Of a stretch of 64,000 nt of DNA, positions 1 through 64,000 are shown in pieces; position 1 is the stretch's first letter, and each line of letters opens with the position of its first letter. Origin of the DNA: Aquirufa lenticrescens (lineage in GTDB: Bacteria; Bacteroidota; Bacteroidia; Cytophagales; Spirosomataceae); NCBI RefSeq assembly GCF_019916085.1, contig NZ_CP049834.1:2122501-2186500 (forward strand), given 5' to 3'. The notes below the pieces were generated by a model. It searched no databases. It saw only the letters and a program-made list of their open reading frames with translations, and was not told the origin of the DNA. The position numbers were made by a program, and so were the translations under genes.

Positions 1-239
1 AAGTGGATAATTCCTTTGATATCGTATTTCGTGAATAATAAATCGTAGGTCTCTGGATGGTTGACATCGCCCTCTTCGAAAATCACCGGTTCTTTTGTGA
101 TGATTTCTAGGTTTTTAATGACCTTTTTCGATGAATTGGAGAAGTTATCTACGATAATAGGGGTGTAGCCGTGTTCTTTCAAAACCACATAGGTATGTGA
201 TCCAATGAATCCAGCTCCTCCCGTAATTAAAATTTGCAT
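1..239 (-). CDS. galE: UDP-glucose 4-epimerase, N-terminal part (3' end outside window)
   Basis: The reverse strand from the ATG at 239 reads MQILITGGAGFIGSHTYVVL, the Rossmann NAD-binding start of the extended SDR family with the TGGAGFIG motif. It continues with a VDNFSNSS segment typical of GalE. GalE interconverts UDP-glucose and UDP-galactose in the cytoplasm for polysaccharide synthesis. Only about 79 codons are inside the window, so the YxxxK catalytic pair is not visible. Another NAD-dependent sugar-nucleotide epimerase or dehydratase is possible, but the ITGGAGFIGSHTYVVL and DNFSNS combination favours GalE. It is divergent from the SirB1-like gene. Confidence 0.85.
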   Translation of the reverse strand, partial: MQILITGGAGFIGSHTYVVLKEHGYTPIIVDNFSNSSKKVIKNLEIITKEPVIFEEGDVNHPETYDLLFTKYDIKGIIH

Positions 240-253
240 ACGTAAATGATAAG

Positions 254-301
254 AATTAAAGACAAATTTAGGGGAAAATAGGCCAAATGTCTTTAATTTT
301 G
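254..301. promoter_or_regulatory. Divergent promoter region with 11-bp inverted repeat
   Basis: Between galE and the SirB1-like gene an inverted repeat has 11-bp arms at 254-264 (AATTAAAGACA) and 288-298. Each arm overlaps a Bacteroidota-like -7 element: TAAATTTG read leftward at 263-270 and TAATTTTG read rightward at 294-301. Neither has a clear TTG at the usual -33 distance, so the promoter call is weak. The arms would suit a dimeric regulator acting on both genes. This is inference from symmetry only. Confidence 0.35.
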
Positions 302-320
302 TCAAAAATATACGTTCTCT

Positions 321-1154
321 ATGACGGAAGCTGCCATTAAAGCCATGATTCATTTATTAGACGATTCTGATCAGGAAGTCGTTAGCATGGTGGAGCAGCA
401 AATCCGGACCTTGGGACCGTCCATCATTCCGGTTTTAGAATCGGAATGGGAGACTGAAAGTCTAAATCCACTTCTTCAGACTAAAATTGAAAACTTAATT
501 CACGATTTCCAGTGGCAATCGGTGAAGACGCGTTTGCAGCTTTGGAAGGAAGCGGGCGGGATGGATTTGTTAGAAGGGATGTGGATTTTAGCCACTTACC
601 GCTATCCAGATTACAGTTTTGAGCAATTGAAAGTAGAAATGGATCAGTTGTATTACGAGGTTTGGCCACAGATGCGCGAGGAATTGCACCCGATGGACCA
701 GGTGAAGGTTTTAAATACGGTGTTGTTTGAGCAATTGAAGTTTGGACCTAATTCTAAGAATTTTCACGCTGCCAATAATTCGTTCATTAACAATGTGTTG
801 TCCTCCAAAAAAGGAAATCCCATTAGCCTTTGCGTCATCTATATGTGGATTGCCCAAAAATTAGGTTTACCTGTTTATGGCGTGAATTTGCCCAATCTCT
901 TCGTGTTGACCTACAAGCAAAATGGCTTGCAGTTTTACATCAATGTATTTAACAAAGGATTGATTTTTAATAAGATAGATATCGATAATTACATTGCTCA
1001 GTTGAACTTATCATCAAACGAAATTTATTACAACCCTTGTTCTAATTTGGAAATCATCCGTCGCGTGATCCGTAATTTGATGATGGCTTACGAAAAAGCT
1101 GGGGAGCAGGAGTACAAAGATGAATTAACAGAGCTGATTGATCTCTTAGATTAA
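321..1154 (+). CDS. SirB1/Transglut_core2-family protein
   Basis: This 277-residue cytoplasmic protein has an N-terminal HEAT-like helical part (about 1-85) and a C-terminal SirB1-type transglutaminase-like domain (about 90-250). The core signature GNPISLCVIYMWIAQKLGLP is followed by VYGVNLPNLF. Family members usually have GHF where this protein has NLF, so the histidine position is not kept and peptidase activity is doubtful. The exact role of the family is not settled. The 3' end overlaps the convergent phosphopantetheinyl transferase gene by 9 bp. The ATG at 321 fits the domain start. Confidence 0.75.
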   Translation: MTEAAIKAMIHLLDDSDQEVVSMVEQQIRTLGPSIIPVLESEWETESLNPLLQTKIENLIHDFQWQSVKTRLQLWKEAGGMDLLEGMWILATYRYPDYSFEQLKVEMDQLYYEVWPQMREELHPMDQVKVLNTVLFEQLKFGPNSKNFHAANNSFINNVLSSKKGNPISLCVIYMWIAQKLGLPVYGVNLPNLFVLTYKQNGLQFYINVFNKGLIFNKIDIDNYIAQLNLSSNEIYYNPCSNLEIIRRVIRNLMMAYEKAGEQEYKDELTELIDLLD

Positions 1155-1745
1155 GGCTACCGTTAGACTAAATTCGGGGAATTCTTCCCAAAAAATGCCG
1201 ATCTCTTCTCCTGTGGCTAGTTGAGCTTTGCTCGGATTTTGTTCGAAATCGCTTATTTCTATTTCTTTTTGAAACGATAGTCCCGGTTTTCCGACCGCTT
1301 TGTAGATGGATTCTTTGGCAGACCAGGCCAAAGTCAACAGATTCGAAGTATCCTTCCATTTTTCTAATTCCGTGGCGCATAAAAAGCGAGGAGCAATTTT
1401 TTCGATGTTTCGTCCCGGTTTCTCTACATCTATTCCAATTCGTTTCTTACGCGAGCACGCCGCAGCCACGAATGGATAGGAGTGGGTGAGACTAATGTGC
1501 CAGTCGGAATTCTGAAAAAAGGGCCTATTTCGATCGTTTTGGACAAGAACAAGGCTGTCGAATTTAGGTGACAGCTGATGTAAGCAATACCTAGCTGCTA
1601 TCGATTCCAGTTTTTTAATTGGATTTTCGATAGCTGGAGTAGCCCAGGATGCCGGAAAGCTTTCAAAAAAAGCGATCGGTTCATTGATTTTCCAAACCAA
1701 GATTTGGAAATCGTCCGTGCTAATTTTTGAAAATATTTGAGGCAT
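1146..1745 (-). CDS. 4'-phosphopantetheinyl transferase superfamily protein
   Basis: A 199-residue Sfp-type enzyme that moves the phosphopantetheine arm of CoA onto a carrier-protein serine. The Mg/CoA-binding motif GIDVE is at 104-108 (D106, E108), and the WSAKESIYKA motif begins at W141 (K144, E145, K149). An upstream HISLTHSYPFVAAA segment matches the conserved SxSHS region. The length is at the short end of the Sfp class and above the AcpS class. The protein partner cannot be told from context because there is no PKS, NRPS or fatty-acid cluster nearby. The stop overlaps the convergent neighbour. Confidence 0.88.
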   Translation of the reverse strand: MPQIFSKISTDDFQILVWKINEPIAFFESFPASWATPAIENPIKKLESIAARYCLHQLSPKFDSLVLVQNDRNRPFFQNSDWHISLTHSYPFVAAACSRKKRIGIDVEKPGRNIEKIAPRFLCATELEKWKDTSNLLTLAWSAKESIYKAVGKPGLSFQKEIEISDFEQNPSKAQLATGEEIGIFWEEFPEFSLTVALI

Positions 1746-1803
1746 ATATGGGAATAGTTGGACGTAAAATTATCATTTTTGTAGCTAAATCGATGGAAAT
1801 AAT

Positions 1804-2688
1804 TTGAGTACGCTACAAATCGAACGTATTGATACCTTCTCAGGGCACCGTGGACCGGTTTATGCGCTTGAAAATGGCGTGGATTCCCTGTTTTATTCGT
1901 CGGGATCTGATGGATGGGTAGTGCAATGGAATTTGGCAAAACCGGATCTAGGTAAAGTAATTGCTCAAATAGAGGGTTCCGTTTATGCGATGAAGCTTGA
2001 TGCATCAGGAATCTTATGGATAGGCCATAATTATGAGGGAATCCAAGGAATTCAAGTAGCGGATCAGACCCAGGTATTCGCCATTCCCACGAAAGGTTTA
2101 TCCATTTTTTCTATTGCTTTTGTAGGTTCTAATGCTTGGATTGGGCATAATGAGGGTTTAATTACGGTGGTGGATATCGCCACTAAATCGGTTGTAAAAC
2201 ACATTAAAGCGAGTTCAACAAGCGCGCGCTGTTTCTGCGTTTTAGCGGATAATCGTGTGGCGGTAGGCTATTCGGATGGCTTTGTTCGTGTATTTAATGC
2301 TGAATATCAGTTAGTTAGGGATTTTAAAGCACACGATTCCTCTGTTTTTTCTCTCCAAAGCAGGGGAGAAGAGCTCTACAGCGTAGGCAAAGATGCGCGA
2401 ATCAAGCGTTGGAGCAACGATTTTCAGCTACTAAATGAGGTAATTGGGCATATTTATGCCATACACGATATTCAATTCTCTCCGGATGGGAAATGGTTTG
2501 CGACGGCTAGTATGGATAAGACGGTAAAAGTTTGGGAGAGTGATACGTTAACTTTGCGCAAAGTGTTAGATGCTTCTAGACATGGAGGGCATAAGAATTC
2601 GGTTAATAAACTAATCTGGTCTTCATTCGATGATTTGCTGGTATCAGCATCAGACGATAAAAATCTTTCCGTATGGAAAATTCAATGA
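1804..2688 (+). CDS. WD40 repeat protein
   Basis: A 294-residue protein made almost only of WD40 blades. The first is near 12-42 (FSGHRGPVYAL) and the last two are clear: IGHIYAIHDIQFSPDGKWFA, then GHKNSVNKLIWSSFDDLLVS. About seven blades would form one propeller. There is no signal peptide, so it is probably a cytoplasmic scaffold. The start is a TTG at 1804 because the first in-frame ATG lies well inside the second blade. It is followed closely by the DivIVA-like gene and then folB on the same strand. The partner protein is unknown. Confidence 0.8.
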   Translation: MSTLQIERIDTFSGHRGPVYALENGVDSLFYSSGSDGWVVQWNLAKPDLGKVIAQIEGSVYAMKLDASGILWIGHNYEGIQGIQVADQTQVFAIPTKGLSIFSIAFVGSNAWIGHNEGLITVVDIATKSVVKHIKASSTSARCFCVLADNRVAVGYSDGFVRVFNAEYQLVRDFKAHDSSVFSLQSRGEELYSVGKDARIKRWSNDFQLLNEVIGHIYAIHDIQFSPDGKWFATASMDKTVKVWESDTLTLRKVLDASRHGGHKNSVNKLIWSSFDDLLVSASDDKNLSVWKIQ

Positions 2689-2731
2689 AATTTTTCCTAT
2701 TTTAGCATTTGTATACCTAAATCTATCAACA

Positions 2732-3724
2732 TTGGAAGCTTCTTTTTCGAAATCTTTTCGCGGTTATGATGTCTCGCAAGTAGACGCTTATGTTCAAAGT
2801 GTACAAGACTTTGAGACCGAATCACAAAACTCTTTGGCTAAATCAAATCAGAAAGTAGCTGATTTAGAAGCCGAAGTGGCTCGTTTAAGAGAAATTGAAT
2901 CCAGTTTATTTAGAGCGTTGAAATTAGCAGAAGAAAGTCAGCAGAACTTCGCGGCTAAAATGGAAAAGGAGGCGAAATCAATCCTTGATAAAGCCACTAA
3001 AGAAGCGGAATCTATTAAAAAGAAAGCCGAGTCCGATGCTCAAAAACAAGCTTTGCTGACCGAAAACGAACGTAAACAAACCTTAGCGCAAGCAGGTCAA
3101 GAATTAAAGGAGCAAGAGCGTCAATTGCGCAATTTGCAGGAAGCTCAGAAAGAAATTGCAGCTCAATTAAAGCAAATTTCAGAGCAAACATTAGGGTCTA
3201 TTTCCCAATGGAATGCTACCGAATTAGTTAAGCCAGTGGCCTCAATAGATACTATTGCTGCACCAGCAGCTAAAAGAGGACGCAAGCCAGGTGTGAAAAA
3301 TAAGTCTAAGGCAAAAGTGGTGAAAAAGCCCAAAGTAGCTGCGAAAGCTAAAGTCGCGAAACCTAAAGTAGCCGCAAAACCGAAAGCAGCTCCTGCTAAG
3401 CGTGGTCCTAAGCCTAAAGTACAAGCCATTACACCTGAATCAGTGGTTAGTCCAGCGGTAAAGTCAGCCCAGCCGGAATTAAAACCAGCTGCTAAGCGCG
3501 GTCCTAAGCCTAAGGCGGTGGCGAAAACACCTAAAACAGCTAAAGCACCTAAAGCCGCTAAACCAGCCGCAAAATCAGCCACAAAACCAGCTGCTAAACG
3601 CGGTCCTAAGCCTAAAATCACTTTGGAAACCGTATCTGACGAAGGTTTACCAACCTTGAACAAGGTGTTAGAGGCTTATGCAAAATCATCAGGTCCAAGA
3701 GGAAAAGTAGGGGAGATCAACTAG
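2732..3724 (+). CDS. DivIVA-like coiled-coil protein with AT-hook-like basic tail
   Basis: The longest reading frame starts upstream inside the WD40 gene. The TTG at 2732 is preferred because it puts the DivIVA-type motif FSKSFRGYDVSQVDAYVQSV near the N-terminus, as in that family. The resulting protein has about 330 residues: a DivIVA-like head (1-30), a long acidic/basic coiled coil (about 25-155), then a Lys/Ala/Pro-rich tail (about 165-300) with KRGRKPG once and KRGPKPK three times. The tail resembles histone H1 or AT-hook tails and could bind DNA. The last 30 residues (LPTLNKVLEAYAKSSG) are less biased. A link between a cell pole or division site and the nucleoid is inference. folB follows after 1 bp. 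Confidence 0.7.
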   Translation: MEASFSKSFRGYDVSQVDAYVQSVQDFETESQNSLAKSNQKVADLEAEVARLREIESSLFRALKLAEESQQNFAAKMEKEAKSILDKATKEAESIKKKAESDAQKQALLTENERKQTLAQAGQELKEQERQLRNLQEAQKEIAAQLKQISEQTLGSISQWNATELVKPVASIDTIAAPAAKRGRKPGVKNKSKAKVVKKPKVAAKAKVAKPKVAAKPKAAPAKRGPKPKVQAITPESVVSPAVKSAQPELKPAAKRGPKPKAVAKTPKTAKAPKAAKPAAKSATKPAAKRGPKPKITLETVSDEGLPTLNKVLEAYAKSSGPRGKVGEIN

Positions 3725-3725
3725 G

Positions 3726-4082
3726 ATGGCGAATTACCAAGTTTCTATCGATGACATACGCATTTTTGCTTTTCACGGGTTGTATCCGGAGGAGCGAATT
3801 TTAGGAAATTGGTATACCTTAGACGTGCTAGTCGAATCGGAATCGCAGCCTAATTTTTCAGATGATATCGCGGATACCATCGATTATTCGCAGATTTATA
3901 CCATTTGCAAGCAGGTAATGGCCAAGCCGGTGGATTTATTAGAAACAGTAGCTGAAACGATTGCTCAAAAAATCAGAGCTGAATTAAGCCAAGAAGTTGC
4001 CGTTTTAGTGCAAATTTCGAAGGAAAATCCTCCTATGGGTGTCTCTGCAGGACGAAGTACTGTCGTTTATCGCCTCGATTGA
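3726..4082 (+). CDS. folB: Dihydroneopterin aldolase
   Basis: A 118-residue enzyme of the tunnelling-fold superfamily that converts 7,8-dihydroneopterin to 6-hydroxymethyl-dihydropterin plus glycolaldehyde in folate synthesis. Visible family features are the FAFHGLYPEER N-terminal motif (catalytic Glu region), TIDYSQIY in the middle, LLETVAETIA and a C-terminal KENPPMGVSAGR. The length matches the family. It starts 1 bp after the stop of the DivIVA-like gene, so the two are probably co-transcribed. folC is also in this window at 16764. Confidence 0.93.
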   Translation: MANYQVSIDDIRIFAFHGLYPEERILGNWYTLDVLVESESQPNFSDDIADTIDYSQIYTICKQVMAKPVDLLETVAETIAQKIRAELSQEVAVLVQISKENPPMGVSAGRSTVVYRLD

Positions 4083-4111
4083 ATTTTGTAAACATTTATT
4101 GTGTATTTTTG
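4079..4111 (+). promoter_or_regulatory. Predicted promoter of the LacI-family gene
   Basis: TTG at 4079-4081, a 22-bp spacer, then TATTTTTG at 4104-4111. This fits the Bacteroidota primary-sigma consensus TTG then TAnnTTTG. The start codon is 20 bp further on. The -33 element lies over the last codons of folB, so the regulator can be transcribed on its own. Confidence 0.55.
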
Positions 4112-4130
4112 GCGAAGCTAACCTAAACTA

Positions 4131-5153
4131 ATGCGTCACCAAGTTACCATCAAAGATATTGCCAAACAGCTGGGAGTTTCAGTTGCGACCGTATCCAGGG
4201 CTTTACGTGATTTGCCGGATATTCATCCAGATACGAAGAAATTAGTCTTGGATCTTGCCAAAGAGCTTGATTATCAGCCTAATGTCCTAGCTACCAGTTT
4301 AGTTAAATCGAAGACCAAAACACTCGGTCTTATCGTTCCCGATCTAGGATACTATTTCTTTTCTACGGTAGTTAAAGCTGTCGAAGATGCTGCTATTGCA
4401 GCAGGATATTCTCTTCTGATTGCCCAAACGCAGGAATCCTTTGAGCGTGAATTAACAAATATTCAAAACCTGTCCCGTTCTCAGGTAGAGGGGATAATCA
4501 TCTCCTTGTCTCGTGAGACGGTTAATTTTGATCATTTAACTCGTTTACAACGCAGGGGAATCCCACTCGTGTTCTTTGACCGAGATAGTGAAGAAATTGA
4601 TGCCTCTAAAGTGATGGTGGATAATGAGCAATCTGCTTATGAAGCCGTTAAACACTTAATTGAGAATGGATGTAAGCGCATTGCTTTTTTAGCAGGGCCT
4701 AAGAATGTTTCCGTAAGTAACCAGCGAAGAATGGGTTATTCGCGCGCTCTTCAAGAGGCTGGAATCGAGTCAGATCCTTCGTTGATTATACATAGTGATT
4801 ACTTCCAAGATTCAGCGATTGCGAAGACACATCAACTGATGAAAGAGGCGAATCGTCCGGATGGTATCTTAGTGGTGTCAGATCGTTTAGCTATCGGAGT
4901 CTTAATTGCTCTTCGAGAATTGAATATTTCAGTGCCAGATGAGGTAAAAATGGTGAGTTTCAACAACGAGCCTATCTGTTCGTTGGTTTCACCTACAATT
5001 TCATCGATTGCGCAGCCATTGGAAGAAATAGGCCGATTATCGGTTGAATTATTGCTAGAGCAAATCGAACACAAAACAGATAATCCGGTTCCAAGGGTAG
5101 AAGTTTTGAAGACAAAATTGATTGTTCGGGAGTCTTCTGTTCGCAAAAAATAA
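4131..5153 (+). CDS. LacI/GalR-family transcriptional regulator
   Basis: A 340-residue repressor-type regulator. The N-terminal HTH reads VTIKDIAKQLGVSVATVSRA (residues 5-24), with the hinge helix near LATSLVKSKT, followed by a periplasmic-binding-protein-like sugar-sensing domain (about 62-335: TLGLIVPDLGYYF, then AFLAGP). The family binds pseudo-palindromic operators with a central CG. The effector is unknown because no sugar operon is adjacent. A matching palindrome, TAAACGTTTA, lies upstream of gapA at 14953, so a role in central carbon metabolism is possible but unproven. Confidence 0.9.
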   Translation: MRHQVTIKDIAKQLGVSVATVSRALRDLPDIHPDTKKLVLDLAKELDYQPNVLATSLVKSKTKTLGLIVPDLGYYFFSTVVKAVEDAAIAAGYSLLIAQTQESFERELTNIQNLSRSQVEGIIISLSRETVNFDHLTRLQRRGIPLVFFDRDSEEIDASKVMVDNEQSAYEAVKHLIENGCKRIAFLAGPKNVSVSNQRRMGYSRALQEAGIESDPSLIIHSDYFQDSAIAKTHQLMKEANRPDGILVVSDRLAIGVLIALRELNISVPDEVKMVSFNNEPICSLVSPTISSIAQPLEEIGRLSVELLLEQIEHKTDNPVPRVEVLKTKLIVRESSVRKK

Positions 5154-5267
5154 TCCCCTTATTTTAGCATCATTTTTTCTTGGAAAAATAGGCAAAATTT
5201 AAGATATTTGTTCTATTGAAAAATACCGCTTTTTGCTGTGTTTTTCTCTTGAATCAAAACAGTTTTT

Positions 5268-7862
5268 ATGTCATTACAAAGCAACGTTATCCCTATCAAC
5301 ATCGAAGATGAAATGAGAGGGGCGTACATCGATTATTCGATGTCAGTTATTGTGTCTCGTGCGCTTCCAGACGTACGTGATGGGTTAAAACCAGTTCACA
5401 GAAGGGTGTTATTCGGAATGGAGGAACTGGGGGTTAGTTACAACAAATCCTATAAGAAGTCTGCTCGTATTGTCGGAGAGGTACTGGGTAAGTATCACCC
5501 ACACGGTGATTCTTCCGTGTATGACACGATGGTTCGTATGGCCCAAGATTGGTCATTGCGTTATCCTTTAGTGGATGGCCAGGGTAACTTTGGATCTGTG
5601 GATGGTGATTCTCCGGCAGCGATGCGTTATACGGAGGCTCGTTTGAAGCGTATTGCGGATGAGTTGCTTTCTGATTTGAACAAAGAAACGGTTGATTTTC
5701 AGCCTAACTTCGATGATTCCCTAGAGGAGCCTACCGTTTTACCAGCTAAGATTCCTAACTTACTATTGAACGGTACATCAGGTATCGCGGTAGGTATGGC
5801 GACGAATATGGCGCCTCACAACCTAAATGAGGTAGTAGATGGTATTTCTGCTTATATCGACAACCGTGATATCACGATTCTTGAGTTGATGCAGTATATC
5901 AAAGCACCGGATTTCCCTACAGGAGGTACGATTTATGGTGTGCAAGGTATTCGCAATGCATTCGAGACAGGTAGAGGTCGTATCGTAGTGCGTGGAAACG
6001 CTACTTTTGATACGTCTAAAACAGGTAAAGAGCAGATCGTTGTTTCTGAGATTCCTTACATGGTTAATAAAGCGTCCTTAATCAAGCAATGTGCTGATTT
6101 AGTGAATGACAAAAAGATCGAAGGTATTTCAGAGATTCGCGATGAGTCTGACCGTCAAGGGATGCGCATCGTATTCGATTTAAAGCGTGATGCGGTAGCG
6201 AATGTAGTTTTGAATAACCTTTACAAGCATACAGCGTTACAATCATCATTCTCGGTAAATAACGTAGCCTTGGTGAAAGGTCGCCCTATGATGTTGAATC
6301 TAAAAGACTTGATTCACCACTTCGTAGAGCATAGAAATGAGATTATCGTACGTCGTACACAATACGATTTGCGTGAGGCACGCAAGCGTGCACATATTTT
6401 GGAAGGCTTTATTATTGCTTTAGATAATCTAGATGCGGTAATTAAGTTAATCCGTGAGTCGAAAGATCCGAATGCGGCTCAAGAAGGCTTAATGTCTAAA
6501 TTCAACTTGTCTGAACTTCAATCGAAGGCTATCCTGGAGATGCGTTTACAACGCTTAACCGGTATGGAGCGTGAGAAGATCATGAATGAGTTTGCGGAGA
6601 TTATGAAGTTGATTGAAGATTTGGAAGATATTTTGGCCAAACCAGAACGTCAATTACAAATCATCAAAGACGAATTAAACGACATCAAACAACGTTATGG
6701 CGATGAGCGTAGAACGCAAATCAATATGACGGATGAAGAATTCTCAGTAGAGGATATGATTGCGGATGACGAGATGTTAATCACGGTTTCTGCACAAGGT
6801 TATATCAAACGTACTCCAATCACAGAATACCGTTCACAATCACGTGGTGGCGTAGGTTCTCGTGCTGTTGCAACGAAAGATGACGATTACACGGAGCATT
6901 TGTTCTCTGCAACGATGCACAACTGGTTATTGTTCTTCACAGAGCGCGGTAAATGTTTCTGGTTACGTGTTTACGCGGTTCCAGAAGGGTCTAAGGTTTC
7001 CAAAGGTCGTCCTATCCAAAACTTGATGAACATCGAGAACGGTGACACCATTAGAGCCGTCATCAACGTGAAGTCGATTACTGATCCTGATTACATTGAT
7101 AATAACTTCATTGTGATGTGTACAGAAGACGGTACGATCAAGAAAACGTCATTAGAGGCATATTCTCGTCCACGTCAAAATGGTATCATCGCTATTACTA
7201 TTCGTGAAGGAGACCGTTTATTAGACGTTGCCTTGACAAATGGTAACAACCAAATCGTTATTGCTACTAACACTGGCCGTTCTGTTCGTTTTGAAGAGAC
7301 ACGCGTTCGCCCAATGGGTCGTTCAGCAGCTGGTGTGAAAGGTATTTGGATCGATGAAGACATTCCTACGGAGAAAGTGGTAGGTATGGTTTGCGTTTCT
7401 GATCCGGAAGTACAACAATTGTTAGTGGTATCGGAGAAAGGATTTGGTAAGCGTTCTGAAGTAGAAGATTACCGCTTAACAAACCGCGGTGGTAAAGGTG
7501 TTAAAGCCTTGAATATCACGGAGAAAACGGGTAATCTAGTCGCTATCAAAGAGGTGAATGATAACAATGACTTGATGATTATCACCAAAGCGGGTATCTT
7601 AATCCGTACGAGCGTCGCTGAACTTCGTGTGATGGGACGTAATACACAAGGGGTTAAATTAATTCGCTTGAAAAATGAATCTGATGAGATTTCATCTGTA
7701 ACGAAGATCGAAAAAGAGCCGGAGCCTGAAGAGGTAGAGGTTTTAGAAGGTGCTGAGTTAACAGAAGGAGTAGTTGATACGACAAATGCTGTAACTGAAG
7801 CTCCGGAAGGAGGGGAGGAGACAGCATCTGAAGCAGCCTCAGAAGAAGTAACTGAAGAATAA
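5268..7862 (+). CDS. gyrA: DNA gyrase subunit A
   Basis: An 864-residue type IIA topoisomerase subunit that breaks and rejoins DNA to introduce negative supercoils. The catalytic tyrosine is Y121 in [10 protein letters not shown]. The quinolone region [10 protein letters not shown] has Ser at 83 and Asp at 86. The C-terminal beta-pinwheel repeats run from about 505 ([19 protein letters not shown]), with a degenerate GyrA-box QSRGGVG instead of the basic QRRGGRG form. After about residue 815 there is a very acidic Glu-rich tail. ParC is the alternative, but the N-terminus [20 protein letters not shown] is GyrA-like. It is transcribed toward the proposed terminus. Confidence 0.95.
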
Positions 7863-7868
7863 TACCTG

Positions 7869-7897
7869 AGCCCAGACGAAAGTCTGGGCTATTTTTT
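7869..7897 (+). terminator. Rho-independent terminator of gyrA
   Basis: Perfect 9-bp stem AGCCCAGAC / GTCTGGGCT with a GAAA loop (7878-7881), followed by ATTTTTT. It begins 6 bp after the gyrA stop. The next gene starts only 14 bp after the T-tract. Confidence 0.93.
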
Positions 7898-7911
7898 AAT
7901 TAAATAAAACA

Positions 7912-9357
7912 ATGAAAAAACTACTTTTATCCCTGTTTACGGTGGCTTTGGCGATGAATGCTTCATTTGGCCAAGCAGAAAAAGCACTAGTTGATGCACA
8001 AAAGAAAAACATCAGCGAAGCGATCAAAAAATCTGACGAAGACGTTAAAAAGGCCCCTACAAAGGCTCGTTTATGGTTGACTCGTTCACAAGCTTATTTA
8101 GATTTAGCGTCTTTCCCAGATTCTACTTTCGCTTTAACTAACCCAGAAGCAGCTTTCCAAGCGTTGGATTTTGCTAATGAGGCGATCAAATTAGATACGA
8201 AAGATGGTAAAAAAGGTTCAGTAGCAAAAGAGGCTGACCAAATGATGGTGGACAAGAAATTCTCTAATGCCTTTTTAAATATGGGTGTGGTGAAATACCA
8301 AGGGAAAGATTACAGAGGTTCACTTCGTTATATGGCTAAAGCTTCTGAAGTAGCGCCTAATGACACGATTACAGCGATGTACACAGGTGTTACAGCTCAA
8401 CTTTGCCAAGAAGACAAAATCGCACAGGCAGCTTATGAGAAGTATTTGACTATTGGAGGTAAAGACTTAGCTATCTTATACGGATTGTCTCAAATCTACA
8501 AGAATAACAAAGACGAAGACAAAGCATTAAACATCATTGAAAAAGCAATCGCTATTTATCCTTCAAACAAAGACTTGAAAGGGGAGAAGTTCAATATGTT
8601 GATTGCTTTCAACCGTATTGATCAAGCGATTACGCAATTAACTCAAACAACAGCTAACGATCCTAAAGATGGTATTTCTTGGTTAAACCTAGGTTTATTG
8701 TATGAAAACAAGGTTTCTGGATTAAATGACGAAATCAGAAAGATTCAAGATAAATCATTCAAAGTTCAAGAGGCAGATCGCCGTCTAACAGCTCAAAATG
8801 ATCAAATTTCTGCTTTCCAAGACGAAGTTAAGCGTACGAAAGCGAAATTAAAGGCAGCTACAACGCCTAAAGCTAAAGCTTCTGTTAATAGCCAAGTAGC
8901 TAGTTTGGAAACGAAAGTGAAAGATTTAATCGAGGTTCAAAAAGGTATCCAAACAGAAAAAACAGCAGCTGAAGCTGCAGCAGGGGATGCCGCAGCAAAC
9001 AAAGCTAAAATCGATGAATTAACAGCTAAAGTGAAGGAAATTCGTGCGAATTTGCCTAATTACTACACAAAAGCGTTAGAAGTAGATGCAACAAACTATG
9101 ATGCATTATACCAATTAGGTGCTTATTATTACAATGATGCCGTTGAGATTAAGAAGCAATTAAATGGTATGGATATGAATGATTACAAGAAGTCTGGTAA
9201 GGATTTAGAAGCTAAATTAGCGGTAAAATACAACGAGGCTTTACCGTATTTCGAGCGTGGTTTCAAAGTTAAGAAAGACGAAGACTTGAAAGAAATCTTA
9301 AAACAAGTGTATCGTGAATTGAAAGACGAAGCTAAATTAGCTGAGTTAGAGAAATAA
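7912..9357 (+). CDS. Secreted TPR protein with coiled-coil insert
   Basis: A 481-residue protein with a signal peptide (MKKLLLSLFTVALAMNASFG, cut near the following QA). TPR-like helical repeats cover about 45-270. A long charged coiled-coil segment follows (about 275-365, from DEIRKIQDKSFKVQEADRR to about 365). A last TPR block (about 380-475) contains YDALYQLGAYYYNDAVEIKK. It is probably periplasmic. No enzymatic motif is visible, and a scaffold role is inferred from the repeats. No promoter matching the consensus was found in the 14 bp after the gyrA terminator, so expression may depend on read-through. Confidence 0.8.
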   Translation: MKKLLLSLFTVALAMNASFGQAEKALVDAQKKNISEAIKKSDEDVKKAPTKARLWLTRSQAYLDLASFPDSTFALTNPEAAFQALDFANEAIKLDTKDGKKGSVAKEADQMMVDKKFSNAFLNMGVVKYQGKDYRGSLRYMAKASEVAPNDTITAMYTGVTAQLCQEDKIAQAAYEKYLTIGGKDLAILYGLSQIYKNNKDEDKALNIIEKAIAIYPSNKDLKGEKFNMLIAFNRIDQAITQLTQTTANDPKDGISWLNLGLLYENKVSGLNDEIRKIQDKSFKVQEADRRLTAQNDQISAFQDEVKRTKAKLKAATTPKAKASVNSQVASLETKVKDLIEVQKGIQTEKTAAEAAAGDAAANKAKIDELTAKVKEIRANLPNYYTKALEVDATNYDALYQLGAYYYNDAVEIKKQLNGMDMNDYKKSGKDLEAKLAVKYNEALPYFERGFKVKKDEDLKEILKQVYRELKDEAKLAELEK

Positions 9358-9365
9358 AAATTAGA

Positions 9366-9397
9366 AAGGGCTACTTAGAAATAGGTAGCCCTTTTCT
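9366..9397 (+). terminator. Terminator after the TPR gene
   Basis: Stem AAGGGCTAC (9366-9374) pairs with GTAGCCCTT (9385-9393), extended by two more pairs toward the loop, then TTCTT. It lies 8 bp after the stop and just before the dif site, so transcription would stop before reaching dif. Confidence 0.88.
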
Positions 9398-9412
9398 TAT
9401 GGATTATATTCT

Positions 9413-9440
9413 ATTTAACATAATATAAATTATATAACAA
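9413..9440. other. dif: dif/XerCD recombination site (chromosome terminus)
   Basis: Read on the reverse strand, a 28-bp site has the XerD arm TTATGTTAAAT (top strand 9413-9423), centre TTTATA (9424-9429) and XerC arm TTGTTATATAA (9430-9440). The XerD arm is identical to the E. coli dif XerD arm. The centre differs from E. coli TGTATA at one position. The inner ATAA of the XerC arm is also kept. The site sits between convergent genes where the dominant gene direction changes from + to -, as expected at a replication terminus. XerC arms vary between phyla, so the outer part is less diagnostic. Confidence 0.82.
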
Positions 9441-9446
9441 ATGTGT

Positions 9447-9583
9447 CAGTGGTCAGTCGGCAGTATCCAGTAATCAAGTATCCAGTAATCAGTAATCAGT
9501 ATCCAGTAAACTGTATGTTAATTCATCTTTACTCTATACTCTCTAATCTATTTCCTGACTACTGTCCACTGACTACTGATTAC
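9447..9583. repeat. Degenerate heptamer array A beside dif
   Basis: The left part (9447-9510) is nine tandem units of CAGTNNN (CAGTATC and CAGTAAT recur, with one 8-bp unit). The right part (9528-9583) is eight contiguous 7-bp units: four CT-rich (TTTACTC, TATACTC, TCTAATC, TATTTCC) and four that are the reverse complement of the left type (TGACTAC, TGTCCAC, TGACTAC, TGATTAC). The halves can fold into a long imperfect hairpin. The array begins 7 bp after dif and supplies the last codons and stop of the convergent histidine kinase gene. Confidence 0.85.
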
Positions 9584-10946
9584 TAACGTGAAACGTTACC
9601 GTAAACTCCGTAAACGAATCTGGCACAGAAACCACTGAGATTTGGCCATTGTGTAATTGAACGATACGTTCAACGAGAGATAAACCGATGCCGTAGCCCT
9701 TAGAAGAGGCTGTATTTTCGCCTCTAAAGAACGGTTGGAATATGTAGGGTAAATCGTTCGCGGGGATGCCTTTTCCTTCGTTTCTAACGAAAATTTGTAT
9801 GGAATTTCCGGAATTCTTGAAGCTAACTTGCGCAGATTTGGATGGGCTGAATTTGCACGCATTCTCCATCAAATTCTTAATGGCCGTTAAAATTAGTTTG
9901 TCATCTGCCTTGATTAATAGCATTTCCTCGTCCTCTGGCATGTGTGAGGTGTCGATGCTGACTTTGTAGGCGGAGTTGAGTTTTTGGGTTAAACTTCTTG
10001 CTTCCCAAAGGATTTCGTCGATTCTCCATTCATTAAATCCTGCCTGGCTGTCGGATAAGCTTAGTTTATTCAATTCTAATAAAGATTCCGTGATCGCGGC
10101 TAATTCTTGGGTGTCTTCTAATACGGAGCTGATGGTATTTTTATAATCCCCAGTCTCTCTTTCTTTCAAAAGACTTACTTCTAATTGGGACGAAATTTTA
10201 GTTAATGGATTCTTTAATTCGTGTGAAACGTTCGCAATAAAGGTCTTTTGTAATTTAAAGGCGTTCTCAATGCGTTCTAATAATCGGTTGACCGTAGACA
10301 CCATCTTCCCTATTTCGTCCTCAAAATCAGGCGATTTGAGGCGTTCTTCCAGGCGTTTGGGCGATAATTTATCCACTTGTTGGATTACTTCAGAGATTGG
10401 ATTGACTGCTTGACCCGCAAAAAACCAGCCTGACAGCACTACAATGAGGATAAATAAGAGAAATAGCGCGATTAGGATGTTTTTTAAATCTTTCGCATTC
10501 TCCGCCGAATATTGATCCACTGCTCCCGCAAAAACGACTAAACGGCCCTGTGGCGTGGCGAAAACAGTACCAAGAACCTCGATATCTTCCCGTTGAAAGC
10601 GTATTTCTTGCTTTTGGCGGACTTGTTTAATGAGATCTACATCGATGTGGAGGTTGATGCTATCGTTCGAGGCGTAGATTCGCTCGTTGCATAAATCGTA
10701 TACCAAAATACTCTCCCGGTACAATAAATCGCGGTTGGTTTGCCCGATGATCCCCATTAATTTGGAGTCAACCTGGTTTACGTTGACCAATAGTTGAGCC
10801 GTTGTGTTCGCTTTTTGGCGTAAACGGCTATAAAATTTGTCCTTGTAATTCTCTTGCGTGAAGATGTAGATGACAAAATAGGATACGAATAAAATCGCAG
10901 AAACGAGGTAGGTAAACTGGTAGGTCAGCCTGGATCTAATCTGCAT
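9573..10946 (-). CDS. Two-component sensor histidine kinase
   Basis: A 457-residue membrane kinase: TM1 about 10-30, a periplasmic sensor about 31-153, TM2 about 156-178 (ALFLLFILIVVLSGWFFAG), a HAMP segment to about 232, and a HisKA domain with the phospho-acceptor H242 in NVSHELKNPL. The ATP-binding domain contains NLMENACKF, GKGIPANDLPYIFQPFFRG and GYGIGLSLVERIV. The response regulator gene is 2 bp upstream and is its probable partner. The C-terminal residues SNQ and the stop come from the heptamer array, so the original 3' end may have been altered. The signal sensed is unknown. Confidence 0.92.
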   Translation of the reverse strand: MQIRSRLTYQFTYLVSAILFVSYFVIYIFTQENYKDKFYSRLRQKANTTAQLLVNVNQVDSKLMGIIGQTNRDLLYRESILVYDLCNERIYASNDSINLHIDVDLIKQVRQKQEIRFQREDIEVLGTVFATPQGRLVVFAGAVDQYSAENAKDLKNILIALFLLFILIVVLSGWFFAGQAVNPISEVIQQVDKLSPKRLEERLKSPDFEDEIGKMVSTVNRLLERIENAFKLQKTFIANVSHELKNPLTKISSQLEVSLLKERETGDYKNTISSVLEDTQELAAITESLLELNKLSLSDSQAGFNEWRIDEILWEARSLTQKLNSAYKVSIDTSHMPEDEEMLLIKADDKLILTAIKNLMENACKFSPSKSAQVSFKNSGNSIQIFVRNEGKGIPANDLPYIFQPFFRGENTASSKGYGIGLSLVERIVQLHNGQISVVSVPDSFTEFTVTFHVSNQ

Positions 10947-10948
10947 AA

Positions 10949-11629
10949 TTATTCGTTTTTAAGGATATATCCTCTACCAAATTGGGTGTGAATCAACTTA
11001 CTAGAAAAGCCTTTATCGACCTTTTTACGCAAGTAATTAACATAAACTTCGATCAAATTCGAGCTATTTTCATCCTCTACTTCCCAAATATTCTCAGCTA
11101 TTTGAGCCTTCGAAATCACCATTTCTTGGTTTCTAAGGAAGTATTCCAGTAATTGAAACTCTTTGGAGGTCAAATTAATAGACTGTCCAGAACGCGTGAC
11201 TAATTTACTGATAAGATCCATCTCTAAATCTGCAAATTTCAGTACCTGTGCATCTAATTGAGTCTGAGATGAACGTTTTAATAATGCTTTAATACGGGCC
11301 AAAAACTCTTTAAAATCAAAGGGTTTGCCCAGATAATCATCTGCACCCGCATCAAAACCTAGTAGTTTGTCATCTGTAGTACTTAATGCAGTCAGCATTA
11401 AGATAGGTGTCTGAATTCCTTCTGCTCTCAACTGTTTACATAATTCAAGGCCATTGATACCTGGAATAATAATGTCTGATACAATTAAGGAGTAATTATT
11501 TCGCAAGGCTAATTGCTTCGCGATGGTCCCGTCATAGGCCACTTCCACCTCATAGCTGTTCTCTTCTAATCCTTGTTTCAGGGATTGAACAGTTTTAGGT
11601 TCGTCTTCTATGAGGAGTATTTTGATCAT
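10949..11629 (-). CDS. OmpR/PhoB-family response regulator
   Basis: A 226-residue DNA-binding regulator. The receiver domain (1-118) has the acidic pocket EDE at 8-10, phospho-acceptor D52 in IVSDIIIPG and K102 in GKPF. The winged-helix effector domain is at about 130-225 (LTSKEFQLLEYFLRNQ, then NLIEVYVNYLRKKVDKGF). It overlaps the upstream pyrophosphohydrolase gene by 4 bp (ATGA) and is followed after 2 bp by its kinase. All three genes are likely one transcript. Confidence 0.93.
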   Translation of the reverse strand: MIKILLIEDEPKTVQSLKQGLEENSYEVEVAYDGTIAKQLALRNNYSLIVSDIIIPGINGLELCKQLRAEGIQTPILMLTALSTTDDKLLGFDAGADDYLGKPFDFKEFLARIKALLKRSSQTQLDAQVLKFADLEMDLISKLVTRSGQSINLTSKEFQLLEYFLRNQEMVISKAQIAENIWEVEDENSSNLIEVYVNYLRKKVDKGFSSKLIHTQFGRGYILKNE

Positions 11630-12093
11630 TTTAGGATGGATTTCAAGTCCGCTGGAGAGTAATTAATTGACTTTAGTACTTTATTATCGGCCTTACGATA
11701 CACTTTCCAAACACCGTTTTCTTCTTTTATCTCCGCTTCTGTACCATCTTTATCTTGGTAAAATTTCACGGTATATTCAGCTTCTTCTAAGGATGCACAC
11801 GCTTTAGACATATTAGAACGCTGCACTTCATTGAATAATTCGACGAATTTTTCACCTAGTCCAAACTCTAAAACCGCCCCAGATAATACATATTGAAGAT
11901 CACAAAGTGCATCAGCTACCTCTACTAAATCATTAGCGGCTATCGCTTCTTTCAATTCATCTAATTCTTCTGCTAACAGGCTAACACGTAGATTGCAACG
12001 TTCTGCAGCAGGTATGGTGGGTTGATTAAGTATAGGGGCTCCAAAGGTCGTGTGGAATTGAGCCACCTGGTTCAATGAGTCTAGTTTTTCCAT
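11626..12093 (-). CDS. MazG/PRA-PH-like nucleoside triphosphate pyrophosphohydrolase
   Basis: A 155-residue all-alpha NTP pyrophosphatase-type protein. The metal-binding helix pattern is LLAEELDELKEAIAAND, followed by EVADALCDLQYVLSGAV (the EExxE and ExxD arrangement). A C-terminal extension (about 110-155) with KVLKSINYSPADLKSIL is common in the Bacteroidota version. The enzyme class cleaves (d)NTPs to NMP plus PPi, and the actual substrate is not evident. It is the first gene of the operon with the two-component system and lies directly beside the DnaA-box cluster. Confidence 0.82.
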   Translation of the reverse strand: MEKLDSLNQVAQFHTTFGAPILNQPTIPAAERCNLRVSLLAEELDELKEAIAANDLVEVADALCDLQYVLSGAVLEFGLGEKFVELFNEVQRSNMSKACASLEEAEYTVKFYQDKDGTEAEIKEENGVWKVYRKADNKVLKSINYSPADLKSILK

Positions 12094-12153
12094 TTTATGT
12101 ATTCAATTTATTAAAATTAAACAATTAATGGGTCTCTAGCAATAAGCGTTCTT

Positions 12154-12236
12154 TGTGGAAAATGTGGAAAACTGAAAATACAATTGTGCACAAGTGTGGA
12201 TAACTTGTGGATAACTCAAAAGGTTTCTGTGGATAA
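12154..12236. other. Cluster of DnaA-box-like 9-mers
   Basis: Five same-direction boxes lie in 83 bp of intergenic DNA: TGTGGAAAA at 12154-12162 and 12163-12171 (directly adjacent), and TGTGGATAA at 12195-12203, 12206-12214 and 12228-12236. TGTGGATAA is the exact complement of the DnaA box TTATCCACA. A related palindrome, TTGTGCACAA, is at 12184-12193. An AT-rich stretch lies at about 12094-12130. It looks like an origin, but gene directions and the dif site nearby argue that this is the terminus region. It may be a DnaA-titrating or regulatory cluster. Confidence 0.72.
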
Positions 12237-12266
12237 GTCCTGTTTTGTTTACAATTCTTATCTCAC

Positions 12267-12752
12267 TTATTGAGGTTTACTTTCAGAGAAAGTACCATCT
12301 GTATAAAAAATCAGTACTCGTTCAATCTTTTTAGCGAGATGAGCGGTAGTAGTTGGAGCTGACACCACTGGTTGGCTTGCTTTTGGGCTACTTTCTCTAG
12401 GGCGTCTGAGATTCGATTGTACGATCGTTTGTTCAGGTAAATTATTTTTAGGCGATTCTGGCGCGCTAGGTATAATGGCATCAAAAAGAGATGGAGTAGA
12501 TGCGACCGGAGAAGGAGCTGCTTTAGGAGCGGGTGCCGAAATAGATAAATCGCGTTTATCATCTAATAACTCTTCCGCGGGAATTTCAGGGAAAGCAATG
12601 AGAATCTTTTGTACGACATCTAAGCTAGGCTTATTTCTTCCTGAGAGAATGTGAGAGATACTACTACGAGGAATTCCTAAAGTATCCGCAAACTGAGATG
12701 CACTTAGTTTCTTTACTTGAATTAACAATTCGATCTTTCCGCTTAGATTCAT
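12267..12752 (-). CDS. XRE-family HTH regulator with long linker
   Basis: A 161-residue protein. The Cro/C1-type HTH covers about 5-62 (SASQFADTLGIPRSSISHIL). A Pro/Ala/Ser-rich linker with little predicted structure runs from about 70 to 135, and a short C-terminal motif follows (KKIERVLIFYTDGTFSESKP). The HTH-plus-linker-plus-terminal-motif form recurs in Bacteroidota but has no known function that I can name. Its own promoter is enclosed by a 15-bp perfect inverted repeat, which suggests autorepression. It lies between the DnaA-box cluster and cvfB. Confidence 0.85.
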   Translation of the reverse strand: MNLSGKIELLIQVKKLSASQFADTLGIPRSSISHILSGRNKPSLDVVQKILIAFPEIPAEELLDDKRDLSISAPAPKAAPSPVASTPSLFDAIIPSAPESPKNNLPEQTIVQSNLRRPRESSPKASQPVVSAPTTTAHLAKKIERVLIFYTDGTFSESKPQ

Positions 12753-12753
12753 T

Positions 12754-12808
12754 TTTGTAAACTTGATTGATATGTTACAAATTTAAACAATCTAATCAAG
12801 TTTACAAA
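12754..12808 (-). promoter_or_regulatory. Promoter and operator of the XRE gene
   Basis: Reading leftward, TTG (12805-12807), a 19-bp spacer and TAAATTTG (12778-12785) form a consensus Bacteroidota promoter. A perfect 15-bp inverted repeat, TTTGTAAACTTGATT, has arms at 12754-12768 and 12794-12808. One arm overlaps the -33 element and the other lies between the transcript start and the ATG. A third half-site, AGTTTACAAA, is at 12833-12842 in the end of cvfB. The layout fits autorepression by a dimeric HTH protein. Confidence 0.72.
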
Positions 12809-12835
12809 TTGAAATTTTAAGCAAATGAAATGAGT

Positions 12836-13684
12836 TTACAAAAGTGACACACAGTCAGAGTGAAGTGCAATCAGTTTACTTTTGTATAATCCTCCAATAG
12901 CTTTCTTGAAATCCTTTTTAGACATCCCTAACTGATCGTAGATATCTTCGGCTGGGCTTTTATCGTGTAGATACAAGACGCCTTTGTTATCCTTAATTGC
13001 CTGCAAGACTTTCTCTACTTGTGCATCTAAACGTACACGTCCCACTGGTTCCAAACGTAAATCCAGGCGCCCGTCCTCTCGCAAATTTTCAATGTAGACA
13101 AATGTATTTTCGCCTAATGTTACATTTGTAAATATCTCATTTTTGAATAGCATTCCAATTTTACAATTGTCAACTAAGCATTTAATACCTAGGTCAGTGT
13201 ATTCAAATGGAACAGCTTCGATTTTTGTACCAGGTGCAAAACGATTTTCTTCCTCCTCTATAAAGGCAGGCAAGAAGTTTTCTATTCTGGCAGAAGCGAC
13301 GATGCGATCTGTTTGGGCATCTAGGTAAATGTAAACGAGGTAGAATTTGCCTACCACCATTTTTTGGTATTGTTGACTGAAGGGAACAAATAAGTCCTTC
13401 GCTAATCCCCATTCTAAGAATACCCCTAGTGGTGTAACTGATTTAACCTCCAAATAAGCGAATTGCTTAATGGTGGCATAGGGTTTTAAAGTAGTGGCAA
13501 TGATGCGGTCTTCTGAATCTCGGTAGATGAAAACATCAATCGATGAATCGATTTCATACGTTTCTGGGACGTATTGTAAGGGTAATAGGATTTCATCTTC
13601 GTAACCATCTAAATAGAGGCCAAAAGGTACTTCTTTGATAATACGAAGGTGATTGTATTCACCAATTTTCAATTCATTTTCCAT
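12836..13684 (-). CDS. cvfB: CvfB-family S1-like RNA-binding protein
   Basis: A 282-residue protein with three S1-like OB-fold domains (about 3-65, 70-140, 150-215) and a C-terminal winged helix (about 220-282, ending MSKKDFKKAIGGLYKSKLIA). This is the CvfB/YitL architecture. Family members bind RNA and affect gene expression, and the precise role in Bacteroidota is open. The ATG at 13684 directly follows the T-tract of the dapD terminator, leaving no room for a separate promoter, so it is likely expressed by read-through or from a promoter inside dapD. Confidence 0.88.
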   Translation of the reverse strand: MENELKIGEYNHLRIIKEVPFGLYLDGYEDEILLPLQYVPETYEIDSSIDVFIYRDSEDRIIATTLKPYATIKQFAYLEVKSVTPLGVFLEWGLAKDLFVPFSQQYQKMVVGKFYLVYIYLDAQTDRIVASARIENFLPAFIEEEENRFAPGTKIEAVPFEYTDLGIKCLVDNCKIGMLFKNEIFTNVTLGENTFVYIENLREDGRLDLRLEPVGRVRLDAQVEKVLQAIKDNKGVLYLHDKSPAEDIYDQLGMSKKDFKKAIGGLYKSKLIALHSDCVSLL

Positions 13685-13710
13685 AAAAAAAGCCCGGCTG
13701 TGAACCGGGC
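13685..13710 (-). terminator. Terminator between dapD and cvfB
   Basis: Leftward reading gives stem GCCCGG / CCGGGC (13705-13710 and 13692-13697) with a 7-nt loop, then seven Ts (13685-13691). The cvfB start codon follows with no gap, so the hairpin would sit at the very front of a read-through message. Confidence 0.88.
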
Positions 13711-13728
13711 ATTTATTCTTGTTGTTGA

Positions 13729-14547
13729 CTAAACGACTACGTTATTCTCTCTTAATGCTTGATTAAGTGATGTTTTTAAGTCTGTACTTTCTTTTCTTTT
13801 ACCAATGATTAAGGCACAGGGTACGCCATAGGTTCCAGCTGCAAAGGTCTTTTGGATGCTACCTGGAATAACAACCGAGTTTTCTGGTACATAACCGATG
13901 TATTCAACTGGCTCAGGGCCTGAAACATCGATGATCTTAGAAGAACCAGTAATGGTTACTCCAGCACCTAAAACGGCTTTTTTACCAATGTGTGCACCTT
14001 CCACTACGATACAACGAGAACCAATAAAAGCTCCGTCTTCAATAATAACAGGAGAAGCTTGAGGTGGTTCTAATACACCACCGATACCCACACCACCACT
14101 CAAGTGTACGTGTTTCCCGATTTGAGCGCAGGATCCAACCGTAGCCCAGGTGTCCACCATGGTTCCTTCGTCTACATATGCTCCAATATTCACGTAAGAA
14201 GGCATTAGGATGGTTCCCTTAGCTAAAAATGCACCATAACGGGCTACAGCTGGAGGAACAACACGAACGCCTAACTCTTTGTAATTCGATTTCAATTTCA
14301 TTTTGTCGTGGAATTCGAAGATACCCACTTCAGAAACGGCCATTTGGCGAATAGGGAAATACATTACGATTGCTTTCTTTACCCATTCATTCACTTGCCA
14401 ACTACCATCAGCCTTAGGTTCTGCGGTTCGCAATTCTCCTTTATCCACTAAGTCTACGACTTTTTCAATCGCCTCGATGGTTTCAGCCTTCGAACGAAGC
14501 TCCGGGTTGTCCCAGGCAGCTACAATACTATTTTCTAATGAATTCAT
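13729..14547 (-). CDS. dapD: Tetrahydrodipicolinate N-succinyltransferase
   Basis: The start is placed at the ATG at 14547 (MNSLENSIVAAWDN), not the longer frame opening at 14586, which gives about 272 residues, the normal DapD length. The left-handed beta-helix hexapeptide repeats are clear at about 110-230 (IGAYVDEGTMVDTWATVGSC, then VHLSGGVGIGGVLEP). DapD uses succinyl-CoA to succinylate tetrahydrodipicolinate in the lysine/meso-diaminopimelate pathway needed for peptidoglycan. It is a single gene ended by a strong terminator. Confidence 0.95.
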   Translation of the reverse strand: MNSLENSIVAAWDNPELRSKAETIEAIEKVVDLVDKGELRTAEPKADGSWQVNEWVKKAIVMYFPIRQMAVSEVGIFEFHDKMKLKSNYKELGVRVVPPAVARYGAFLAKGTILMPSYVNIGAYVDEGTMVDTWATVGSCAQIGKHVHLSGGVGIGGVLEPPQASPVIIEDGAFIGSRCIVVEGAHIGKKAVLGAGVTITGSSKIIDVSGPEPVEYIGYVPENSVVIPGSIQKTFAAGTYGVPCALIIGKRKESTDLKTSLNQALRENNVVV

Positions 14548-16043
<1,496 letters not shown>

Positions 16044-16064
16044 TCAACTTGTTTGACATAAATG

Positions 16065-16095
16065 AAAAAGCCTCTCATTCGAGAGGCTTTTTTTA
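16065..16095. terminator. Bidirectional terminator between gapA and trmB
   Basis: Stem GCCTCTC (16070-16076) / GAGAGGC (16081-16087) with ATTC loop, flanked by A5 on the left and T7 on the right, so it works for both convergent genes. The T-tract overlaps the trmB stop codon. Confidence 0.92.
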
Positions 16096-16752
16096 TTTCG
16101 CATTTATAGCTCTGAGGTAATTGATGTTAAATCCTTTTTCGTAGAACATCTCCTCGAAGCGTGTTTTGATTCCAAAGTGATCGTCCATCCATTCGGAAGT
16201 GTATAAATCATTCGTCTTGACGATGATGTCCCAACCATTTTCAGTTAGCGAGCCCTCTGAAAATTCGAAGAAAGGCAAAGAATCGGTTTTAAGGTGAAGA
16301 ATACCTCCAGGCTTTAAGATTTTCTTGTAGCGATTCAGAAAAGTGTGAAAAGTGAGGCGGCGTTTCTCATCACGATCTCGAAGACGAGGGTCCGGAAAAG
16401 TGATCCAAATTTCATCGACTTCATTTTCCGCAAACTGTTCGTCTATCTCTTGCATATGGATGCGAAGAAACGCAGTGTTCGTTAATTCAAGTTCTCTCGC
16501 AGCTCTCCCTCCTTGTGCTAATCGATCTCCTTTAACATCAACTCCGATGAAATTCATCTCGGGAAATAGTTTACCTAAGCCATTCGTGTATTCTCCTCGG
16601 CCACAGCCAAGTTCTAAAACTAATGAGCTGTCATTTTTAAAGTAATCCGATTTCCATTTACCAGCCAAGGTTCCGAAAATGGGTTTCGGACTTTGGATGA
16701 CATTATCTAAGGCGATGGCTAAATTGTATTTGGCTGTTTTTCTTCTGCTCAA
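16093..16752 (-). CDS. trmB: tRNA (guanine-N7-)-methyltransferase
   Basis: A 219-residue SAM-dependent methyltransferase that makes m7G46 in tRNA variable loops. The SAM-binding motif ELGCGRGEYT is at about 43-52, followed by NFIGVDVKGDRL. The TrmB-specific IWITFPDPRLRDRDEKRRLT is present, with RL replacing the commoner W at one position. C-terminal SEWMDDHFGIKTRFEEMF matches the family. It starts 11 bp after the folC stop in the same direction. Confidence 0.93.
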   Translation of the reverse strand: MSRRKTAKYNLAIALDNVIQSPKPIFGTLAGKWKSDYFKNDSSLVLELGCGRGEYTNGLGKLFPEMNFIGVDVKGDRLAQGGRAARELELTNTAFLRIHMQEIDEQFAENEVDEIWITFPDPRLRDRDEKRRLTFHTFLNRYKKILKPGGILHLKTDSLPFFEFSEGSLTENGWDIIVKTNDLYTSEWMDDHFGIKTRFEEMFYEKGFNINYLRAINAK

Positions 16753-16763
16753 GGGTACGCGAA

Positions 16764-18020
16764 TTAAAAGGTAATTTCTCCTACGAGATAGGTAGATCCA
16801 CAGATGAGAATCCCATCTGATGATTTTGAATTTAATTTAGCTAGGGCAATGGCCGCGTTCACGGAAGGAATGACATTACCATTCAGTCCTTTAGATGCTG
16901 CTAATTTTTGAAGTTCTAAAGCGGAGATTGCTCTCGGGTTGTTTGCTTGGCAAAAATAGTAGCTGGCCTCTTTTGGAAACAAGGATAAGACCGAATCGAT
17001 GTCCTTATCTGCCACCATACCGAGAATAATGGTCAAATGATCGAAACCTTCCTGTTTTATTTGTTGCATAATCTCTGTTATGCCACTTTTGTTATGTCCC
17101 GTGTCAGCAATGATTTTAGGACTTTCCCCTAAAATTTCCCAGCGGCCTTGTAAACCGGTATTCACTCGGGTTTGCTGAATACCATTCCTGATTTTTTCCC
17201 CTTCAAGAGGAATGATGGTTTGAATCTGCTCACACCAAGCCAAAACACCACGGATGTTTTTTTGCTGGTAATGGCCTTTGTAAGGGCTATTTACGTTCAT
17301 TTCACCCCAAGTGGGGCTTGTGAAAGTGAAATCCGATGCGCTCACTACATCTGAAGCAAATTGTAAAGGGGCATTTACAGAGGAAGCTTTGGCAAGGAAA
17401 ACCTCAGACGTTTCTAGCTGTTTTTCACTAATGGTTACCGGCGTATTTGATTTAATGATACCAGCCTTTTCGGACGCAATTTTTTCTAAGGTATCCCCTA
17501 GCAAATCCTGGTGGTCAAAACTGATATTGGTAATTAAACAGGCCAAAGGCGAAATGATGTTCGTTGAATCCAATCGACCGCCTAAGCCCGTTTCAATGAT
17601 TGCATAATCGACCTGCTGTTCCTTGAAATAGGTGAAGGCCATAATGACGGTCCATTCAAAAAAAGACGGACGGACTTTTTCAATGAGATTTTGATGGTTC
17701 GTGACAAAATCAGCCACCCATTCTTCAGCGACCTGAATTCCATTGATTTTAATTCGTTCAGTAAAGGAATGAAGATGAGGAGATGTGTATAAACCCACCT
17801 TATAACCGTGTTCCTGAAGAATAGAAGCCATAAAATGGGACGAACTCCCCTTTCCATTTGTGCCAGCAATGTGCAAAGACTTAAAATAATCCTGCGGTTG
17901 ACCCATGATTTCACAAAGCGCCTCTATATTGCCTAAACCAGGTTTATAGGCTTTAGCGCCCTCCCGGTGAAATACCGGCAATTGTGCATACAAAAAGGAA
18001 ATGGACTCGGAATAATTCAT
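16764..18020 (-). CDS. folC: Bifunctional folylpolyglutamate/dihydrofolate synthase
   Basis: A 418-residue Mur-ligase-family ATP-dependent enzyme that adds glutamate to folates. The ATP loop GTNGKGSSSHF is at about 53-63. TSPHLHSFTERIKING (folate site) and YAIIETGLGGRLDSTN are clear. The C-terminal domain starts near 297 with IADTGHNKSGI. The length is normal for the family. It lies 7 bp downstream of the TonB-like gene. A TonB-like gene followed by folC is a recurrent order in Bacteroidota. Confidence 0.94.
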   Translation of the reverse strand: MNYSESISFLYAQLPVFHREGAKAYKPGLGNIEALCEIMGQPQDYFKSLHIAGTNGKGSSSHFMASILQEHGYKVGLYTSPHLHSFTERIKINGIQVAEEWVADFVTNHQNLIEKVRPSFFEWTVIMAFTYFKEQQVDYAIIETGLGGRLDSTNIISPLACLITNISFDHQDLLGDTLEKIASEKAGIIKSNTPVTISEKQLETSEVFLAKASSVNAPLQFASDVVSASDFTFTSPTWGEMNVNSPYKGHYQQKNIRGVLAWCEQIQTIIPLEGEKIRNGIQQTRVNTGLQGRWEILGESPKIIADTGHNKSGITEIMQQIKQEGFDHLTIILGMVADKDIDSVLSLFPKEASYYFCQANNPRAISALELQKLAASKGLNGNVIPSVNAAIALAKLNSKSSDGILICGSTYLVGEITF

Positions 18021-18027
18021 CGGATGC

Positions 18028-18900
18028 CTATCTTTCTCCTACGCGGAAGGTGATAGACCCGGTCGCTTCTTTCGGGCTTGGGCCTGAAGACGTTTTGATG
18101 AATTTAGATTTTTCGATGGCTCTTTTGTATTTCTGCGCCAAAGAATTAGAGAATGAATTCTCCGCAATCACTAATTTGATAATATTTCCATCCTCATCGA
18201 TTTTGATCGTGAATCGAATCATACCCGTTTCACCTGTATCATCTTTGACGTTAGGACGATTAGCAATTCTCCAGCCTGAGATATTCACAGAAGAAGACCC
18301 AGAACCATCTCCGCTTCCGCCATTACCGGAATAATTCGTTGAATTGTTGATTTTTCCGTTCGGGCTACCTTTATCCCCTATTTTTCCAGCATCTGGACCA
18401 TTCGAGTTTCCTCCTGGATTTGGATTGGTGCCACGTGTACCATTGCTGGTTGTTTTTTTCTTGAATAAAGCACCCTCGTCAATTTTCTCTTCTGGCTCAG
18501 GTGTCGGCTTTGTGGAAACGGTGGTTGTCTTTTTTGTATTCTCAGAAATGCTCACTGGGCTTTTAACTACCGAAGAAATGACTGTTTCTTTCGAGCTAGG
18601 CGTCGGTTTTGCTTTGGTAACCGAAGCAACTTCTGTTTCTTTTTCCGCTGGTTGTGATTCGTCATTATTAGGCAAATCACTCGCTTGATTATAGGATTGT
18701 ACATTTCCGCCACCCTCGTCATCTGTCCCGTAATTTACTTCGAAACCAGGTTCTGGTAATTCCAGCTTCATTTCTTCTGCGGACCAGATCTTAGCATACC
18801 AAAACAACAAGAACAACAAACCTTGAATCACGATCGTGATCGCCAAGGCTTTTCGTTGGTTTTTGCGTTCTATTGCTTGTTGTTCGATGCGTTGGTTCAT
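18028..18900 (-). CDS. TonB-like energy transducer
   Basis: A 290-residue protein with a cytoplasmic N-terminus, one membrane helix (about 20-38, ALAITIVIQGLLFLLFWYA), a long low-complexity periplasmic spacer rich in Pro, Ser, Thr, Asn and Gly (about 60-205), and a C-terminal TonB-like domain (about 206-290) with FTIKIDEDGNIIKLVIAENS. It would couple inner-membrane energy to outer-membrane transporters, but no ExbB/ExbD genes are adjacent and the C-terminal domain is divergent. Gene order suggests it serves the outer-membrane barrel encoded two genes upstream. Confidence 0.75.
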   Translation of the reverse strand: MNQRIEQQAIERKNQRKALAITIVIQGLLFLLFWYAKIWSAEEMKLELPEPGFEVNYGTDDEGGGNVQSYNQASDLPNNDESQPAEKETEVASVTKAKPTPSSKETVISSVVKSPVSISENTKKTTTVSTKPTPEPEEKIDEGALFKKKTTSNGTRGTNPNPGGNSNGPDAGKIGDKGSPNGKINNSTNYSGNGGSGDGSGSSSVNISGWRIANRPNVKDDTGETGMIRFTIKIDEDGNIIKLVIAENSFSNSLAQKYKRAIEKSKFIKTSSGPSPKEATGSITFRVGER

Positions 18901-18903
18901 ATC

Positions 18904-19881
18904 TTATAGCGCCTTATACACCCAAATGTCTACTTTCTTGGACGCTTTTAATTCACTAGCTTTGGCATAACCCGCATCCATCGAATGCTCTGTACCTAAG
19001 CTAATGCGGTAAAATTTAGTCTGCTCGTCCTTTAAGATAATCTCCGCTTGGTCAAAACCACGCGATTTGAATTCTTTTAACCCTTTCTCCGCTTGTTTTA
19101 ATGATTGAAAGCTCGCGGCTATTAAATAGATCACATCTTGATTCGTAGGAGCTACTTCAGTTGGTGCTTCGACTACTTTTTTCTGAACAGAATCTACTTG
19201 AACTGGGGCTGGAACCACAGGTGCTGCAACTGCTACTGGAGAGGCTACTTTTTTCTCTATTTTAATCGGATTTAAAGAACTCTGCGATTGTTGGCTAGAA
19301 GGTTCTGTCAGGAAAAATGCACCCAAACCTCCTATGATAAAGGCAATTAGCGCATAAACGTAAGTAGATCTGCTGACCTTGATAGGTGAAGGTTCTGGAG
19401 TATAACTTGGAAGATCTTCTGCCACCGGCACTACTTCGAGCACAGTTTTTTTCTCTTTAGGTAAGGTATGACCTAAACCTACTGGGAACAGTCCAAAAAC
19501 GGACAAATCCGCATTAAAATCTGGATTTGGAGAGAAGGACAAGCGGTTTTCCGAATTCAAGGTAAACGCTCCTAATTCTCCTATAGTCAAATAGCCTTGA
19601 TTGGATATTTGGGATTTTAATTCCTTCGAAATGGCTGTTATTTCAATAGAAGCCTCTTTTTGTGAGATAGACAGTTTTTTAGCCCATTCCGTCGTTAAGA
19701 AACGATCATCTGTTTTTAGTTTCTCATTAAAGGCGACGCATTTTCTTTTGGGATAGATCTTTCCTTCCTTCGCATTGAACTGAAAATCTTGTGCATTCAC
19801 AACGAATCCACCAAATTGTGGAATAATCACACATTCGTGTTCGTAAAGTAAGTGCTCAAGAAAGGTATAAAATTCAGTCAT
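18904..19881 (-). CDS. HU-CCDC81/SPOR domain protein
   Basis: A 325-residue protein. The N-terminal part (1-125; EFYTFLEHLLYEHECVIIPQ, then PQFGGFVV and RKCVAFNEKLKTDDRF) matches the Bacteroidota HU-CCDC81 double domain, an HU-fold relative without clear DNA-binding arms. A single membrane helix follows at about 168-188 (YVYALIAFIIGGLGAFFL). The C-terminal SPOR domain is at about 248-325 (YLIAASFQSLKQAEKGLKEF), which in other proteins binds denuded septal peptidoglycan. The topology would join a cytoplasmic HU-like domain to the cell wall. It is in a tight cluster with an outer-membrane barrel and a TonB-like protein. Confidence 0.85.
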   Translation of the reverse strand: MTEFYTFLEHLLYEHECVIIPQFGGFVVNAQDFQFNAKEGKIYPKRKCVAFNEKLKTDDRFLTTEWAKKLSISQKEASIEITAISKELKSQISNQGYLTIGELGAFTLNSENRLSFSPNPDFNADLSVFGLFPVGLGHTLPKEKKTVLEVVPVAEDLPSYTPEPSPIKVSRSTYVYALIAFIIGGLGAFFLTEPSSQQSQSSLNPIKIEKKVASPVAVAAPVVPAPVQVDSVQKKVVEAPTEVAPTNQDVIYLIAASFQSLKQAEKGLKEFKSRGFDQAEIILKDEQTKFYRISLGTEHSMDAGYAKASELKASKKVDIWVYKAL

Positions 19882-19883
19882 TC

Positions 19884-21554
19884 TTAAAATGAATATGCGA
19901 GAGTTGCTGTAAAGTTAAAACCTTGTGTTGGATAAAATAAATATCGCTGGTAATTTTTTCCCAATATATTATTCGCAGATAAAGTAGCCGTGAATTTCTC
20001 TGTAATTGCATACTCCCCTTTTACATTGAGATCCACGATGTTATCCAATGTAGTCGCCTTTTGGGTTCTTGGATTAAAGCCATATAGTCCTCCTACATAA
20101 TAGATTTCTGGTGAAATTTTGAATTTAGGTAGCACTGCGATGGTATTTCTCCAAGCGATCTGGACATTAGGACGGTGATAGGCGTATAAGAAATTACCCA
20201 GGTTTCCGTAATTCGTATAATCCACTTGTAAGTCTGACTGGATTTTATCTGTGACTGTCATCTTCACATTTGCCTGTAGGGAAAGGACCGATACAGCTGC
20301 ATCTGCGTTAGAATATTGGATATCAAATTGAGACAAGTCAGCTGCTGAGGCTGTGAAGAAGGCCATTTTAGCATATTCTCCATAAGTAGCTTTCAATTCG
20401 TAATGTACATTGCGTTCGTTTGTTCCCGTTAAGCCACCTGCTACGGCCCATTTTTGTTGGGTATTTTGCAAGGTGATTGCTTGAGAAAGCCAAGGGTTAG
20501 TTAACAAGCTGCTGCGGTAGGAGTTAAACTGCGTATCGCCTTCAAATCCAGCGAATAAACGAATGAAGTCATTCGCACGGAAGCGAACTTGTACACTTGG
20601 GTAAATCCGCAATTCCTCATCTTGTACCGCATTAATGCCCGCTTGCAGGTTTAAACGTGGTAAAACATCATAAGATAAACTTGGTTTCAAGCGGAAGAAA
20701 TTGCGATTTGTTGACGTATTGCTCGTGAAGTTAGATAAGATGGCATCTCCATTAATGCGAAGCGATAATCCTTCCGAAATCGCATAATTTGCCTTTATGT
20801 AAGAAGTTGACATCCACTCTTTAGGAGCTAAATTTCCCGCTAAAGACGAGAATTCGGTGCCAGCCTGGTAAGAGAATTTCTTGCCTTCTGTTTGGCTATA
20901 AATATCGCCATTGAACTTAATCTGATCGTAATGTACCCCAAAAGCATCTTCTGGCGTGTTCGCAGGTATGCTTTCTTTACCGTAAAAATTCGTCGCGATA
21001 CGGCGGTAATCCAATGAACCTTTCAATAAGGCTTTAGACCAAAGGGATTGGCTGTAAATTTTCACTTCATTCTCTGAGCGACTCGAAAAGGCATTATCTG
21101 TGGGTCCCATCGAGTTTGCATCGTGATTGATGTACAATCCACGCAATTCTTTGGCCGTAGGATTATAGCCAAAATGGCCATTCAATAAGGTATGACCATA
21201 ATTACCAGCTCCGATTTTAATGGAGTTTTTCGCCATGGAGGCAAAAGGAGATTTAAGTTCCTCCCCTGTTCTTGGGCCTAGCACATTCGTTTGAATGCCA
21301 GGTAAAACAAGTGCCTGCGGCTTAGAAAGGTCAAAATTGAAATCAACTTTGTGGTCTTTACTGTAGTCCGGAATTTCATTCAAAGCCTCAAATGAACGAC
21401 TCATCGTAGGCTGCACCTCAATTTTACGCACCTTTTCCGTGACAAATTCTTCATTTTGGATAGTACCTTCCTTTTTCTGTTGACCATAGGTTAAGATGGA
21501 AATCAGGCTGAAAGAGGATGCTAAAACGATTTTGGATGGGAATCTCATATGCAT
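19884..21554 (-). CDS. Outer-membrane beta-barrel protein (TonB-receptor-like barrel without plug)
   Basis: A 556-residue protein with a signal peptide (SKIVLASSFSLISILTYGQ), an 85-residue N-terminal segment and then repeated amphipathic strands to the end (for example FNGDIYSQTEGKKFSYQAG). The last strand ends in aromatic residues (FNFTATLAYSF), as outer-membrane barrels do. No plug domain or TonB box is evident. The start ATG at 21554 overlaps the TAA of the upstream TPR gene (TAATG); an alternative ATG is at 21548. The substrate is unknown, and the context ties it to the TPR and SPOR proteins. Confidence 0.75.
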   Translation of the reverse strand: MHMRFPSKIVLASSFSLISILTYGQQKKEGTIQNEEFVTEKVRKIEVQPTMSRSFEALNEIPDYSKDHKVDFNFDLSKPQALVLPGIQTNVLGPRTGEELKSPFASMAKNSIKIGAGNYGHTLLNGHFGYNPTAKELRGLYINHDANSMGPTDNAFSSRSENEVKIYSQSLWSKALLKGSLDYRRIATNFYGKESIPANTPEDAFGVHYDQIKFNGDIYSQTEGKKFSYQAGTEFSSLAGNLAPKEWMSTSYIKANYAISEGLSLRINGDAILSNFTSNTSTNRNFFRLKPSLSYDVLPRLNLQAGINAVQDEELRIYPSVQVRFRANDFIRLFAGFEGDTQFNSYRSSLLTNPWLSQAITLQNTQQKWAVAGGLTGTNERNVHYELKATYGEYAKMAFFTASAADLSQFDIQYSNADAAVSVLSLQANVKMTVTDKIQSDLQVDYTNYGNLGNFLYAYHRPNVQIAWRNTIAVLPKFKISPEIYYVGGLYGFNPRTQKATTLDNIVDLNVKGEYAITEKFTATLSANNILGKNYQRYLFYPTQGFNFTATLAYSF

Positions 21555-24439
21555 TATTTAGGGAAATAGGTTTTCAAAAGGGCTTTAGCAGCTTCTACGC
21601 TTTCTTTGTCCTCTGAATTGTCAATAATGGATTTTAAGGTAGCTTTCGCCTGAGCTAGGTTCTTTAATTCGAATAGGTTTTTGGCCAAAATCAAATAGGC
21701 CTTCCCTAGTGTCGCATCTGAAACCTCTGCAAATTCATTTCTGAATTTATCTAGAATCATTTCATTCGATGTAGCATAATTGCCTTTCGCATTATTCAAT
21801 TGAATGATATCCAGGTATTTAAGCGCAGCCTCTTCTAAAGCTTCCGCTTCTTTTACAGCAAGCGTGTGGTAATCCGCATAAGCAATCATAGCTGAATCAA
21901 GCTCTTTTAATTGAATGAAAGACTCTAAAATGCGCTTATTTGAACGTTGAATAAGAGTCGAATCAACTCCTTTCTCTTTTAATAGTCGGTAATGGCCAAT
22001 GGCCTCTCTGTAAGAAGCGGAATCAAATTCGATATCAGCCACCTTTGTAATGACCGAATTCAAGGATGGGTGAACATTTTGCTCGATGACCTTTTTGTAG
22101 AATTGGAAAGCCAAAGCTTTGTTATTCGAACGATTAGCCGCATCTGCGATTAAATAGGTCACTTCAGAAACGCGCTCATCCGCCGGGAAATGCTCCACGA
22201 ATTTCTTCAAAGGCTCAATTGCCTTATCGTATTTCTCGCCTAAATAGATTCCTTTGGCCGCTTGGTACTCTAAATCGGTCTTCTCTTCTTCGTTTAGGCT
22301 ACCGCTTTGATAGATGCTCAAATAGGCGCTCATCTCTTCTGGACGACCTACTTCATTCAATTCCTCTTGTAAACCGGCCACCGCATCTTTCGCGAAAGCC
22401 TCTTTCGAGTATTTCTCGATCACTACCTTGTAATCTGTAATGGCCTTCTCTGGTTGCTTCGAGTTAGAATACGATTGCGCTCTTTTTAAGATGGATTCAG
22501 CGTAATAAGGACTATTCGGCTGATTGTTGATCAAATCGGTAAAGCCTGCAATGGCTTCCGCATATTTGCCTGTGCGGAAGGAAATCAAGTTCTCTTGGAA
22601 ACTCGCATCATCGCCAAACTTCGTGTTAGGGAATGATTTTTTCAAAGCCTGGAACGTCGCCTTTGCTTCTGTGTCTCGTTCAAGGTAGACTAGCGTGATT
22701 CCTTTTTGGTACATCGCATAATCCTTCTCCGTCTTCGCATTTTCAATCGCTTGATTATAATAAGTCAGGGCCTCTGTGTAGTTTTTCGCCACTAAATACG
22801 TGTCAGCTAAACGTAAAACGGCATTTGCATTCGCTTTTCCATTCGGATTCGCCTTTAATTGATCTACATAAGTCTTAAAATACGTATTCGCATTCGTGAA
22901 ATCCTTCACGGAGAAATAGGCATATGCAATTCCAATGCGATTTCTTTGTAAGAAATCTGCCGAATGCTTGCCAGAAAGCAACGGTTTATAGACTAGGATG
23001 GCAGCCTCAAAGTCTTTCAATTGAGATAGACATTCTGCCTTTCCAAATGAAGCCTCATCCGTTACATTTTGATTAGCCGCTTGTGAAATCGCTTTATCAA
23101 AGTAGGAAATAGCCTCCTTGTACTGTTCTTTGTTGTATGCTTTGATACCTAAGTTATAGGTTAATGTTTGGTAAGCCACTTTCAATTCTTCCGAAATCGG
23201 TACACCTGATTTCATAAAATCGGTAGCTGGAGCTAATTCAGGTAATTTAAGGATAGCATCTGCGGCGAAACTTTGGTAAGCTGCAGTAAAGGAGCTTGAT
23301 GGATAGGTTTTGCCAAATTGCGCAATTGATTTTAACCCTTTCAACCAATTGCCTAGGTCAATAGCAATGCTGATAGACTTAAATTGGGCTTCCTCTTGCT
23401 GATTCGAATCAAAAGCAAGTGCGCCTGATTGATTGAATGATTCTGCTGCCTCCGTTTTTTTACCCAATTTTAATTGAGCTAAACCTTGCAAGTAGTACGC
23501 TTTTTGGCCTAATGAATCATTTTTCAATAATCCACTAATTGTTTGAATCGCGTCTTCGTATTTATCGATGGTATATAAGGCAAAACCTTTTTTATAAGAG
23601 GCCGCTTCGTTTTTATGCTCTTTTAAATAATCGCTGAAGCTCTTCGCTGCCTTAGCATATAAGCCTTTCTTAAATTGAACCTCTGCTACTAAAAGGGCTA
23701 AATCTGGGTGAGTGGAAATGATAGGCTCCGCATATTTCAAAAGTTCATCCCATTGAGCCGTTTGTTGATACGATGAAATCAACCAATAAGGCAGATCTTT
23801 GCGGTATTTCGAATGGCCATTGGACTTTTTAAAATCAGCAATGGCTTCTAAGTAGTTCTTTTGTTGGTAATGAATGACACCTGCATAGTAGGCCGCAGAG
23901 AAGGCATATTCCTCATCTGGATCTGTTTTTACTTCATTGAATAAAGCAAGGGCATTATCGAAATCTTTGGTCTCAAAATAGGCAACGCCTAATTTATAAC
24001 GGGATTCTACGTTTCCTAAAGAGGAATTTTCGAGGTAGCGAATCGCTTTTGCATAATTTGCAATATCATAGAAATACAATCCGATTTTTCTAAACAATAC
24101 ATTACTTTGAGGTGTATTCGGATGATTTAAGCTGAAATGGTAGCCTAGCACATCAATTTCAGGTTGATTTAAATAAAGTGCGCACAATACTTGGTAGTAT
24201 TCTGCCATGATCACCTCGTTTTTAGTTACGTCGGTTTGTCTACCTAAAAAGTTCGCGAATTCTTCGCGAGCTGCGACATAGTTTTGTGCCTCAAAATACT
24301 CTTTGCCTAAACTATAATGGATCTGATTGCTCTCAAAAGCCAGAGATTGCTGCGCAAAAGACGAGAAATGTAGGGATAAAAATAGGACGAGGCAGTAAAA
24401 GGAAGATTTAAATACCATAGGTTTATTGTCAATAGTCAC
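21554..24439 (-). CDS. Large periplasmic TPR protein
   Basis: A 961-residue protein with a signal peptide (SFYCLVLFLSLHFSSFAQQ) and TPR repeats along almost its whole length, for example YKLGVAYFETKDFDNALALF near 150 and YYNQAIENAKTEKDYAMYQK near 565. It has no catalytic motif. Such long TPR solenoids in Bacteroidota act as scaffolds in the periplasm or at the outer membrane. It is the first gene of a five- to six-gene - strand run with 1-10 bp spacing (TPR, barrel, HU-CCDC81/SPOR, TonB-like, folC, trmB), which suggests joint function of the first four. Confidence 0.82.
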   Translation of the reverse strand: MTIDNKPMVFKSSFYCLVLFLSLHFSSFAQQSLAFESNQIHYSLGKEYFEAQNYVAAREEFANFLGRQTDVTKNEVIMAEYYQVLCALYLNQPEIDVLGYHFSLNHPNTPQSNVLFRKIGLYFYDIANYAKAIRYLENSSLGNVESRYKLGVAYFETKDFDNALALFNEVKTDPDEEYAFSAAYYAGVIHYQQKNYLEAIADFKKSNGHSKYRKDLPYWLISSYQQTAQWDELLKYAEPIISTHPDLALLVAEVQFKKGLYAKAAKSFSDYLKEHKNEAASYKKGFALYTIDKYEDAIQTISGLLKNDSLGQKAYYLQGLAQLKLGKKTEAAESFNQSGALAFDSNQQEEAQFKSISIAIDLGNWLKGLKSIAQFGKTYPSSSFTAAYQSFAADAILKLPELAPATDFMKSGVPISEELKVAYQTLTYNLGIKAYNKEQYKEAISYFDKAISQAANQNVTDEASFGKAECLSQLKDFEAAILVYKPLLSGKHSADFLQRNRIGIAYAYFSVKDFTNANTYFKTYVDQLKANPNGKANANAVLRLADTYLVAKNYTEALTYYNQAIENAKTEKDYAMYQKGITLVYLERDTEAKATFQALKKSFPNTKFGDDASFQENLISFRTGKYAEAIAGFTDLINNQPNSPYYAESILKRAQSYSNSKQPEKAITDYKVVIEKYSKEAFAKDAVAGLQEELNEVGRPEEMSAYLSIYQSGSLNEEEKTDLEYQAAKGIYLGEKYDKAIEPLKKFVEHFPADERVSEVTYLIADAANRSNNKALAFQFYKKVIEQNVHPSLNSVITKVADIEFDSASYREAIGHYRLLKEKGVDSTLIQRSNKRILESFIQLKELDSAMIAYADYHTLAVKEAEALEEAALKYLDIIQLNNAKGNYATSNEMILDKFRNEFAEVSDATLGKAYLILAKNLFELKNLAQAKATLKSIIDNSEDKESVEAAKALLKTYFPK

Positions 24440-24575
24440 GACTAAACAATAATACGATTTTTATGTGAATTAATTGTTCCGTCATTTAGAATTATTTGGA
24501 AAAAAATAGCACATGCTAGACTATACGGCTGATTTTTATAATTTTACCTAAATCTATTTCTCAACAAATAACAAA

Positions 24576-26339
24576 ATGAATTTAAAACTACTATTCCTTA
24601 GTGTAATCGTCTCATTTGGCTGTTTTGCTGGACCGATTAAACACGAAATCAGTATGTCTGAACCTTTCTCTCATTATTTTGAGGTGAAAACAACAGTAGA
24701 CGTCAGTAAAGAAATTAAATTTTTCGATCTTAAAATGGCAGCCTGGACACCTGGCTCCTATTTAATACGGGAATTTGCGAAAAATGTAGAATCGGTTAGC
24801 GCTGAATCGAATGGCTCTAAAGTCGCTATTTCGAAGATTAGCAAAAATACCTGGCGTATCGCCTTAAGCCCAGGTTTAAAGCAAGTTTCTGTTCATTACC
24901 GCGTGTATGCGTATGAAATGTCAGTTCGTACTTCCTTCTTGGACGATGCGCACGGCTACATTAATCCGGCTAGTGTATTGATGTATGCCCCTAAATTTGC
25001 TGCTCAGCCTCAGGAATTGACGATTGTCCCTCACAAAGACTTTAAAAAGGTTTCTACTGCCATGAAAAATGTAGGTGGATTCAATTTCATAGCAAAGAAC
25101 CTGGATGAATTGATTGACTCCCCTATCGAGATTGGAAATCACAAGGTTTGGAACTTCAAAGTGAATAATATTCCGCACCAAATCGCCTTTTATGGCCCCG
25201 CTAAAGTTGATTCAGTTAAATTTTTAGCGGATGTACAGAAGATGGCGGAAGAGGCGCAGAAAGTAGTAGGAGAACATCCTTGCGATCATTATTTGTTCAT
25301 CATTCACAACCTAAATCGCGGTGGTGGCGGTCTAGAGCACTTGTATTCAACGACTTGTCAAGTGACTCGTTCTAATTATGAAACGACGAAAGGCTACCAA
25401 GGAATTATGAATTTGTTAGCGCACGAGTATTTCCACCTTTGGAATGTAAAACGTATTCGTCCCAAAGCACTTGGGCCATTTGACTATGAAAACGAGAACT
25501 ATACGCACAATTTATGGTTCTCAGAGGGTATTACGAGCTATTATGCAGACGTAATCAATCAACGTACCGGTATGGTTTCTACGGCGGATTATATCAAAGC
25601 GCTTGGCGAAGAAATTGCGGGTGTGGAAAATACACCGGGTAATCAAGTGGAATCTGCGGCGGAATCGAGCTGGGATGCGTGGATTAAGTATTACCGCCCG
25701 AACGAAAACTCGCGTAATGCTTCCGTTTCTTATTATGATAAAGGTTCTTTATTAGGGGGAGTTTTGAATATGTGGATCATTCAACAAACAAAAGGAGCTA
25801 AATGCTTAGATGATGTATTTAAGTTTTTATACCAAACCTATTATCTAAAAGCTGGTCGCGGATTTACTGATCAAGAATTAGAGGATGCTTTCTCCAAAGT
25901 GGCAGGTGCATCAGCGGCTGAGTTCTTTAAAACCCATATTTACGGAGTGAAGACCCCGGCTTATGCGGCTATGTTTAAGGCTTTTGGCTATCAATTTTCG
26001 GATGCAAATGTAGCTAAGACGGTTCCTTATATCGGAGTTGGTATTGCAGCTGGTCGCGTCACTTCGGTTTATAAAGGTGGTGCAGCCTATGTAGCAGGGC
26101 TAAACGTAGGTGATGAAGTATTGAAAGTGAATGGGGCTGATTTCCCAGGAATGGATAAATTGTTAGCTGATAAGAAACCGGGTGATTCGTTAGTATTCTC
26201 TGTTAAAAGAGATGGAATGGAGCGTACGTTCTTAGTGGCTGTGCAACAGACGCCTTTAAAGGCATTTGTGATTGAATCTGAGGCTACACCGACGGAAGCG
26301 CAATTGAAATTACGCCATAAATGGTTAGGCGGGAATTAA
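24576..26339 (+). CDS. M61-family metallopeptidase with PDZ domain
   Basis: A 587-residue secreted protein (signal peptide about 1-18, SVIVSFGCFAG). It has an N-terminal beta domain, then the M61 catalytic domain with zinc motif HEYFH at 283-287 followed by LWNVKRIRPK. The downstream glutamate region is LWFSEGITSYY. A PDZ-like domain is at about 490-560 (GIAAGRVTSVYKGGAAYVAG). M61 enzymes are aminopeptidases with preference for Gly or Ala N-termini. It is convergent with the small gene at 26336 and shares 4 bp with it. Confidence 0.92.
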   Translation: MNLKLLFLSVIVSFGCFAGPIKHEISMSEPFSHYFEVKTTVDVSKEIKFFDLKMAAWTPGSYLIREFAKNVESVSAESNGSKVAISKISKNTWRIALSPGLKQVSVHYRVYAYEMSVRTSFLDDAHGYINPASVLMYAPKFAAQPQELTIVPHKDFKKVSTAMKNVGGFNFIAKNLDELIDSPIEIGNHKVWNFKVNNIPHQIAFYGPAKVDSVKFLADVQKMAEEAQKVVGEHPCDHYLFIIHNLNRGGGGLEHLYSTTCQVTRSNYETTKGYQGIMNLLAHEYFHLWNVKRIRPKALGPFDYENENYTHNLWFSEGITSYYADVINQRTGMVSTADYIKALGEEIAGVENTPGNQVESAAESSWDAWIKYYRPNENSRNASVSYYDKGSLLGGVLNMWIIQQTKGAKCLDDVFKFLYQTYYLKAGRGFTDQELEDAFSKVAGASAAEFFKTHIYGVKTPAYAAMFKAFGYQFSDANVAKTVPYIGVGIAAGRVTSVYKGGAAYVAGLNVGDEVLKVNGADFPGMDKLLADKKPGDSLVFSVKRDGMERTFLVAVQQTPLKAFVIESEATPTEAQLKLRHKWLGGN

Positions 26340-26572
26340 TCTGCCTGTTTGGCCATTTCGGCATACATATTTTTAAAGGTCTGTAAGACGAAATCTTGAA
26401 AGGAGGAGCTGGATACCAGCTCCTCTATTTCATTTTGGGAGGAAAAGTCCATCACGGAATACTTGTAGCTCTGCTCTAAATGCGGAGTCTCAAACTTCAC
26501 GATGTATTTCGAATTCCACTCGAAAAGCGAAATACGCATCTGTGGATGGCTTATTTCCTTGATAAAATGCAT
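26336..26572 (-). CDS. Small conserved protein of unknown function
   Basis: A 78-residue protein without a signal peptide or membrane helix. It begins MHFIKEISHPQMRISLFEWN and looks like a compact alpha/beta protein with a C-terminal helix (FVLQTFKNMYAEMAKQA). Similar short proteins with the HPQ..IS.F.WN..Y.VKFE pattern seem to recur in Bacteroidota, but I know no function. Its ATG overlaps the stop of the cyclophilin gene by 1 bp, so they are co-transcribed and probably translationally coupled. Confidence 0.68.
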   Translation of the reverse strand: MHFIKEISHPQMRISLFEWNSKYIVKFETPHLEQSYKYSVMDFSSQNEIEELVSSSSFQDFVLQTFKNMYAEMAKQAD

Positions 26573-27009
26573 TAGTCTTGAATGATTTTAACGCTTTGGA
26601 TTTTATCTCCTTCACGCACTAAATCGATCACTTCTAACCCTTCTACTACTTTACCAAAACAGGTGTGCTTACGGTCTAAGTGTGCCGTATTGTTACGTGA
26701 GTGGCAAATAAAGAATTGAGAACCACCGGTGTTAGGTCCACGGTGTGCCATTGATAGAACCCCACGATCGTGGAATTGGTTATTTCCCGTTAATTCGCAA
26801 GGAATCGTGTAGCCTGGGCCACCTGCTCCTGTTCCGTCTGGACAACCTCCTTGGATCACGAAATCATTGATTACGCGGTGAAAAGTAATTCCATCATAAA
26901 AGCCCTTTTCAGCTAAGTCGATGAAGTTTTTTACGTGGATAGGTGCATCCTCTGTGTAGAATTCGATTTTCATTAACCCTTTATCGGTTAACATTTCTGC
27001 GTATGCCAT
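26572..27009 (-). CDS. Cyclophilin-type peptidyl-prolyl cis-trans isomerase
   Basis: A 145-residue cytoplasmic cyclophilin that speeds Xaa-Pro isomerisation. The catalytic block is FHRVINDFVIQGGCPDGTGA, with the active-site Arg in FHRV. The SMAHRGPNTGGSQFFI block and a C-terminal CFGKVVEGLEVIDLV are also present. There is no signal peptide. It is the first gene of a two-gene unit with the 78-residue protein. Confidence 0.95.
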   Translation of the reverse strand: MAYAEMLTDKGLMKIEFYTEDAPIHVKNFIDLAEKGFYDGITFHRVINDFVIQGGCPDGTGAGGPGYTIPCELTGNNQFHDRGVLSMAHRGPNTGGSQFFICHSRNNTAHLDRKHTCFGKVVEGLEVIDLVREGDKIQSVKIIQD

Positions 27010-27083
27010 AATTTTACATTTAATTAAGCTACAAAGATGCGAATGAAATTTGAATTATTTAAATTGAACTTTCTTTTAGCCCT

Positions 27084-27827
27084 ATGAAATACTTACTATT
27101 CTTTTTTGCCTCTATTTGCCTATTTAGCTGTTCCAATTCTTCCGAAGAAGAGAAACGCGAATCGAGCGCCTTCTTTTTACGTGGAAATGCGAAATGGAAA
27201 GAAAAAGAGTATCATGAGGCCATTAAATGGTATTCGGAGGCGATTGAGAAGCGTCCAGATTTCTCTGATGCCTATTATAACCGGGGTTTAGTGTTCCAAA
27301 TCTTAGAAAAGAATGAAGAGGCCTTAGCCGACTTTTCGAAGGCAACAGAATTGGATTCGAAATTCGCTCCTGCCCTCTTTAAAAAGGCGGAAATGCTTCA
27401 AACCTTACAGCAATCGGACGAAGCCGTAAATGCAGTAGAAACGTTGGTTAAAATTTTCCCTGATTCTGCCGCTAACTGGACCTTAAAAGGTGATATTTTA
27501 CTTCAAAAGGCCGATTTATCAGGTTCCTTATCTTCCTATGACAGATCTTTATCACTTGATTCGACTTCAGTAGAAACCTTGATTAATAAGGGCGTTGTAT
27601 TGCAAGAGATGAATGAAATCGATTTAGCGGAAGCTGTTTTCAAGAAGGCCTTGAAGTCAGGCAAATACCAAGATCTTTTGAATAATAACCTCGGTTACCT
27701 TGCTATTCAGCGAATGCAATGGGATTTAGCTGCTTCTTATGTGAAGAAAGCGTTGGAAAAGGATCCGAAAAATGCGTTGTATTTAAAGAATTGGGCCAAA
27801 ATTCAGGCTAAATCAAGCCTTAAATAA
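27084..27827 (+). CDS. TPR lipoprotein
   Basis: A 247-residue protein with a lipoprotein signal (MKYLLFFFASICLFSCS, with the lipidated Cys in LFSC). About five TPR units follow (residues 30-245, for example EAIKWYSEAIEKRPDFSDAY). It is probably anchored in the inner or outer membrane facing the periplasm and used for protein contacts. The partner is unknown. The 3' end overlaps the convergent menD gene by 15 bp, with no terminator between them. Confidence 0.85.
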   Translation: MKYLLFFFASICLFSCSNSSEEEKRESSAFFLRGNAKWKEKEYHEAIKWYSEAIEKRPDFSDAYYNRGLVFQILEKNEEALADFSKATELDSKFAPALFKKAEMLQTLQQSDEAVNAVETLVKIFPDSAANWTLKGDILLQKADLSGSLSSYDRSLSLDSTSVETLINKGVVLQEMNEIDLAEAVFKKALKSGKYQDLLNNNLGYLAIQRMQWDLAASYVKKALEKDPKNALYLKNWAKIQAKSSLK

Positions 27828-29405
27828 GGCCATATACTTTTTCAATTCTGCCGCGTTTTCTATCGAATTCGTGTGAATTTCTAGGAGCGCCGCTCCTTGG
27901 TTATGTAGGAAAGCGTTGAAGTCTAATTCACTTGGGTTCGAGGCAGAATAATAGCTTATTCCAGCGTCTTTGGCTGTATTTTCAGCGGTAAACCCTTGGC
28001 GTGTTTCCATAAATTCATCCAGTTCAGGAAGGTCTTTTGCTCCTTCTAGGTTGCGGAAAATGCCCCCGCCCCCATTATTAAAGACGATGATGCGCAAGTT
28101 CGCAGGAATGTAATGATTCCAAAGTGCATTCCGGTCGTATTGAAAGGCTACATCCCCAATGATGGAAATACATAACTTGTCTGTCTTTTGAGCGGCTCCT
28201 ACTGCTGTACTTAGGCATCCATCGATTCCAGAAGTGCCTCGATTAGAGAATACTTCGGTTTTTATGAATTTCGCCAATGTCCAGTTAATGTATCTGACAG
28301 CTAATGAGTTAGCGATATGTACTTCGGCTGATTCTTGCTCAATCGCCTCTGTTACTTGGTTATACAAATGTAACTCCGTCCATTTGGGTTGGGCGAAGAA
28401 TTCAGCTTGCAATGAAGTGATTTTGGCTGAATTCCAGGTGTTCCAAGATTTAGTAGTCCATTCAGCACCTTCCATAAAGCTTTCAGCATCTGTATTTACC
28501 ACGTGAGTCAAACACAAGAAAGGGTCTGGTCTTCCGATCGGATTCGGGTGAATGAGCCACGATTGTTTTGGCTTGTGTGAGCGTAAAAACTGCTTAATTC
28601 GCTTCGAAACAAAGGATTTCCCGAAGTGAATGTGCAAATCAGGTTGTAAGGCTGGCCATACTGATTCGTCGGCTAAGAGCAAATCGTGCGCAATCGTACT
28701 CCCGCAATTCGACGTCGCATCTCCTATTACTGGAATTCCGTACGCCGAAAGTGTTTCGAAGATCGAATTGTGTTCCATTTGGCCTACGGTCACTAGGATT
28801 TTTTCAGCAGAGGCTATTTCTTGGTTGAAATACGAAAAATCTATCAAATTCTCTACTCTATACTCTCTAATCTCTACTCTTTTTTCTGCTTTCGGTAAGA
28901 CAAAACCTGGCTCCGGATAAAACGGCTCACTAATGGGTACATTAATCTGTACAGGGCCTTTCGGTTCCGCTAAAGCAGTCAACGGAGCAGCAGAGCAATC
29001 ATCCGTTTCAAAATCAAAAAAGGCCTTTGCGTGCTTTCCAAATAGGTTTTCTTGGTAAATCGTCTGTCCATCCCATTGGCCAATCCACTCTTTGGGACGA
29101 TCAGCTGTTAAAACAATTAGCGGAACTTCTTGAAAGAAAGCTTCGACCACGGCAGGTGCAAAATTTAATCCAGCTGAGCCTGAGGTGCAGCAAAGTATGA
29201 CGGGACGACCCGTTTTAAGGGCGATCCCAAGACCAAAAAATCCTGCCGAACGTTCATCTGCAATGGAATAACATTTGAAACCGCCGTGGCGGGTTAAGGC
29301 GATCATTAAGGGGGCATTTCTGGAGCCTGGGCATATAACCGCCTCATTTACACCTTGTTGGTATAAAGAGTCTACAAGTTCGAAGATGCCTTTTGGAAAT
29401 GCCAT
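27813..29405 (-). CDS. menD: 2-succinyl-5-enolpyruvyl-6-hydroxy-3-cyclohexene-1-carboxylate synthase
   Basis: A ThDP-dependent enzyme of menaquinone synthesis that joins isochorismate and 2-oxoglutarate. The start is placed at the ATG at 29405 (MAFPKGIFELVDSL) because the longer frame opens inside the rpoD terminator hairpin. The protein has 530 residues. PGSRNAPL is at 26-33, and ADERSAGFFGLGIAL carries the conserved Glu. The ThDP site is IIGDVAFQYDRNALW with a later NNGGGGIF. Residues 174-185 (EKRVEIREYRVE) in the domain linker are encoded by a heptamer array, an unusual insertion that keeps the frame. No other men genes are adjacent. Confidence 0.93.
   Translation of the reverse strand: MAFPKGIFELVDSLYQQGVNEAVICPGSRNAPLMIALTRHGGFKCYSIADERSAGFFGLGIALKTGRPVILCCTSGSAGLNFAPAVVEAFFQEVPLIVLTADRPKEWIGQWDGQTIYQENLFGKHAKAFFDFETDDCSAAPLTALAEPKGPVQINVPISEPFYPEPGFVLPKAEKRVEIREYRVENLIDFSYFNQEIASAEKILVTVGQMEHNSIFETLSAYGIPVIGDATSNCGSTIAHDLLLADESVWPALQPDLHIHFGKSFVSKRIKQFLRSHKPKQSWLIHPNPIGRPDPFLCLTHVVNTDAESFMEGAEWTTKSWNTWNSAKITSLQAEFFAQPKWTELHLYNQVTEAIEQESAEVHIANSLAVRYINWTLAKFIKTEVFSNRGTSGIDGCLSTAVGAAQKTDKLCISIIGDVAFQYDRNALWNHYIPANLRIIVFNNGGGGIFRNLEGAKDLPELDEFMETRQGFTAENTAKDAGISYYSASNPSELDFNAFLHNQGAALLEIHTNSIENAAELKKYMALFKA
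28851..28885. repeat. Degenerate heptamer array B inside menD
   Basis: Five contiguous 7-bp units: CTCTACT, CTATACT, CTCTAAT, CTCTACT, CTTTTTT. They match the CT-rich units of arrays A (beside dif) and C (35.6 kb). The array lies within the coding region of menD and is read as residues 174-185 of the linker between the PYR and central domains, so the insertion appears tolerated. Confidence 0.8.
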
Positions 29406-29408
29406 AGC

Positions 29409-29433
29409 AAAAAAAAGCCTCATAAGAGGCTTT
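29409..29433 (-). terminator. Terminator between rpoD and menD
   Basis: Leftward reading gives stem AAAGCCTC / GAGGCTTT (arms 29426-29433 and 29414-29421) with TTAT loop and a run of eight Ts (29409-29416). It starts 7 bp after the rpoD stop. The menD ATG follows the T-tract after only 3 bp, so menD has no room for its own promoter here. Confidence 0.9.
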
Positions 29434-29439
29434 CAAAAA

Positions 29440-30303
29440 TTATCCAAGATATGTTTTTAGTGCTTTGCTTCGAGAAGTGTGTCGTAAACGACGGATCGCT
29501 TTCTCTTTAATTTGTCTTACACGCTCACGTGTTAAATTAAATTTCTCGCCAATCTCTTCTAGAGTCATTGCGTGTTCGCCATTTAAGCCGAAATACAAGG
29601 TAACTACATCTGCCTCACGTTGAGTCAAGGTAGACAAGGCACGTTGTACTTCACGACGAAGGGAATCATTGATCAAGCCAGAATCTGGTTTGTCTTCTGA
29701 ATCATTCTCTAATACGTCTAATAGCGAGTTTTCTTCACCTTGAACGAAAGGGGCATCCATGGAAACGTGACGACCTGAAATTTTCAAGGTATCTACTACT
29801 TCGCCGGTTGAGATCTCTAAAACCTCTGCTAATTCTTCTGGTGAAGGCTCACGCTCGAATTTTTGCTCTAGTTCAGAGAATGTTTTTGAAATCTTGTTCA
29901 AAGAACCTACTCTATTTAATGGCAAACGTACGATACGAGATTGCTCTGCTAAAGCCTGAAGGATTGATTGACGAATCCACCAAACGGCATACGAAATGAA
30001 TTTAAATCCACGAGTTTCATCAAAACGTTGTGCTGCTTTGATCAAACCTAAGTTTCCTTCGTTAATTAAGTCACCTAAGCTAAGACCTTGGTTTTGGTAT
30101 TGTTTTGCAACGGATACCACGAAACGAAGGTTCGCTTTTGTTAAACGCTCTAAAGACAATTGATCCCCATCACGGATTTTCTGCGCGAGGATTACCTCTT
30201 CATCCGGAGTCAATAAATCGACTTTACCGATCTCTTGAAGGTATTTGTCCAGCGATTGACTTTCCCTGTTGGTAATTTGTTTGCTAATTTTTAGCTGTCT
30301 CAT
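29440..30303 (-). CDS. rpoD: Primary sigma factor (RpoD/SigA)
   Basis: A 287-residue sigma-70, the short form typical of Bacteroidota and lacking most of region 1.1. Region 1.2 is [20 protein letters not shown]. Region 2 includes [12 protein letters not shown] and [15 protein letters not shown]. Region 3 follows, and region 4 has [20 protein letters not shown]. It recognises the TTG / TAnnTTTG promoters seen across this window. It sits on the - strand, co-directional with replication if the terminus is at 9.4 kb. A hairpin lies between pnp and rpoD. Confidence 0.96.
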
Positions 30304-30323
30304 AAGATCTTACAACAGAATGA

Positions 30324-30351
30324 AAGCGTCGCACACGAATGCGCGACGCTT
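30324..30351 (-). terminator. Hairpin between pnp and rpoD (weak terminator)
   Basis: Perfect 9-bp stem AAGCGTCGC (30324-30332) / GCGACGCTT (30343-30351) with a 10-nt loop. Reading leftward, only TTTCATTCTG follows, not a T-run, so termination may be partial and pnp read-through into rpoD is plausible. It could instead be an RNA-processing hairpin. Confidence 0.6.
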
Positions 30352-30366
30352 GGATAAACATTTTTA

Positions 30367-32520
30367 TTATTCAGCTGAAGCAGCTGGAGCCTCTGGTTTT
30401 TCTGGCTTAGGTAAAAGAACCTTAGCAGATAAACGGAATTTGCCCGTTTTCTTATCTACTTCGACTAATTTAACCTTTACTTTATCTCCTTCTTTGAAAA
30501 CACCGTCCATCGTGTCGATGCGATCCCATGAAATCTCAGAGATATGTAATAAACCATCTTTACCCGGTAAAAATTCCACAAAAGCTCCGAATGCTTGAAT
30601 ATTCTTTACTTTTCCTTCATAAACCTCTCCTACTTCTGGTAAAGTAACGATTCCACGAACCATACTTACCGCTTTCGCCATGGCATCTCCGTTAGAAGAG
30701 AAGATACTTACGTATCCGCCGTCTTCTTTTTCTTCGATTGTAACGGTTGCTCCTGATTGTTTTTGAATATCTTGTACGACTTTACCACCTGGTCCAATTA
30801 CAGAACCGATCTGGTCTTTCATAATCTTGATAACCGTCGCACGAGGAGTCTGAGGTTTGAAGTCTTCTCTTACAGCTGGAATCGCTTTCTTCATCTCGTT
30901 TAAGATGTGTAAACGACCTTCTTTCGCTTGAGAAAGTGCTTCCGCTAAAACTTCGTAAGATAAACCTTGTACTTTGATGTCCATTTGGCAAGCGGTGATA
31001 CCGTTTTCCGTACCTGTTACCTTAAAGTCCATATCGCCTAAGTGATCTTCATCACCTAAGATATCAGATAATACAGCGTATTTACCTGTTTTTGAATCAG
31101 AAATTAATCCCATCGCGATACCTGAAACGGGCGCTTTGATTTTTACACCTGCGTCCATTAATGCCAAAGTACCTGCGCAAACTGTCGCCATCGAAGACGA
31201 ACCGTTTGATTCTAGGATATCAGAAACGATACGTAAAGTATAAGGGAAGTCTTCCATTTTAGGTAAAACCTTCTTAATCGCACGCATCGCTAAGTTTCCG
31301 TGACCTACTTCACGACGACCTACCCCACGGTTTGGTTTAACCTCACCTGTAGAGAAGCCTGGGAAGTTGTAGTGCAACATAAATTTGTTGTACCCTTGTG
31401 TCATCGGTTGGTCAATGATTTGCTCATCCATTTTCGTACCTAAAGTAACAGTAGTCAATGATTGAGTTTCTCCACGCGTGAAAACAGACGAACCATGAGG
31501 AGTAGGTAAATAATCTACTTCACACGTGATTTGACGGATTTCATTCAATTTACGACCATCTAAACGGTAGCGCTCTTGCAATACTAATTGGCGAGCTGCT
31601 TCTTTTTCGATATCGTGTAAATAGTGTTTTGCTAAACCGATATTCACGGTGTGATCTTCCGGTAAAGAGGCGATGAATTCATCAACGATTGCCTTGAAGC
31701 CAGCTTTACGCTCGTCTTTCTTCGGGTTCGCTAATTTCGCTACGGCTAAATATTTCTCGTAGTAGTTTTTCCACAATTCTGCACGTAACTCTTCGTCATG
31801 CGTTTCATGTGAATAAACGCGTTTTTCTGTTTTGCCACAAGCGACAGTCAATTCATTCAATGCCGCGCATTGTAATTTGATTGCATCGTGAGCGATACGT
31901 AAAGCTTCTAGCATTTCAGCTTCAGAAACTTCGTCTCCTTCGCCTTCAACCATTAAAATATCGTTTGCGTTTGCCGCCACGATTAATTCTAAGGAAGCTC
32001 CAGCTAATTCGCTTACGCTTGGATTTACTTTGTATTCGCCGTTGATTTTCGCTACGCGAACCTCAGAGATAGGACCATTGAATGGAATATCGGAAACAGC
32101 TAAGGCTGCAGCTGCCGCTAAACCGACAAATGCATCTGGTAATACTTCTGAATCTGCTGAGATCAAGTTGATTAACACTTGAACATCTGCGTGGTAATCA
32201 TCTGGGAAAGTAGGGCGCAATGCGCGGTCTACTAAACGAGAGATCAAAATTTCATAATCGGAAAGGCGTGCCTCTCTTTTTAAGAAACTTCCAGGGATAC
32301 GTCCATTTGACGCAAATTTTTCTTGATAGTCTACTGATAAAGGAAGGAAATCAACTCCTTCTTTGGCCTCTTTGTTAGCCACTACCGTAGCTAACAACAT
32401 CATATTTCCTGACTTAATAACGACAGCTCCGTCCGCTTGCTTGGCTAATTTGCCTGTTTCAATCGAGACTTCTTTGCCGTCAGGCATTGAAATATGCTTT
32501 GTAATGATGTTAAATGACAT
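30367..32520 (-). CDS. pnp: Polyribonucleotide nucleotidyltransferase (PNPase)
   Basis: A 3'-5' phosphorolytic exoribonuclease of mRNA decay. The start is set at the ATG at 32520 ([15 protein letters not shown]), giving 717 residues. The frame extension to 32541 adds a non-conserved MKFIQKR. Two RNase PH domains ([20 protein letters not shown]; later [13 protein letters not shown]), a KH domain near 560-620 ([12 protein letters not shown]) and an S1 domain near 630-700 ([20 protein letters not shown]) are in the normal order. It follows rpsO, the usual bacterial arrangement. Confidence 0.96.
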
Positions 32521-32537
32521 ACGTTTCTGAATAAATT

Positions 32538-32586
32538 TCACGCAACCTCGCGTGATTTAAGTTTTGTTTGAACGATTCAAACGTTT
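32538..32586 (-). promoter_or_regulatory. pnp leader hairpin and dyads
   Basis: Upstream of pnp are a short hairpin TCACGC / GCGTGA (32538-32543, 32550-32555), a GTTTGAA-CGA-TTCAAAC dyad (32566-32582) and an overlapping 8-bp palindrome AAACGTTT (32579-32586). A leader hairpin is where pnp autoregulation acts in enterobacteria, but this one is much shorter. The AAACGTTT core is the same as in the gapA palindrome. No consensus promoter was found. Confidence 0.4.
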
Positions 32587-32596
32587 ACAGCGGGGG

Positions 32597-32634
32597 AATA
32601 AAAGAGGGCTCCACCGAAATGAAGCCCTCTTTTT
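32597..32634 (-). terminator. Terminator of rpsO
   Basis: Stem AGAGGGCT (32603-32610) / AGCCCTCT (32623-32630) with a 12-nt loop. Reading leftward, TTTTATT follows. It begins just after the rpsO stop and separates rpsO from pnp, though partial read-through is common at this site in other bacteria. Confidence 0.85.
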
Positions 32635-32635
32635 A

Positions 32636-32911
32636 TTATTTACGAATACCTAATTCCGCGATAATCGCACGGTAACGTGAGATATCTGTACGAGTTAAGT
32701 AATCTAATAAGCTACGACGCTTACCTACTAATTTCAAAAGCCCTAAGCGTGTGCTGTGGTCTTTCTTGTTTTTCTTAAGGTGCTCAGTCAAGTGATTGAT
32801 TCTGTACGTGAATAACGCAATTTGCGACTCAGCAGAACCAGTATCGATCTTAGACTTTGCTTTCCCTTTTGCTTCGAAAATTTCTTGTTTTTTCTCAGGT
32901 GACAAATACAT
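32636..32911 (-). CDS. rpsO: 30S ribosomal protein S15
   Basis: A 91-residue primary 16S rRNA-binding protein of the small-subunit platform. Conserved S15 segments are [40 protein letters not shown] and [17 protein letters not shown]. The length is typical. A consensus promoter lies at 32950-32980 and a terminator after the stop, so it is probably a monocistronic, highly expressed gene. Confidence 0.97.
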
Positions 32912-32949
32912 CTTTTACCAGTTTAAGTTTAAAATAATTATTGAATTTG

Positions 32950-32980
32950 CAAAAGTACTCTTTTTCTTGCTAATAAACAA
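32950..32980 (-). promoter_or_regulatory. Predicted rpsO promoter
   Basis: Leftward TTG (32978-32980), a 20-bp spacer and TACTTTTG (32950-32957). This is a full match to the Bacteroidota primary promoter, in the gap between the LptF/LptG-family gene and rpsO. The start codon is about 40 bp downstream. Confidence 0.72.
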
Positions 32981-32985
32981 ATGTT

Positions 32986-34425
32986 CTAGGCTTCTGTTTT
33001 GACACGCCCCAGTTTGCTTTTTAATCTATCCCAAACCACCCGATAGAAGTCCGTTTCGAACAAGCGAGAATCCGCTAAGGCGATCTTTAGGAAGTAGGCT
33101 CCAATGAGAGCTAATATGCCATTCGCAAGCCACGCTCCTATCTGGATGATTAAGGCGCCTTCTTTGGCCATCTTATCGCCTTGTTGCGTTAATATATACA
33201 ATAATATAAAGAAGGAAACTGCGACCACAACCGGCACGCCGAATCCACCCTTCTTAATAATGGCTCCTAGCGGTGCACCAATCAGGAACATCACCAAAAT
33301 GGCAATGGCATTCGTGAACTTATGGTGCCACTCTAGATTCGTTTTATTTAATTTCGATTCATAATCCTCTAATATGGCCTTATTCGTTTCACCGGAGGTC
33401 ATCATGTTTTTTGCCTGTTGTGCAGCTAAATCGTAGGGTACAGGGTTTTTAGCTGCCAAACCCTTCGCTAAACGAGGCTTAATCCAATCGGTATTCTGAA
33501 AGAATTGCAAGGTTTTCTTCACCGGGGTTACATGGTACAGGAAATTAATGGAAGACGATTTGAAAAATCCTCTTCTTACAATAGAAATCGTATTCGAAAG
33601 TGAATCTGCATCATCTGCCAGCTGATTATTGTTGCGCATAATCTCGTGATGGGCGAATTGCTGCTCATCCGTTTTTTGGAGATCAAACACCGCCAGCGAC
33701 ATCACCACCTTACTTTTCTTAAAATCGTGCACCGCTAATTCCGTCGGATTTACTACCGAACCCTGGTCCGCATCTTCCAAGTAATCCTTGCCATTAAACA
33801 ATTCAAACACTAAATAGCGTTTGTTCATAATGGTATACATCAAAGCAGAATCCGCCAACGTCACGTGGCGATTACCATCATTGTGTGTGTGATCGTAAAT
33901 AATCAGGTTTTTCAGAGTCTTATTATCCGGGTACTTCTTCCCTACTTTAATGGAATAGCCGGTCAAATCCGTGTAAAAAATGCCTTCCTTTATGTTTAAA
34001 GTCGTTTTAGTTGTCTTAATGTCATACAGCAAACTCCAACCTTTGATATTCGCCCACGGCAAAGCCACGTTCATAAACCAAAACATAAATAGGCTTAAAA
34101 ATACTGCAGAGACTAAAATTGGACGCATAATGCGGAAAATGGAAATCCCTGCACTTTTCAAAGCCGTCAATTCAAAGTTCTCGCCTAGTTTCCCAAAAGT
34201 CATTAAAGAAGAAAGCAGTACTGAAAGCGGCATCGCTAATGGAATTGTAATCAACGAGAAGTAGAAAAAGAGCTCCACATAGACAAAAGCCCCTAAATCC
34301 TTGCCAAAAAGATCAGCAAAGTAAAATAACACTAAACGCAAAAGGAATATAAAGATGACAACGAGAAGTGTCAAAAAGAACGGTCCAAAAAACGCCTGCA
34401 GTACTAATTTATCAATCTTACGCAT
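32986..34425 (-). CDS. LptF/LptG-family permease
   Basis: A 479-residue inner-membrane protein of the YjgP/YjgQ family, the permease part of the lipopolysaccharide exporter that works with LptB. It has three N-terminal membrane helices (about 12-35, 50-75, 95-125; for example FFLTLLVVIFIFLLRLVLFY), a periplasmic beta-jellyroll region (about 130-375), and three C-terminal helices (about 378-455; AIAILVMFLIGAPLGAIIKK). LptF and LptG cannot be told apart from sequence here. It starts 1 bp after the START-domain gene stop. Confidence 0.9.
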   Translation of the reverse strand: MRKIDKLVLQAFFGPFFLTLLVVIFIFLLRLVLFYFADLFGKDLGAFVYVELFFYFSLITIPLAMPLSVLLSSLMTFGKLGENFELTALKSAGISIFRIMRPILVSAVFLSLFMFWFMNVALPWANIKGWSLLYDIKTTKTTLNIKEGIFYTDLTGYSIKVGKKYPDNKTLKNLIIYDHTHNDGNRHVTLADSALMYTIMNKRYLVFELFNGKDYLEDADQGSVVNPTELAVHDFKKSKVVMSLAVFDLQKTDEQQFAHHEIMRNNNQLADDADSLSNTISIVRRGFFKSSSINFLYHVTPVKKTLQFFQNTDWIKPRLAKGLAAKNPVPYDLAAQQAKNMMTSGETNKAILEDYESKLNKTNLEWHHKFTNAIAILVMFLIGAPLGAIIKKGGFGVPVVVAVSFFILLYILTQQGDKMAKEGALIIQIGAWLANGILALIGAYFLKIALADSRLFETDFYRVVWDRLKSKLGRVKTEA

Positions 34426-34426
34426 C

Positions 34427-34819
34427 CTAACTACCGACGATTTCTTTCAGCTTATCAATTAAATAATCCCACAATTCTTCTGCATCAGCGTCCGTTTTAA
34501 AGGTCGATGCGCCATCAATAACCGTTAGATAGGTGGTATTAGAAACTTCACTTACATCCAAGCTTAATTCGATAATGTGCTTTCCAGGTTCAGAATCCCC
34601 TTTTATGAAATCGAATTTGACTGATTTATTTGCTTTCCCAGGTAATACCAAGGCCGGATGATTTTCATTATCCCAATAGAAATGCAATTCAGCGCTTCCA
34701 CGAACAATTACTTTGTCAGCAAACCATTGTTGTAATCCGGATGGACTACTTAAGTAAGGATAAAGCACCTTAGGCGACGCTTTGATCTCATATTCAAAAG
34801 TATATGGAGTTTGTGACAT
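34427..34819 (-). CDS. START-like domain protein (START_2 type)
   Basis: The start is placed at the ATG at 34819 (MSQTPYTFEYEIKASPKVLY), giving about 130 residues. The longer frame from 34888 would run over the predicted promoter. The helix-grip START/AHSA1-like fold is suggested by the N-terminal YEIKASPKVLYPYLSSPSGL, then QQWFADKVIV and a C-terminal helix ELWDYLIDKLKEIV. This small family is common in Bacteroidota next to LPS permease genes; its ligand is unknown. Confidence 0.8.
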   Translation of the reverse strand: MSQTPYTFEYEIKASPKVLYPYLSSPSGLQQWFADKVIVRGSAELHFYWDNENHPALVLPGKANKSVKFDFIKGDSEPGKHIIELSLDVSEVSNTTYLTVIDGASTFKTDADAEELWDYLIDKLKEIVGS

Positions 34820-34858
34820 AATGTTGTAGATTAAAATACCTGTAAAACTACCTGTGAA

Positions 34859-34888
34859 CAAAGGTATTAACTCTGGGCTAAATCCCAA
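34859..34888 (-). promoter_or_regulatory. Predicted promoter of the START-like/LptF-G operon
   Basis: Leftward TTG (34886-34888), a 19-bp spacer and TACCTTTG (34859-34866), a full consensus match. It supports the downstream start at 34819 for the START-like gene. The region is back-to-back with the tRNA-Met promoter. Confidence 0.7.
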
Positions 34889-34923
34889 ATCCTGTGCAAA
34901 ATTAATAAGTATTGTGAAAATAT

Positions 34924-34954
34924 TTGTGTTCTAAGGAGGGAACGCTTACCTTTG
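34924..34954 (+). promoter_or_regulatory. Predicted tRNA-Met promoter
   Basis: TTG (34924-34926), a 20-bp spacer and TACCTTTG (34947-34954). The tRNA begins 11 bp after the -7 element, so the 5' leader would be only a few bases long. Confidence 0.75.
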
Positions 34955-34965
34955 CACCATAATTT

Positions 34966-35039
34966 GGCGGGGTAGCTCAGATGGTTAGAGCGTTGGATTC
35001 ATAACCCAAAGGTCGGCAGTTCGATTCTGCTCCCCGCTA
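34966..35039 (+). tRNA. tRNA-Met (CAT), elongator type
   Basis: A 74-nt cloverleaf with acceptor arms GGCGGGG / CCCCGCT, a D arm beginning TAGCTCAGATGGTTAGAGC, anticodon loop TTCATAA with anticodon CAT, and T-arm loop TTCGATT. The discriminator is A at 35039 and CCA is not encoded. The first base is G pairing with U, not the 1-72 mismatch of initiator tRNA, so it is elongator Met. A tRNA-Ile with modified CAT anticodon is less likely. Confidence 0.95.
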
Positions 35040-35043
35040 CATA

Positions 35044-35066
35044 AAATCCCTTTATGGGATTTTTTT
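35044..35066 (+). terminator. Terminator after tRNA-Met
   Basis: Stem AAATCCC (35044-35050) / GGGATTT (35056-35062) with a 5-nt loop and continuing Ts to 35066. The dCMP deaminase ATG begins at the next base, so that gene has no separate promoter space between it and the tRNA. Confidence 0.85.
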
Positions 35067-35531
35067 ATGCCTATGAAAAAGCCCTCGTTTGATGTAATCT
35101 TTATGGAACTGGCTCAGAATCTGGCGCTTCGTTCTCATTGCACCCGCGCTCAAGTGGGCTGCGTATTAACTAAAGATACCCGTATTATTTCGATCGGTTA
35201 CAACGGGCCTCCCGCTGGAACGCACAACTGTGATGATGAATTTGGCGAGGAAGGTTGTCCCCGTGATTCCAAAGGAAGCTGTTCTTTAGCTTTACACGCA
35301 GAGCAAAATGCGATTTTATATGCTTCTAAGAATGGTGTATCCGTAGAAGGCTCTACGATTTATGTGACTTTATCCCCTTGCATCTCCTGTGCGCGAATTA
35401 TTTACAGCATGAAGATTAAGAAAGTGATCTTCTTGAATTCCTATGCGGCCTATAAAGGCTTGGCGTCTGATGAGGGAGTTGACTTTTTGAGGAAGTTCGG
35501 GGTTGAGGTGGTTTCATATTCAGAATTATAG
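35067..35531 (+). CDS. Deoxycytidylate (dCMP) deaminase
   Basis: A 154-residue zinc enzyme converting dCMP to dUMP for dTMP synthesis. Zinc and catalytic residues are H77-A-E79 in LALHAEQNAI and C105/C108 in SPCISC. The SIGYNGPPAGTHNCDDEFGE stretch is typical of the dCMP deaminase/ComEB group. The ATG at 35067 abuts the tRNA-Met terminator; a second ATG at 35073 (MKKPSFDV) may be the real start. The last codons and stop are one arm of a 22-bp perfect inverted repeat. Confidence 0.92.
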   Translation: MPMKKPSFDVIFMELAQNLALRSHCTRAQVGCVLTKDTRIISIGYNGPPAGTHNCDDEFGEEGCPRDSKGSCSLALHAEQNAILYASKNGVSVEGSTIYVTLSPCISCARIIYSMKIKKVIFLNSYAAYKGLASDEGVDFLRKFGVEVVSYSEL

Positions 35532-35557
35532 CTCGGCTATAATTCTGAATATGAAAC
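35511..35557. repeat. Perfect 22-bp inverted repeat at the 3' end of the dCMP deaminase gene
   Basis: The left arm 35511-35532 (last seven codons plus stop) and right arm 35536-35557 are exact reverse complements with a 3-bp TCG spacer. In RNA this is a 22-bp hairpin with no T-run. The right arm looks like an inverted copy of the gene end. It abuts heptamer array C. Confidence 0.93.
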
Positions 35558-35560
35558 GAG

Positions 35561-35668
35561 AGTAGAGATAATAGAGTATAGAGCATAGATAATACGCAAA
35601 CGATTAGAATCGGATTATTTCTCTCTACTCTATTATCTATAATCTCTACTCTATCTACTCTCTCTACT
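35561..35668. repeat. Degenerate heptamer array C with internal inversion
   Basis: Left block 35561-35595: AGTAGAG, ATAATAG, AGTATAG, AGCATAG, ATAATAC. Right block 35623-35668: CTCTACT, CTATTAT, CTATAAT, CTCTACT and longer slipped units. The right block is approximately the reverse complement of the left, so the array folds into a long hairpin. It sits exactly between two perfect palindromes at the ends of convergent genes. Confidence 0.85.
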
Positions 35669-35670
35669 CT

Positions 35671-35714
35671 ATTAAAACAAAAGGGGATCGAATTCGATCC
35701 CCTTTTGTTTTAAT
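35671..35714. terminator. 44-bp perfect palindrome at the 3' end of slyD
   Basis: The arms 35671-35692 and 35693-35714 are exact reverse complements with no spacer (centre GAATTC). Leftward from slyD it gives a stem with GGGGATCG, then TTTTGTTTTAAT, so it can act as a terminator. It includes the slyD stop codon and one base of the preceding His codon. It is the partner of the 22-bp inverted repeat at 35511-35557. Confidence 0.9.
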
Positions 35715-36222
35715 GATGAACTCCCCCATCCCCATGCACGTGGCCGTGGGCAATTTCTTCTGGAGTAGCTTCTCTAATTTTTAAGATCTTTCCTTGGAAC
35801 ATTAAGGTTTTCTCCGCTAATGGGTGATTAAAATCCATAGTGACCGTTTCTCCCTCGATGGAAACGACTAATCCCTGCATACGGTTTCCTTGGTCGTCTG
35901 TCATCGGGATGAAGTTTCCGATTTGAAGGATATCGTCAGCGGATTGACCTTCGGCTTGGAAAATGGATTTAGGTAATTGGATGATCGCGTTCGGATCCAC
36001 GTTACCGTAAGCGTCTTCTGCTGAGATACTGAAATCGAAAGTGTCGCCTTCGTTTAAGCCTAAAAGGTTCTTTTCAAACGCTTCAGGTAAGCCGCTAAGG
36101 CCATGAATAAAGACCATCGGTTCTTTTTCATCTACGATTTCTACAACATCTGGTTGTCCATCTTCATCTGGAAATGCAAGTTGATACGAGATGAATACGA
36201 CGTTATTTTTTGCAATTGGCAT
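35710..36222 (-). CDS. slyD: SlyD-like FKBP-type peptidyl-prolyl isomerase
   Basis: A 170-residue chaperone/isomerase with an FKBP domain split by an insert-in-flap (IF) domain at about 68-125 (SAEDAYGNVDPNAIIQLPKS). The FKBP strands ISYQLAFPDE and MVFIHGLSGLPEAFEKNLLG precede it, and NHPLAEKTLMFQGKILKI follows, as in SlyD. A short His-rich tail (HGHVHGDGGVHH) may bind metal ions. It is cytoplasmic. Its stop lies inside a perfect palindrome shared with the heptamer locus. Confidence 0.92.
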   Translation of the reverse strand: MPIAKNNVVFISYQLAFPDEDGQPDVVEIVDEKEPMVFIHGLSGLPEAFEKNLLGLNEGDTFDFSISAEDAYGNVDPNAIIQLPKSIFQAEGQSADDILQIGNFIPMTDDQGNRMQGLVVSIEGETVTMDFNHPLAEKTLMFQGKILKIREATPEEIAHGHVHGDGGVHH

Positions 36223-36245
36223 GGTTTGAGCTGTTTTTTTGCCTG

Positions 36246-36303
36246 CAAACCTACGGGAAATACTTGAGATATTTTTCCATCCCTTAGCTTTTGCCTATTT
36301 TTG
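36246..36303. promoter_or_regulatory. Divergent -7 elements between slyD and holA
   Basis: Two TAnnTTTG elements face away from each other: TAGGTTTG read leftward at 36246-36253 for slyD and TATTTTTG read rightward at 36296-36303 for holA. Neither has a clear TTG at the usual spacing, so only the -7 part is supported. Confidence 0.42.
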
Positions 36304-36320
36304 TTTAACTAAATTAACCT

Positions 36321-37367
36321 ATGCAACAGAGCGCTCAAGAAGTTTTAAAGGATATTAAGCAGAAAAAACTGGCTCCTATTTATTTATTGCATGGTGATGA
36401 GCCCTATTTGATTGATCAGCTGGTGGATGCTTTTGAAAAGCAGGTGTTGCCGGAGGATCAGCAGAGTTTTAATCAATTTGTCCTTTTTGGCAAAGATCAT
36501 AGTCTAGGATCTATTATGGCAACGGCGCGTCGGTATCCGATGATGGCGGAGCGTCAAGTGGTGATTGTGAAGGAGGCGGCGTTCATCGAGGCGATGGCGA
36601 AAGCGAAGGAAAATGCGAAGGCTAAAGATGATGATTTAAAGGTTTGGGAAGATTATTGCGCGAATCCGACGCCCTCTACCCTACTTGTTTTAACCGTTAA
36701 ATCCTTGCTTTCTGATAAATCAAAGGTGTTTTCTGCGCTGGTGAAGCACGGTGTGATTGTCACATCGAAGAAAGTGTCGGAAGATAAATTAGGAGCTTGG
36801 TTAGTGGATTATTTGGGTCAAAAAGGGATCAAAATTCAGCCTTCTACGGTCGAATTGATGGTTTCGTATGTGGGTGCGGATTTGTCTAGAATGGCGCACG
36901 AGGCAGATAAATTAGCCGTGAATGTGCCTGCTGGCGCTGAAGTAGGTTCTGCAGAGGTGGAGAAATACATCGGTATTAGCCGGGAATACAATTATTTTGA
37001 GTTCCAAAAAGCGATCATCCAGCGCAATACCGAAAAAGCACAGAAAATTGCCTTCCACTTTGCAGAAAACGCGAAGCAGAATCCTGCCGCACCCATGCTT
37101 GTCTTATTGTTTAATTTCTTTTCTAAGGTATTGCAGGTCCACGATGTGGGAAATGTCTCTGACGGGGAGATTGCGAAGCTGATTGGAGTGAACCCTTATT
37201 TTGTGCGTGATTATACGACAGCGGCGCGAAATTACCCTTTAGCGAAGGTCGTTCGTATTATTGAGGCTGTGAAGAACGCTGATTTAAAAGTAAAAGGGGT
37301 TATCGGCAGTGCGGAGACAGACCGCGAAATCATTTTGGACTTAAGTTTCCAAATTTTGCACCTCTAG
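36321..37367 (+). CDS. holA: DNA polymerase III subunit delta
   Basis: A 348-residue clamp-loader subunit that opens the sliding clamp. The N-terminal AAA-like domain has IYLLHGDEPYLIDQLVDAFE at 18-37 and the family MAERQVVIVKEA segment. The middle lid contains LMVSYVGADLSRMAHEADKL, and the C-terminal collar domain contains EYNYFEFQKAIIQRNTEKA. As usual for delta there is no Walker A motif. The gene ends 3 bp before the convergent SH3-like protein gene. Confidence 0.93.
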   Translation: MQQSAQEVLKDIKQKKLAPIYLLHGDEPYLIDQLVDAFEKQVLPEDQQSFNQFVLFGKDHSLGSIMATARRYPMMAERQVVIVKEAAFIEAMAKAKENAKAKDDDLKVWEDYCANPTPSTLLVLTVKSLLSDKSKVFSALVKHGVIVTSKKVSEDKLGAWLVDYLGQKGIKIQPSTVELMVSYVGADLSRMAHEADKLAVNVPAGAEVGSAEVEKYIGISREYNYFEFQKAIIQRNTEKAQKIAFHFAENAKQNPAAPMLVLLFNFFSKVLQVHDVGNVSDGEIAKLIGVNPYFVRDYTTAARNYPLAKVVRIIEAVKNADLKVKGVIGSAETDREIILDLSFQILHL

Positions 37368-37370
37368 ATT

Positions 37371-38108
37371 CTAGTTAATAGGCAAGAAATCATCTTCTTT
37401 CACGTATCCTTGCTGACTTTCAATCAGGCTATACACCCAAATATCACGGGTAAACCAATAATTAATCCGATTTCCCTTCTTTAAAAGACGCTCTACCGGT
37501 GCGGCAGATGACGGAAAGTCGCGCATGTAGGACTTGTCTTTGGTAATAATTCCATAATTTAAAAAACCCGGAAAGTTCGCAAAAAGCCCAATAAAAGCGA
37601 TATAAAGGATTAAATAGGTGAATTGACTAGTGCGGATCACTTTCTTTTGAAAGACGGAATAGGTCAAAATTCCAGCCCCATACAAGGCTATCAATAAGAG
37701 AAAGCCCAGCAAGAATGGGAAGAATTTAAAGTAAAGCCAATAAATCTGATCCCAAAGGCTCATTTTAAAGCCGTTCAGCCCCTGCTTCTCTCCTATTTCC
37801 TCCAAACGCTTCGATATTTCCGGCCGCGCATTCGTCGCCTGTATACTCGATAAATAGTATAATTCCTTCAACCAATCGTTTTTTGCTTTTGCGATATAGG
37901 CTAGTTTTAATTTAATATTTTCGGAATCGCGCGGTTTGGTCTTTAAATGGGACACGTAAATTTTCTCTGCACGCAAAAGTCTATTCGCCTTAAACAAAGA
38001 ATCTGCTAATGCGAGTTGATTTCTATCTATTTGGGAATAAGCTCTTTGGCCAAAACCAAAAGAAAAAATCACAAGAAATATAATTTTATTTAGAGAAAGG
38101 GCTTGCAT
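37371..38108 (-). CDS. TPR membrane protein with SH3-like C-terminus (BatE-like)
   Basis: A 245-residue protein with a signal peptide (IIFLVIFSFGFGQRAYSQ), two or three TPR-like helices (about 28-105), two membrane helices (about 128-150 and 165-185; FPFLLGFLLLIALYGAGILT), and a C-terminal SH3b-like domain (about 190-245, RDIWVYSLIESQQGYVKEDD). This matches the BatE layout of Bacteroidota aerotolerance (Bat) operons, but no batA-D gene is adjacent, so the name is only a likeness. Confidence 0.65.
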   Translation of the reverse strand: MQALSLNKIIFLVIFSFGFGQRAYSQIDRNQLALADSLFKANRLLRAEKIYVSHLKTKPRDSENIKLKLAYIAKAKNDWLKELYYLSSIQATNARPEISKRLEEIGEKQGLNGFKMSLWDQIYWLYFKFFPFLLGFLLLIALYGAGILTYSVFQKKVIRTSQFTYLILYIAFIGLFANFPGFLNYGIITKDKSYMRDFPSSAAPVERLLKKGNRINYWFTRDIWVYSLIESQQGYVKEDDFLPIN

Positions 38109-38133
38109 TATTTAAAAAAGGGTGCTAGTTTTG
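38103..38133 (+). promoter_or_regulatory. Predicted tRNA-Lys promoter
   Basis: TTG (38103-38105), a 20-bp spacer and TAGTTTTG (38126-38133), a full consensus match. The tRNA begins 112 bp later, so the precursor would have an unusually long leader. Confidence 0.65.
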
Positions 38134-38170
38134 CACCGCAATAAGGGGAAAAAGTTACTCTTTTGCAAAC

Positions 38171-38242
38171 GAAGGTCAACCAGTGGTTGAACTTCCTTTC
38201 GGTTCCAGAGTGGACCATTTTTATATACCAAGCCTCGGCTTG
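38171..38242 (+). ncRNA. Structured leader of tRNA-Lys
   Basis: The expected transcript leader holds an 11-position stem with one mismatch (38171-38181 with 38185-38195, core TCAACC-AGT-GGTTGA) and a small CAAGC-CTCG-GCTTG hairpin at 38229-38242, just before the tRNA. These may be processing signals, or the leader may be a small RNA. No known RNA family was recognised. Confidence 0.35.
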
Positions 38243-38245
38243 AAT

Positions 38246-38318
38246 GATTCCGTAGCTCAGTTGGTAGAGCAATACACTTTTAATGTATGGGTCCTGGGTT
38301 CGAATCCCAGCGGGATCA
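38246..38318 (+). tRNA. tRNA-Lys (TTT)
   Basis: A 73-nt cloverleaf: acceptor GATTCCG / CGGGATC with one G-U pair, D arm with TAGCTCAGTTGGTAGAGC, anticodon stem ATACA / TGTAT enclosing CTTTTAA (anticodon TTT), and T arm CTGGG-TTCGAAT-CCCAG. The discriminator is A at 38318 and CCA is not encoded. Confidence 0.97.
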
Positions 38319-38328
38319 CTTCTAATTG

Positions 38329-38360
38329 AAAAGCCTCAGAGAAATCTGAGGCTTTTTTTT
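38329..38360. terminator. Bidirectional terminator between tRNA-Lys and the PNPOx-like gene
   Basis: 12-bp stem AAAAGCCTCAGA (38329-38340) / TCTGAGGCTTTT (38345-38356) with GAAA loop and T8. It serves the tRNA on the + strand and the convergent flavoprotein gene on the - strand. Confidence 0.93.
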
Positions 38361-38365
38361 GTGCC

Positions 38366-38977
38366 TTAAGGTATCATCCACTGAAAACTCCCCTCTTCAT
38401 AATCGAAGAAAGCCCTTCGATGTCCTGCATGGTTCAGCCACAGCCAATCGAAGGATTGAACGTGAATGGACACAATGCCAAAGTTTTCGTAACCCACTTC
38501 ACTTTCAGCTAATGTAAAGTTCTCTTGTTCGATGTCTTCTGAAAGTCCGCTTGTCGATGAATCGACCAAATTGGAAGGGCTATAGAGCGTTAAATAACAT
38601 TTTCTGCTGGAAAGAGAGGTGGTTTGCCAGGCTTTGGCCGTCAAATCATCTGTATGATGTAATACCGCTTTCCCTTTTACGCGTAATTGAATGCGTTCTT
38701 CGGAATCATAAAAGAGGGCACTTATGGATGGATTAATCAATAATTCATTCCATTTAGGACTTCTGATATCCGTATGGAAACGCAATTCTCTTTCTTCTGG
38801 CAAAGTCTTACGTAAAACAACGGTTCGCAAACTCACTTCGCCATTACCTAAAGTGGCCACGCAAGGCGTATGAAAGGGTGTTCTGCTTTTCTTGGCACCC
38901 GTGACTAAACGCGACCAGCAGTCTTGTTCTAAATCAGTTAAACTATAATCGATGTAATTGATTCTATTATTTTCCAT
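38366..38977 (-). CDS. Pyridoxamine 5'-phosphate oxidase-like flavoprotein
   Basis: The ATG at 38977 (MENNRINYIDYSL) is preferred over the TTG at 38989, because it lies 1 bp after the upstream stop. The protein has about 203 residues. The split-barrel FMN-binding fold is suggested by FHTPCVATLGNGEVSLRTVV, LRFHTDIRSPKWNELLINPS and ALFYDSEERIQLRVKGKAVL. The C-terminal WLWLNHAGHRRAFFDYE replaces the RLSxR-type motif of true PdxH, so another substrate is likely. It is downstream of the DUF4197 gene. Confidence 0.82.
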   Translation of the reverse strand: MENNRINYIDYSLTDLEQDCWSRLVTGAKKSRTPFHTPCVATLGNGEVSLRTVVLRKTLPEERELRFHTDIRSPKWNELLINPSISALFYDSEERIQLRVKGKAVLHHTDDLTAKAWQTTSLSSRKCYLTLYSPSNLVDSSTSGLSEDIEQENFTLAESEVGYENFGIVSIHVQSFDWLWLNHAGHRRAFFDYEEGSFQWMIP

Positions 38978-38978
38978 C

Positions 38979-39698
38979 CTATTTCTCAAACACTCTCTTC
39001 AGCAACTCAGTCGTCCGTGCCATCGGATTCGCACGGATATCCTTCTCTTGTTTTGCTATTTCGCTGTAGATTCCCTCCATCGCCTTCTCTGTAACGTATG
39101 CACCTAGATCAGGGTTGATTTTCTTATTACTGAATGGAATGGCATTGTAGGCTGTGATGGCTCTTTCCCAGTATTTGGTGGCGTTTACTTTGTCTAAGGA
39201 TGTTTTTATGATGGGATTAAAACTGGATTTCAATTCTGAAGCGGTTTTTGAGCGCAAAAAAGATGTAGCTGCTGTTTCGTCGCCTCGTAAAATAGTCAGC
39301 CCATCCGTAATGGTTATTTGTTTGATAGCGTTCACAAAGATGGGTGCAGCGGTCGCTGAAGCATCTTCTGCCGCGCGGTTCATACTAAGGATGAAATCGT
39401 CCGCGAATTGGTTTAAGCCCACACTTCTGAGAGTGCTTTCGACTTTAGCGGCTTCTGGTGGCATGAGGATTTTAAGGGCAGCATTTTTGAAGAATCCATC
39501 CGGTTTAGCCAGGTTTGCGCAGCCTTTTTCGGCACCTACCCGCAAGGCTTCTTTTAGGCCGTTGGCGATATCATCGGAACTTAAGCCTGTTTTTTGTGCA
39601 CCTGAAGCGATTTCGGTGGCTTTTTTGAGTATCCCTTGGAAGGATTGGGCTTTGGCATTTATAGAACAAAGGAATAAGAGTATTAGTAGTTTTTTCAT
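38979..39698 (-). CDS. DUF4197 domain protein
   Basis: A 239-residue periplasmic protein with a signal peptide (KLLILLFLCSINAKAQ). The rest is an all-alpha DUF4197 domain with segments LSSDDIANGLKEALRVGAEK, LMPPEAAKVESTLRSVGLNQ and FSNKKINPDLGAYVTEKAM. The function of the family is unknown. Promoter signals upstream are obscured by heptamer array D. The downstream flavoprotein gene is 1 bp away. Confidence 0.88.
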   Translation of the reverse strand: MKKLLILLFLCSINAKAQSFQGILKKATEIASGAQKTGLSSDDIANGLKEALRVGAEKGCANLAKPDGFFKNAALKILMPPEAAKVESTLRSVGLNQFADDFILSMNRAAEDASATAAPIFVNAIKQITITDGLTILRGDETAATSFLRSKTASELKSSFNPIIKTSLDKVNATKYWERAITAYNAIPFSNKKINPDLGAYVTEKAMEGIYSEIAKQEKDIRANPMARTTELLKRVFEK

Positions 39699-39706
39699 AT
39701 TTATTG

Positions 39707-39812
39707 AGATTATAGATAAGAGAGCATAGAGAGGAGATAATGGTGAATGGTGAATGGTAAATTTTCCCTTTGGACTTCAGACTCATTCCCTCCGGACTAT
39801 CGACTAGCGACT
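39707..39812. repeat. Degenerate heptamer array D
   Basis: Fifteen units keep a 7-bp phase over 106 bp with one 1-bp slip: AGATTAT, AGATAAG, AGAGCAT, AGAGAGG, AGATAAT, GGTGAAT twice, GGTAAAT, TTTCCCT, TTGGACT, TCAGACT, CATTCCC, CCGGACT, ATCGACT, AGCGACT. Three sub-families (AG-rich, GGTGAAT, NNNGACT) sit side by side. It lies between divergent genes (DUF4197 and M28 peptidase). Confidence 0.87.
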
Positions 39813-39862
39813 AAATTTACCTAATAATTACTATCTTTAAACACACTTTTTATAAACTGTCT

Positions 39863-41233
39863 ATGAATTTCCGTTTCCTACCCTTATTACTCCTTCCCCT
39901 ATTTTCTAACGCCCAGGCAAACACAGACTCCCTCTTCATCAAGAAGATGTCTGACGAGATCATGACGAACGGAAAGGCCTATGACTTATTGTATGAATTG
40001 ACCAAAAAGATTGGTGGGCGATTAGCCGGTTCTCCGCAGGCACAGAATGCGGTGATTTGGGGGAAGAAAAGTTTAGAGGCGATGGGTCCAGATAAAGTGT
40101 TCTTGCAGCCGTGCAAGACGCCTAATTGGAAACGCGGTGGGAATGATTTTGTGGCGATTACGGGGGTGAATGGTGAGGCGAGAATGCAACCATTGGCGGC
40201 TTTGGCCTTAGGGAATTCCCTTGGTTCGAATGGATTAATCGAGGCAGAAGTGGTCGCAGTGGCTAGTTTCGAAGAATTAGAGAAGCGCAAGGAAGAGGTG
40301 AAAGGCAAGATTGTTTATTTCCACAGTGTTTTTGATCCGACGAAGATTCAGACGTTTAAAGCGTATGGTGAAAGTGGCGCTTTTCGCCGTTCTGGTGCGA
40401 GTAAAGCCGCGAAATATGGTGCAGTGGCGGTGTTAATTCATTCACTGAGTACGGCGCCGGATAATGAGCCGCATACCGGTGTGATGGTGTATGATGAAGC
40501 ATATCCGAAGATTCCAGCGGTGGCTTTAGGTCCGAATGATGCGAAGATGCTATATTCTTTGGCCAAAAAAGGAACCATCAAAGCCCAAGTACAAACCTAC
40601 GGTTTCTTCCTTCCAGATGCGGATGACAACAACGTAATTGCAGAAATCAGCGGATCTGAATTCCCAGACCAATACATCACGCTAGGTGGTCACTTAGACA
40701 GCTGGGACGTGAATGAGGGCGCACACGATGATGGCGCCGGCATCGTCCAAACGATGGAAGTGTTGCGCGTCATGAAAGCGTTAAACTACAAACCAAAGCG
40801 TAGCATCCGTTTTGTCCTATTCGCAAATGAAGAAAATGCCGCGCGCGGTGGCAAGGAATATGCGAACCAAGCTAAAATTAACAAGGAGAACCACATTTTT
40901 GTCATCGAAAGTGATGAGGGTGGCTTCACTCCTCGTTCCATCGGAATTACGGCCCCTCCTGCTCAATTCGCCAGATTTCAAACCTGGACTCCCCTATTAA
41001 AGCCTTATGGTTCTGAGATTACTTTTGGCGGTGGCGGTACGGACATTGCCCCGATGGCCGGCATCAATAAAGAATCCATCTTAGCTGGACTTATCCCAGA
41101 CAGCCAACGCTATTTCGATTTACACCATGCAAAGACGGACGTGTTCGAAAACGTAAACAAAAGAGAATTACATTTAGGCGCCGTGAACATGGCAGCCATC
41201 ATCTATTTAATTGATCAATACGGCGTAAAATGA
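39863..41233 (+). CDS. Secreted M28-family metallopeptidase with PA domain
   Basis: A 456-residue protein with a signal peptide (FLPLLLLPLFSNAQA). The M28 two-zinc site is visible as H277 and D279 in GGHLDSWD, D289/D290 in AHDDGAG, E323/E324 in ANEENAARGG and D351 in IESDEGG. A protease-associated insert lies at about 125-250 (GKIVYFHSV; KYGAVAVLIHSLS). It resembles carboxypeptidase Q / plasma glutamate carboxypeptidase. The 3' end overlaps the ThuA gene by 4 bp. Confidence 0.93.
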   Translation: MNFRFLPLLLLPLFSNAQANTDSLFIKKMSDEIMTNGKAYDLLYELTKKIGGRLAGSPQAQNAVIWGKKSLEAMGPDKVFLQPCKTPNWKRGGNDFVAITGVNGEARMQPLAALALGNSLGSNGLIEAEVVAVASFEELEKRKEEVKGKIVYFHSVFDPTKIQTFKAYGESGAFRRSGASKAAKYGAVAVLIHSLSTAPDNEPHTGVMVYDEAYPKIPAVALGPNDAKMLYSLAKKGTIKAQVQTYGFFLPDADDNNVIAEISGSEFPDQYITLGGHLDSWDVNEGAHDDGAGIVQTMEVLRVMKALNYKPKRSIRFVLFANEENAARGGKEYANQAKINKENHIFVIESDEGGFTPRSIGITAPPAQFARFQTWTPLLKPYGSEITFGGGGTDIAPMAGINKESILAGLIPDSQRYFDLHHAKTDVFENVNKRELHLGAVNMAAIIYLIDQYGVK

Positions 41234-42042
41234 GATTAACTACATTATTTCTGCTTTTTGCTTTTGCATATTTCGCATCATTCGCGCAAAAGACTTCTTA
41301 TTCGGTTCTTGTGTACACGAAAAATGGCCCTGGCTACGTGCACGATAATATTCCCTCTGCGGTAGCAGCGGTTCAGAAGTTAGGCTCTGAAAATCACTTT
41401 CAAGTGGATGTTTCGGCTGATCCAGTGGTGTTTGAAGAAAAGAATTTGGCCAAATACAAAGTCATCATCTTCACCTCCACTAACAACGACGTCTTCGACA
41501 CGGACGCTCAGCGCGTCGCTTTCCGCCGCTACATCGAAGCCGGTGGCGGATTCGTGGGCGTGCACTCGGTAACGGGCACAGAACGCAAATGGAGCTGGTT
41601 CAAATCGATGGTAGGTGAATCGTTCTCCTGGCACGCGAAATTCCAACCCTTCTCGGTCATCAACATCGCTCCTTCCCACCCATCTCTACAAGGTGTCCCT
41701 TTGAAATGGACGAAGGAAGACGAATGCTATTTTGGCTTTGAACTCTACCCAGGCATCCAAACATTAATGATGCACGACGTGACTACCTTAGACCCGTCTC
41801 AAAAAGAACTCATCACAAAACACAAAGGCGTCTATGGGGACTATTTCCCAGCGGTCTGGACCCAACACTTCCAAGGCGGCCACATCTGGGTCACCACCCT
41901 AGGCCACGCGAAAGAAAACTACCAAGAACCGACCTACTTGAATCATTTGTTGCAAGGGATTAATTACATCGCTGGGCAGGTTCGCAAAATCGATTACTCG
42001 AAGGCTTTCTCGACGGGTAAGGATGATGGGTTGAGGTTTTAA
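41230..42042 (+). CDS. Secreted ThuA-domain protein
   Basis: A 270-residue protein with a signal peptide (LTTLFLLFAFAYFASFAQ). The ThuA (trehalose-utilisation, class I glutamine amidotransferase-like fold) domain covers about 22-255, with GGGFVGVHSVTGTERKWSWF and VWTQHFQGGHIWVTTLGH. Such secreted ThuA proteins in Bacteroidota are linked to carbohydrate or dicarbonyl metabolism, but no reaction is firmly known. The ATGA overlap with the M28 gene implies translational coupling. Confidence 0.9.
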   Translation: MRLTTLFLLFAFAYFASFAQKTSYSVLVYTKNGPGYVHDNIPSAVAAVQKLGSENHFQVDVSADPVVFEEKNLAKYKVIIFTSTNNDVFDTDAQRVAFRRYIEAGGGFVGVHSVTGTERKWSWFKSMVGESFSWHAKFQPFSVINIAPSHPSLQGVPLKWTKEDECYFGFELYPGIQTLMMHDVTTLDPSQKELITKHKGVYGDYFPAVWTQHFQGGHIWVTTLGHAKENYQEPTYLNHLLQGINYIAGQVRKIDYSKAFSTGKDDGLRF

Positions 42043-42044
42043 AC

Positions 42045-42308
42045 CTATTTCTTTTTAGGTGCCGGATTTGAAATAGCTGAATCTAATCGAGCGGTCTTCT
42101 TGATGTCATTCTGCAAACTGTCGATCGATTTAATAATGAACTTCACCTGTGCGTGAGGTAAATTACTCTCGTCTACCATTTTCTTAACGTTCTCTAAATT
42201 ACGCCAATGGTAGTTCAATTGAGGCTCAGTAAATCGCACGGCGATGTATTTTTCTGCGGCGAAAGACATTAAAGCCAGAGTTGCGAGGATGGCGAGTTTT
42301 TTTTTCAT
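42045..42308 (-). CDS. Small exported protein of unknown function
   Basis: An 87-residue protein with an N-terminal hydrophobic stretch (KLAILATLALMSFAA), probably a signal peptide, and a short helical, Lys-rich remainder (LPHAQVKFIIKSIDSLQNDI) ending PAPKKK. No domain was recognised. It lies 10 bp downstream of the fibre-like gene in the same direction and may belong to that operon. Confidence 0.65.
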   Translation of the reverse strand: MKKKLAILATLALMSFAAEKYIAVRFTEPQLNYHWRNLENVKKMVDESNLPHAQVKFIIKSIDSLQNDIKKTARLDSAISNPAPKKK

Positions 42309-42318
42309 ATTGTTAATT

Positions 42319-45300
42319 TTAATATTGATAATCTATAAAAATATTATACCGAGGCAATCCAAAATTGCCGAAATTTACATCGTTAAAAAATAATAGATTC
42401 CCTGAAAGACCAAATAAATTTTTTGATATCCTTTCGTTATTAATTGTAACTGAAATATGATTATTAGATATAGGAATATGTGATAAAGGTAATATAATAG
42501 ATTCCGATCCTACTGAATAAACATTAGGATTTGTACCGATTAAATCATCTCCTTTTTGTGACCCTCCAGCGATCCCAAACTCTTCTGTAAAAAAATTAAA
42601 GTTCCCTGATAAGACAGAATTTCCTCCAATTTTTATATCTCCCCCTGCAGGTAAATTCAAAACACCATCTGTTCCAAATGTCCATATTTGAGTAGATGAA
42701 CTAGTGGTCCCTGTTAATATAGAAAACCCATTTTCTGTCGCCCTCGTATCAAATCCAAAGTTAACTGTTCCTGAGATAGAGCCTGAAGTGATGGTGCCAT
42801 CCGGGAAAACTAGTGCTCCATCTTTGGTAAAATCCCATTCGTTAAAAGTTATGGAATTATTTGATGTACTATTTGTCTCAATCAAAAATGAAGTATTGTC
42901 AGAGGCAATAAAACCAGTTGTACCCTCACCTTCTGGAGCTCCAAATTTCGAACCATCTGGAAATTCTAATTTGCCGTCTACTCCAAATGTCCAATAAAAT
43001 GCACTCATATTGGGACTATCTGAAATTCCCACTTGAAATCTTTTATTTTCTGTCGTAATTCCAAATCGATAAGTGTCATTTTCAATGTAATCTCCACCAG
43101 GAAATATCATATTCCCATCTAAACTAAATGTCCATGTTTTAGGATTTGCAGGATCATCACCATTTATGATTTTAAATCCATCATTATTCCCACCTGTTAA
43201 TTCAAAATAAGTTGAACCTGAATAATTCCCAGCTAATGTTGTTCCATCAGGAAAAGTTAACATACCTTCAGAATCATATGTCCAACTGTTGAAAATTTCA
43301 CTTTCTAAATTAGTTTCTGTGGTTATCAATACTTTTCCTCTATTTTCATCTCCAGAAATTCGTACACTTGCAACTTTATTTACATTCTCAGTTAATTCAC
43401 CGCTACTTAAGAAAATACCGCTATTACTTAAAATCGTAAAAGTTGAAATATCTTCCTCAAGTTCAAATTTACCCATTACACTTCCATCTGGAAAAGATAA
43501 CACTCCTTGAGAATCAAATTGCCAAAAGTTTTCCTGCTCATCTGAATCTAAGTCTCGAGTCCTCATAATTATAGTACCTTGGTTGCCCTGTTGGATAATA
43601 CCAATTCCAGCATTTATAGTTATTTCATCTTCAAAAGTCTGGCTACTTTGTAAAATAATACTTGTAGGGCTATTTATTTCAAAAGCTGAAAAATCTTCAT
43701 TTAGAGTATATTTGCCCAATGTAGTCCTATCAGGAAAGACAAGTTTTCCATCATCTTTGAATGTCCAATAATGATCTTCCTCTTCTGAAGTCGTTTTTAA
43801 TTCGATGTATCCGCCATTTTTTGATCTAATACTAAATATATCTTTTAATTCGGCCTCTTGATCGCTTATATAGGGGAAAATTCTGGAACCGTCGGAAAAT
43901 CGTAATTTCCCGTCAGCGGTGTATTTCAGTTCGTGTTCTCTAGGATCAGATTCCCCGTATTCAAAATTTTCAAAGTCAACGGTACTTGTTTTAATTGAAA
44001 AATCTGTATCGGGCTTTAATTGAAAAACGGTTTCCGATGCATTACCACTTCTAACTTCAGTTCCATTTGGGAGAATTAATTTATTAGACCAAATATCAAA
44101 CTCCCATCCATTTGTATCTTCAGATGTCGTTTTCCCAATACTTACGAAAAGGTCGTTATAGATATTTAATCCATTATATTGACTTAATGGAATTGGCAAT
44201 CCTTCCATATACGAATTATTGGAACCTGTAAGGTTTATGCGATTCGCTGTTAGTCCACCCTCTATGGCTTGATCTCTATGAAAAAGATTGGATTGATCTA
44301 CCCTGGCATAAGCTGCTTCTGCAGTGCTTACATCTAGTTTATTATCTAAGGCTGTTTGAGTCGCCGTACTAACGGGTTTATCTACATCCGCTGTATTATC
44401 CACGTTACCCAATCCCACTTTTGACTTGTCAATTCCTGTAGCCAATTTAGCATTTGTAACTGCTAAATCTGCTAGATGTCTGGTTAATATTCCTCCATCT
44501 TGTACTCCTCCAGAATTTACGAGGCCGTCCACATAGGTCTTCACTGCTTTTTGAGTCGGGAATAAAATATCACTTGTTTCATTAGCTCCTAAATCTGTTG
44601 CTATGGATTTGTTTGCTACATTTTCTTTTGTTGCAACAGTAGTAGAAAATGTCTCCGTTGAAACTTTCGTGTCTAATGCTTCCTGAGTCGCTGTACTAAT
44701 TGGTTTTGCTAGGTCAGTAGTATTCGCTACCTCTGAAAGACCTACCATTAATTTTGTAATACCAGAAACGGTTCCAGTAAATGTGGGTGATTCTAAGGGA
44801 GCTTTTAATGCTAGATCTGTCGCATTTGCCTTAAGTTCTAGGTCAGTTACATTTGCTTTTGTAGCAACCGTGGTTGAAAAGGTAGCCGTAGACACTTTGG
44901 TATCTAGCGCTTCTTGAGTCGCCGTACTAATTGGTTTTGCTAAGTCAGCAGTATTTGCTACTTCTGAAAGCCCTACCATCGATTTAGTGATACCAGATAT
45001 AGTTCCGGTAAATGTTGGGGACTCTAAAGGTGCTTTTAGAGCGACATCTGTCACATTTGCTTTCGTAGCCAAAGTCGTAGAAAATGTTGCTGATGAAACC
45101 TTCGTTTCTAATGCCACCTGCGTCGCCGTACTAATCGGCTTCGCTAAATCGCTCGTATTATTAATTTGATCCACTCCTATAGCCGTTTTCAAAGCTGAGA
45201 TAGAAGCTACACCTGTTCCTCCTTTGGAAGCAGATAACACGCCATCTACGTTATCTGCGTTAACTCCATTTGCGTAATAGGCAAATGGTACGGATTGTAA

Positions 45301-45660
45301 ACGGGTGGTTCCCATGGCTACAAAGCTAGTTCCTCCAGCGGGATCCATTTCGACTTTTAAGAATTTAGGGTTGATTTTCCAATTGATGTCCGTGAAGTTT
45401 CCCGTTTTTGAGATTTGGGTTCCATCGCCGATTACGACGGAAAATATGCCTTGGGCGTTAGTGGTGACCTCTTTAGATTCCACGTATTCCACCGTTCCTG
45501 TTTCAGAGCCTTGGATGACAGAGAAGCGGAGGCTGATTTTCTGAGTGGCTAAAACTACACCTGAGGAGTTTCTGCCAACGCCTTGGAAGTTGATGCCATT
45601 GTTTTGGGAAAAGGCTAGGACAGAAACGAATAATAAAAGGAACGTAAGGAATTTTTTCAT
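42319..45660 (-). CDS. Giant secreted protein with phage-tail-fibre-like repeats
   Basis: An 1113-residue protein with a signal peptide (FLTFLLLFVSVLAFSQ). Residues 20-130 form a domain common in Bacteroidota exported proteins (INFQGVGRNSSGVVLATQKI, then RLQSVPFAYYANG). Residues 160-450 hold tail-fibre-like repeats (KAPLESPTFTGT; MVGLSEVANTADLAKPISTA; VGLGNVDNTADVDKPVSTAT). Residues 500-1040 hold about nine repeats of the type W.F..DG.L.FPDGT, a pattern also seen in myovirus structural proteins. There is no T9SS C-terminal domain and no chaperone-type auto-cleaving end. A surface fibre or adhesin is the likely role. It overlaps the T9SS gene by 1 bp. Confidence 0.75.
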   Translation of the reverse strand: MKKFLTFLLLFVSVLAFSQNNGINFQGVGRNSSGVVLATQKISLRFSVIQGSETGTVEYVESKEVTTNAQGIFSVVIGDGTQISKTGNFTDINWKINPKFLKVEMDPAGGTSFVAMGTTRLQSVPFAYYANGVNADNVDGVLSASKGGTGVASISALKTAIGVDQINNTSDLAKPISTATQVALETKVSSATFSTTLATKANVTDVALKAPLESPTFTGTISGITKSMVGLSEVANTADLAKPISTATQEALDTKVSTATFSTTVATKANVTDLELKANATDLALKAPLESPTFTGTVSGITKLMVGLSEVANTTDLAKPISTATQEALDTKVSTETFSTTVATKENVANKSIATDLGANETSDILFPTQKAVKTYVDGLVNSGGVQDGGILTRHLADLAVTNAKLATGIDKSKVGLGNVDNTADVDKPVSTATQTALDNKLDVSTAEAAYARVDQSNLFHRDQAIEGGLTANRINLTGSNNSYMEGLPIPLSQYNGLNIYNDLFVSIGKTTSEDTNGWEFDIWSNKLILPNGTEVRSGNASETVFQLKPDTDFSIKTSTVDFENFEYGESDPREHELKYTADGKLRFSDGSRIFPYISDQEAELKDIFSIRSKNGGYIELKTTSEEEDHYWTFKDDGKLVFPDRTTLGKYTLNEDFSAFEINSPTSIILQSSQTFEDEITINAGIGIIQQGNQGTIIMRTRDLDSDEQENFWQFDSQGVLSFPDGSVMGKFELEEDISTFTILSNSGIFLSSGELTENVNKVASVRISGDENRGKVLITTETNLESEIFNSWTYDSEGMLTFPDGTTLAGNYSGSTYFELTGGNNDGFKIINGDDPANPKTWTFSLDGNMIFPGGDYIENDTYRFGITTENKRFQVGISDSPNMSAFYWTFGVDGKLEFPDGSKFGAPEGEGTTGFIASDNTSFLIETNSTSNNSITFNEWDFTKDGALVFPDGTITSGSISGTVNFGFDTRATENGFSILTGTTSSSTQIWTFGTDGVLNLPAGGDIKIGGNSVLSGNFNFFTEEFGIAGGSQKGDDLIGTNPNVYSVGSESIILPLSHIPISNNHISVTINNERISKNLFGLSGNLLFFNDVNFGNFGLPRYNIFIDYQY
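44311..45183 (-). repeat. Tandem coding repeats of the fibre-like gene
   Basis: This part of the gene encodes residues about 160-450. The block with SPTFTGT, SGITK.MVGLSEVANT, DLAKPISTATQEALDTKVST and FSTTVATK occurs twice in near-identical form, with partial copies on both sides. The high identity suggests recent duplication and possible length variation between strains. Confidence 0.75.
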
Positions 45661-46166
45661 TAGTTTATTCTACTGAATTTGAATGATATAGCTTGTTTAA
45701 GATCGTCTGAGGACGTATAGATCAATCGAATGAAATAAGTGCCTCCTTGTAAATGGGTGATGTTTATTTCCTTTTCGAGGTAATTAATATAATAAGTGGC
45801 TGGGTAGGTATCAAGAATGCGACCTTGCTGGTCTATTAAGTGAAATTCGACAAATCCAGGTTTAGACAAAGCACCCTTAAGTCGAACATATTCGGTTGCC
45901 GGATTAGGGGAAAGAACGAACTCCTCTCCTGCTTCGAAAACCCGATTTACGATACCTGTCACTAAGGGTGTAAAGGATTGAATAAATCCAGAACTTAAAC
46001 TGAGTTGATTCGTTGTATGGAAATAGGCAATGGAAGTCGATTCGCCTATGCTGTAGTCAAGGGATTTACTGGCCGCTCCACCCACATTGATCGTCATAGG
46101 ACTGATGCTTTGAGCAGAGGCACTAAAACAACCAAGTACTAAATAAAAGAAAAGGAGTCGAAACAT
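45660..46166 (-). CDS. T9SS type A sorting-domain protein
   Basis: A 168-residue exported protein with a signal peptide (LLFFYLVLGCFSASAQ). The middle SKSLDYSIGESTSIAYFHTT region recurs in small Bacteroidota T9SS proteins. The C-terminal type A sorting domain covers about 85-168 (FVLSPNPATEYVRLKGAL; LQGGTYFIRLIYTS). Such domains send proteins through the type IX system to the cell surface. It is the first gene of the fibre operon, and a short inverted repeat lies just before its ATG. Confidence 0.88.
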   Translation of the reverse strand: MFRLLFFYLVLGCFSASAQSISPMTINVGGAASKSLDYSIGESTSIAYFHTTNQLSLSSGFIQSFTPLVTGIVNRVFEAGEEFVLSPNPATEYVRLKGALSKPGFVEFHLIDQQGRILDTYPATYYINYLEKEINITHLQGGTYFIRLIYTSSDDLKQAISFKFSRIN

Positions 46167-46168
46167 GT

Positions 46169-46196
46169 ATCGTAGAACTGAAATTAAATCTACGAT
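46169..46196 (-). promoter_or_regulatory. Inverted repeat in the leader of the T9SS/fibre operon
   Basis: 8-bp arms ATCGTAGA (46169-46176) and TCTACGAT (46189-46196) lie 2-30 bp upstream of the start codon. In RNA this hairpin would block the ribosome entry region; in DNA it could be an operator. The AraC-type regulator encoded next door is a possible binder. This is inference. Confidence 0.4.
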
Positions 46197-46267
46197 TTAG
46201 CCAGAGAGAAATTTGTTCCATTTTAAAAACAGGAGTCCCAAGTTCGGAAGATGAAACAAAAAACAGT

Positions 46268-47455
46268 TTAATTAGGCGTTTTTAGCGTTTCTAGGTACTC
46301 AGATGGTGTACATCCGTAAAAGCGGTTGAATGCGCGGTAGAAAGAAGTTTTAGAAGAAAAACCGGAGTCGAAAGCGATAGCTTCGATGGTTAAATTGTCT
46401 AAGGTATTCGCATCAATTTGCGACAGGAAATGAGTTAAGCGCATTTCGTTTAAATAATCATTGAAGCGCTTTTGGTAATAATTGTTGATAATATAAGACA
46501 GGTCTCGATTCGGGATTTGGGTTTCCACAGCTACTTGACTAATGGCTAAATTAGGTTGTAAATAAGTCTTTTGGGTTTGGAAATACTTCTCCAAAACTTT
46601 AATCTCTTTAGAGTAATTTTCAAGAATAAACGGAACTTTTACTGTTTCATTTTCAACCAGACTAGAAGGTGTTTCCTTGTAGCGAATGAAAGGTAAACCG
46701 GTCAATACTTGGGGATTAATCAATAAATAGGTGAATACGGCAAAATGAGATATGACTAAAATTATGTTCGGGATAAGCGTTAATTCAGAACTAGTAAACA
46801 AATTTTCCTGCGTAAAATACAGGACAAGAACAATGAAAAAAGCCACAAGGAAGCCAGAAGAAGCTAGAGTAAAAGTACTTAACCAACGTGTAACCCGTTT
46901 AAGTTGGTCCGATATAGTTTGATTAGGGTTATTTCTATTGAAAGTTAAAATGAGGCGCCATTGAAAAATGATGTATAGAGTGGCTTGAATAGGTCTGAAT
47001 AGATAGAATACACTTTCAGGTAAAAATCCTAATTGTTTTTCGATGCCAAAATTTTTGTCCTGAATGGTCTTCATCACAATCTCTACTTTGTAATCGAGTG
47101 GACTTAGGAAAAAGGGCAAATAATTAATCAGAAAAAACAGGAAGGGTAATAAGTGTAGAAAATCATAAGCTTGCCACTTTTTCTCATTGTATAAGACACT
47201 CCTAACGTACAGATAACCTAGTGGTGGTACTAAAAAGGTCAATGGAGCGGCTGTTCTATACAAATAAGGAAATTGCTGTATCGTGCCCGAGAAAACGAAC
47301 ATGAAAAGTGATATTGCCCAGATTTGGCATAAGATGGAAACAGATAACAAATAATCTGAATATGATCGAAGGGCATTTTTTTTGAATAGCAAAATATACA
47401 CGGTGAGTAATCCACAGAGTATACCAGCATCCATAAAATCCAGTAAATCAATCAT
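46268..47455 (-). CDS. AraC-family regulator with seven-helix membrane sensor
   Basis: A 395-residue protein with about seven N-terminal membrane helices (residues 5-250; GILCGLLTVYILLF, then APLTFLVPPLGYLYV and FLVAFFIVLVLYF) and a C-terminal AraC HTH domain (about 285-390; FNDYLNEMRLTHFLSQIDAN, then LTIEAIAFDSGFSSKTSFYR and FYGCTPSEYLETL). Membrane-bound AraC regulators are common in Bacteroidota. It lies immediately upstream of the T9SS/fibre operon in the same direction and may control it. Confidence 0.9.
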   Translation of the reverse strand: MIDLLDFMDAGILCGLLTVYILLFKKNALRSYSDYLLSVSILCQIWAISLFMFVFSGTIQQFPYLYRTAAPLTFLVPPLGYLYVRSVLYNEKKWQAYDFLHLLPFLFFLINYLPFFLSPLDYKVEIVMKTIQDKNFGIEKQLGFLPESVFYLFRPIQATLYIIFQWRLILTFNRNNPNQTISDQLKRVTRWLSTFTLASSGFLVAFFIVLVLYFTQENLFTSSELTLIPNIILVISHFAVFTYLLINPQVLTGLPFIRYKETPSSLVENETVKVPFILENYSKEIKVLEKYFQTQKTYLQPNLAISQVAVETQIPNRDLSYIINNYYQKRFNDYLNEMRLTHFLSQIDANTLDNLTIEAIAFDSGFSSKTSFYRAFNRFYGCTPSEYLETLKTPN

Positions 47456-47513
47456 GTATCAAATGTAGTAATTTCTTTTTCCTTTTTTCGCGAAAAATGC
47501 CCATTTTTGCACC

Positions 47514-47867
47514 ATGATTAGAGTATTTCTACTGGCATTAGCCTCCGTGTTCGTCTTAAATTCTTGTGAAAAATCGTCTACTGAAATCGAAGCAGAAGTG
47601 CGCGATTTGTGGTTGCAAAATCTTCAAAAAGAGCACGTTACAGATGTGAATGTCTTGGATGTTTCTTTAGTTCAAAAGAGTGATTCTTTATATACTGGTG
47701 TATTGAAAACGAAGGAGCCGGAAGGTACTTTTTTGTATAATGTAGAAGTAACCCTCGCCGGAGATAAATTTTCCTATGAAGTTATCGGTGATGGTATTCC
47801 GACCGATGGCCGAAATACCCACGAACCCGATGATCAGCCTGTAGAGGCTGATTCCTTACATCAATAG
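47514..47867 (+). CDS. Small lipoprotein of unknown function
   Basis: A 117-residue protein with a lipoprotein signal (MIRVFLLALASVFVLNSC, with lipidated Cys in LNSC). The mature part begins EKSSTEIEAEVRDLW and contains a beta-rich segment (YTGVLKTKEPEGTFLYNVEV) with an acidic tail. It resembles small periplasmic domains of unknown function. The 3' end overlaps the convergent oxidoreductase gene by 12 bp. Confidence 0.75.
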   Translation: MIRVFLLALASVFVLNSCEKSSTEIEAEVRDLWLQNLQKEHVTDVNVLDVSLVQKSDSLYTGVLKTKEPEGTFLYNVEVTLAGDKFSYEVIGDGIPTDGRNTHEPDDQPVEADSLHQ

Positions 47868-48812
47868 TATTTTTCCCGTTCTTCCATGCGTCTGATAAGC
47901 AATTATTGCTTCCTTGAATTGTTCCAAAGGATAAGTTGCCTGTATATCCAATTTGATTTCTTGGCTCAGCAACAAAGAGAAAACGGCTTTTATCGCTTTT
48001 TGAATGCCTGCTGATCCTAATTCTTCCCACCACGAGCTCAACCACCAGCCTTCCACACTTAGTTTTTTGAAGATTAAGACACCTGAATTAAGGGGAATGG
48101 GTTCTTGACTTAATAGGCCAAAAACAAGCATCTTTCCGCCAGTTTTAAGGCAATTCAAGGCTTTGGCCCCTTGATCACCTCCTACCGCATCAAATACATA
48201 ATCCACTCCTTCGGGGAAAATGTCTCTTACCTTTTTAGTTAAACTATCTGTAGCGACATCAATAACCGCCGTAGCGCCTAAATCCAATAAAGTTTGCTTC
48301 TGATCTGCTTGCCTTACCGTAGCGATGACGTGAATACCACGCATAGCCGCTAATTGAATCACGACTTTACCCCAGGCAGATGCCCCGGCCGTAATCAATA
48401 AAGAACCCCCTTTTTGCAAACAAGATGTCTCTAACATCCCATAAGCCGTCACCGGATTCACGAATGCCTGGCAAGCCACCTCATCTGTCATACCGTCAGG
48501 AATGGGAATCAATCCCGCATCCGGCACACAGGTATATTCTTTCCACGTTCCTACAGAGGTAAACATCACACGGGTTCCTTTGGGGAAAGTAGCCGATTCT
48601 TCCACCACACCAGAGGCTTCAAACCCCGCACTACTAGGTAGTTGAGGCGTAATGCCATATAAACCTTGCACAAACATCATATCCGAAGGATTGATATTAC
48701 GAGCAGTGATGCGGATGAGCGCTTCCTTTGCCGCCGGTGTAGGCTTTTCGATTTCTTCTAAATGAAGGACATTTTCGGGTAATCCGGTTTCGTGAAATAC
48801 GACTTGTTTCAT
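47856..48812 (-). CDS. Zinc-independent quinone oxidoreductase-type MDR dehydrogenase
   Basis: A 318-residue medium-chain dehydrogenase/reductase. The N-terminal GroES-like domain has ITARNINPSDMMFVQGLYGI. The NADP-binding Rossmann motif is ITAGASAWGKVVIQLAAMRG (AGASAWG in place of the usual AAAGGVG). The structural-zinc cysteines are absent, so it belongs to the quinone oxidoreductase/enoyl reductase branch (ETR1/MECR-like). It is divergent from the acyl-CoA catabolic operon at 48887 and may act in the same pathway. Confidence 0.85.
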   Translation of the reverse strand: MKQVVFHETGLPENVLHLEEIEKPTPAAKEALIRITARNINPSDMMFVQGLYGITPQLPSSAGFEASGVVEESATFPKGTRVMFTSVGTWKEYTCVPDAGLIPIPDGMTDEVACQAFVNPVTAYGMLETSCLQKGGSLLITAGASAWGKVVIQLAAMRGIHVIATVRQADQKQTLLDLGATAVIDVATDSLTKKVRDIFPEGVDYVFDAVGGDQGAKALNCLKTGGKMLVFGLLSQEPIPLNSGVLIFKKLSVEGWWLSSWWEELGSAGIQKAIKAVFSLLLSQEIKLDIQATYPLEQFKEAIIAYQTHGRTGKILLM

Positions 48813-48886
48813 AGTGTGTTTTTTCCAGGGTTGGTTGCGTAAATTACCATATTATTTCTTTAAATTGTTTAAAAATAGACTAGAAT

Positions 48887-49645
48887 ATGCAGGCATTTTC
48901 ATTGAAGAATCAAGTAGCCCTCATTACGGGCGCTAGCAAGGGAATCGGATTCAGTATTGCAGAGTTTTTTGCGGAGGCTGGAGCCAAGGTGGTCATCAGT
49001 AGTCGGGACCAACCTACCTTAGATCAGTTAGCCCAGGAATTGCGGGACAAAGGATATGAGGCGACAGGCATTGCGTGTCATGTGGGTAAGATGGATCAAT
49101 TGGCTTCATTAGTTTCGGAGACGATTGCCAAATACGGTCAAATAGATATTCTTGTGAATAATGCGGCGACTAATCCGACTTTTGGCCCTATTCACGAAAC
49201 CACGCTGGATGCTTTCGATAAGATTATGAACGTGAACCTGAAGGCTCCATTCGAGTTAATGCGTTTATGTCTGCCTCATTTGCAAAAATCTGCTAATGCG
49301 TCGGTGATTAACATTAGCTCTGTGGGCGGTATTTCCCCTGAACCTGGTCTAGGGATCTATAGTGTGAGTAAGGCGGCGCTTATTTCGATGACGAAGGCTT
49401 TTGCCAAAGAATGGGGCGACTTCAACATCCGCGTGAACGCCATTTGTCCGGGATTGATCAAGACGAAGTTTTCGGAGGCGCTTTGGTCCAATGATAAAAT
49501 CCTTCAACATACGCTTCGCCAATTACCCATTAAACGTATAGGAACGCCAGAGGAAATCGGAGCGACCGCCTTATACCTTGCCTCACCAGGAGCGTCTTAC
49601 ACCACCGGAGCAGTGATTACTGCAGATGGCGGCTTAACCATTTAA
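48887..49645 (+). CDS. SDR-family oxidoreductase
   Basis: A 252-residue classical short-chain dehydrogenase. The NAD(P) motif TGASKGIG is at 14-21, the NNAA motif at 91-94, and the catalytic Tyr158 and Lys162 are in YSVSKAA. The C-terminal TTGAVITADGGLTI is typical. It is the first gene of a four-gene operon with an ACAD10/11-type dehydrogenase, an APH-fold kinase and a 3-hydroxyacyl-CoA dehydrogenase. This parallels the LvaD oxidoreductase of the levulinate pathway in Pseudomonas putida, so a hydroxyacyl substrate is likely. Confidence 0.9.
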   Translation: MQAFSLKNQVALITGASKGIGFSIAEFFAEAGAKVVISSRDQPTLDQLAQELRDKGYEATGIACHVGKMDQLASLVSETIAKYGQIDILVNNAATNPTFGPIHETTLDAFDKIMNVNLKAPFELMRLCLPHLQKSANASVINISSVGGISPEPGLGIYSVSKAALISMTKAFAKEWGDFNIRVNAICPGLIKTKFSEALWSNDKILQHTLRQLPIKRIGTPEEIGATALYLASPGASYTTGAVITADGGLTI

Positions 49646-49647
49646 CT

Positions 49648-50838
49648 ATGTTTATTTCAGATAAAGCGTTAGAACTAGTACCTCGTTACCGGGCATTCCT
49701 CGAGAAATACATTATTCCTCTAGAACAAGGGGCCATTTATGGTTCGTTTCGGGCTCATTTACCTGCCCTGCAAGCACTTCGCATTAAAGCGAAAGAAGAG
49801 GGCTTGTTCGCCCCTCACCTGCCCGTTTCGCATGGAGGACTTGGTTTGTCCTTAGTGGACTTCGCTTCAATCTCTGAGGTGTTAGGGACGAGTCCTTTGG
49901 GACATTACGTATTTAACTGTAATGCGCCTGATATAGGTAATATGGAGTTGATGCATCAATTCGCGTCTCCCTATTTACAAGAGACCTTTTTACAGCCATT
50001 AGAGCGCGGGGAGATTCGTTCATGTTTCGCAATGACAGAGCCGGAGCATGCGGGAAGTAATCCGGTGCATATGTCTACGACCGCTGTACGTGACGGAGAT
50101 GAATATGTCATCAATGGACATAAATGGTTTACCTCCTCTGCGGACGGAGCGTCTTTCACGATTGTGATGGCGGTGACCAATCCTTCGGCGGAAAATAAGT
50201 ATGAAAGGGCGAGTATGATTGTGGTTCCTTTGGATAATCCCGGATACCGGATGATCCGGAATATTCCCATTATGGGAGATGAAGGAGAAGACTACCTTTC
50301 ACATAGTGAGGTGGAGTTTGTGAATTGCCGGGTGCCAGTGTCTCATTTGATTGGGACAGAAGGGTCTGGATTTACCTTAGCGCAGGTTCGTTTAGGACCA
50401 GGGCGGATTCACCATTGTATGCGCTGGATCGGGATTTGTGAGCGGGCTTTGGGGATGATGTGCGACCGCGCTATCGAGCGGGAATTAAATCCAGGACATT
50501 CGCTTGCCATGCAGCAGACGATTCAAAACTGGATTGCGGAGAGCGCAGCTGAAATAAAAGCTTCCCGCTTATTAGTGTTGAATACGGCACATATTATCGA
50601 GAGTAAGGGTGCTAAGGCAGCCAAGGAGGATATTTCTACGATCAAGTTCTATGTATCAGATGTGTTGATGAAGGTGATCGATCGGGCCATTCAGGTGCAT
50701 GGAGCATTAGGGATTACGGATGATACTTTATTATCGTTCTGGTACCGTCACGAACGGGGCGCTAGGATTTATGATGGGCCCGATGAGGTGCATAAATCGG
50801 TTTTAGCGAAGAGCATTTTAAAATCACGGAAGGGCTAA
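49648..50838 (+). CDS. ACAD10/11-type acyl-CoA dehydrogenase
   Basis: A 396-residue flavoprotein of the acyl-CoA dehydrogenase family. The FAD/substrate motif FAMTEPEHAGSNPVHMSTTA is at about 127-146, then GHKWFTSSADGASF. The C-terminal IQVHGALGITDDTLL and DGPDEVHKSVLAKSIL are present; the DGPDEVH form is typical of the ACAD10/11 branch rather than classical beta-oxidation enzymes. In the LvaC/ACAD11 route this enzyme acts on 4-phospho-acyl-CoA. It is 2 bp after the SDR gene and overlaps the kinase gene by 1 bp. Confidence 0.9.
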   Translation: MFISDKALELVPRYRAFLEKYIIPLEQGAIYGSFRAHLPALQALRIKAKEEGLFAPHLPVSHGGLGLSLVDFASISEVLGTSPLGHYVFNCNAPDIGNMELMHQFASPYLQETFLQPLERGEIRSCFAMTEPEHAGSNPVHMSTTAVRDGDEYVINGHKWFTSSADGASFTIVMAVTNPSAENKYERASMIVVPLDNPGYRMIRNIPIMGDEGEDYLSHSEVEFVNCRVPVSHLIGTEGSGFTLAQVRLGPGRIHHCMRWIGICERALGMMCDRAIERELNPGHSLAMQQTIQNWIAESAAEIKASRLLVLNTAHIIESKGAKAAKEDISTIKFYVSDVLMKVIDRAIQVHGALGITDDTLLSFWYRHERGARIYDGPDEVHKSVLAKSILKSRKG

Positions 50839-51827
50839 TGGAAGGCTTTGAAAAATTACCCGCTTATTTAGGCGTTCCTTCGGTGGAGGTTACAGCTTTT
50901 CCTGGCGGATTCTCGAATCTGACTTATCAGGTATGCGCTGGTGAGGAGACGTATGTGTTGCGCAGACCTCCGCACGGATTGAAGATTGCCAAAGCCCATG
51001 ATATGATTCGGGAGTTTCGGGTATTACAAGCCTTGGAAAAGGCGGGTTATACGAAGATGCCGCATCCCATTTCAGCCTGCGAAGATGAGTCTATCCTAGG
51101 GGCTCCTTTTTTCCTCATGGAGAAGGTGGACGGAATGATCATTAGAAATCGTCCACCGGCGGAGGCTACTGGAGCATTTTTTCGGCAACTCTCGACGTCT
51201 GCACTCGATGTCTTAATTAATTTACATTCACTGGAATTAAGTGATTCTGGCTTAGGTGCTTTAGGAAAACCGGAGGGTTATGCGTTCCGTCAGGCGCAAG
51301 GTTGGGCGGAACGTTTTCAGAAGGCGAAGACTTCGGAGGTAACTTCCATCGAGGAGGCATTCCAATGGCTTCTTTCTGCGATTCCTTCCAGCTCTGACGT
51401 CGCCTTCATTCACAATGATTTCAAATACGATAACTTGGTCATTACGACTACAGGAGAAGTTCAGGCCGTGTTGGATTGGGAGATGGCTACCGTGGGAGAT
51501 CCGCTGATGGATTTGGGAACGACTTTGGCCTATTGGGCGGAGGCCGAAGATGAGGATATTCTAAAGATGTTTAATCTCTCGTATGTACAGGGAAATTTTA
51601 GCCGCCGCGAGGTGATTGACTATTATGCCTCCAAAACGGGGCGGAATGTGAGTGAGATGGTTTTCTACTATGTGTTTGGGCTATGTAAAGTGGCCACTAT
51701 CGCTCAGCAGATCTACCAGCGTTTTAGTTTAGGGTATTCAAAAGACCCGCGTTTTAGTGTTCTACATCAAGTCGTGGAGGCCGCTGGCCGAAAAGCGATC
51801 GCATCTATTCAAACAGGTAACATATGA
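50838..51827 (+). CDS. APH-fold kinase (ACAD10/LvaA-like)
   Basis: A 329-residue aminoglycoside-phosphotransferase-fold kinase. The glycine-rich region is FPGGFSNLTYQV. The catalytic loop IHNDFKYDNLV has H192, D194 and N199, and the metal-binding Asp is D213 in VLDWEMATVGDPLMDLG. In human ACAD10/11 and bacterial LvaA this domain phosphorylates 4-hydroxyacyl-CoA. Here it is a separate protein beside the dehydrogenase, which makes the same two-step reaction likely. It is not a likely antibiotic-resistance enzyme. Confidence 0.88.
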   Translation: MEGFEKLPAYLGVPSVEVTAFPGGFSNLTYQVCAGEETYVLRRPPHGLKIAKAHDMIREFRVLQALEKAGYTKMPHPISACEDESILGAPFFLMEKVDGMIIRNRPPAEATGAFFRQLSTSALDVLINLHSLELSDSGLGALGKPEGYAFRQAQGWAERFQKAKTSEVTSIEEAFQWLLSAIPSSSDVAFIHNDFKYDNLVITTTGEVQAVLDWEMATVGDPLMDLGTTLAYWAEAEDEDILKMFNLSYVQGNFSRREVIDYYASKTGRNVSEMVFYYVFGLCKVATIAQQIYQRFSLGYSKDPRFSVLHQVVEAAGRKAIASIQTGNI

Positions 51828-52678
51828 AAATCAACAACGTGTGCATCTTAGGTGCCGGAACTTTAGGAACGAGAATTGCTTTACAGGCTGCTTTGTCAGG
51901 CTTTCAGGTAGCTGTTTATGATATTAATGCGGAGGCTTTTGTGGCTTCGAAGATAGTGATGGCTAAGATCCTAAGGTCGCTTTCGCTGACGGATGAAATT
52001 ATTGCGAAGGTAAAATTCACGACGGATCCGGCGGAGGCCGTAGCTGAAGCGGATATTATATCGGAATCCGTGACGGAGGAATTGCCATTGAAACGTCAAG
52101 TGTGGGCACAATTTTCCGCTTTAGCGCCGGCTAAGACAATTTTTACGACGAATACCTCCTATTTATTGCCGTCTATGTTAGTGGACTCGGTGGATCGCCC
52201 TTCCCTATTTTGTGCGTTTCATTTCCACGATGTGTTTTACTCGAAAGTGGTGGATATCATGCCGCATCCTGGTACGTCTGAAGAAGTGGTGAGTCTATTA
52301 GAAGATTTTGGCAGAGCGCTGAAACAAGTCCCCGTGATCGTGAGAAAAGAGAATCCGGGCTATGTATTTAATTATATGCTGATGGCCGTGATAGGCGCAG
52401 CAGGAAAGCTAAGAACGAAAGAAATTGCGAGCATCGAAGATATCGATAAGTCCTGGATGGTGAATTTCCATATGCCCATGGGACCTTTTGGAATACTGGA
52501 CTCGATTGGATTAGATACCGCTTGGCATGTCACCCATAACCTGGAGGATGCAGGTTCGCAGGCTTTTGCAGCCCTATTAAAGACCTATATCGACGCAGGA
52601 AAGCTAGGAGAAAAAACAGGGGAAGGATTTTATAAATACCCTGCCCCTGCCTATAAAGATCCTGATTTTCTAGTTTAA
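51824..52678 (+). CDS. 3-hydroxyacyl-CoA dehydrogenase (NAD)
   Basis: A 284-residue enzyme. The NAD-binding motif ILGAGTLGTRIALQA is at 8-22, the catalytic His is in CAFHFHD (about 133), and the VIVRKENPGYVFNYMLMAVI domain junction is present. The C-terminal helical domain contains MGPFGILDSIGLDTAWHVTH. It oxidises 3-hydroxyacyl-CoA to 3-ketoacyl-CoA. It overlaps the kinase gene by 4 bp. Its product would need a thiolase encoded elsewhere. Confidence 0.92.
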   Translation: MKINNVCILGAGTLGTRIALQAALSGFQVAVYDINAEAFVASKIVMAKILRSLSLTDEIIAKVKFTTDPAEAVAEADIISESVTEELPLKRQVWAQFSALAPAKTIFTTNTSYLLPSMLVDSVDRPSLFCAFHFHDVFYSKVVDIMPHPGTSEEVVSLLEDFGRALKQVPVIVRKENPGYVFNYMLMAVIGAAGKLRTKEIASIEDIDKSWMVNFHMPMGPFGILDSIGLDTAWHVTHNLEDAGSQAFAALLKTYIDAGKLGEKTGEGFYKYPAPAYKDPDFLV

Positions 52679-54732
52679 TCAGGTTGATATATCCGTTCTG
52701 CATTTTTTAATACTTCGGCTTTGTCCAAAGTCATTACCTTCGTCTTCTGCGCTTGGTATAGTTCGCGTTGATCCGCGAAGTGTTTCGACTCAGGATGTGA
52801 ACTAGCGCCAAAGGTATTCACCGTCTCAATGAGTGGTAAACCACCCCCTTTGGGAAACTTCACAAATCCTATGTAGGCATCACCGCTATTCATTTTGCGT
52901 TGTGATTCGCCCATAGGCTCGGACATGACCGCCGCTAACACATCTGGCATTCCGGCTTGCGGCCAATCTTGTTCTCCTCTTTTCAAGCGTTGAAACTCCC
53001 CTAGCGTCACGTCCAAGCGGCCATAGTGTTTCATCAAGAAATCGTGCACGTATTGCGTTAGCTCCACTGCTTCCGATTCTGTTAAGGGATCTTTAGAAGC
53101 CGTATGTCTGATTTTAGATGCCCCATAATAGGCAATGTTATAATACAAGGCGCCCACACTCTCAATATTGGTTACGTGGTTCCATTCTTTCAAGCCTTTT
53201 ATGATGGTCGCTAAGGCCGGGTATTTAGCTGCATCTAGCGTGAAAAGTACCGAAGCATCGTATCCATAGGGATATAAAATCTTCGCTGGTAATTGGCGAT
53301 CGAACTTGATGCGCTTCAAATCCTCCCAGCCTATTTTGTCGTAGGTATCAATTAAGTCCTTAGCCCGCTGTGAACGGTTATTGTGATAGGTCTCGTAACC
53401 GTCGTATTTATCATAGTTCGCCGGATTCAGATTCTCATTTACCGCCGTCGCCATAAAGGGCGAGTGATTCGTATTAAACAAATATCCAGCCGCTGGATTT
53501 AGGTGCTGCGGTAATTCATTCAGTGGTTTGAATTTTTCCCAAAGTGTCTCCCGCGTGTTTCCTGGTAGTGTGGAGGCCCAGTTGTATTTGGCATTACGAT
53601 ACGGCATCTTTCCATTCGAGATATAAAAGATATTGTCTTCCTTATCTGCGTACATAATGTTGAACATAGGCAGGTGATTCTGGTTCAAGGCCGCCTTGAA
53701 TTCCGTGAAGTTCGTAGAGCGGTTCATGGCGTACCATTGCTGAAGAGCCCCCGCATCCATTAGGGACGGAAGACGTAAAGAGAAATAAGCCCCTTTCGGC
53801 GATTTTACTGTAGGGCCATAGATGGATTCGTAGGCCATCTTTGAAACGGGGAAAGGAATCCCTTTGATGCTCAGTTTTATTTTTCTCTTTACTAAAGGCA
53901 ACCATTCGCCATCTACCTCGTATTGATCCGGATGTGCTTTGTCCGTCTTTAATTGATAGACGTCGATTTTATCTTGGAAGTTCACCGTATGCGCCCAAGC
54001 GAGATTAGGTGTTACTCCGTGGAAGATCAATGGGCCACCCGGGAATAAACCTCCCAAGATATTCCAACCCTCTTCTGACTGCACGTGTGCCTCGTAGAAA
54101 GCAGTAGCGCCCTCGATGGGCTGATGCGCATTAATGACTAACATTGGCTCTCCAGTAGCCGATTTCGAGCCCTTAATGGCAAAGGCATTACTTCCCTCTC
54201 CTGTGAAGCCGGGAAGTGAGGGAATGGAGCCATCTAATATCTTAGGTAAAGTTTTGTCAACCCCACAGAAAATCGCCACAGAAAACATCGTCGTCGCGAT
54301 ATAATCTTCGATAGCTATGGGAAACACGTGCTTGTTCACGACTTCCGATGGATGCGCTTTCCCGTAGGCCTCTAGACCCATCAAATACCCTTGCACGAGT
54401 TGCAGGAATTTAGGATCCATCGACTTAATCTGCTGATCGACCACCTTGCGGGTATTCAATAAGCCGAAGACAAAATCCACCGGAGCGCCTTTCTTTCCTA
54501 AGGCAGTGCCTAATTTGCCCTTACCCGTGAGGATAAGTGTCTGTATCGTCTTAAAGTCATCCTCTGAATGCGCCCAGGCTAAACCGTAAGCTACCTCCGG
54601 ATCCGTAGGGGCAAAAATGTGAGGTACACCGTAGGTATCACGCGCGATAGTGATTTTATCCTTGCGGATAATTGGTTGTTGGGCATTTGCCCAAAAAGTA
54701 ATCAGACAAAGAGCTAGTAGTTTTAATTTCAT
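52675..54732 (-). CDS. Penicillin-acylase-family Ntn hydrolase
   Basis: A 685-residue exported amide hydrolase (signal peptide LLALCLITFWANAQ). The autoproteolytic junction GEG-S181-N182-AFAIKG places the nucleophile serine at 181, separating an alpha chain (about 20-180) from a beta chain. VINAHQPIEG and LAWAHTVNFQDKIDVYQLK match the family. Members cut acyl amides such as penicillin G, acyl-homoserine lactones or N-acyl amino acids. It is the last gene of the four-gene operon with GH30, Gfo/Idh/MocA and PIG-L, which suggests an N-acylated glycoconjugate. Confidence 0.9.
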   Translation of the reverse strand: MKLKLLALCLITFWANAQQPIIRKDKITIARDTYGVPHIFAPTDPEVAYGLAWAHSEDDFKTIQTLILTGKGKLGTALGKKGAPVDFVFGLLNTRKVVDQQIKSMDPKFLQLVQGYLMGLEAYGKAHPSEVVNKHVFPIAIEDYIATTMFSVAIFCGVDKTLPKILDGSIPSLPGFTGEGSNAFAIKGSKSATGEPMLVINAHQPIEGATAFYEAHVQSEEGWNILGGLFPGGPLIFHGVTPNLAWAHTVNFQDKIDVYQLKTDKAHPDQYEVDGEWLPLVKRKIKLSIKGIPFPVSKMAYESIYGPTVKSPKGAYFSLRLPSLMDAGALQQWYAMNRSTNFTEFKAALNQNHLPMFNIMYADKEDNIFYISNGKMPYRNAKYNWASTLPGNTRETLWEKFKPLNELPQHLNPAAGYLFNTNHSPFMATAVNENLNPANYDKYDGYETYHNNRSQRAKDLIDTYDKIGWEDLKRIKFDRQLPAKILYPYGYDASVLFTLDAAKYPALATIIKGLKEWNHVTNIESVGALYYNIAYYGASKIRHTASKDPLTESEAVELTQYVHDFLMKHYGRLDVTLGEFQRLKRGEQDWPQAGMPDVLAAVMSEPMGESQRKMNSGDAYIGFVKFPKGGGLPLIETVNTFGASSHPESKHFADQRELYQAQKTKVMTLDKAEVLKNAERIYQPD

Positions 54733-57194
54733 TATTGAGGTTTTGCGAGTAAGTTAGCTAGTAATCGGTAGGCACCTGGAACGCCTGCCGGTAATTCACG
54801 GAAGAAGACCAATCCGGTATAAATGAATTGACCTTTTCCGTATTTTGTCACAGCGATGTTTCCCTTGTTTTGGGATTCACCAGGATCTGAAAATCCTAAT
54901 GGAAACTCAAAATGAGGGTCAGTTGTTTCAGCGGTATAAATACTGCGTTCTTGAATCCAATCCCTAAAGTCGTTTTCGCTGATTTTATTAGGACTATTCA
55001 ATAGCGGATGAGTAGGCAGCAGGAATTCCGGCTTAGCCTCTTCTTTCGTAATCCGGTTACGCGACACTAATAAGGGATAAGGCGACATGCTCGACTTCAT
55101 GGGGCCTAAGAAACTGGCGGTATTGTATTGTACCACGTAATTGCCGCCATTTTCGATGTATTTCATGATTTCTGAATAAGCGTTTTCCCAATAGTCATTC
55201 GTGTTGTAAGCACGCACGCCTGTTAAAACCACATCGTATTTCTGCAGATTCGCTGCCGTTAAGTCTTTCTCCGCTAAGAAGTCCACCTCGTAGCCCATTT
55301 GCTTTAATGCCTCAGGTACTTTATCGCCGGCGCCTTTGATATAGCCTAAGCGATTTCCTTTTTTCGCGAAATCAATGTGCAGTAAGCTTAAGTTCACGGG
55401 GGTGAAATAGCGTTGCGTAGGGATGTGTGGGTATTCGATGGTTTGCAAGGTCAAGGAATCTACCCAGTTGTCAGTTCCGGATGAAATGTGCAGTTGGATG
55501 TTGCTCGATAGTTTACCTAGCGGTACCGATGCCTCAGTAAAGGAAATAGGCCATTCGCGCTTCTCTCCTGCTTTCATTCCGTCTTTTACTGGGATGTTTG
55601 CCAAAACCGATGCTCCCGACTTTACCTCGATTTTACCTGGCTTTAAGGCCGCAAGCGCTGTGATGGAGAGGTTAGTGGTTTTCGTTGCCTTGCTTCCTTT
55701 AGGTAATAATACCACGTTCGAACTCAAGCTAAAGACCGTTTTAGGGGTCACGGCAATCGGTTGAAGAATTTCCCCTTTCACTGGATCGATGATCAATTCT
55801 TGTACGGGTTTCTCTAGCGAAAATTCTTCTCCTCCAATCATAAAGGTGGCTTTTGCCGTATAGGCAGGATCCACTTTTGCTTGACCAATTTTTTGCTGGT
55901 CACTGACATTAAAGTGTCCCGTGGCTTTCGCTTCTTGTATCCAATAAGGTTGTGTGATAGGCGCGGAGGCCGTAATACTGCGATTGAATGGATATTTTTT
56001 ATAGGGTTCTAAAGTGCCCTTAATGGTCGAATCTATACCTGCGAAGGAAATCTTCACATTTTCTACCCGAATAGGTGCGCGAACAATAAACTCCGTCTTA
56101 ATCGGAAGTTTTTCTCCTACCGCTACGATGCCTTGTGAAGTTGTAGCTCCGAGGTAAATCCCGGCAGCATTGACTATCCAAGCATTGATTTCGTTGATTT
56201 TCTTCTGTGTCCAAGGGCTGCTAGGTAGCGCTTGGATGGATTTTTTTAAGCTGATTAGAGCCGAAATGCTCTCGTAAGGTTTCGCTGGATTGTAGGCTTT
56301 TATGATGGGTTCGATAAGTGCGTCGATGGTTGGATTCACCCGATTCCAAGAAGCATCAATGCCATCCCACAAGTATTCTTTAGGAGCATCACCGCCTAAA
56401 GTGGCGAAGTATTCGGTACTTCTTCCGCGATCTACCGCAAAGCCAAAACCTTGGGATTTGTGTTGGCTACGACTGAAAGCGGCTAGTTCGCCGGTGCTTT
56501 GGCCTAAAAAAGGCAAATAATCGCCTATGTTGACTTTAAATTGAGAATCTGAGATGGTTGAATTACCGGTAGAACCCGGGAAACGGAACGTATTCCACAG
56601 TAAGCGTTTCGCCTGCCAAACGTCCACTCCCTTTTTCAATTGTTCCGGGAACATCTTGGGATCTGCCGCTGCCTTATAAGCTTCAATGGCCAGTGCCGCG
56701 GAGGCAGAGTGATGTCCGTGTCCAGCCCGCGCATCCGGAGGAAAACGCGTGAAAATGATATCAGGACGTGTTTTGCGAATGACCCAAACTAAGTCTGAGA
56801 GAATCAGTTGCTTGTCCCAAAATGCCAAAGCCTCATCCGTCGACTTCGAAAAACCAAAGTCAAAAGCGCGCGAAAAATATTGATTTGCGCCATCGATTCT
56901 CCTAGCCGCTAACAACTCTTGTGTTCTAATTAATCCTAAGGGCACACCTTGCTCGTCGCCGATAAGGTTTTGGCCTCCATCTCCCCTAGTACACGCAAAA
57001 TAATTCGTCTCCCAATGTTGCTGCTGGGCGAACCACGTCAACATGTGCGTGCTTTCATCATCTGGGTGAGCTGCCACGTGTAACACGGAGCCGAGTACGC
57101 GTAATTTCTGCAAATCTTCGCCTAATTGGGCTGATGTGCGTTGTTGAGCTAAAACTGGAAAGGCCAATAAGGCGAAAAGGATGAGTTTTTTCAT
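54732..57194 (-). CDS. Large exported PIG-L family deacetylase
   Basis: The start is placed at the ATG at 57194 (MKKLILFALLAFPVLAQQ, a signal peptide), which overlaps the upstream TAA, giving 820 residues. The PIG-L/LmbE domain has the zinc motif AHPDDE at 42-47 and HGHHSASAALAIEA near 165. Beyond about 280 come beta-rich domains, and a C-terminal glutamine-amidotransferase-like region follows (GAGDKVPEALKQMGYEVDFL; YNTASFLGPM). PIG-L enzymes remove N-acetyl groups from amino sugars. It overlaps the acylase gene by 1 bp. Confidence 0.9.
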   Translation of the reverse strand: MKKLILFALLAFPVLAQQRTSAQLGEDLQKLRVLGSVLHVAAHPDDESTHMLTWFAQQQHWETNYFACTRGDGGQNLIGDEQGVPLGLIRTQELLAARRIDGANQYFSRAFDFGFSKSTDEALAFWDKQLILSDLVWVIRKTRPDIIFTRFPPDARAGHGHHSASAALAIEAYKAAADPKMFPEQLKKGVDVWQAKRLLWNTFRFPGSTGNSTISDSQFKVNIGDYLPFLGQSTGELAAFSRSQHKSQGFGFAVDRGRSTEYFATLGGDAPKEYLWDGIDASWNRVNPTIDALIEPIIKAYNPAKPYESISALISLKKSIQALPSSPWTQKKINEINAWIVNAAGIYLGATTSQGIVAVGEKLPIKTEFIVRAPIRVENVKISFAGIDSTIKGTLEPYKKYPFNRSITASAPITQPYWIQEAKATGHFNVSDQQKIGQAKVDPAYTAKATFMIGGEEFSLEKPVQELIIDPVKGEILQPIAVTPKTVFSLSSNVVLLPKGSKATKTTNLSITALAALKPGKIEVKSGASVLANIPVKDGMKAGEKREWPISFTEASVPLGKLSSNIQLHISSGTDNWVDSLTLQTIEYPHIPTQRYFTPVNLSLLHIDFAKKGNRLGYIKGAGDKVPEALKQMGYEVDFLAEKDLTAANLQKYDVVLTGVRAYNTNDYWENAYSEIMKYIENGGNYVVQYNTASFLGPMKSSMSPYPLLVSRNRITKEEAKPEFLLPTHPLLNSPNKISENDFRDWIQERSIYTAETTDPHFEFPLGFSDPGESQNKGNIAVTKYGKGQFIYTGLVFFRELPAGVPGAYRLLANLLAKPQ

Positions 57195-58558
57195 TAGCTT
57201 AACATGTTTCGGTTCCACGGTCCACGGTAATTTCTTTCTAGAAGAGCGGTTGCTTCCGGGTCATTTAACACCGTTTTTGTTCCTGGGTCGTAGGAAAGTG
57301 GTCGCCCTAATTTCATCGAAAGATTCGCCAGAATGCAAGATGCGGTGGAAATGTGGCCCTCAGAGATGTCTGCAATAGGTTTTGAACTTTTATCTATCGC
57401 AGCTAAGAAATCCAGCATGTGTCCACGTGTGGCCGGTGCCGCATTTAGTTCGATGCGATCCTCTTTCAAATCTTCCGGATATTTCTCTTTCTCATATACC
57501 ACGTCCATATGCAATTTCTCGCCTTTGGGATCCGTAGGTGTGAAATCGTACTTCATTGTGCTCATTCGCAGGGTTCCTTTTTCTCCATAAATGGTTAAAC
57601 CCCACGGATATTCTGGATCTGGAGGAGTGCCCCAGCTTCTATGTTGCCAAACACAATTCAAACCATTGTATTCAAAAACAGCTGTTTGCGTGTCAGGGAT
57701 GTTGGATTTGCCCTCTTTTTGGACATAGATCCCTCCCTCTGAACTTACGCGGTTAGGCCAGCCTAAATCTAGCATCCAGCGCGCCGTATCGAACATGTGG
57801 ATGCACATATCGCCCATAATTCCATTTCCATATTCCTCAAACGTTCTCCACCAGCGGGTGTGCGGTAAACCGTCATAAGGACGCAATGGCGCAGGTCCGG
57901 TCCACATTTCGTAGTCAAAATAGTCTGGAACGGCTTGGACTGGCGGATTACCATTATTGCGCATGTGGTAATAGCAATACATTTCTACGTGTGCCACTTT
58001 ACCTAAAAGACCTTTATCGATGATTTCTTTTTTGGCCTGGATTAAATGAGGCGTGCTTTTACGCTGTGTCCCCACCTGAACCGTTTTACTATATTTTCTA
58101 GCTGCAGCCACCATCGCCTCGCCTTCTAGCACATCGACCGAAATAGGTTTTTGGACATAGACATGGGCTCCAGCTTTCACTGCATCAATCATCTGTAAGG
58201 CGTGCCAGTGATCCGGGCTTCCTACAATGGCGATGTCTAATTCATTTTCCTTTAATAGTTGGCGGTAATCGCCGTATAATTTCGGCGTTTTGCGTGATTT
58301 CTGACGCGCAGCCACGAGCTTACCCGCTTCCGTTAACATATTTCGATCTGGATCGCACAGAGCCACCACTTCTACAGGTACAACCTGCATCAGACGGAAT
58401 AAATCGCTCTTTCCATACCAGCCGGCGCCAATTAAGGCCACTCGGTAAGGACGTGTTGGATTCACTAAATCTAATCCATAAGCGCCAAAAGTAGACAAAG
58501 CCAAGGCGGCCGATGCCCCTTTCATAAAATGTCTGCGGTTAATGTTGAATGTTTTCAT
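57194..58558 (-). CDS. Tat-exported Gfo/Idh/MocA oxidoreductase
   Basis: A 454-residue NAD(P)-dependent oxidoreductase. The N-terminus INRRHFMKGASAALALSTFG is a twin-arginine export signal. The Rossmann motif VALIGAGWYGKSD is at about 39-51. DIAIVGSPDHWHALQMIDAV and HVYVQKPISVDV (with the conserved EKP-type Lys) follow, then a C-terminal alpha/beta domain. Such periplasmic enzymes act on sugars or glycosides with bound NAD. It overlaps GH30 upstream by 4 bp. Confidence 0.92.
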   Translation of the reverse strand: MKTFNINRRHFMKGASAALALSTFGAYGLDLVNPTRPYRVALIGAGWYGKSDLFRLMQVVPVEVVALCDPDRNMLTEAGKLVAARQKSRKTPKLYGDYRQLLKENELDIAIVGSPDHWHALQMIDAVKAGAHVYVQKPISVDVLEGEAMVAAARKYSKTVQVGTQRKSTPHLIQAKKEIIDKGLLGKVAHVEMYCYYHMRNNGNPPVQAVPDYFDYEMWTGPAPLRPYDGLPHTRWWRTFEEYGNGIMGDMCIHMFDTARWMLDLGWPNRVSSEGGIYVQKEGKSNIPDTQTAVFEYNGLNCVWQHRSWGTPPDPEYPWGLTIYGEKGTLRMSTMKYDFTPTDPKGEKLHMDVVYEKEKYPEDLKEDRIELNAAPATRGHMLDFLAAIDKSSKPIADISEGHISTASCILANLSMKLGRPLSYDPGTKTVLNDPEATALLERNYRGPWNRNMLS

Positions 58559-59862
58559 AGGATGATCGTTATGACTGATTCAGCCGGTATTTCTAGGTTT
58601 AGTTTTTCTACGCTCAGGTTCTTTTTGCGGCCCTCGTTTTGGACTAATAATACTGTTTTTCCATCTGGACGCTTGAAAGCTGCAGCCTGAATTCCTTCCG
58701 GCACTTCGATTCCTAAACGTACAGAGCCAGCCGGTACAAATCGCGCTGCTTGCATAACAATATAATAAGATTGATTGCGGATGATATCCTGACCTGATAT
58801 GGTTAGCGCACCTAAACATTCCGTGCAACCACCAGGTGTATGAGGCCCATAGCTAGGATCATTCGCTAAATTCCATTCAATGGCCGTTTTTGCATGGTTA
58901 TTCATCGCGCCTAAAATGACATTCTTCACATGCCACATAAAGTCGCCCGTAAAATCACCTTTATACCCCGTCCACTGTTCCGTAAAATAGAGGTCTTTAT
59001 CCGGATGCGCCGCTTTCACTTTGCTTAGGGCTGAAATATCCCCATTGTACAAGTGAAAGGCTGACCCACTCACATATTGCTTTGCTTCTGCATCGTTTAA
59101 TAGATCGATGGCGTATTCTGGATGATCGCAATTGTGATCATAGACGATTATTTTAGTTGAAATATTTCGCTTTTTGAAAACGGGTCCTAAAGCCATTTTG
59201 ATAAAATTCGCCTGCATCTGTGAGCTCATGTACATACTTGGATTATTACCAGGATGAAGGGGCTCGTTTTGGGGTGTTAATGCCCAAATGGGTATTCCCT
59301 CTTTTTCCATCGCTTGAATGTAGTTTGCGAGGTAATTCGCATAGGTTGTATAGTGTTTTTCCAAAAGCGATCCACCTTTGCTCTCCCCATTATCCTTCAT
59401 CCAGGTGGGTGGAGACCAAGGCGTGGCCATCAATTTTATCGCTGGGTTAATCGCTAAAATTTGCTGTAAAACAGGAATTAGATCAGCTTTTGAGGGCTCT
59501 AAGCTGAATTTTTTGGGCTTGTCCTCATAGGAAAATACAGTGGCGTCTAGATCTGTAGCCCCTATGCCAATTCTCAAAACGGAGATTCCGTTTTTGCCAA
59601 ATAGCTCCTGCAGTAAAGCAGCTCTTTTCGTGGGCTCTAATTGCTGAAATAATTGGGCGCTACCGCCGGTTAACGTGAATCCGAATCCATCGATGCTTTG
59701 AAAGGTCTGTTCTGGATGAAGGACTATCTTTGCCCCACTGAAATCACTCGAAAGTTGATCGGTCTTTTGAAAAAAGGATTTCTGTTTAGGAAGGCTAAGA
59801 AAGGTTTCTGTTTGGGCAAAACAGAAAAGAGGCAAGCTTAGCAGCAGCAATAGTATTTTCAT
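58555..59862 (-). CDS. GH30-family glycoside hydrolase (glucosylceramidase-like)
   Basis: The start is placed at the ATG at 59862 (MKILLLLLSLPLFCFAQ, a signal peptide), giving 435 residues. The TIM barrel has the acid/base Glu in ALTPQNEPLHPGN (E200) and the nucleophile Glu in LYFTEQWTG (E295). SIDGFGFTLTGGSAQL and ATPWSPPTWMKDNG are typical of GH30 subfamilies with beta-glucosidase/glucosylceramidase activity. A small C-terminal beta domain follows (RKKNLSVEKLNLEIPAESVI). It is the first gene of the catabolic operon. Confidence 0.92.
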   Translation of the reverse strand: MKILLLLLSLPLFCFAQTETFLSLPKQKSFFQKTDQLSSDFSGAKIVLHPEQTFQSIDGFGFTLTGGSAQLFQQLEPTKRAALLQELFGKNGISVLRIGIGATDLDATVFSYEDKPKKFSLEPSKADLIPVLQQILAINPAIKLMATPWSPPTWMKDNGESKGGSLLEKHYTTYANYLANYIQAMEKEGIPIWALTPQNEPLHPGNNPSMYMSSQMQANFIKMALGPVFKKRNISTKIIVYDHNCDHPEYAIDLLNDAEAKQYVSGSAFHLYNGDISALSKVKAAHPDKDLYFTEQWTGYKGDFTGDFMWHVKNVILGAMNNHAKTAIEWNLANDPSYGPHTPGGCTECLGALTISGQDIIRNQSYYIVMQAARFVPAGSVRLGIEVPEGIQAAAFKRPDGKTVLLVQNEGRKKNLSVEKLNLEIPAESVITIIL

Positions 59863-59892
59863 AGGTTTAAATTTCATTAAAGATATCGATTA

Positions 59893-59931
59893 TTTACAAA
59901 AAAATAAACCGCCTTTTTTAGGGGCGGTTTA
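59893..59931 (-). terminator. Terminator downstream of the SulP gene
   Basis: Stem TAAACCGCC (59905-59913) / GGCGGTTTA (59923-59931). Reading leftward it is followed by TTTTTTTG. It lies about 95 bp after the SulP stop, beyond heptamer array E, and about 30 bp before the GH30 start region. Confidence 0.85.
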
Positions 59932-59944
59932 AAGTTAGGAAAAG

Positions 59945-60037
59945 AGTCAGGGAGTCAAATAGTCAGGGAGTCCGAAGTCGTTAGTCTGAAGGAAAAAAGA
60001 CCTCCGGACTCAGTCCCTTCGGACTATTTTCCTCCGG
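59945..60037. repeat. Degenerate repeat array E (AGTC/GACT type)
   Basis: AGTC begins at 59945, 59953, 59961, 59969, 59976 and 59983, so the period is 8,8,8 then 7,7. From about 60001 the complement type appears (CCTCCGGACT, CAGTCCC, TTCGGACT, TTTCCTCCGGA). The array folds back on itself, shares the GACT and CCGGACT words with array D, and supplies the last codons (SGGK) and stop of the SulP gene. Confidence 0.8.
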
Positions 60038-61616
60038 AATATTTCTTCCGTTTCATCGCCCCGGCCTTGTGACCTGAGAGCGATTTGTGTGAATCTAACC
60101 CTATAAGAGTCACAGATCCACCTCCGCGTTCATAATCGTGCTTAAAGTGTTCGAAATTTTCCATTACAGAGTGATCAACTAGATGCGTTTTGGAAAGATC
60201 AATCGTTACGTTGAATCCGGATGGAATGGCTTCTAGTTTACGCTTGATCCCCAAGTAATTTGTGAATACCGCGGCATCTGAAATCTCGACAAGGTAGGCG
60301 TCATCCGTGAATGAAACCTCTGTAGGTGCGCTGAAGATGGCTTTTAATGGCTTGCCATTAAATAAATTGACTAAAATTTCGGTTAAAATACCTGCCCCAA
60401 TTCCTACCAGTAAATCCACTCCTAACGTGAAAATAATAGTCACTAAGAAAATCAATAGTTGCTCCTTTCCTTTCTCCAAAGTGTGGATGAATTCTTTCGG
60501 GTGGGTTAACTTGATACCCACTGTAATTAACATGGCTGCTAATGCTGTATTCGGGATTAACTCAATTAAATGAGCGGCTAATAAGACGAATACTAAAATA
60601 AAGAATCCGTGGAAGAAGTTTGCCCACCGTGTTTTGGCCCCATTCGCAATATTAGCGGATGAACGAGCTACCTCTGAGATCATTGGTAATCCACCTAAAA
60701 ACGCGACCAATGTATTCCCGATACCGGTTGCAATCAAATCTTTGTTCGCATCTGATTTACGTTTGTAGGGATCTAACATATCCATGGCTTTTACCGTCAA
60801 AAGTGATTCCAATGTACCCACTAGGGCAAACATTATCACAAACTTGATAAACGTTCCAGTTTGAGTGAAGCCTTCAAAAGAGGCATTCAATTTGATATTA
60901 TCAACCAAATTCCCAATGTGAACAAGGGCATATCCTGGTTCAGTGGTTTGAAAGTCCATGATTAATTCCGCCGGAATCGCAATCGCTAAAACAACTAATG
61001 GCGCAGGGATTTTTTTAATTAGCGGGTTCTTAATGTAAGGCCATCCCATCATAATGACTAAGCTGATCGCACCGATTAAAGTAGCCTTGGGGTCCCAATT
61101 CGCAATAAATTCAGGTATGGATGCGAATAATTCTAATGGCTCCTTCCCTTTTGTGAGAATCGGATTCACGTCTAAAAATACTGGAATCTGCTTGCCTATG
61201 ATGATTAATCCAATCGCTGCTAACATACCATGCACGGCAGAAAGTGGGAAGAAATCCATCAATTTACCCATTTTGAATACCCCGAAAAGGATTTGGACTA
61301 AACCTGCTACCACCATCGCTCCTAGGGCTAAGTGCCAGCCTTGTTCTCCTCCGCCAAATTCAGCTACTGCTCCCGCCACAATCACAATTAATCCAGCTGC
61401 AGGTCCTTTTATGGTTAAACGTGATCCACTAAATAAACTGACAACGATACCCCCAATGATGGCGGTAAGTAAACCCATAATCGGAGGGAAATCCGATGCT
61501 TTAGCAATCCCTAAACTTAAGGGAAGCGCTAATAAAAAAACAATAAATCCAGAGGCTGCGTCTGACGCATAGTTCTCTTTTAATCCGGCTAGGCCGTCTT
61601 TAGGTATATTCTTCAT
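60024..61616 (-). CDS. SulP-family anion transporter with STAS domain
   Basis: The start is placed at the ATG at 61616 (MKNIPKDGLAGLKENYASD), 2 bp after the DabB stop; the longer frame would overlap that gene. The protein has 530 residues. The SulP membrane domain has about 12-14 helices with DAASGFIVFLLALPLSLGIA, LTIKGPAAGLIVIVAGAV and FLGGLPMISEVARSSANIAN. A C-terminal STAS domain is at about 440-515 (VTIDLSKTHLVDHSVMENFE). SulP proteins carry bicarbonate or sulfate; linkage to dabAB suggests bicarbonate. The last residues come from array E. Confidence 0.93.
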   Translation of the reverse strand: MKNIPKDGLAGLKENYASDAASGFIVFLLALPLSLGIAKASDFPPIMGLLTAIIGGIVVSLFSGSRLTIKGPAAGLIVIVAGAVAEFGGGEQGWHLALGAMVVAGLVQILFGVFKMGKLMDFFPLSAVHGMLAAIGLIIIGKQIPVFLDVNPILTKGKEPLELFASIPEFIANWDPKATLIGAISLVIMMGWPYIKNPLIKKIPAPLVVLAIAIPAELIMDFQTTEPGYALVHIGNLVDNIKLNASFEGFTQTGTFIKFVIMFALVGTLESLLTVKAMDMLDPYKRKSDANKDLIATGIGNTLVAFLGGLPMISEVARSSANIANGAKTRWANFFHGFFILVFVLLAAHLIELIPNTALAAMLITVGIKLTHPKEFIHTLEKGKEQLLIFLVTIIFTLGVDLLVGIGAGILTEILVNLFNGKPLKAIFSAPTEVSFTDDAYLVEISDAAVFTNYLGIKRKLEAIPSGFNVTIDLSKTHLVDHSVMENFEHFKHDYERGGGSVTLIGLDSHKSLSGHKAGAMKRKKYSGGK

Positions 61617-61617
61617 C

Positions 61618-63483
61618 TTAAAAATATCTGTTTGAAAAGGTAGCATGGGTTCTATAATTAGGACCCATAAAAATGCGTGCATAAATACGTATCACCGCTA
61701 ATCCATCCAGGATAAAGCTGAGCGATACGATGCCTGCTAGTAAAAATTGATCTTCGTGAATATGTGAAAAGATTAAATCCTCTCCTATGAACGTGGGTGT
61801 TATCGGAAATCCGGTCAGGCCTAAACACGCTAACAAAAAGATTAGCGCAATTTTTGGATGGTTTTCTGATAATCCTTGGAAACGATTTAAGGTCATTTTC
61901 CCCTCTTGCTGAAACAAACGTTGCAAACATAAGTATCCCACAAGCCCAGCCACCAAAATGCCGCTTAAATAGAGCACTGATTCGAAGGAATCAAATTTCT
62001 CATTCAGTGAAATGGCTAAAGCAATCCAGAAATGGTTCATGATTACCAAAATCCAGCTTAAACGAATACTCCTGCGTTGTGTAAAGGATTTGAATACGAG
62101 CACTAAGCCGATTCCTGCAAACACAACTGGTAGCCAATGTAAAGCGGTGGCGTTCATTTGGTTTTCATTTATTAGGTAATAACTAATGCCAAAAGCCGGT
62201 ACAAAATAGGCCATCAAACGTTTTCCATTTAGGAAATTCAGTTTGTTGCCTGCCCATTTCATTGGATTCCAAAGGTATTGGTACAACATCGAATCTAAAT
62301 TCCACTCCTTTAGGCAGAGTACATAGAGCGTATTACGCCATTTTAGAGGCAAAAATCGCTCAATAGAATGAGCTCTAGGCTCGAAGTGGTAGAATTGTTC
62401 TCTGATCAAATAGGAAACCACGGATGGCGAAACCAATAATTGATAGGTTCGTAGAAACGCATTACCAGCGAAATGGAACAAGGCTAATTTTTCAAACCCA
62501 AGTGAAACTTCGATGAAGATTAAACCAATTTGAGCAATGGATGCATAGGCAATCTGGCTTTTCACCGATGATTGAACTCGGGCAATTCCAGTCGCCACTA
62601 AAGCCGTCAATAAGCCTAATCCTGCTATTAGAATTCGCACAGAAGTCTGATTTTCCCAAAAAGGAAACGTTCTTAGCATCAAAAAGACTCCGATATGAAC
62701 CGAAAGCGAACCATAAAAAATAGCTGAAGACGGTGTAGGACCTTCCATTGCGCGCGGTAACCAAGATGAAAAGGGTAATTGAGCTGATTTTGCCGATGCA
62801 GATAGTAAAAACATCAAGGAGATAAATACCCCGATGATACTATGTGTTTGCAAATGCTCGTGAACCAATTCAGCATTGTTCAGCTGTGAAAAAGTAATGT
62901 TTTGGCCCCATAAATGATGGCTCGCCCACATCGCTAAAATAATTCCCACATCGCCAATACGGTAAATAGAGAATACTTTCACCGCATTCTTCACTGGCAA
63001 ATAACGTTCTCGGTAGAAAGAAATCAGTAAGAAAGACGAAATTCCTAGAATTTCCCATCCGATGAATAGTGTCTCTAAATTGCCAGAAAGCGTTGTCACA
63101 CAATAACCCACATAGAAAAAAAGCGTGGTGTTAAAAAAGCGCTTATACCCCGCTTCGCGGTGTAAATAATAGCGAGAATACAAGGTCACCATAAAGGTTA
63201 ATATGGCTCCCACAAGCAAATAGACCGCTGTTATTTTGTCGAATAGAAAATCAATTTGGAAGACATATTCCTCGTTTTTAAAGAGGATAATATCATTGAT
63301 TTGTATCGTCTCAGCGCCAGTAAAAAGCCAATAAGCGATGAATCCTGTTGCGAGACTTAATTGAATCGCTAAGGTGCTAAAGGCCGTAACAGAAATGAGT
63401 GTCTCGTTCTTTTTTGGTAAAATTAAACTCACCAAAAAGCCGAAAATAGGCACCCAGATAAATAAATGGAGGGTTAAATTCAT
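61618..63483 (-). CDS. dabB: DabB: NuoL/MrpA-like proton channel of the DAB inorganic-carbon pump
   Basis: A 621-residue polytopic membrane protein of the NuoL/MrpA family with about 14-16 helices. The family core includes ETLFIGWEILGISSFLLISF, SSVKSQIAYASIAQIGLIFI and LPFSSWLPRAMEGPTPSSAI. No other nuo genes are nearby, while a DUF2309/DabA gene lies 7 bp upstream, which identifies it as DabB. DabA-DabB couples a cation gradient to CO2 hydration and bicarbonate accumulation in cells that have been studied. Confidence 0.88.
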   Translation of the reverse strand: MNLTLHLFIWVPIFGFLVSLILPKKNETLISVTAFSTLAIQLSLATGFIAYWLFTGAETIQINDIILFKNEEYVFQIDFLFDKITAVYLLVGAILTFMVTLYSRYYLHREAGYKRFFNTTLFFYVGYCVTTLSGNLETLFIGWEILGISSFLLISFYRERYLPVKNAVKVFSIYRIGDVGIILAMWASHHLWGQNITFSQLNNAELVHEHLQTHSIIGVFISLMFLLSASAKSAQLPFSSWLPRAMEGPTPSSAIFYGSLSVHIGVFLMLRTFPFWENQTSVRILIAGLGLLTALVATGIARVQSSVKSQIAYASIAQIGLIFIEVSLGFEKLALFHFAGNAFLRTYQLLVSPSVVSYLIREQFYHFEPRAHSIERFLPLKWRNTLYVLCLKEWNLDSMLYQYLWNPMKWAGNKLNFLNGKRLMAYFVPAFGISYYLINENQMNATALHWLPVVFAGIGLVLVFKSFTQRRSIRLSWILVIMNHFWIALAISLNEKFDSFESVLYLSGILVAGLVGYLCLQRLFQQEGKMTLNRFQGLSENHPKIALIFLLACLGLTGFPITPTFIGEDLIFSHIHEDQFLLAGIVSLSFILDGLAVIRIYARIFMGPNYRTHATFSNRYF

Positions 63484-63490
63484 GGTTGGA

Positions 63491-64000
63491 TTAATTTTGA
63501 TTGATTAAATACACAGGGAAATTTTCTTGCGACGACACTAATAATTCATCCAAATTATCAATCTCTTGGATATCCTTTGTTAACGGTTCGTAAGGCTTAA
63601 ACTCCCCTTTTTCAAATACAGACAACTCTTTCGTTTCCGGATGAATCGTCACGAGTTTCACCCAGTCATTGATGAACCATTCATAGGTTTCTTCGGCCTT
63701 TTGGATGGTTTTCAATACAATTTCAGGGAAGTGCTCCACGATCAACAACAAACGAACAGGGTCGTGAACTTCGGTCATCTGAGCCGGCAAGCCGGGTCTT
63801 AAATCACCATCGATTCCATTTGCTACCCCGAAAAGGCCCATCACATTGTGTGGTAACTTTGTTCCTGCGCCTAATTTCTCGCCATCCACTCTGGAGAAGT
63901 AATATTCTAAATTGATCCCACCACACACCGGTGCAGCCGCTTTCAAAATGTTGAATAAATACGTCCCATCTGGATCAACGCGGTAATCAAAGGAATTCAA
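63491..64000 (-). CDS. dabA: DabA (DUF2309) C-terminal part (5' end outside window)
   Basis: The 169 C-terminal residues of a DUF2309 protein. The frame stays open to the window edge, and the first codon there (TTG) is internal Leu, not a start. Family blocks are PVCGGINLEYYFSRVDGEKL, GAGTKLPHNVMGLFGVANG, GDLRPGLPAQMTEVHDPVRL and YEWFINDWVKLV. DabA is the carbonic-anhydrase-like peripheral subunit that joins DabB. The zinc-binding N-terminal part is not in the window. Confidence 0.9.
   Translation of the reverse strand: MNSFDYRVDPDGTYLFNILKAAAPVCGGINLEYYFSRVDGEKLGAGTKLPHNVMGLFGVANGIDGDLRPGLPAQMTEVHDPVRLLLIVEHFPEIVLKTIQKAEETYEWFINDWVKLVTIHPETKELSVFEKGEFKPYEPLTKDIQEIDNLDELLVSSQENFPVYLINQN

What the first reader, a model, noticed from the sequence alone, without database searches (positions are those of the whole stretch)
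9447..60037. Dispersed family of degenerate 7-bp tandem repeats at five loci
Arrays at 9447-9583, 28851-28885, 35561-35668, 39707-39812 and 59945-60037 all keep a 7-bp (sometimes 8-bp) phase although the units differ (CAGTNNN, CTNTACT, AGATAAT, GGTGAAT, NNNGACT). Different unit types sit side by side in one array, and most arrays contain an inverted half that can fold back. Array D keeps phase for 15 units. They have no spacers like CRISPR and no gene of their own. The pattern recalls short tandemly repeated heptamers of cyanobacteria, but I know no described family like this in Cytophagales.
Basis: seen in the sequence. Interest (0 to 1): 0.78.

Follow-up and report, generated by a model that had tools for sequence, protein, structure and literature searches.

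The report
Shuffled 7-letter DNA words after genes
A freshwater bacterium (Aquirufa) follows many of its genes with runs of varied seven-letter DNA words; related species keep them at the same gene ends but use different words, a new twist on a known but unexplained kind of bacterial repeat.

Summary
Period 7 is sharply and specifically enriched between genes of this Aquirufa genome: 20 of 190 gaps in a 464-kb sample, 0.1 in shuffles. Arrays A, C and D are real. B lies inside a MenD-like gene, E keeps mainly 8 and 15-16 bp, and D is two opposed blocks, not 15 units in phase. Heptamer repeats in Bacteroidetes, cyanobacteria and Xanthomonas are already published.

Three findings go beyond what I saw in print. 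(1) Arrays sit after gene 3' ends with the purine-rich word on the sense strand: 51 of 56 orientable 3' arrays in two related genomes. (2) Sites persist between species while words are replaced: one gap holds five word families in seven genomes. (3) Neighbouring units are no more alike than random draws from the genome's own word list: 33 of 284 identical, 37.9 expected, against plain slippage.

Reverse transcriptase and Y1 transposase do not track the arrays. Best reading, unproven: near-neutral satellite-like DNA tolerated in 3' flanks and rewritten by in-register template switching between arrays, favoured by transcription of purine-rich repeats.

The parts
9445..9584 (.). Array A: CAGTNNN arm (+), inverted AGAGTAT-type block, inverted CAGTNNN arm; its right end encodes the kinase C-terminus and stop (...VSNQ*)
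28850..28893 (-). Array B: AGAGTAG-type words inside the MenD-like coding gene 27813-29423 (-); other words at the same place in relatives
35558..35670 (.). Array C: AGAGTAT-type arm (+) and facing arm (-) in a convergent gap, followed by a terminator-like hairpin (about 35674-35711)
39707..39812 (.). Array D: AGAGAGT then GGTGAAT arm (+), facing (T)AGTCNN arm (-), in a divergent gap
59945..60037 (.). Array E: GAGTCAGG / AGTCCGAAG words of 7-8 bp with a facing CCGGACT arm that reaches the coding end of the SulP-type gene

Best explanation
The arrays belong to a genome-wide, near-neutral, satellite-like repeat class living mainly in 3' flanks. A typical site is: gene stop, heptamer arm with the purine-rich word on the mRNA strand, often a terminator or small GC hairpin, then a second heptamer arm facing the first. 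Shown here: period 7, 3'-sense position, inward arms, fixed sites, replaced words, 7-bp unit indels and whole-arm swaps. Inferred: arms are extended and rewritten by replication or repair template switching that jumps, in 7-bp register through shared 3-5-bp cores, between arrays across the genome; transcription favours the observed strand because purine-rich nascent RNA can hold an RNA:DNA hybrid (R-loop) near the terminator and expose a copying end; runs of identical units are unstable and are lost, leaving mixed vocabularies; selection keeps arrays out of promoters and most coding sequence, so they persist mostly at convergent gene ends.
For: Orientable 3'-side arrays are sense in 35 of 38 (this genome) and 16 of 18 (A. 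antheringensis). Adjacent arrays judged by purine content face inward 17, outward 0, same way 11; 27 of 55 pairs could not be judged. Gaps with arrays: convergent 19 of 58, tandem 9 of 137, divergent 1 of 98. 68 of 81 orthologous gaps have no array in either species and 55 of these keep exactly the same length, while none of the 13 array gaps does. Different words at the same site; one arm kept and the other replaced at genome position 2003313. Phrase sharing between loci above chance for AGA words (trigrams 17, expected 5.2 +/- 2.5) and a partial block order (AGA to GGT 9:1, CAGT to CCGGAGG 7:0) fit copying between loci. Identical neighbours 33 of 284, 37.9 expected, and only 4 loci with 3 or more perfect heptamer copies in 744 kb, fit loss of perfect repeats.
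Against: CAGT phrases are shared between loci hardly above chance (bigrams 74, expected 62 +/- 9; trigrams 4, expected 2.5), which long-tract copying would not give. No strain-level data, so no rewriting event was seen. No R-loop or RNA data. Facing arms are not always centred on a hairpin: 8 of 30 inward pairs have a stem of 13 or more. Sense polarity and 3' position could equally reflect a function. Gene sets, one genome pair and my own word list limit the counts.
Confidence: 0.4

Rival explanations
1. Functional 3' untranslated element: unstructured, purine-rich, stop-rich repeats on the mRNA are selected, for example as a landing pad for an RNA-binding protein, protection of the mRNA end, or stop codons in all frames after the gene; the exact words are free to drift.
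For: 3'-sense position; sense purine share of the first 50 nt after the stop 0.61 in array gaps (43 flanks) against 0.48 in gaps without (105 flanks) and 0.51 in between (15 flanks); stop triplets above dinucleotide shuffles on the purine strand in five of five genomes, in G012 by only 1.4 sd; arrays supply the stop codons of two window genes.
Against: Several word families in one genome and replacement between close species; nothing in such a function demands a 7-bp step; stop excess is modest, absent on the other strand in G000 and G012, and inflated by repetition; whole lineages lack arrays at the same gaps.
Confidence: 0.25
2. Ordinary heptamer microsatellites made by polymerase slippage, with later point mutation.
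For: Heptamers are reported as the commonest long simple repeat in bacteria; homogeneous arrays exist in other Bacteroidota (G278, 27 of 27 identical neighbours in the fetched loci; G026, 15 of 26 with 5.3 expected); one threefold 21-bp unit in this genome; one-unit indels between species.
Against: In this genome identical neighbours are 33 of 284 against 37.9 expected for random draws from the pool; the same discrete words recur at dozens of loci; the core is fixed while endings vary.
Confidence: 0.15
3. Miniature mobile elements: facing arms act as terminal repeats around a hairpin and are moved by a transposase.
For: Composite modules with facing arms and a recurring GGAATC-hairpin junction; block order.
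Against: No array-bearing gap unique to this genome among 81; no fixed ends or target duplications noticed; Y1 transposase absent from G000, G019 and G012. Other transposase families were not searched.
Confidence: 0.1

Closest known systems
TAACTGA heptamer direct repeats (MacGregor 2015, PMC4679880; abstract, introduction, passages and Bacteroidetes section seen)
   Same: 7-bp tandem, dispersed, mostly intergenic, patchy between relatives, present in Bacteroidetes; shares the CAGT core; other heptamers beside some sets.
   Different: [quoted passage not shown] here mixed vocabularies at 3' ends.
GGGAATC / GGGGA(C/T)T heptamers of Xanthomonas and Nostoc (Rehm 2015, PMC4692102; passages and Discussion seen)
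   Same: 7-bp; [quoted passage not shown] divergent gaps avoided; mostly between the same genes in sister species but varying in length and sequence; inverted pairs.
   Different: One G-quadruplex-forming word per genome; here several word families without G-tracts of that kind, and the word itself is replaced between species.
Cyanobacterial short tandemly repeated repetitive (STRR) heptamers (recalled; Calothrix example mentioned in PMC4692102)
   Same: Several tandem heptamers per genome, dispersed between genes.
   Different: Not compared by sequence here; polarity and neighbour statistics are not known to me for them.
REPIN / RAYT elements (definition recalled; PMC3116915 seen in a search listing only)
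   Same: Short dispersed repeats, often as facing pairs with hairpins.
   Different: Tandem 7-bp arms; no Y1 transposase found in G000, G019 or G012.

Membership tests
Bacterial heptameric tandem repeats (STRR / long SSR class) | 7-bp tandem periodicity, dispersed, mostly intergenic | tested here: met
   20 of 190 gaps, shuffles 0.1; 50 of 57 arrays in gaps
Bacterial heptameric tandem repeats (STRR / long SSR class) | Units alike within an array, as slippage gives | tested here: not met
   33 of 284 identical neighbours, 37.9 expected; 4 loci with 3 or more perfect copies in 744 kb
TAACTGA repeats (MacGregor) | Tandem TAACTGA as the repeated word | tested here: not met
   Of 160 CAGTNNN units, one TAT and two other T-A endings; no TAACTGA pair seen among the runs
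TAACTGA repeats (MacGregor) | Mostly just upstream of start codons | tested here: not met
   44 of 50 gap arrays lie nearer a 3' end
GGGNATC quadruplex repeats (Rehm) | G-rich strand on the coding strand downstream of ORFs; divergent gaps avoided | tested here: met
   35 of 38 sense (purine-rich strand); 1 of 98 divergent gaps
GGGNATC quadruplex repeats (Rehm) | G-tracts able to form quadruplexes | tested here: not met
   Main words CAGTNNN, AGAGTAN, GGTGAAT, AAAGCAN lack runs of three G; occasional CAGTGGG units only
CRISPR array | Long repeats separated by unique spacers | tested here: not met
   Contiguous 7-bp units without spacers
REPIN / RAYT | Y1-type transposase in carrier genomes | tested here: not met
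   PF01797 absent from G000, G019, G012; present in G015
Reverse-transcriptase-made repeats (retron, DGR or similar) | RT gene tracks the arrays | tested here: not met
   PF00078 absent from array-bearing G015, G005, G002, G006, G007 (the last three are 83-86% complete)
Miniature inverted-repeat element | Precise insertion with target duplication and empty sites | tested here: inconclusive
   No gap with an array only in this genome among 81; nearest empty case is a far relative, G009

The most novel reading that the evidence does not exclude
A dedicated writing activity, primed or guided by transcript 3' ends, builds arrays from stop codons into the gap, one 7-nt word at a time, from a genome-specific vocabulary (a fixed 3-5-base core plus a short list of endings). 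The vocabulary changes between species while the 7-nt step and the sense-strand polarity stay fixed: in effect a bacterial analogue of RNA-templated or untemplated end-tagging, acting on chromosomal 3' flanks.
Probability: 0.1. Interest if true: 0.9.

Novelty: new variant of a known kind. Interest (0 to 1): 0.55.

Why it matters
Heptamer repeats have been noted in cyanobacteria, Xanthomonas, Beggiatoaceae and Bacteroidetes without an accepted explanation. In this genome the neighbour test argues against slippage as the sole cause, and the strong 3'-sense polarity, matching that reported for an unrelated heptamer in Xanthomonas and Nostoc, ties the phenomenon to transcription or to mRNA. Aquirufa offers close species with and without arrays, so 'what writes heptamers?' becomes testable by resequencing and RNA-end mapping.

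Tried and rejected
Reverse-transcriptase link: rejected; the RT of this genome matches retron/defence RT models. G019 was not in that search. Y1/RAYT link: rejected. Rfam: two tRNAs in the window, nothing on the arrays. CAGT as a uniquely favoured core across the phylum: weakened, since 116 of 296 genomes have exact CAGT arrays but the reversed control is also non-zero in roughly 70 (my count by eye); within the genus the control is non-zero in all twelve CAGT-bearing genomes too, usually lower. A universal hairpin between arms: rejected, 8 of 30 pairs with a stem of 13 or more. Gene-presence association with array-poor genomes: not tried beyond two families. Word cores were chosen by eye; the block-order scan used overlapping patterns, so its AAAG/AGA (11:15) and CAGT/TAGTC (3:3) rows are not usable. 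Gaps whose flanks did not both map were dropped and not counted. The column headed 'p7segs_in_IGR' counts whole loci. My notebook holds slips corrected here: 13 of 24 genus relatives (it is 12), a dif-like site 'letter for letter' (it varies at the edges), GTAGAAT as a sixth word (it is GAATGTA rotated).
Full report
WHERE IT IS. The window is part of a 2,505,188-base single-contig genome. Its histidine kinase beside array A is 97.8% identical over the aligned part to that of Aquirufa antheringensis 30S-ANTBAC. Long aligned DNA blocks of the two species are collinear at 85-94% identity, with two short blocks at 66% and 76%. The window genome is therefore an Aquirufa.

IS THE SIGNAL REAL. In 464 kb (window plus 20 stretches of 20 kb), 190 gaps of 40 bp or more were scored for self-match at each period. 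Period 7 gave 20 gaps; 20 sets of dinucleotide shuffles gave 0.1 on average. Periods 14 and 21 gave 15 and 7 as harmonics; all other periods from 3 to 24 gave 0 to 4. One search, the first run, gave 21 of 191 with a baseline of 1 because it counted one gap of N. CAGTNNN alone gives 82 forward and 59 reverse matches in the genome against 1 and 0 for the pattern read backwards; overlapping matches in one array count separately.

WHAT THE ARRAYS ARE MADE OF. One search lists arrays in the sample. At least six word families occur: CAGTNNN, AGA(G/T)NNN, GGT(G/A)(A/G)(A/G)T, AAAG(C/A)AN, CAAAGNN and (T)AGTCNN/AGTCCGGAGG. Each has a fixed core and a short list of endings. For CAGT, 160 units in 43 runs are led by AGT 32, AAT 20, AGA 20, ATC 18, GGA 14, GGT 11, AGC 10 and GGG 7 (this set includes loci fetched because they carry CAGT arrays).

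NEIGHBOUR TEST. If arrays grew by slippage, a unit should resemble its neighbour. Identical neighbours in this genome: CAGT 15 of 117 (11.5 expected from the genome pool), AGA 13 of 114 (14.6), GGT 5 of 37 (9.4), AAAG 0 of 16 (2.4); together 33 of 284 against 37.9. The clear exception is a threefold 21-bp unit, which lifts the CAGT lag-3 count to 17 of 42 (4.1 expected). In A. antheringensis the families range from 5 of 18 (7.2) to 5 of 28 (3.9) and 5 of 16 (3.5), on small samples. Other genomes differ: G278 is homogeneous (27 of 27, from overlapping loci), G026 is intermediate (15 of 26, 5.3 expected), and G227 behaves like this genome on a small sample (2 of 21, 1.9 expected). Runs need exact cores 7 bp apart, so arrays with damaged cores are left out.

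POSITION AND POLARITY. In 744 kb of this genome 57 arrays were found; 7 lie inside ORFs of 80 codons or more or at edges. Of the 50 in gaps, 44 lie nearer a gene's 3' end; of the 38 of these that purine content can orient, 35 have the purine-rich strand on that gene's sense strand. A. antheringensis gives 35 arrays, 31 in gaps, 24 nearer a 3' end, 16 of 18 orientable ones sense. The two genomes share sites and are not independent. Gaps with arrays: convergent 19 of 58, tandem 9 of 137, divergent 1 of 98; in A. antheringensis 8 of 23, 10 of 71, 1 of 31 (all). Neighbouring arrays in nine Aquirufa genomes, judged by purine content alone, face inward 17 times, outward 0, same way 11; 27 of 55 pairs could not be judged. 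With my word list, in 464 kb of this genome, the counts are 13 inward, 1 outward, 7 same way. Control: sense purine share of the first 50 nt after the stop is 0.61 in array gaps (43 flanks), 0.51 in intermediate gaps (15) and 0.48 in gaps without arrays (105). Arrays reach into coding ends: the kinase ends ...VSNQ* and the SulP-type protein ...YSGGK* in array sequence.

SITES STAY, WORDS CHANGE. Against four close relatives, 19 of the 22 window gaps without arrays could be compared in at least one; lengths are equal or nearly so, the largest difference being 173 against 150 bp. The four array gaps (A, C, D, E) all vary. The gap of array C (35532-35709), between the same two genes, holds AGAGTAT words here, TTCAAAG in G019 and G007, AAAGCAT in G012, GAATGTA in G015 and (in another rotation) G005, and TTAGACG in G006: five families in seven genomes; G009 has almost no gap. 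At the gap of array A, 15 of 27 loci that could be bounded on both sides reach a period-7 score of 11 and 12 do not; 2 of 29 could not be bounded. The words there are CAGTNNN (this genome, L097-L100), TAGTCNC (L102, L120), TAGTCCG/GAAGTCC (L101) and TTRGACR (L105, L106, L115, L118, L136). Over 81 gaps mapped to A. antheringensis, arrays are in both in 9, at threshold only there in 4 (this genome scores 9, 10, 8 and 5), and in neither in 68, of which 55 keep exactly the same length. At genome position 2003313 the left CAGT arm and hairpin are kept apart from one 7-bp unit, while the right arm has changed from CTTTATGC to AACTTTGA words. Array B, inside the MenD-like gene, is likewise replaced by CTTTGTG words in A. 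antheringensis.

DISTRIBUTION. Exact CAGT arrays occur in 116 of 296 Bacteroidota genomes; the reversed control is non-zero in roughly 70 by eye, so CAGT itself is not unique. Within the genus 12 of 24 relatives have CAGT arrays at up to 1 mismatch and 12 have none; some of the latter, such as G015 and G005, carry other heptamers.

WHO WRITES THEM. Reverse transcriptase (PF00078) is found in G000, G010 and G012 among the 17 genus genomes of that search, but not in array-bearing G015, G005, G002, G006 or G007; the last three are incomplete. The one in G000 matches retron and defence RT models. Y1 transposase (PF01797) is absent from G000, G019 and G012, clear in G015, G017, G020 and G024, and weak in G001, G004, G008 and G009. 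Neither tracks the arrays.

MECHANISM. Shown: period, vocabulary, neighbour independence, polarity, fixed sites, replaced words, one-unit indels and an arm swap. Inferred: spread and rewriting by in-register template switching between arrays, favoured where a purine-rich transcript can hold an R-loop near a terminator, with loss of perfect repeats and purging from promoters. For copying between loci: AGA three-unit phrases shared 17 times against 5.2 +/- 2.5 and block order. Against it: CAGT phrases are hardly shared above chance. A functional 3' element is the main rival; stop triplets are in modest excess on the purine strand in five of five genomes, in G012 by only 1.4 sd. R-loop biology is recalled, not tested.

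LITERATURE. Seen: abstract and introduction, passages and the Bacteroidetes section of PMC4679880; passages and Discussion of PMC4692102; two passages of PMC4060949. Mrazek 2007 is known only through these; the cyanobacterial STRR work is recalled. Searches listed no paper whose title or abstract start describes mixed-vocabulary heptamers in Cytophagales or the neighbour test; that speaks only for an open-access library. Rehm et al. report for another heptamer the same polarity, avoidance of divergent gaps and site conservation with varied content, so those features are not new in kind.

The gap count was corrected from 21 of 191 to 20 of 190, the genus count from 13 to 12 of 24, the word count at one gap from six to five, and A. 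rosea (L125) was moved to the loci with an array. None of these changes the odds.

Noticed in passing
window 9410-9440: A palindromic 31-bp site beside array A looks like the chromosome dimer resolution site dif (E. coli dif recalled); its core TTAACATAATATAAATTAT is in 26 of 27 related gaps, so array A lies next to the likely replication terminus.
   Followed up: partly
window 28850-28893: A MenD-like enzyme carries a heptamer array in its coding sequence (around residues 176-191), with other words at the same place in relatives: a hypervariable linker.
   Followed up: partly
L037, L042, L047, L050, L144, L177: Small GC palindromes with a GGAATC border (for example TTGGAATCGCC...GGCGAT) recur next to heptamer arms and look like a second dispersed element.
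   Followed up: partly
L167 1096-2481 (-): Reverse transcriptase of this genome matching retron/defence RT models, with a 244-aa neighbour that matches no PADLOC model.
   Followed up: partly
G150, G158, G173, G329: Some distant Bacteroidota have many TGACNNN-type arrays (the reversed control word), so other lineages use other cores at high copy.
   Followed up: no
L021 around 1-300 from its end, minus strand: One CAGT array holds a threefold AGT-ATC-AGA unit (21 bp), the one clear slippage-like expansion in the sample.
   Followed up: no
window 44617-45060: A 231-bp direct repeat of about two copies (81% match) inside the 1113-aa ORF 42319-45660 (-).
   Followed up: no
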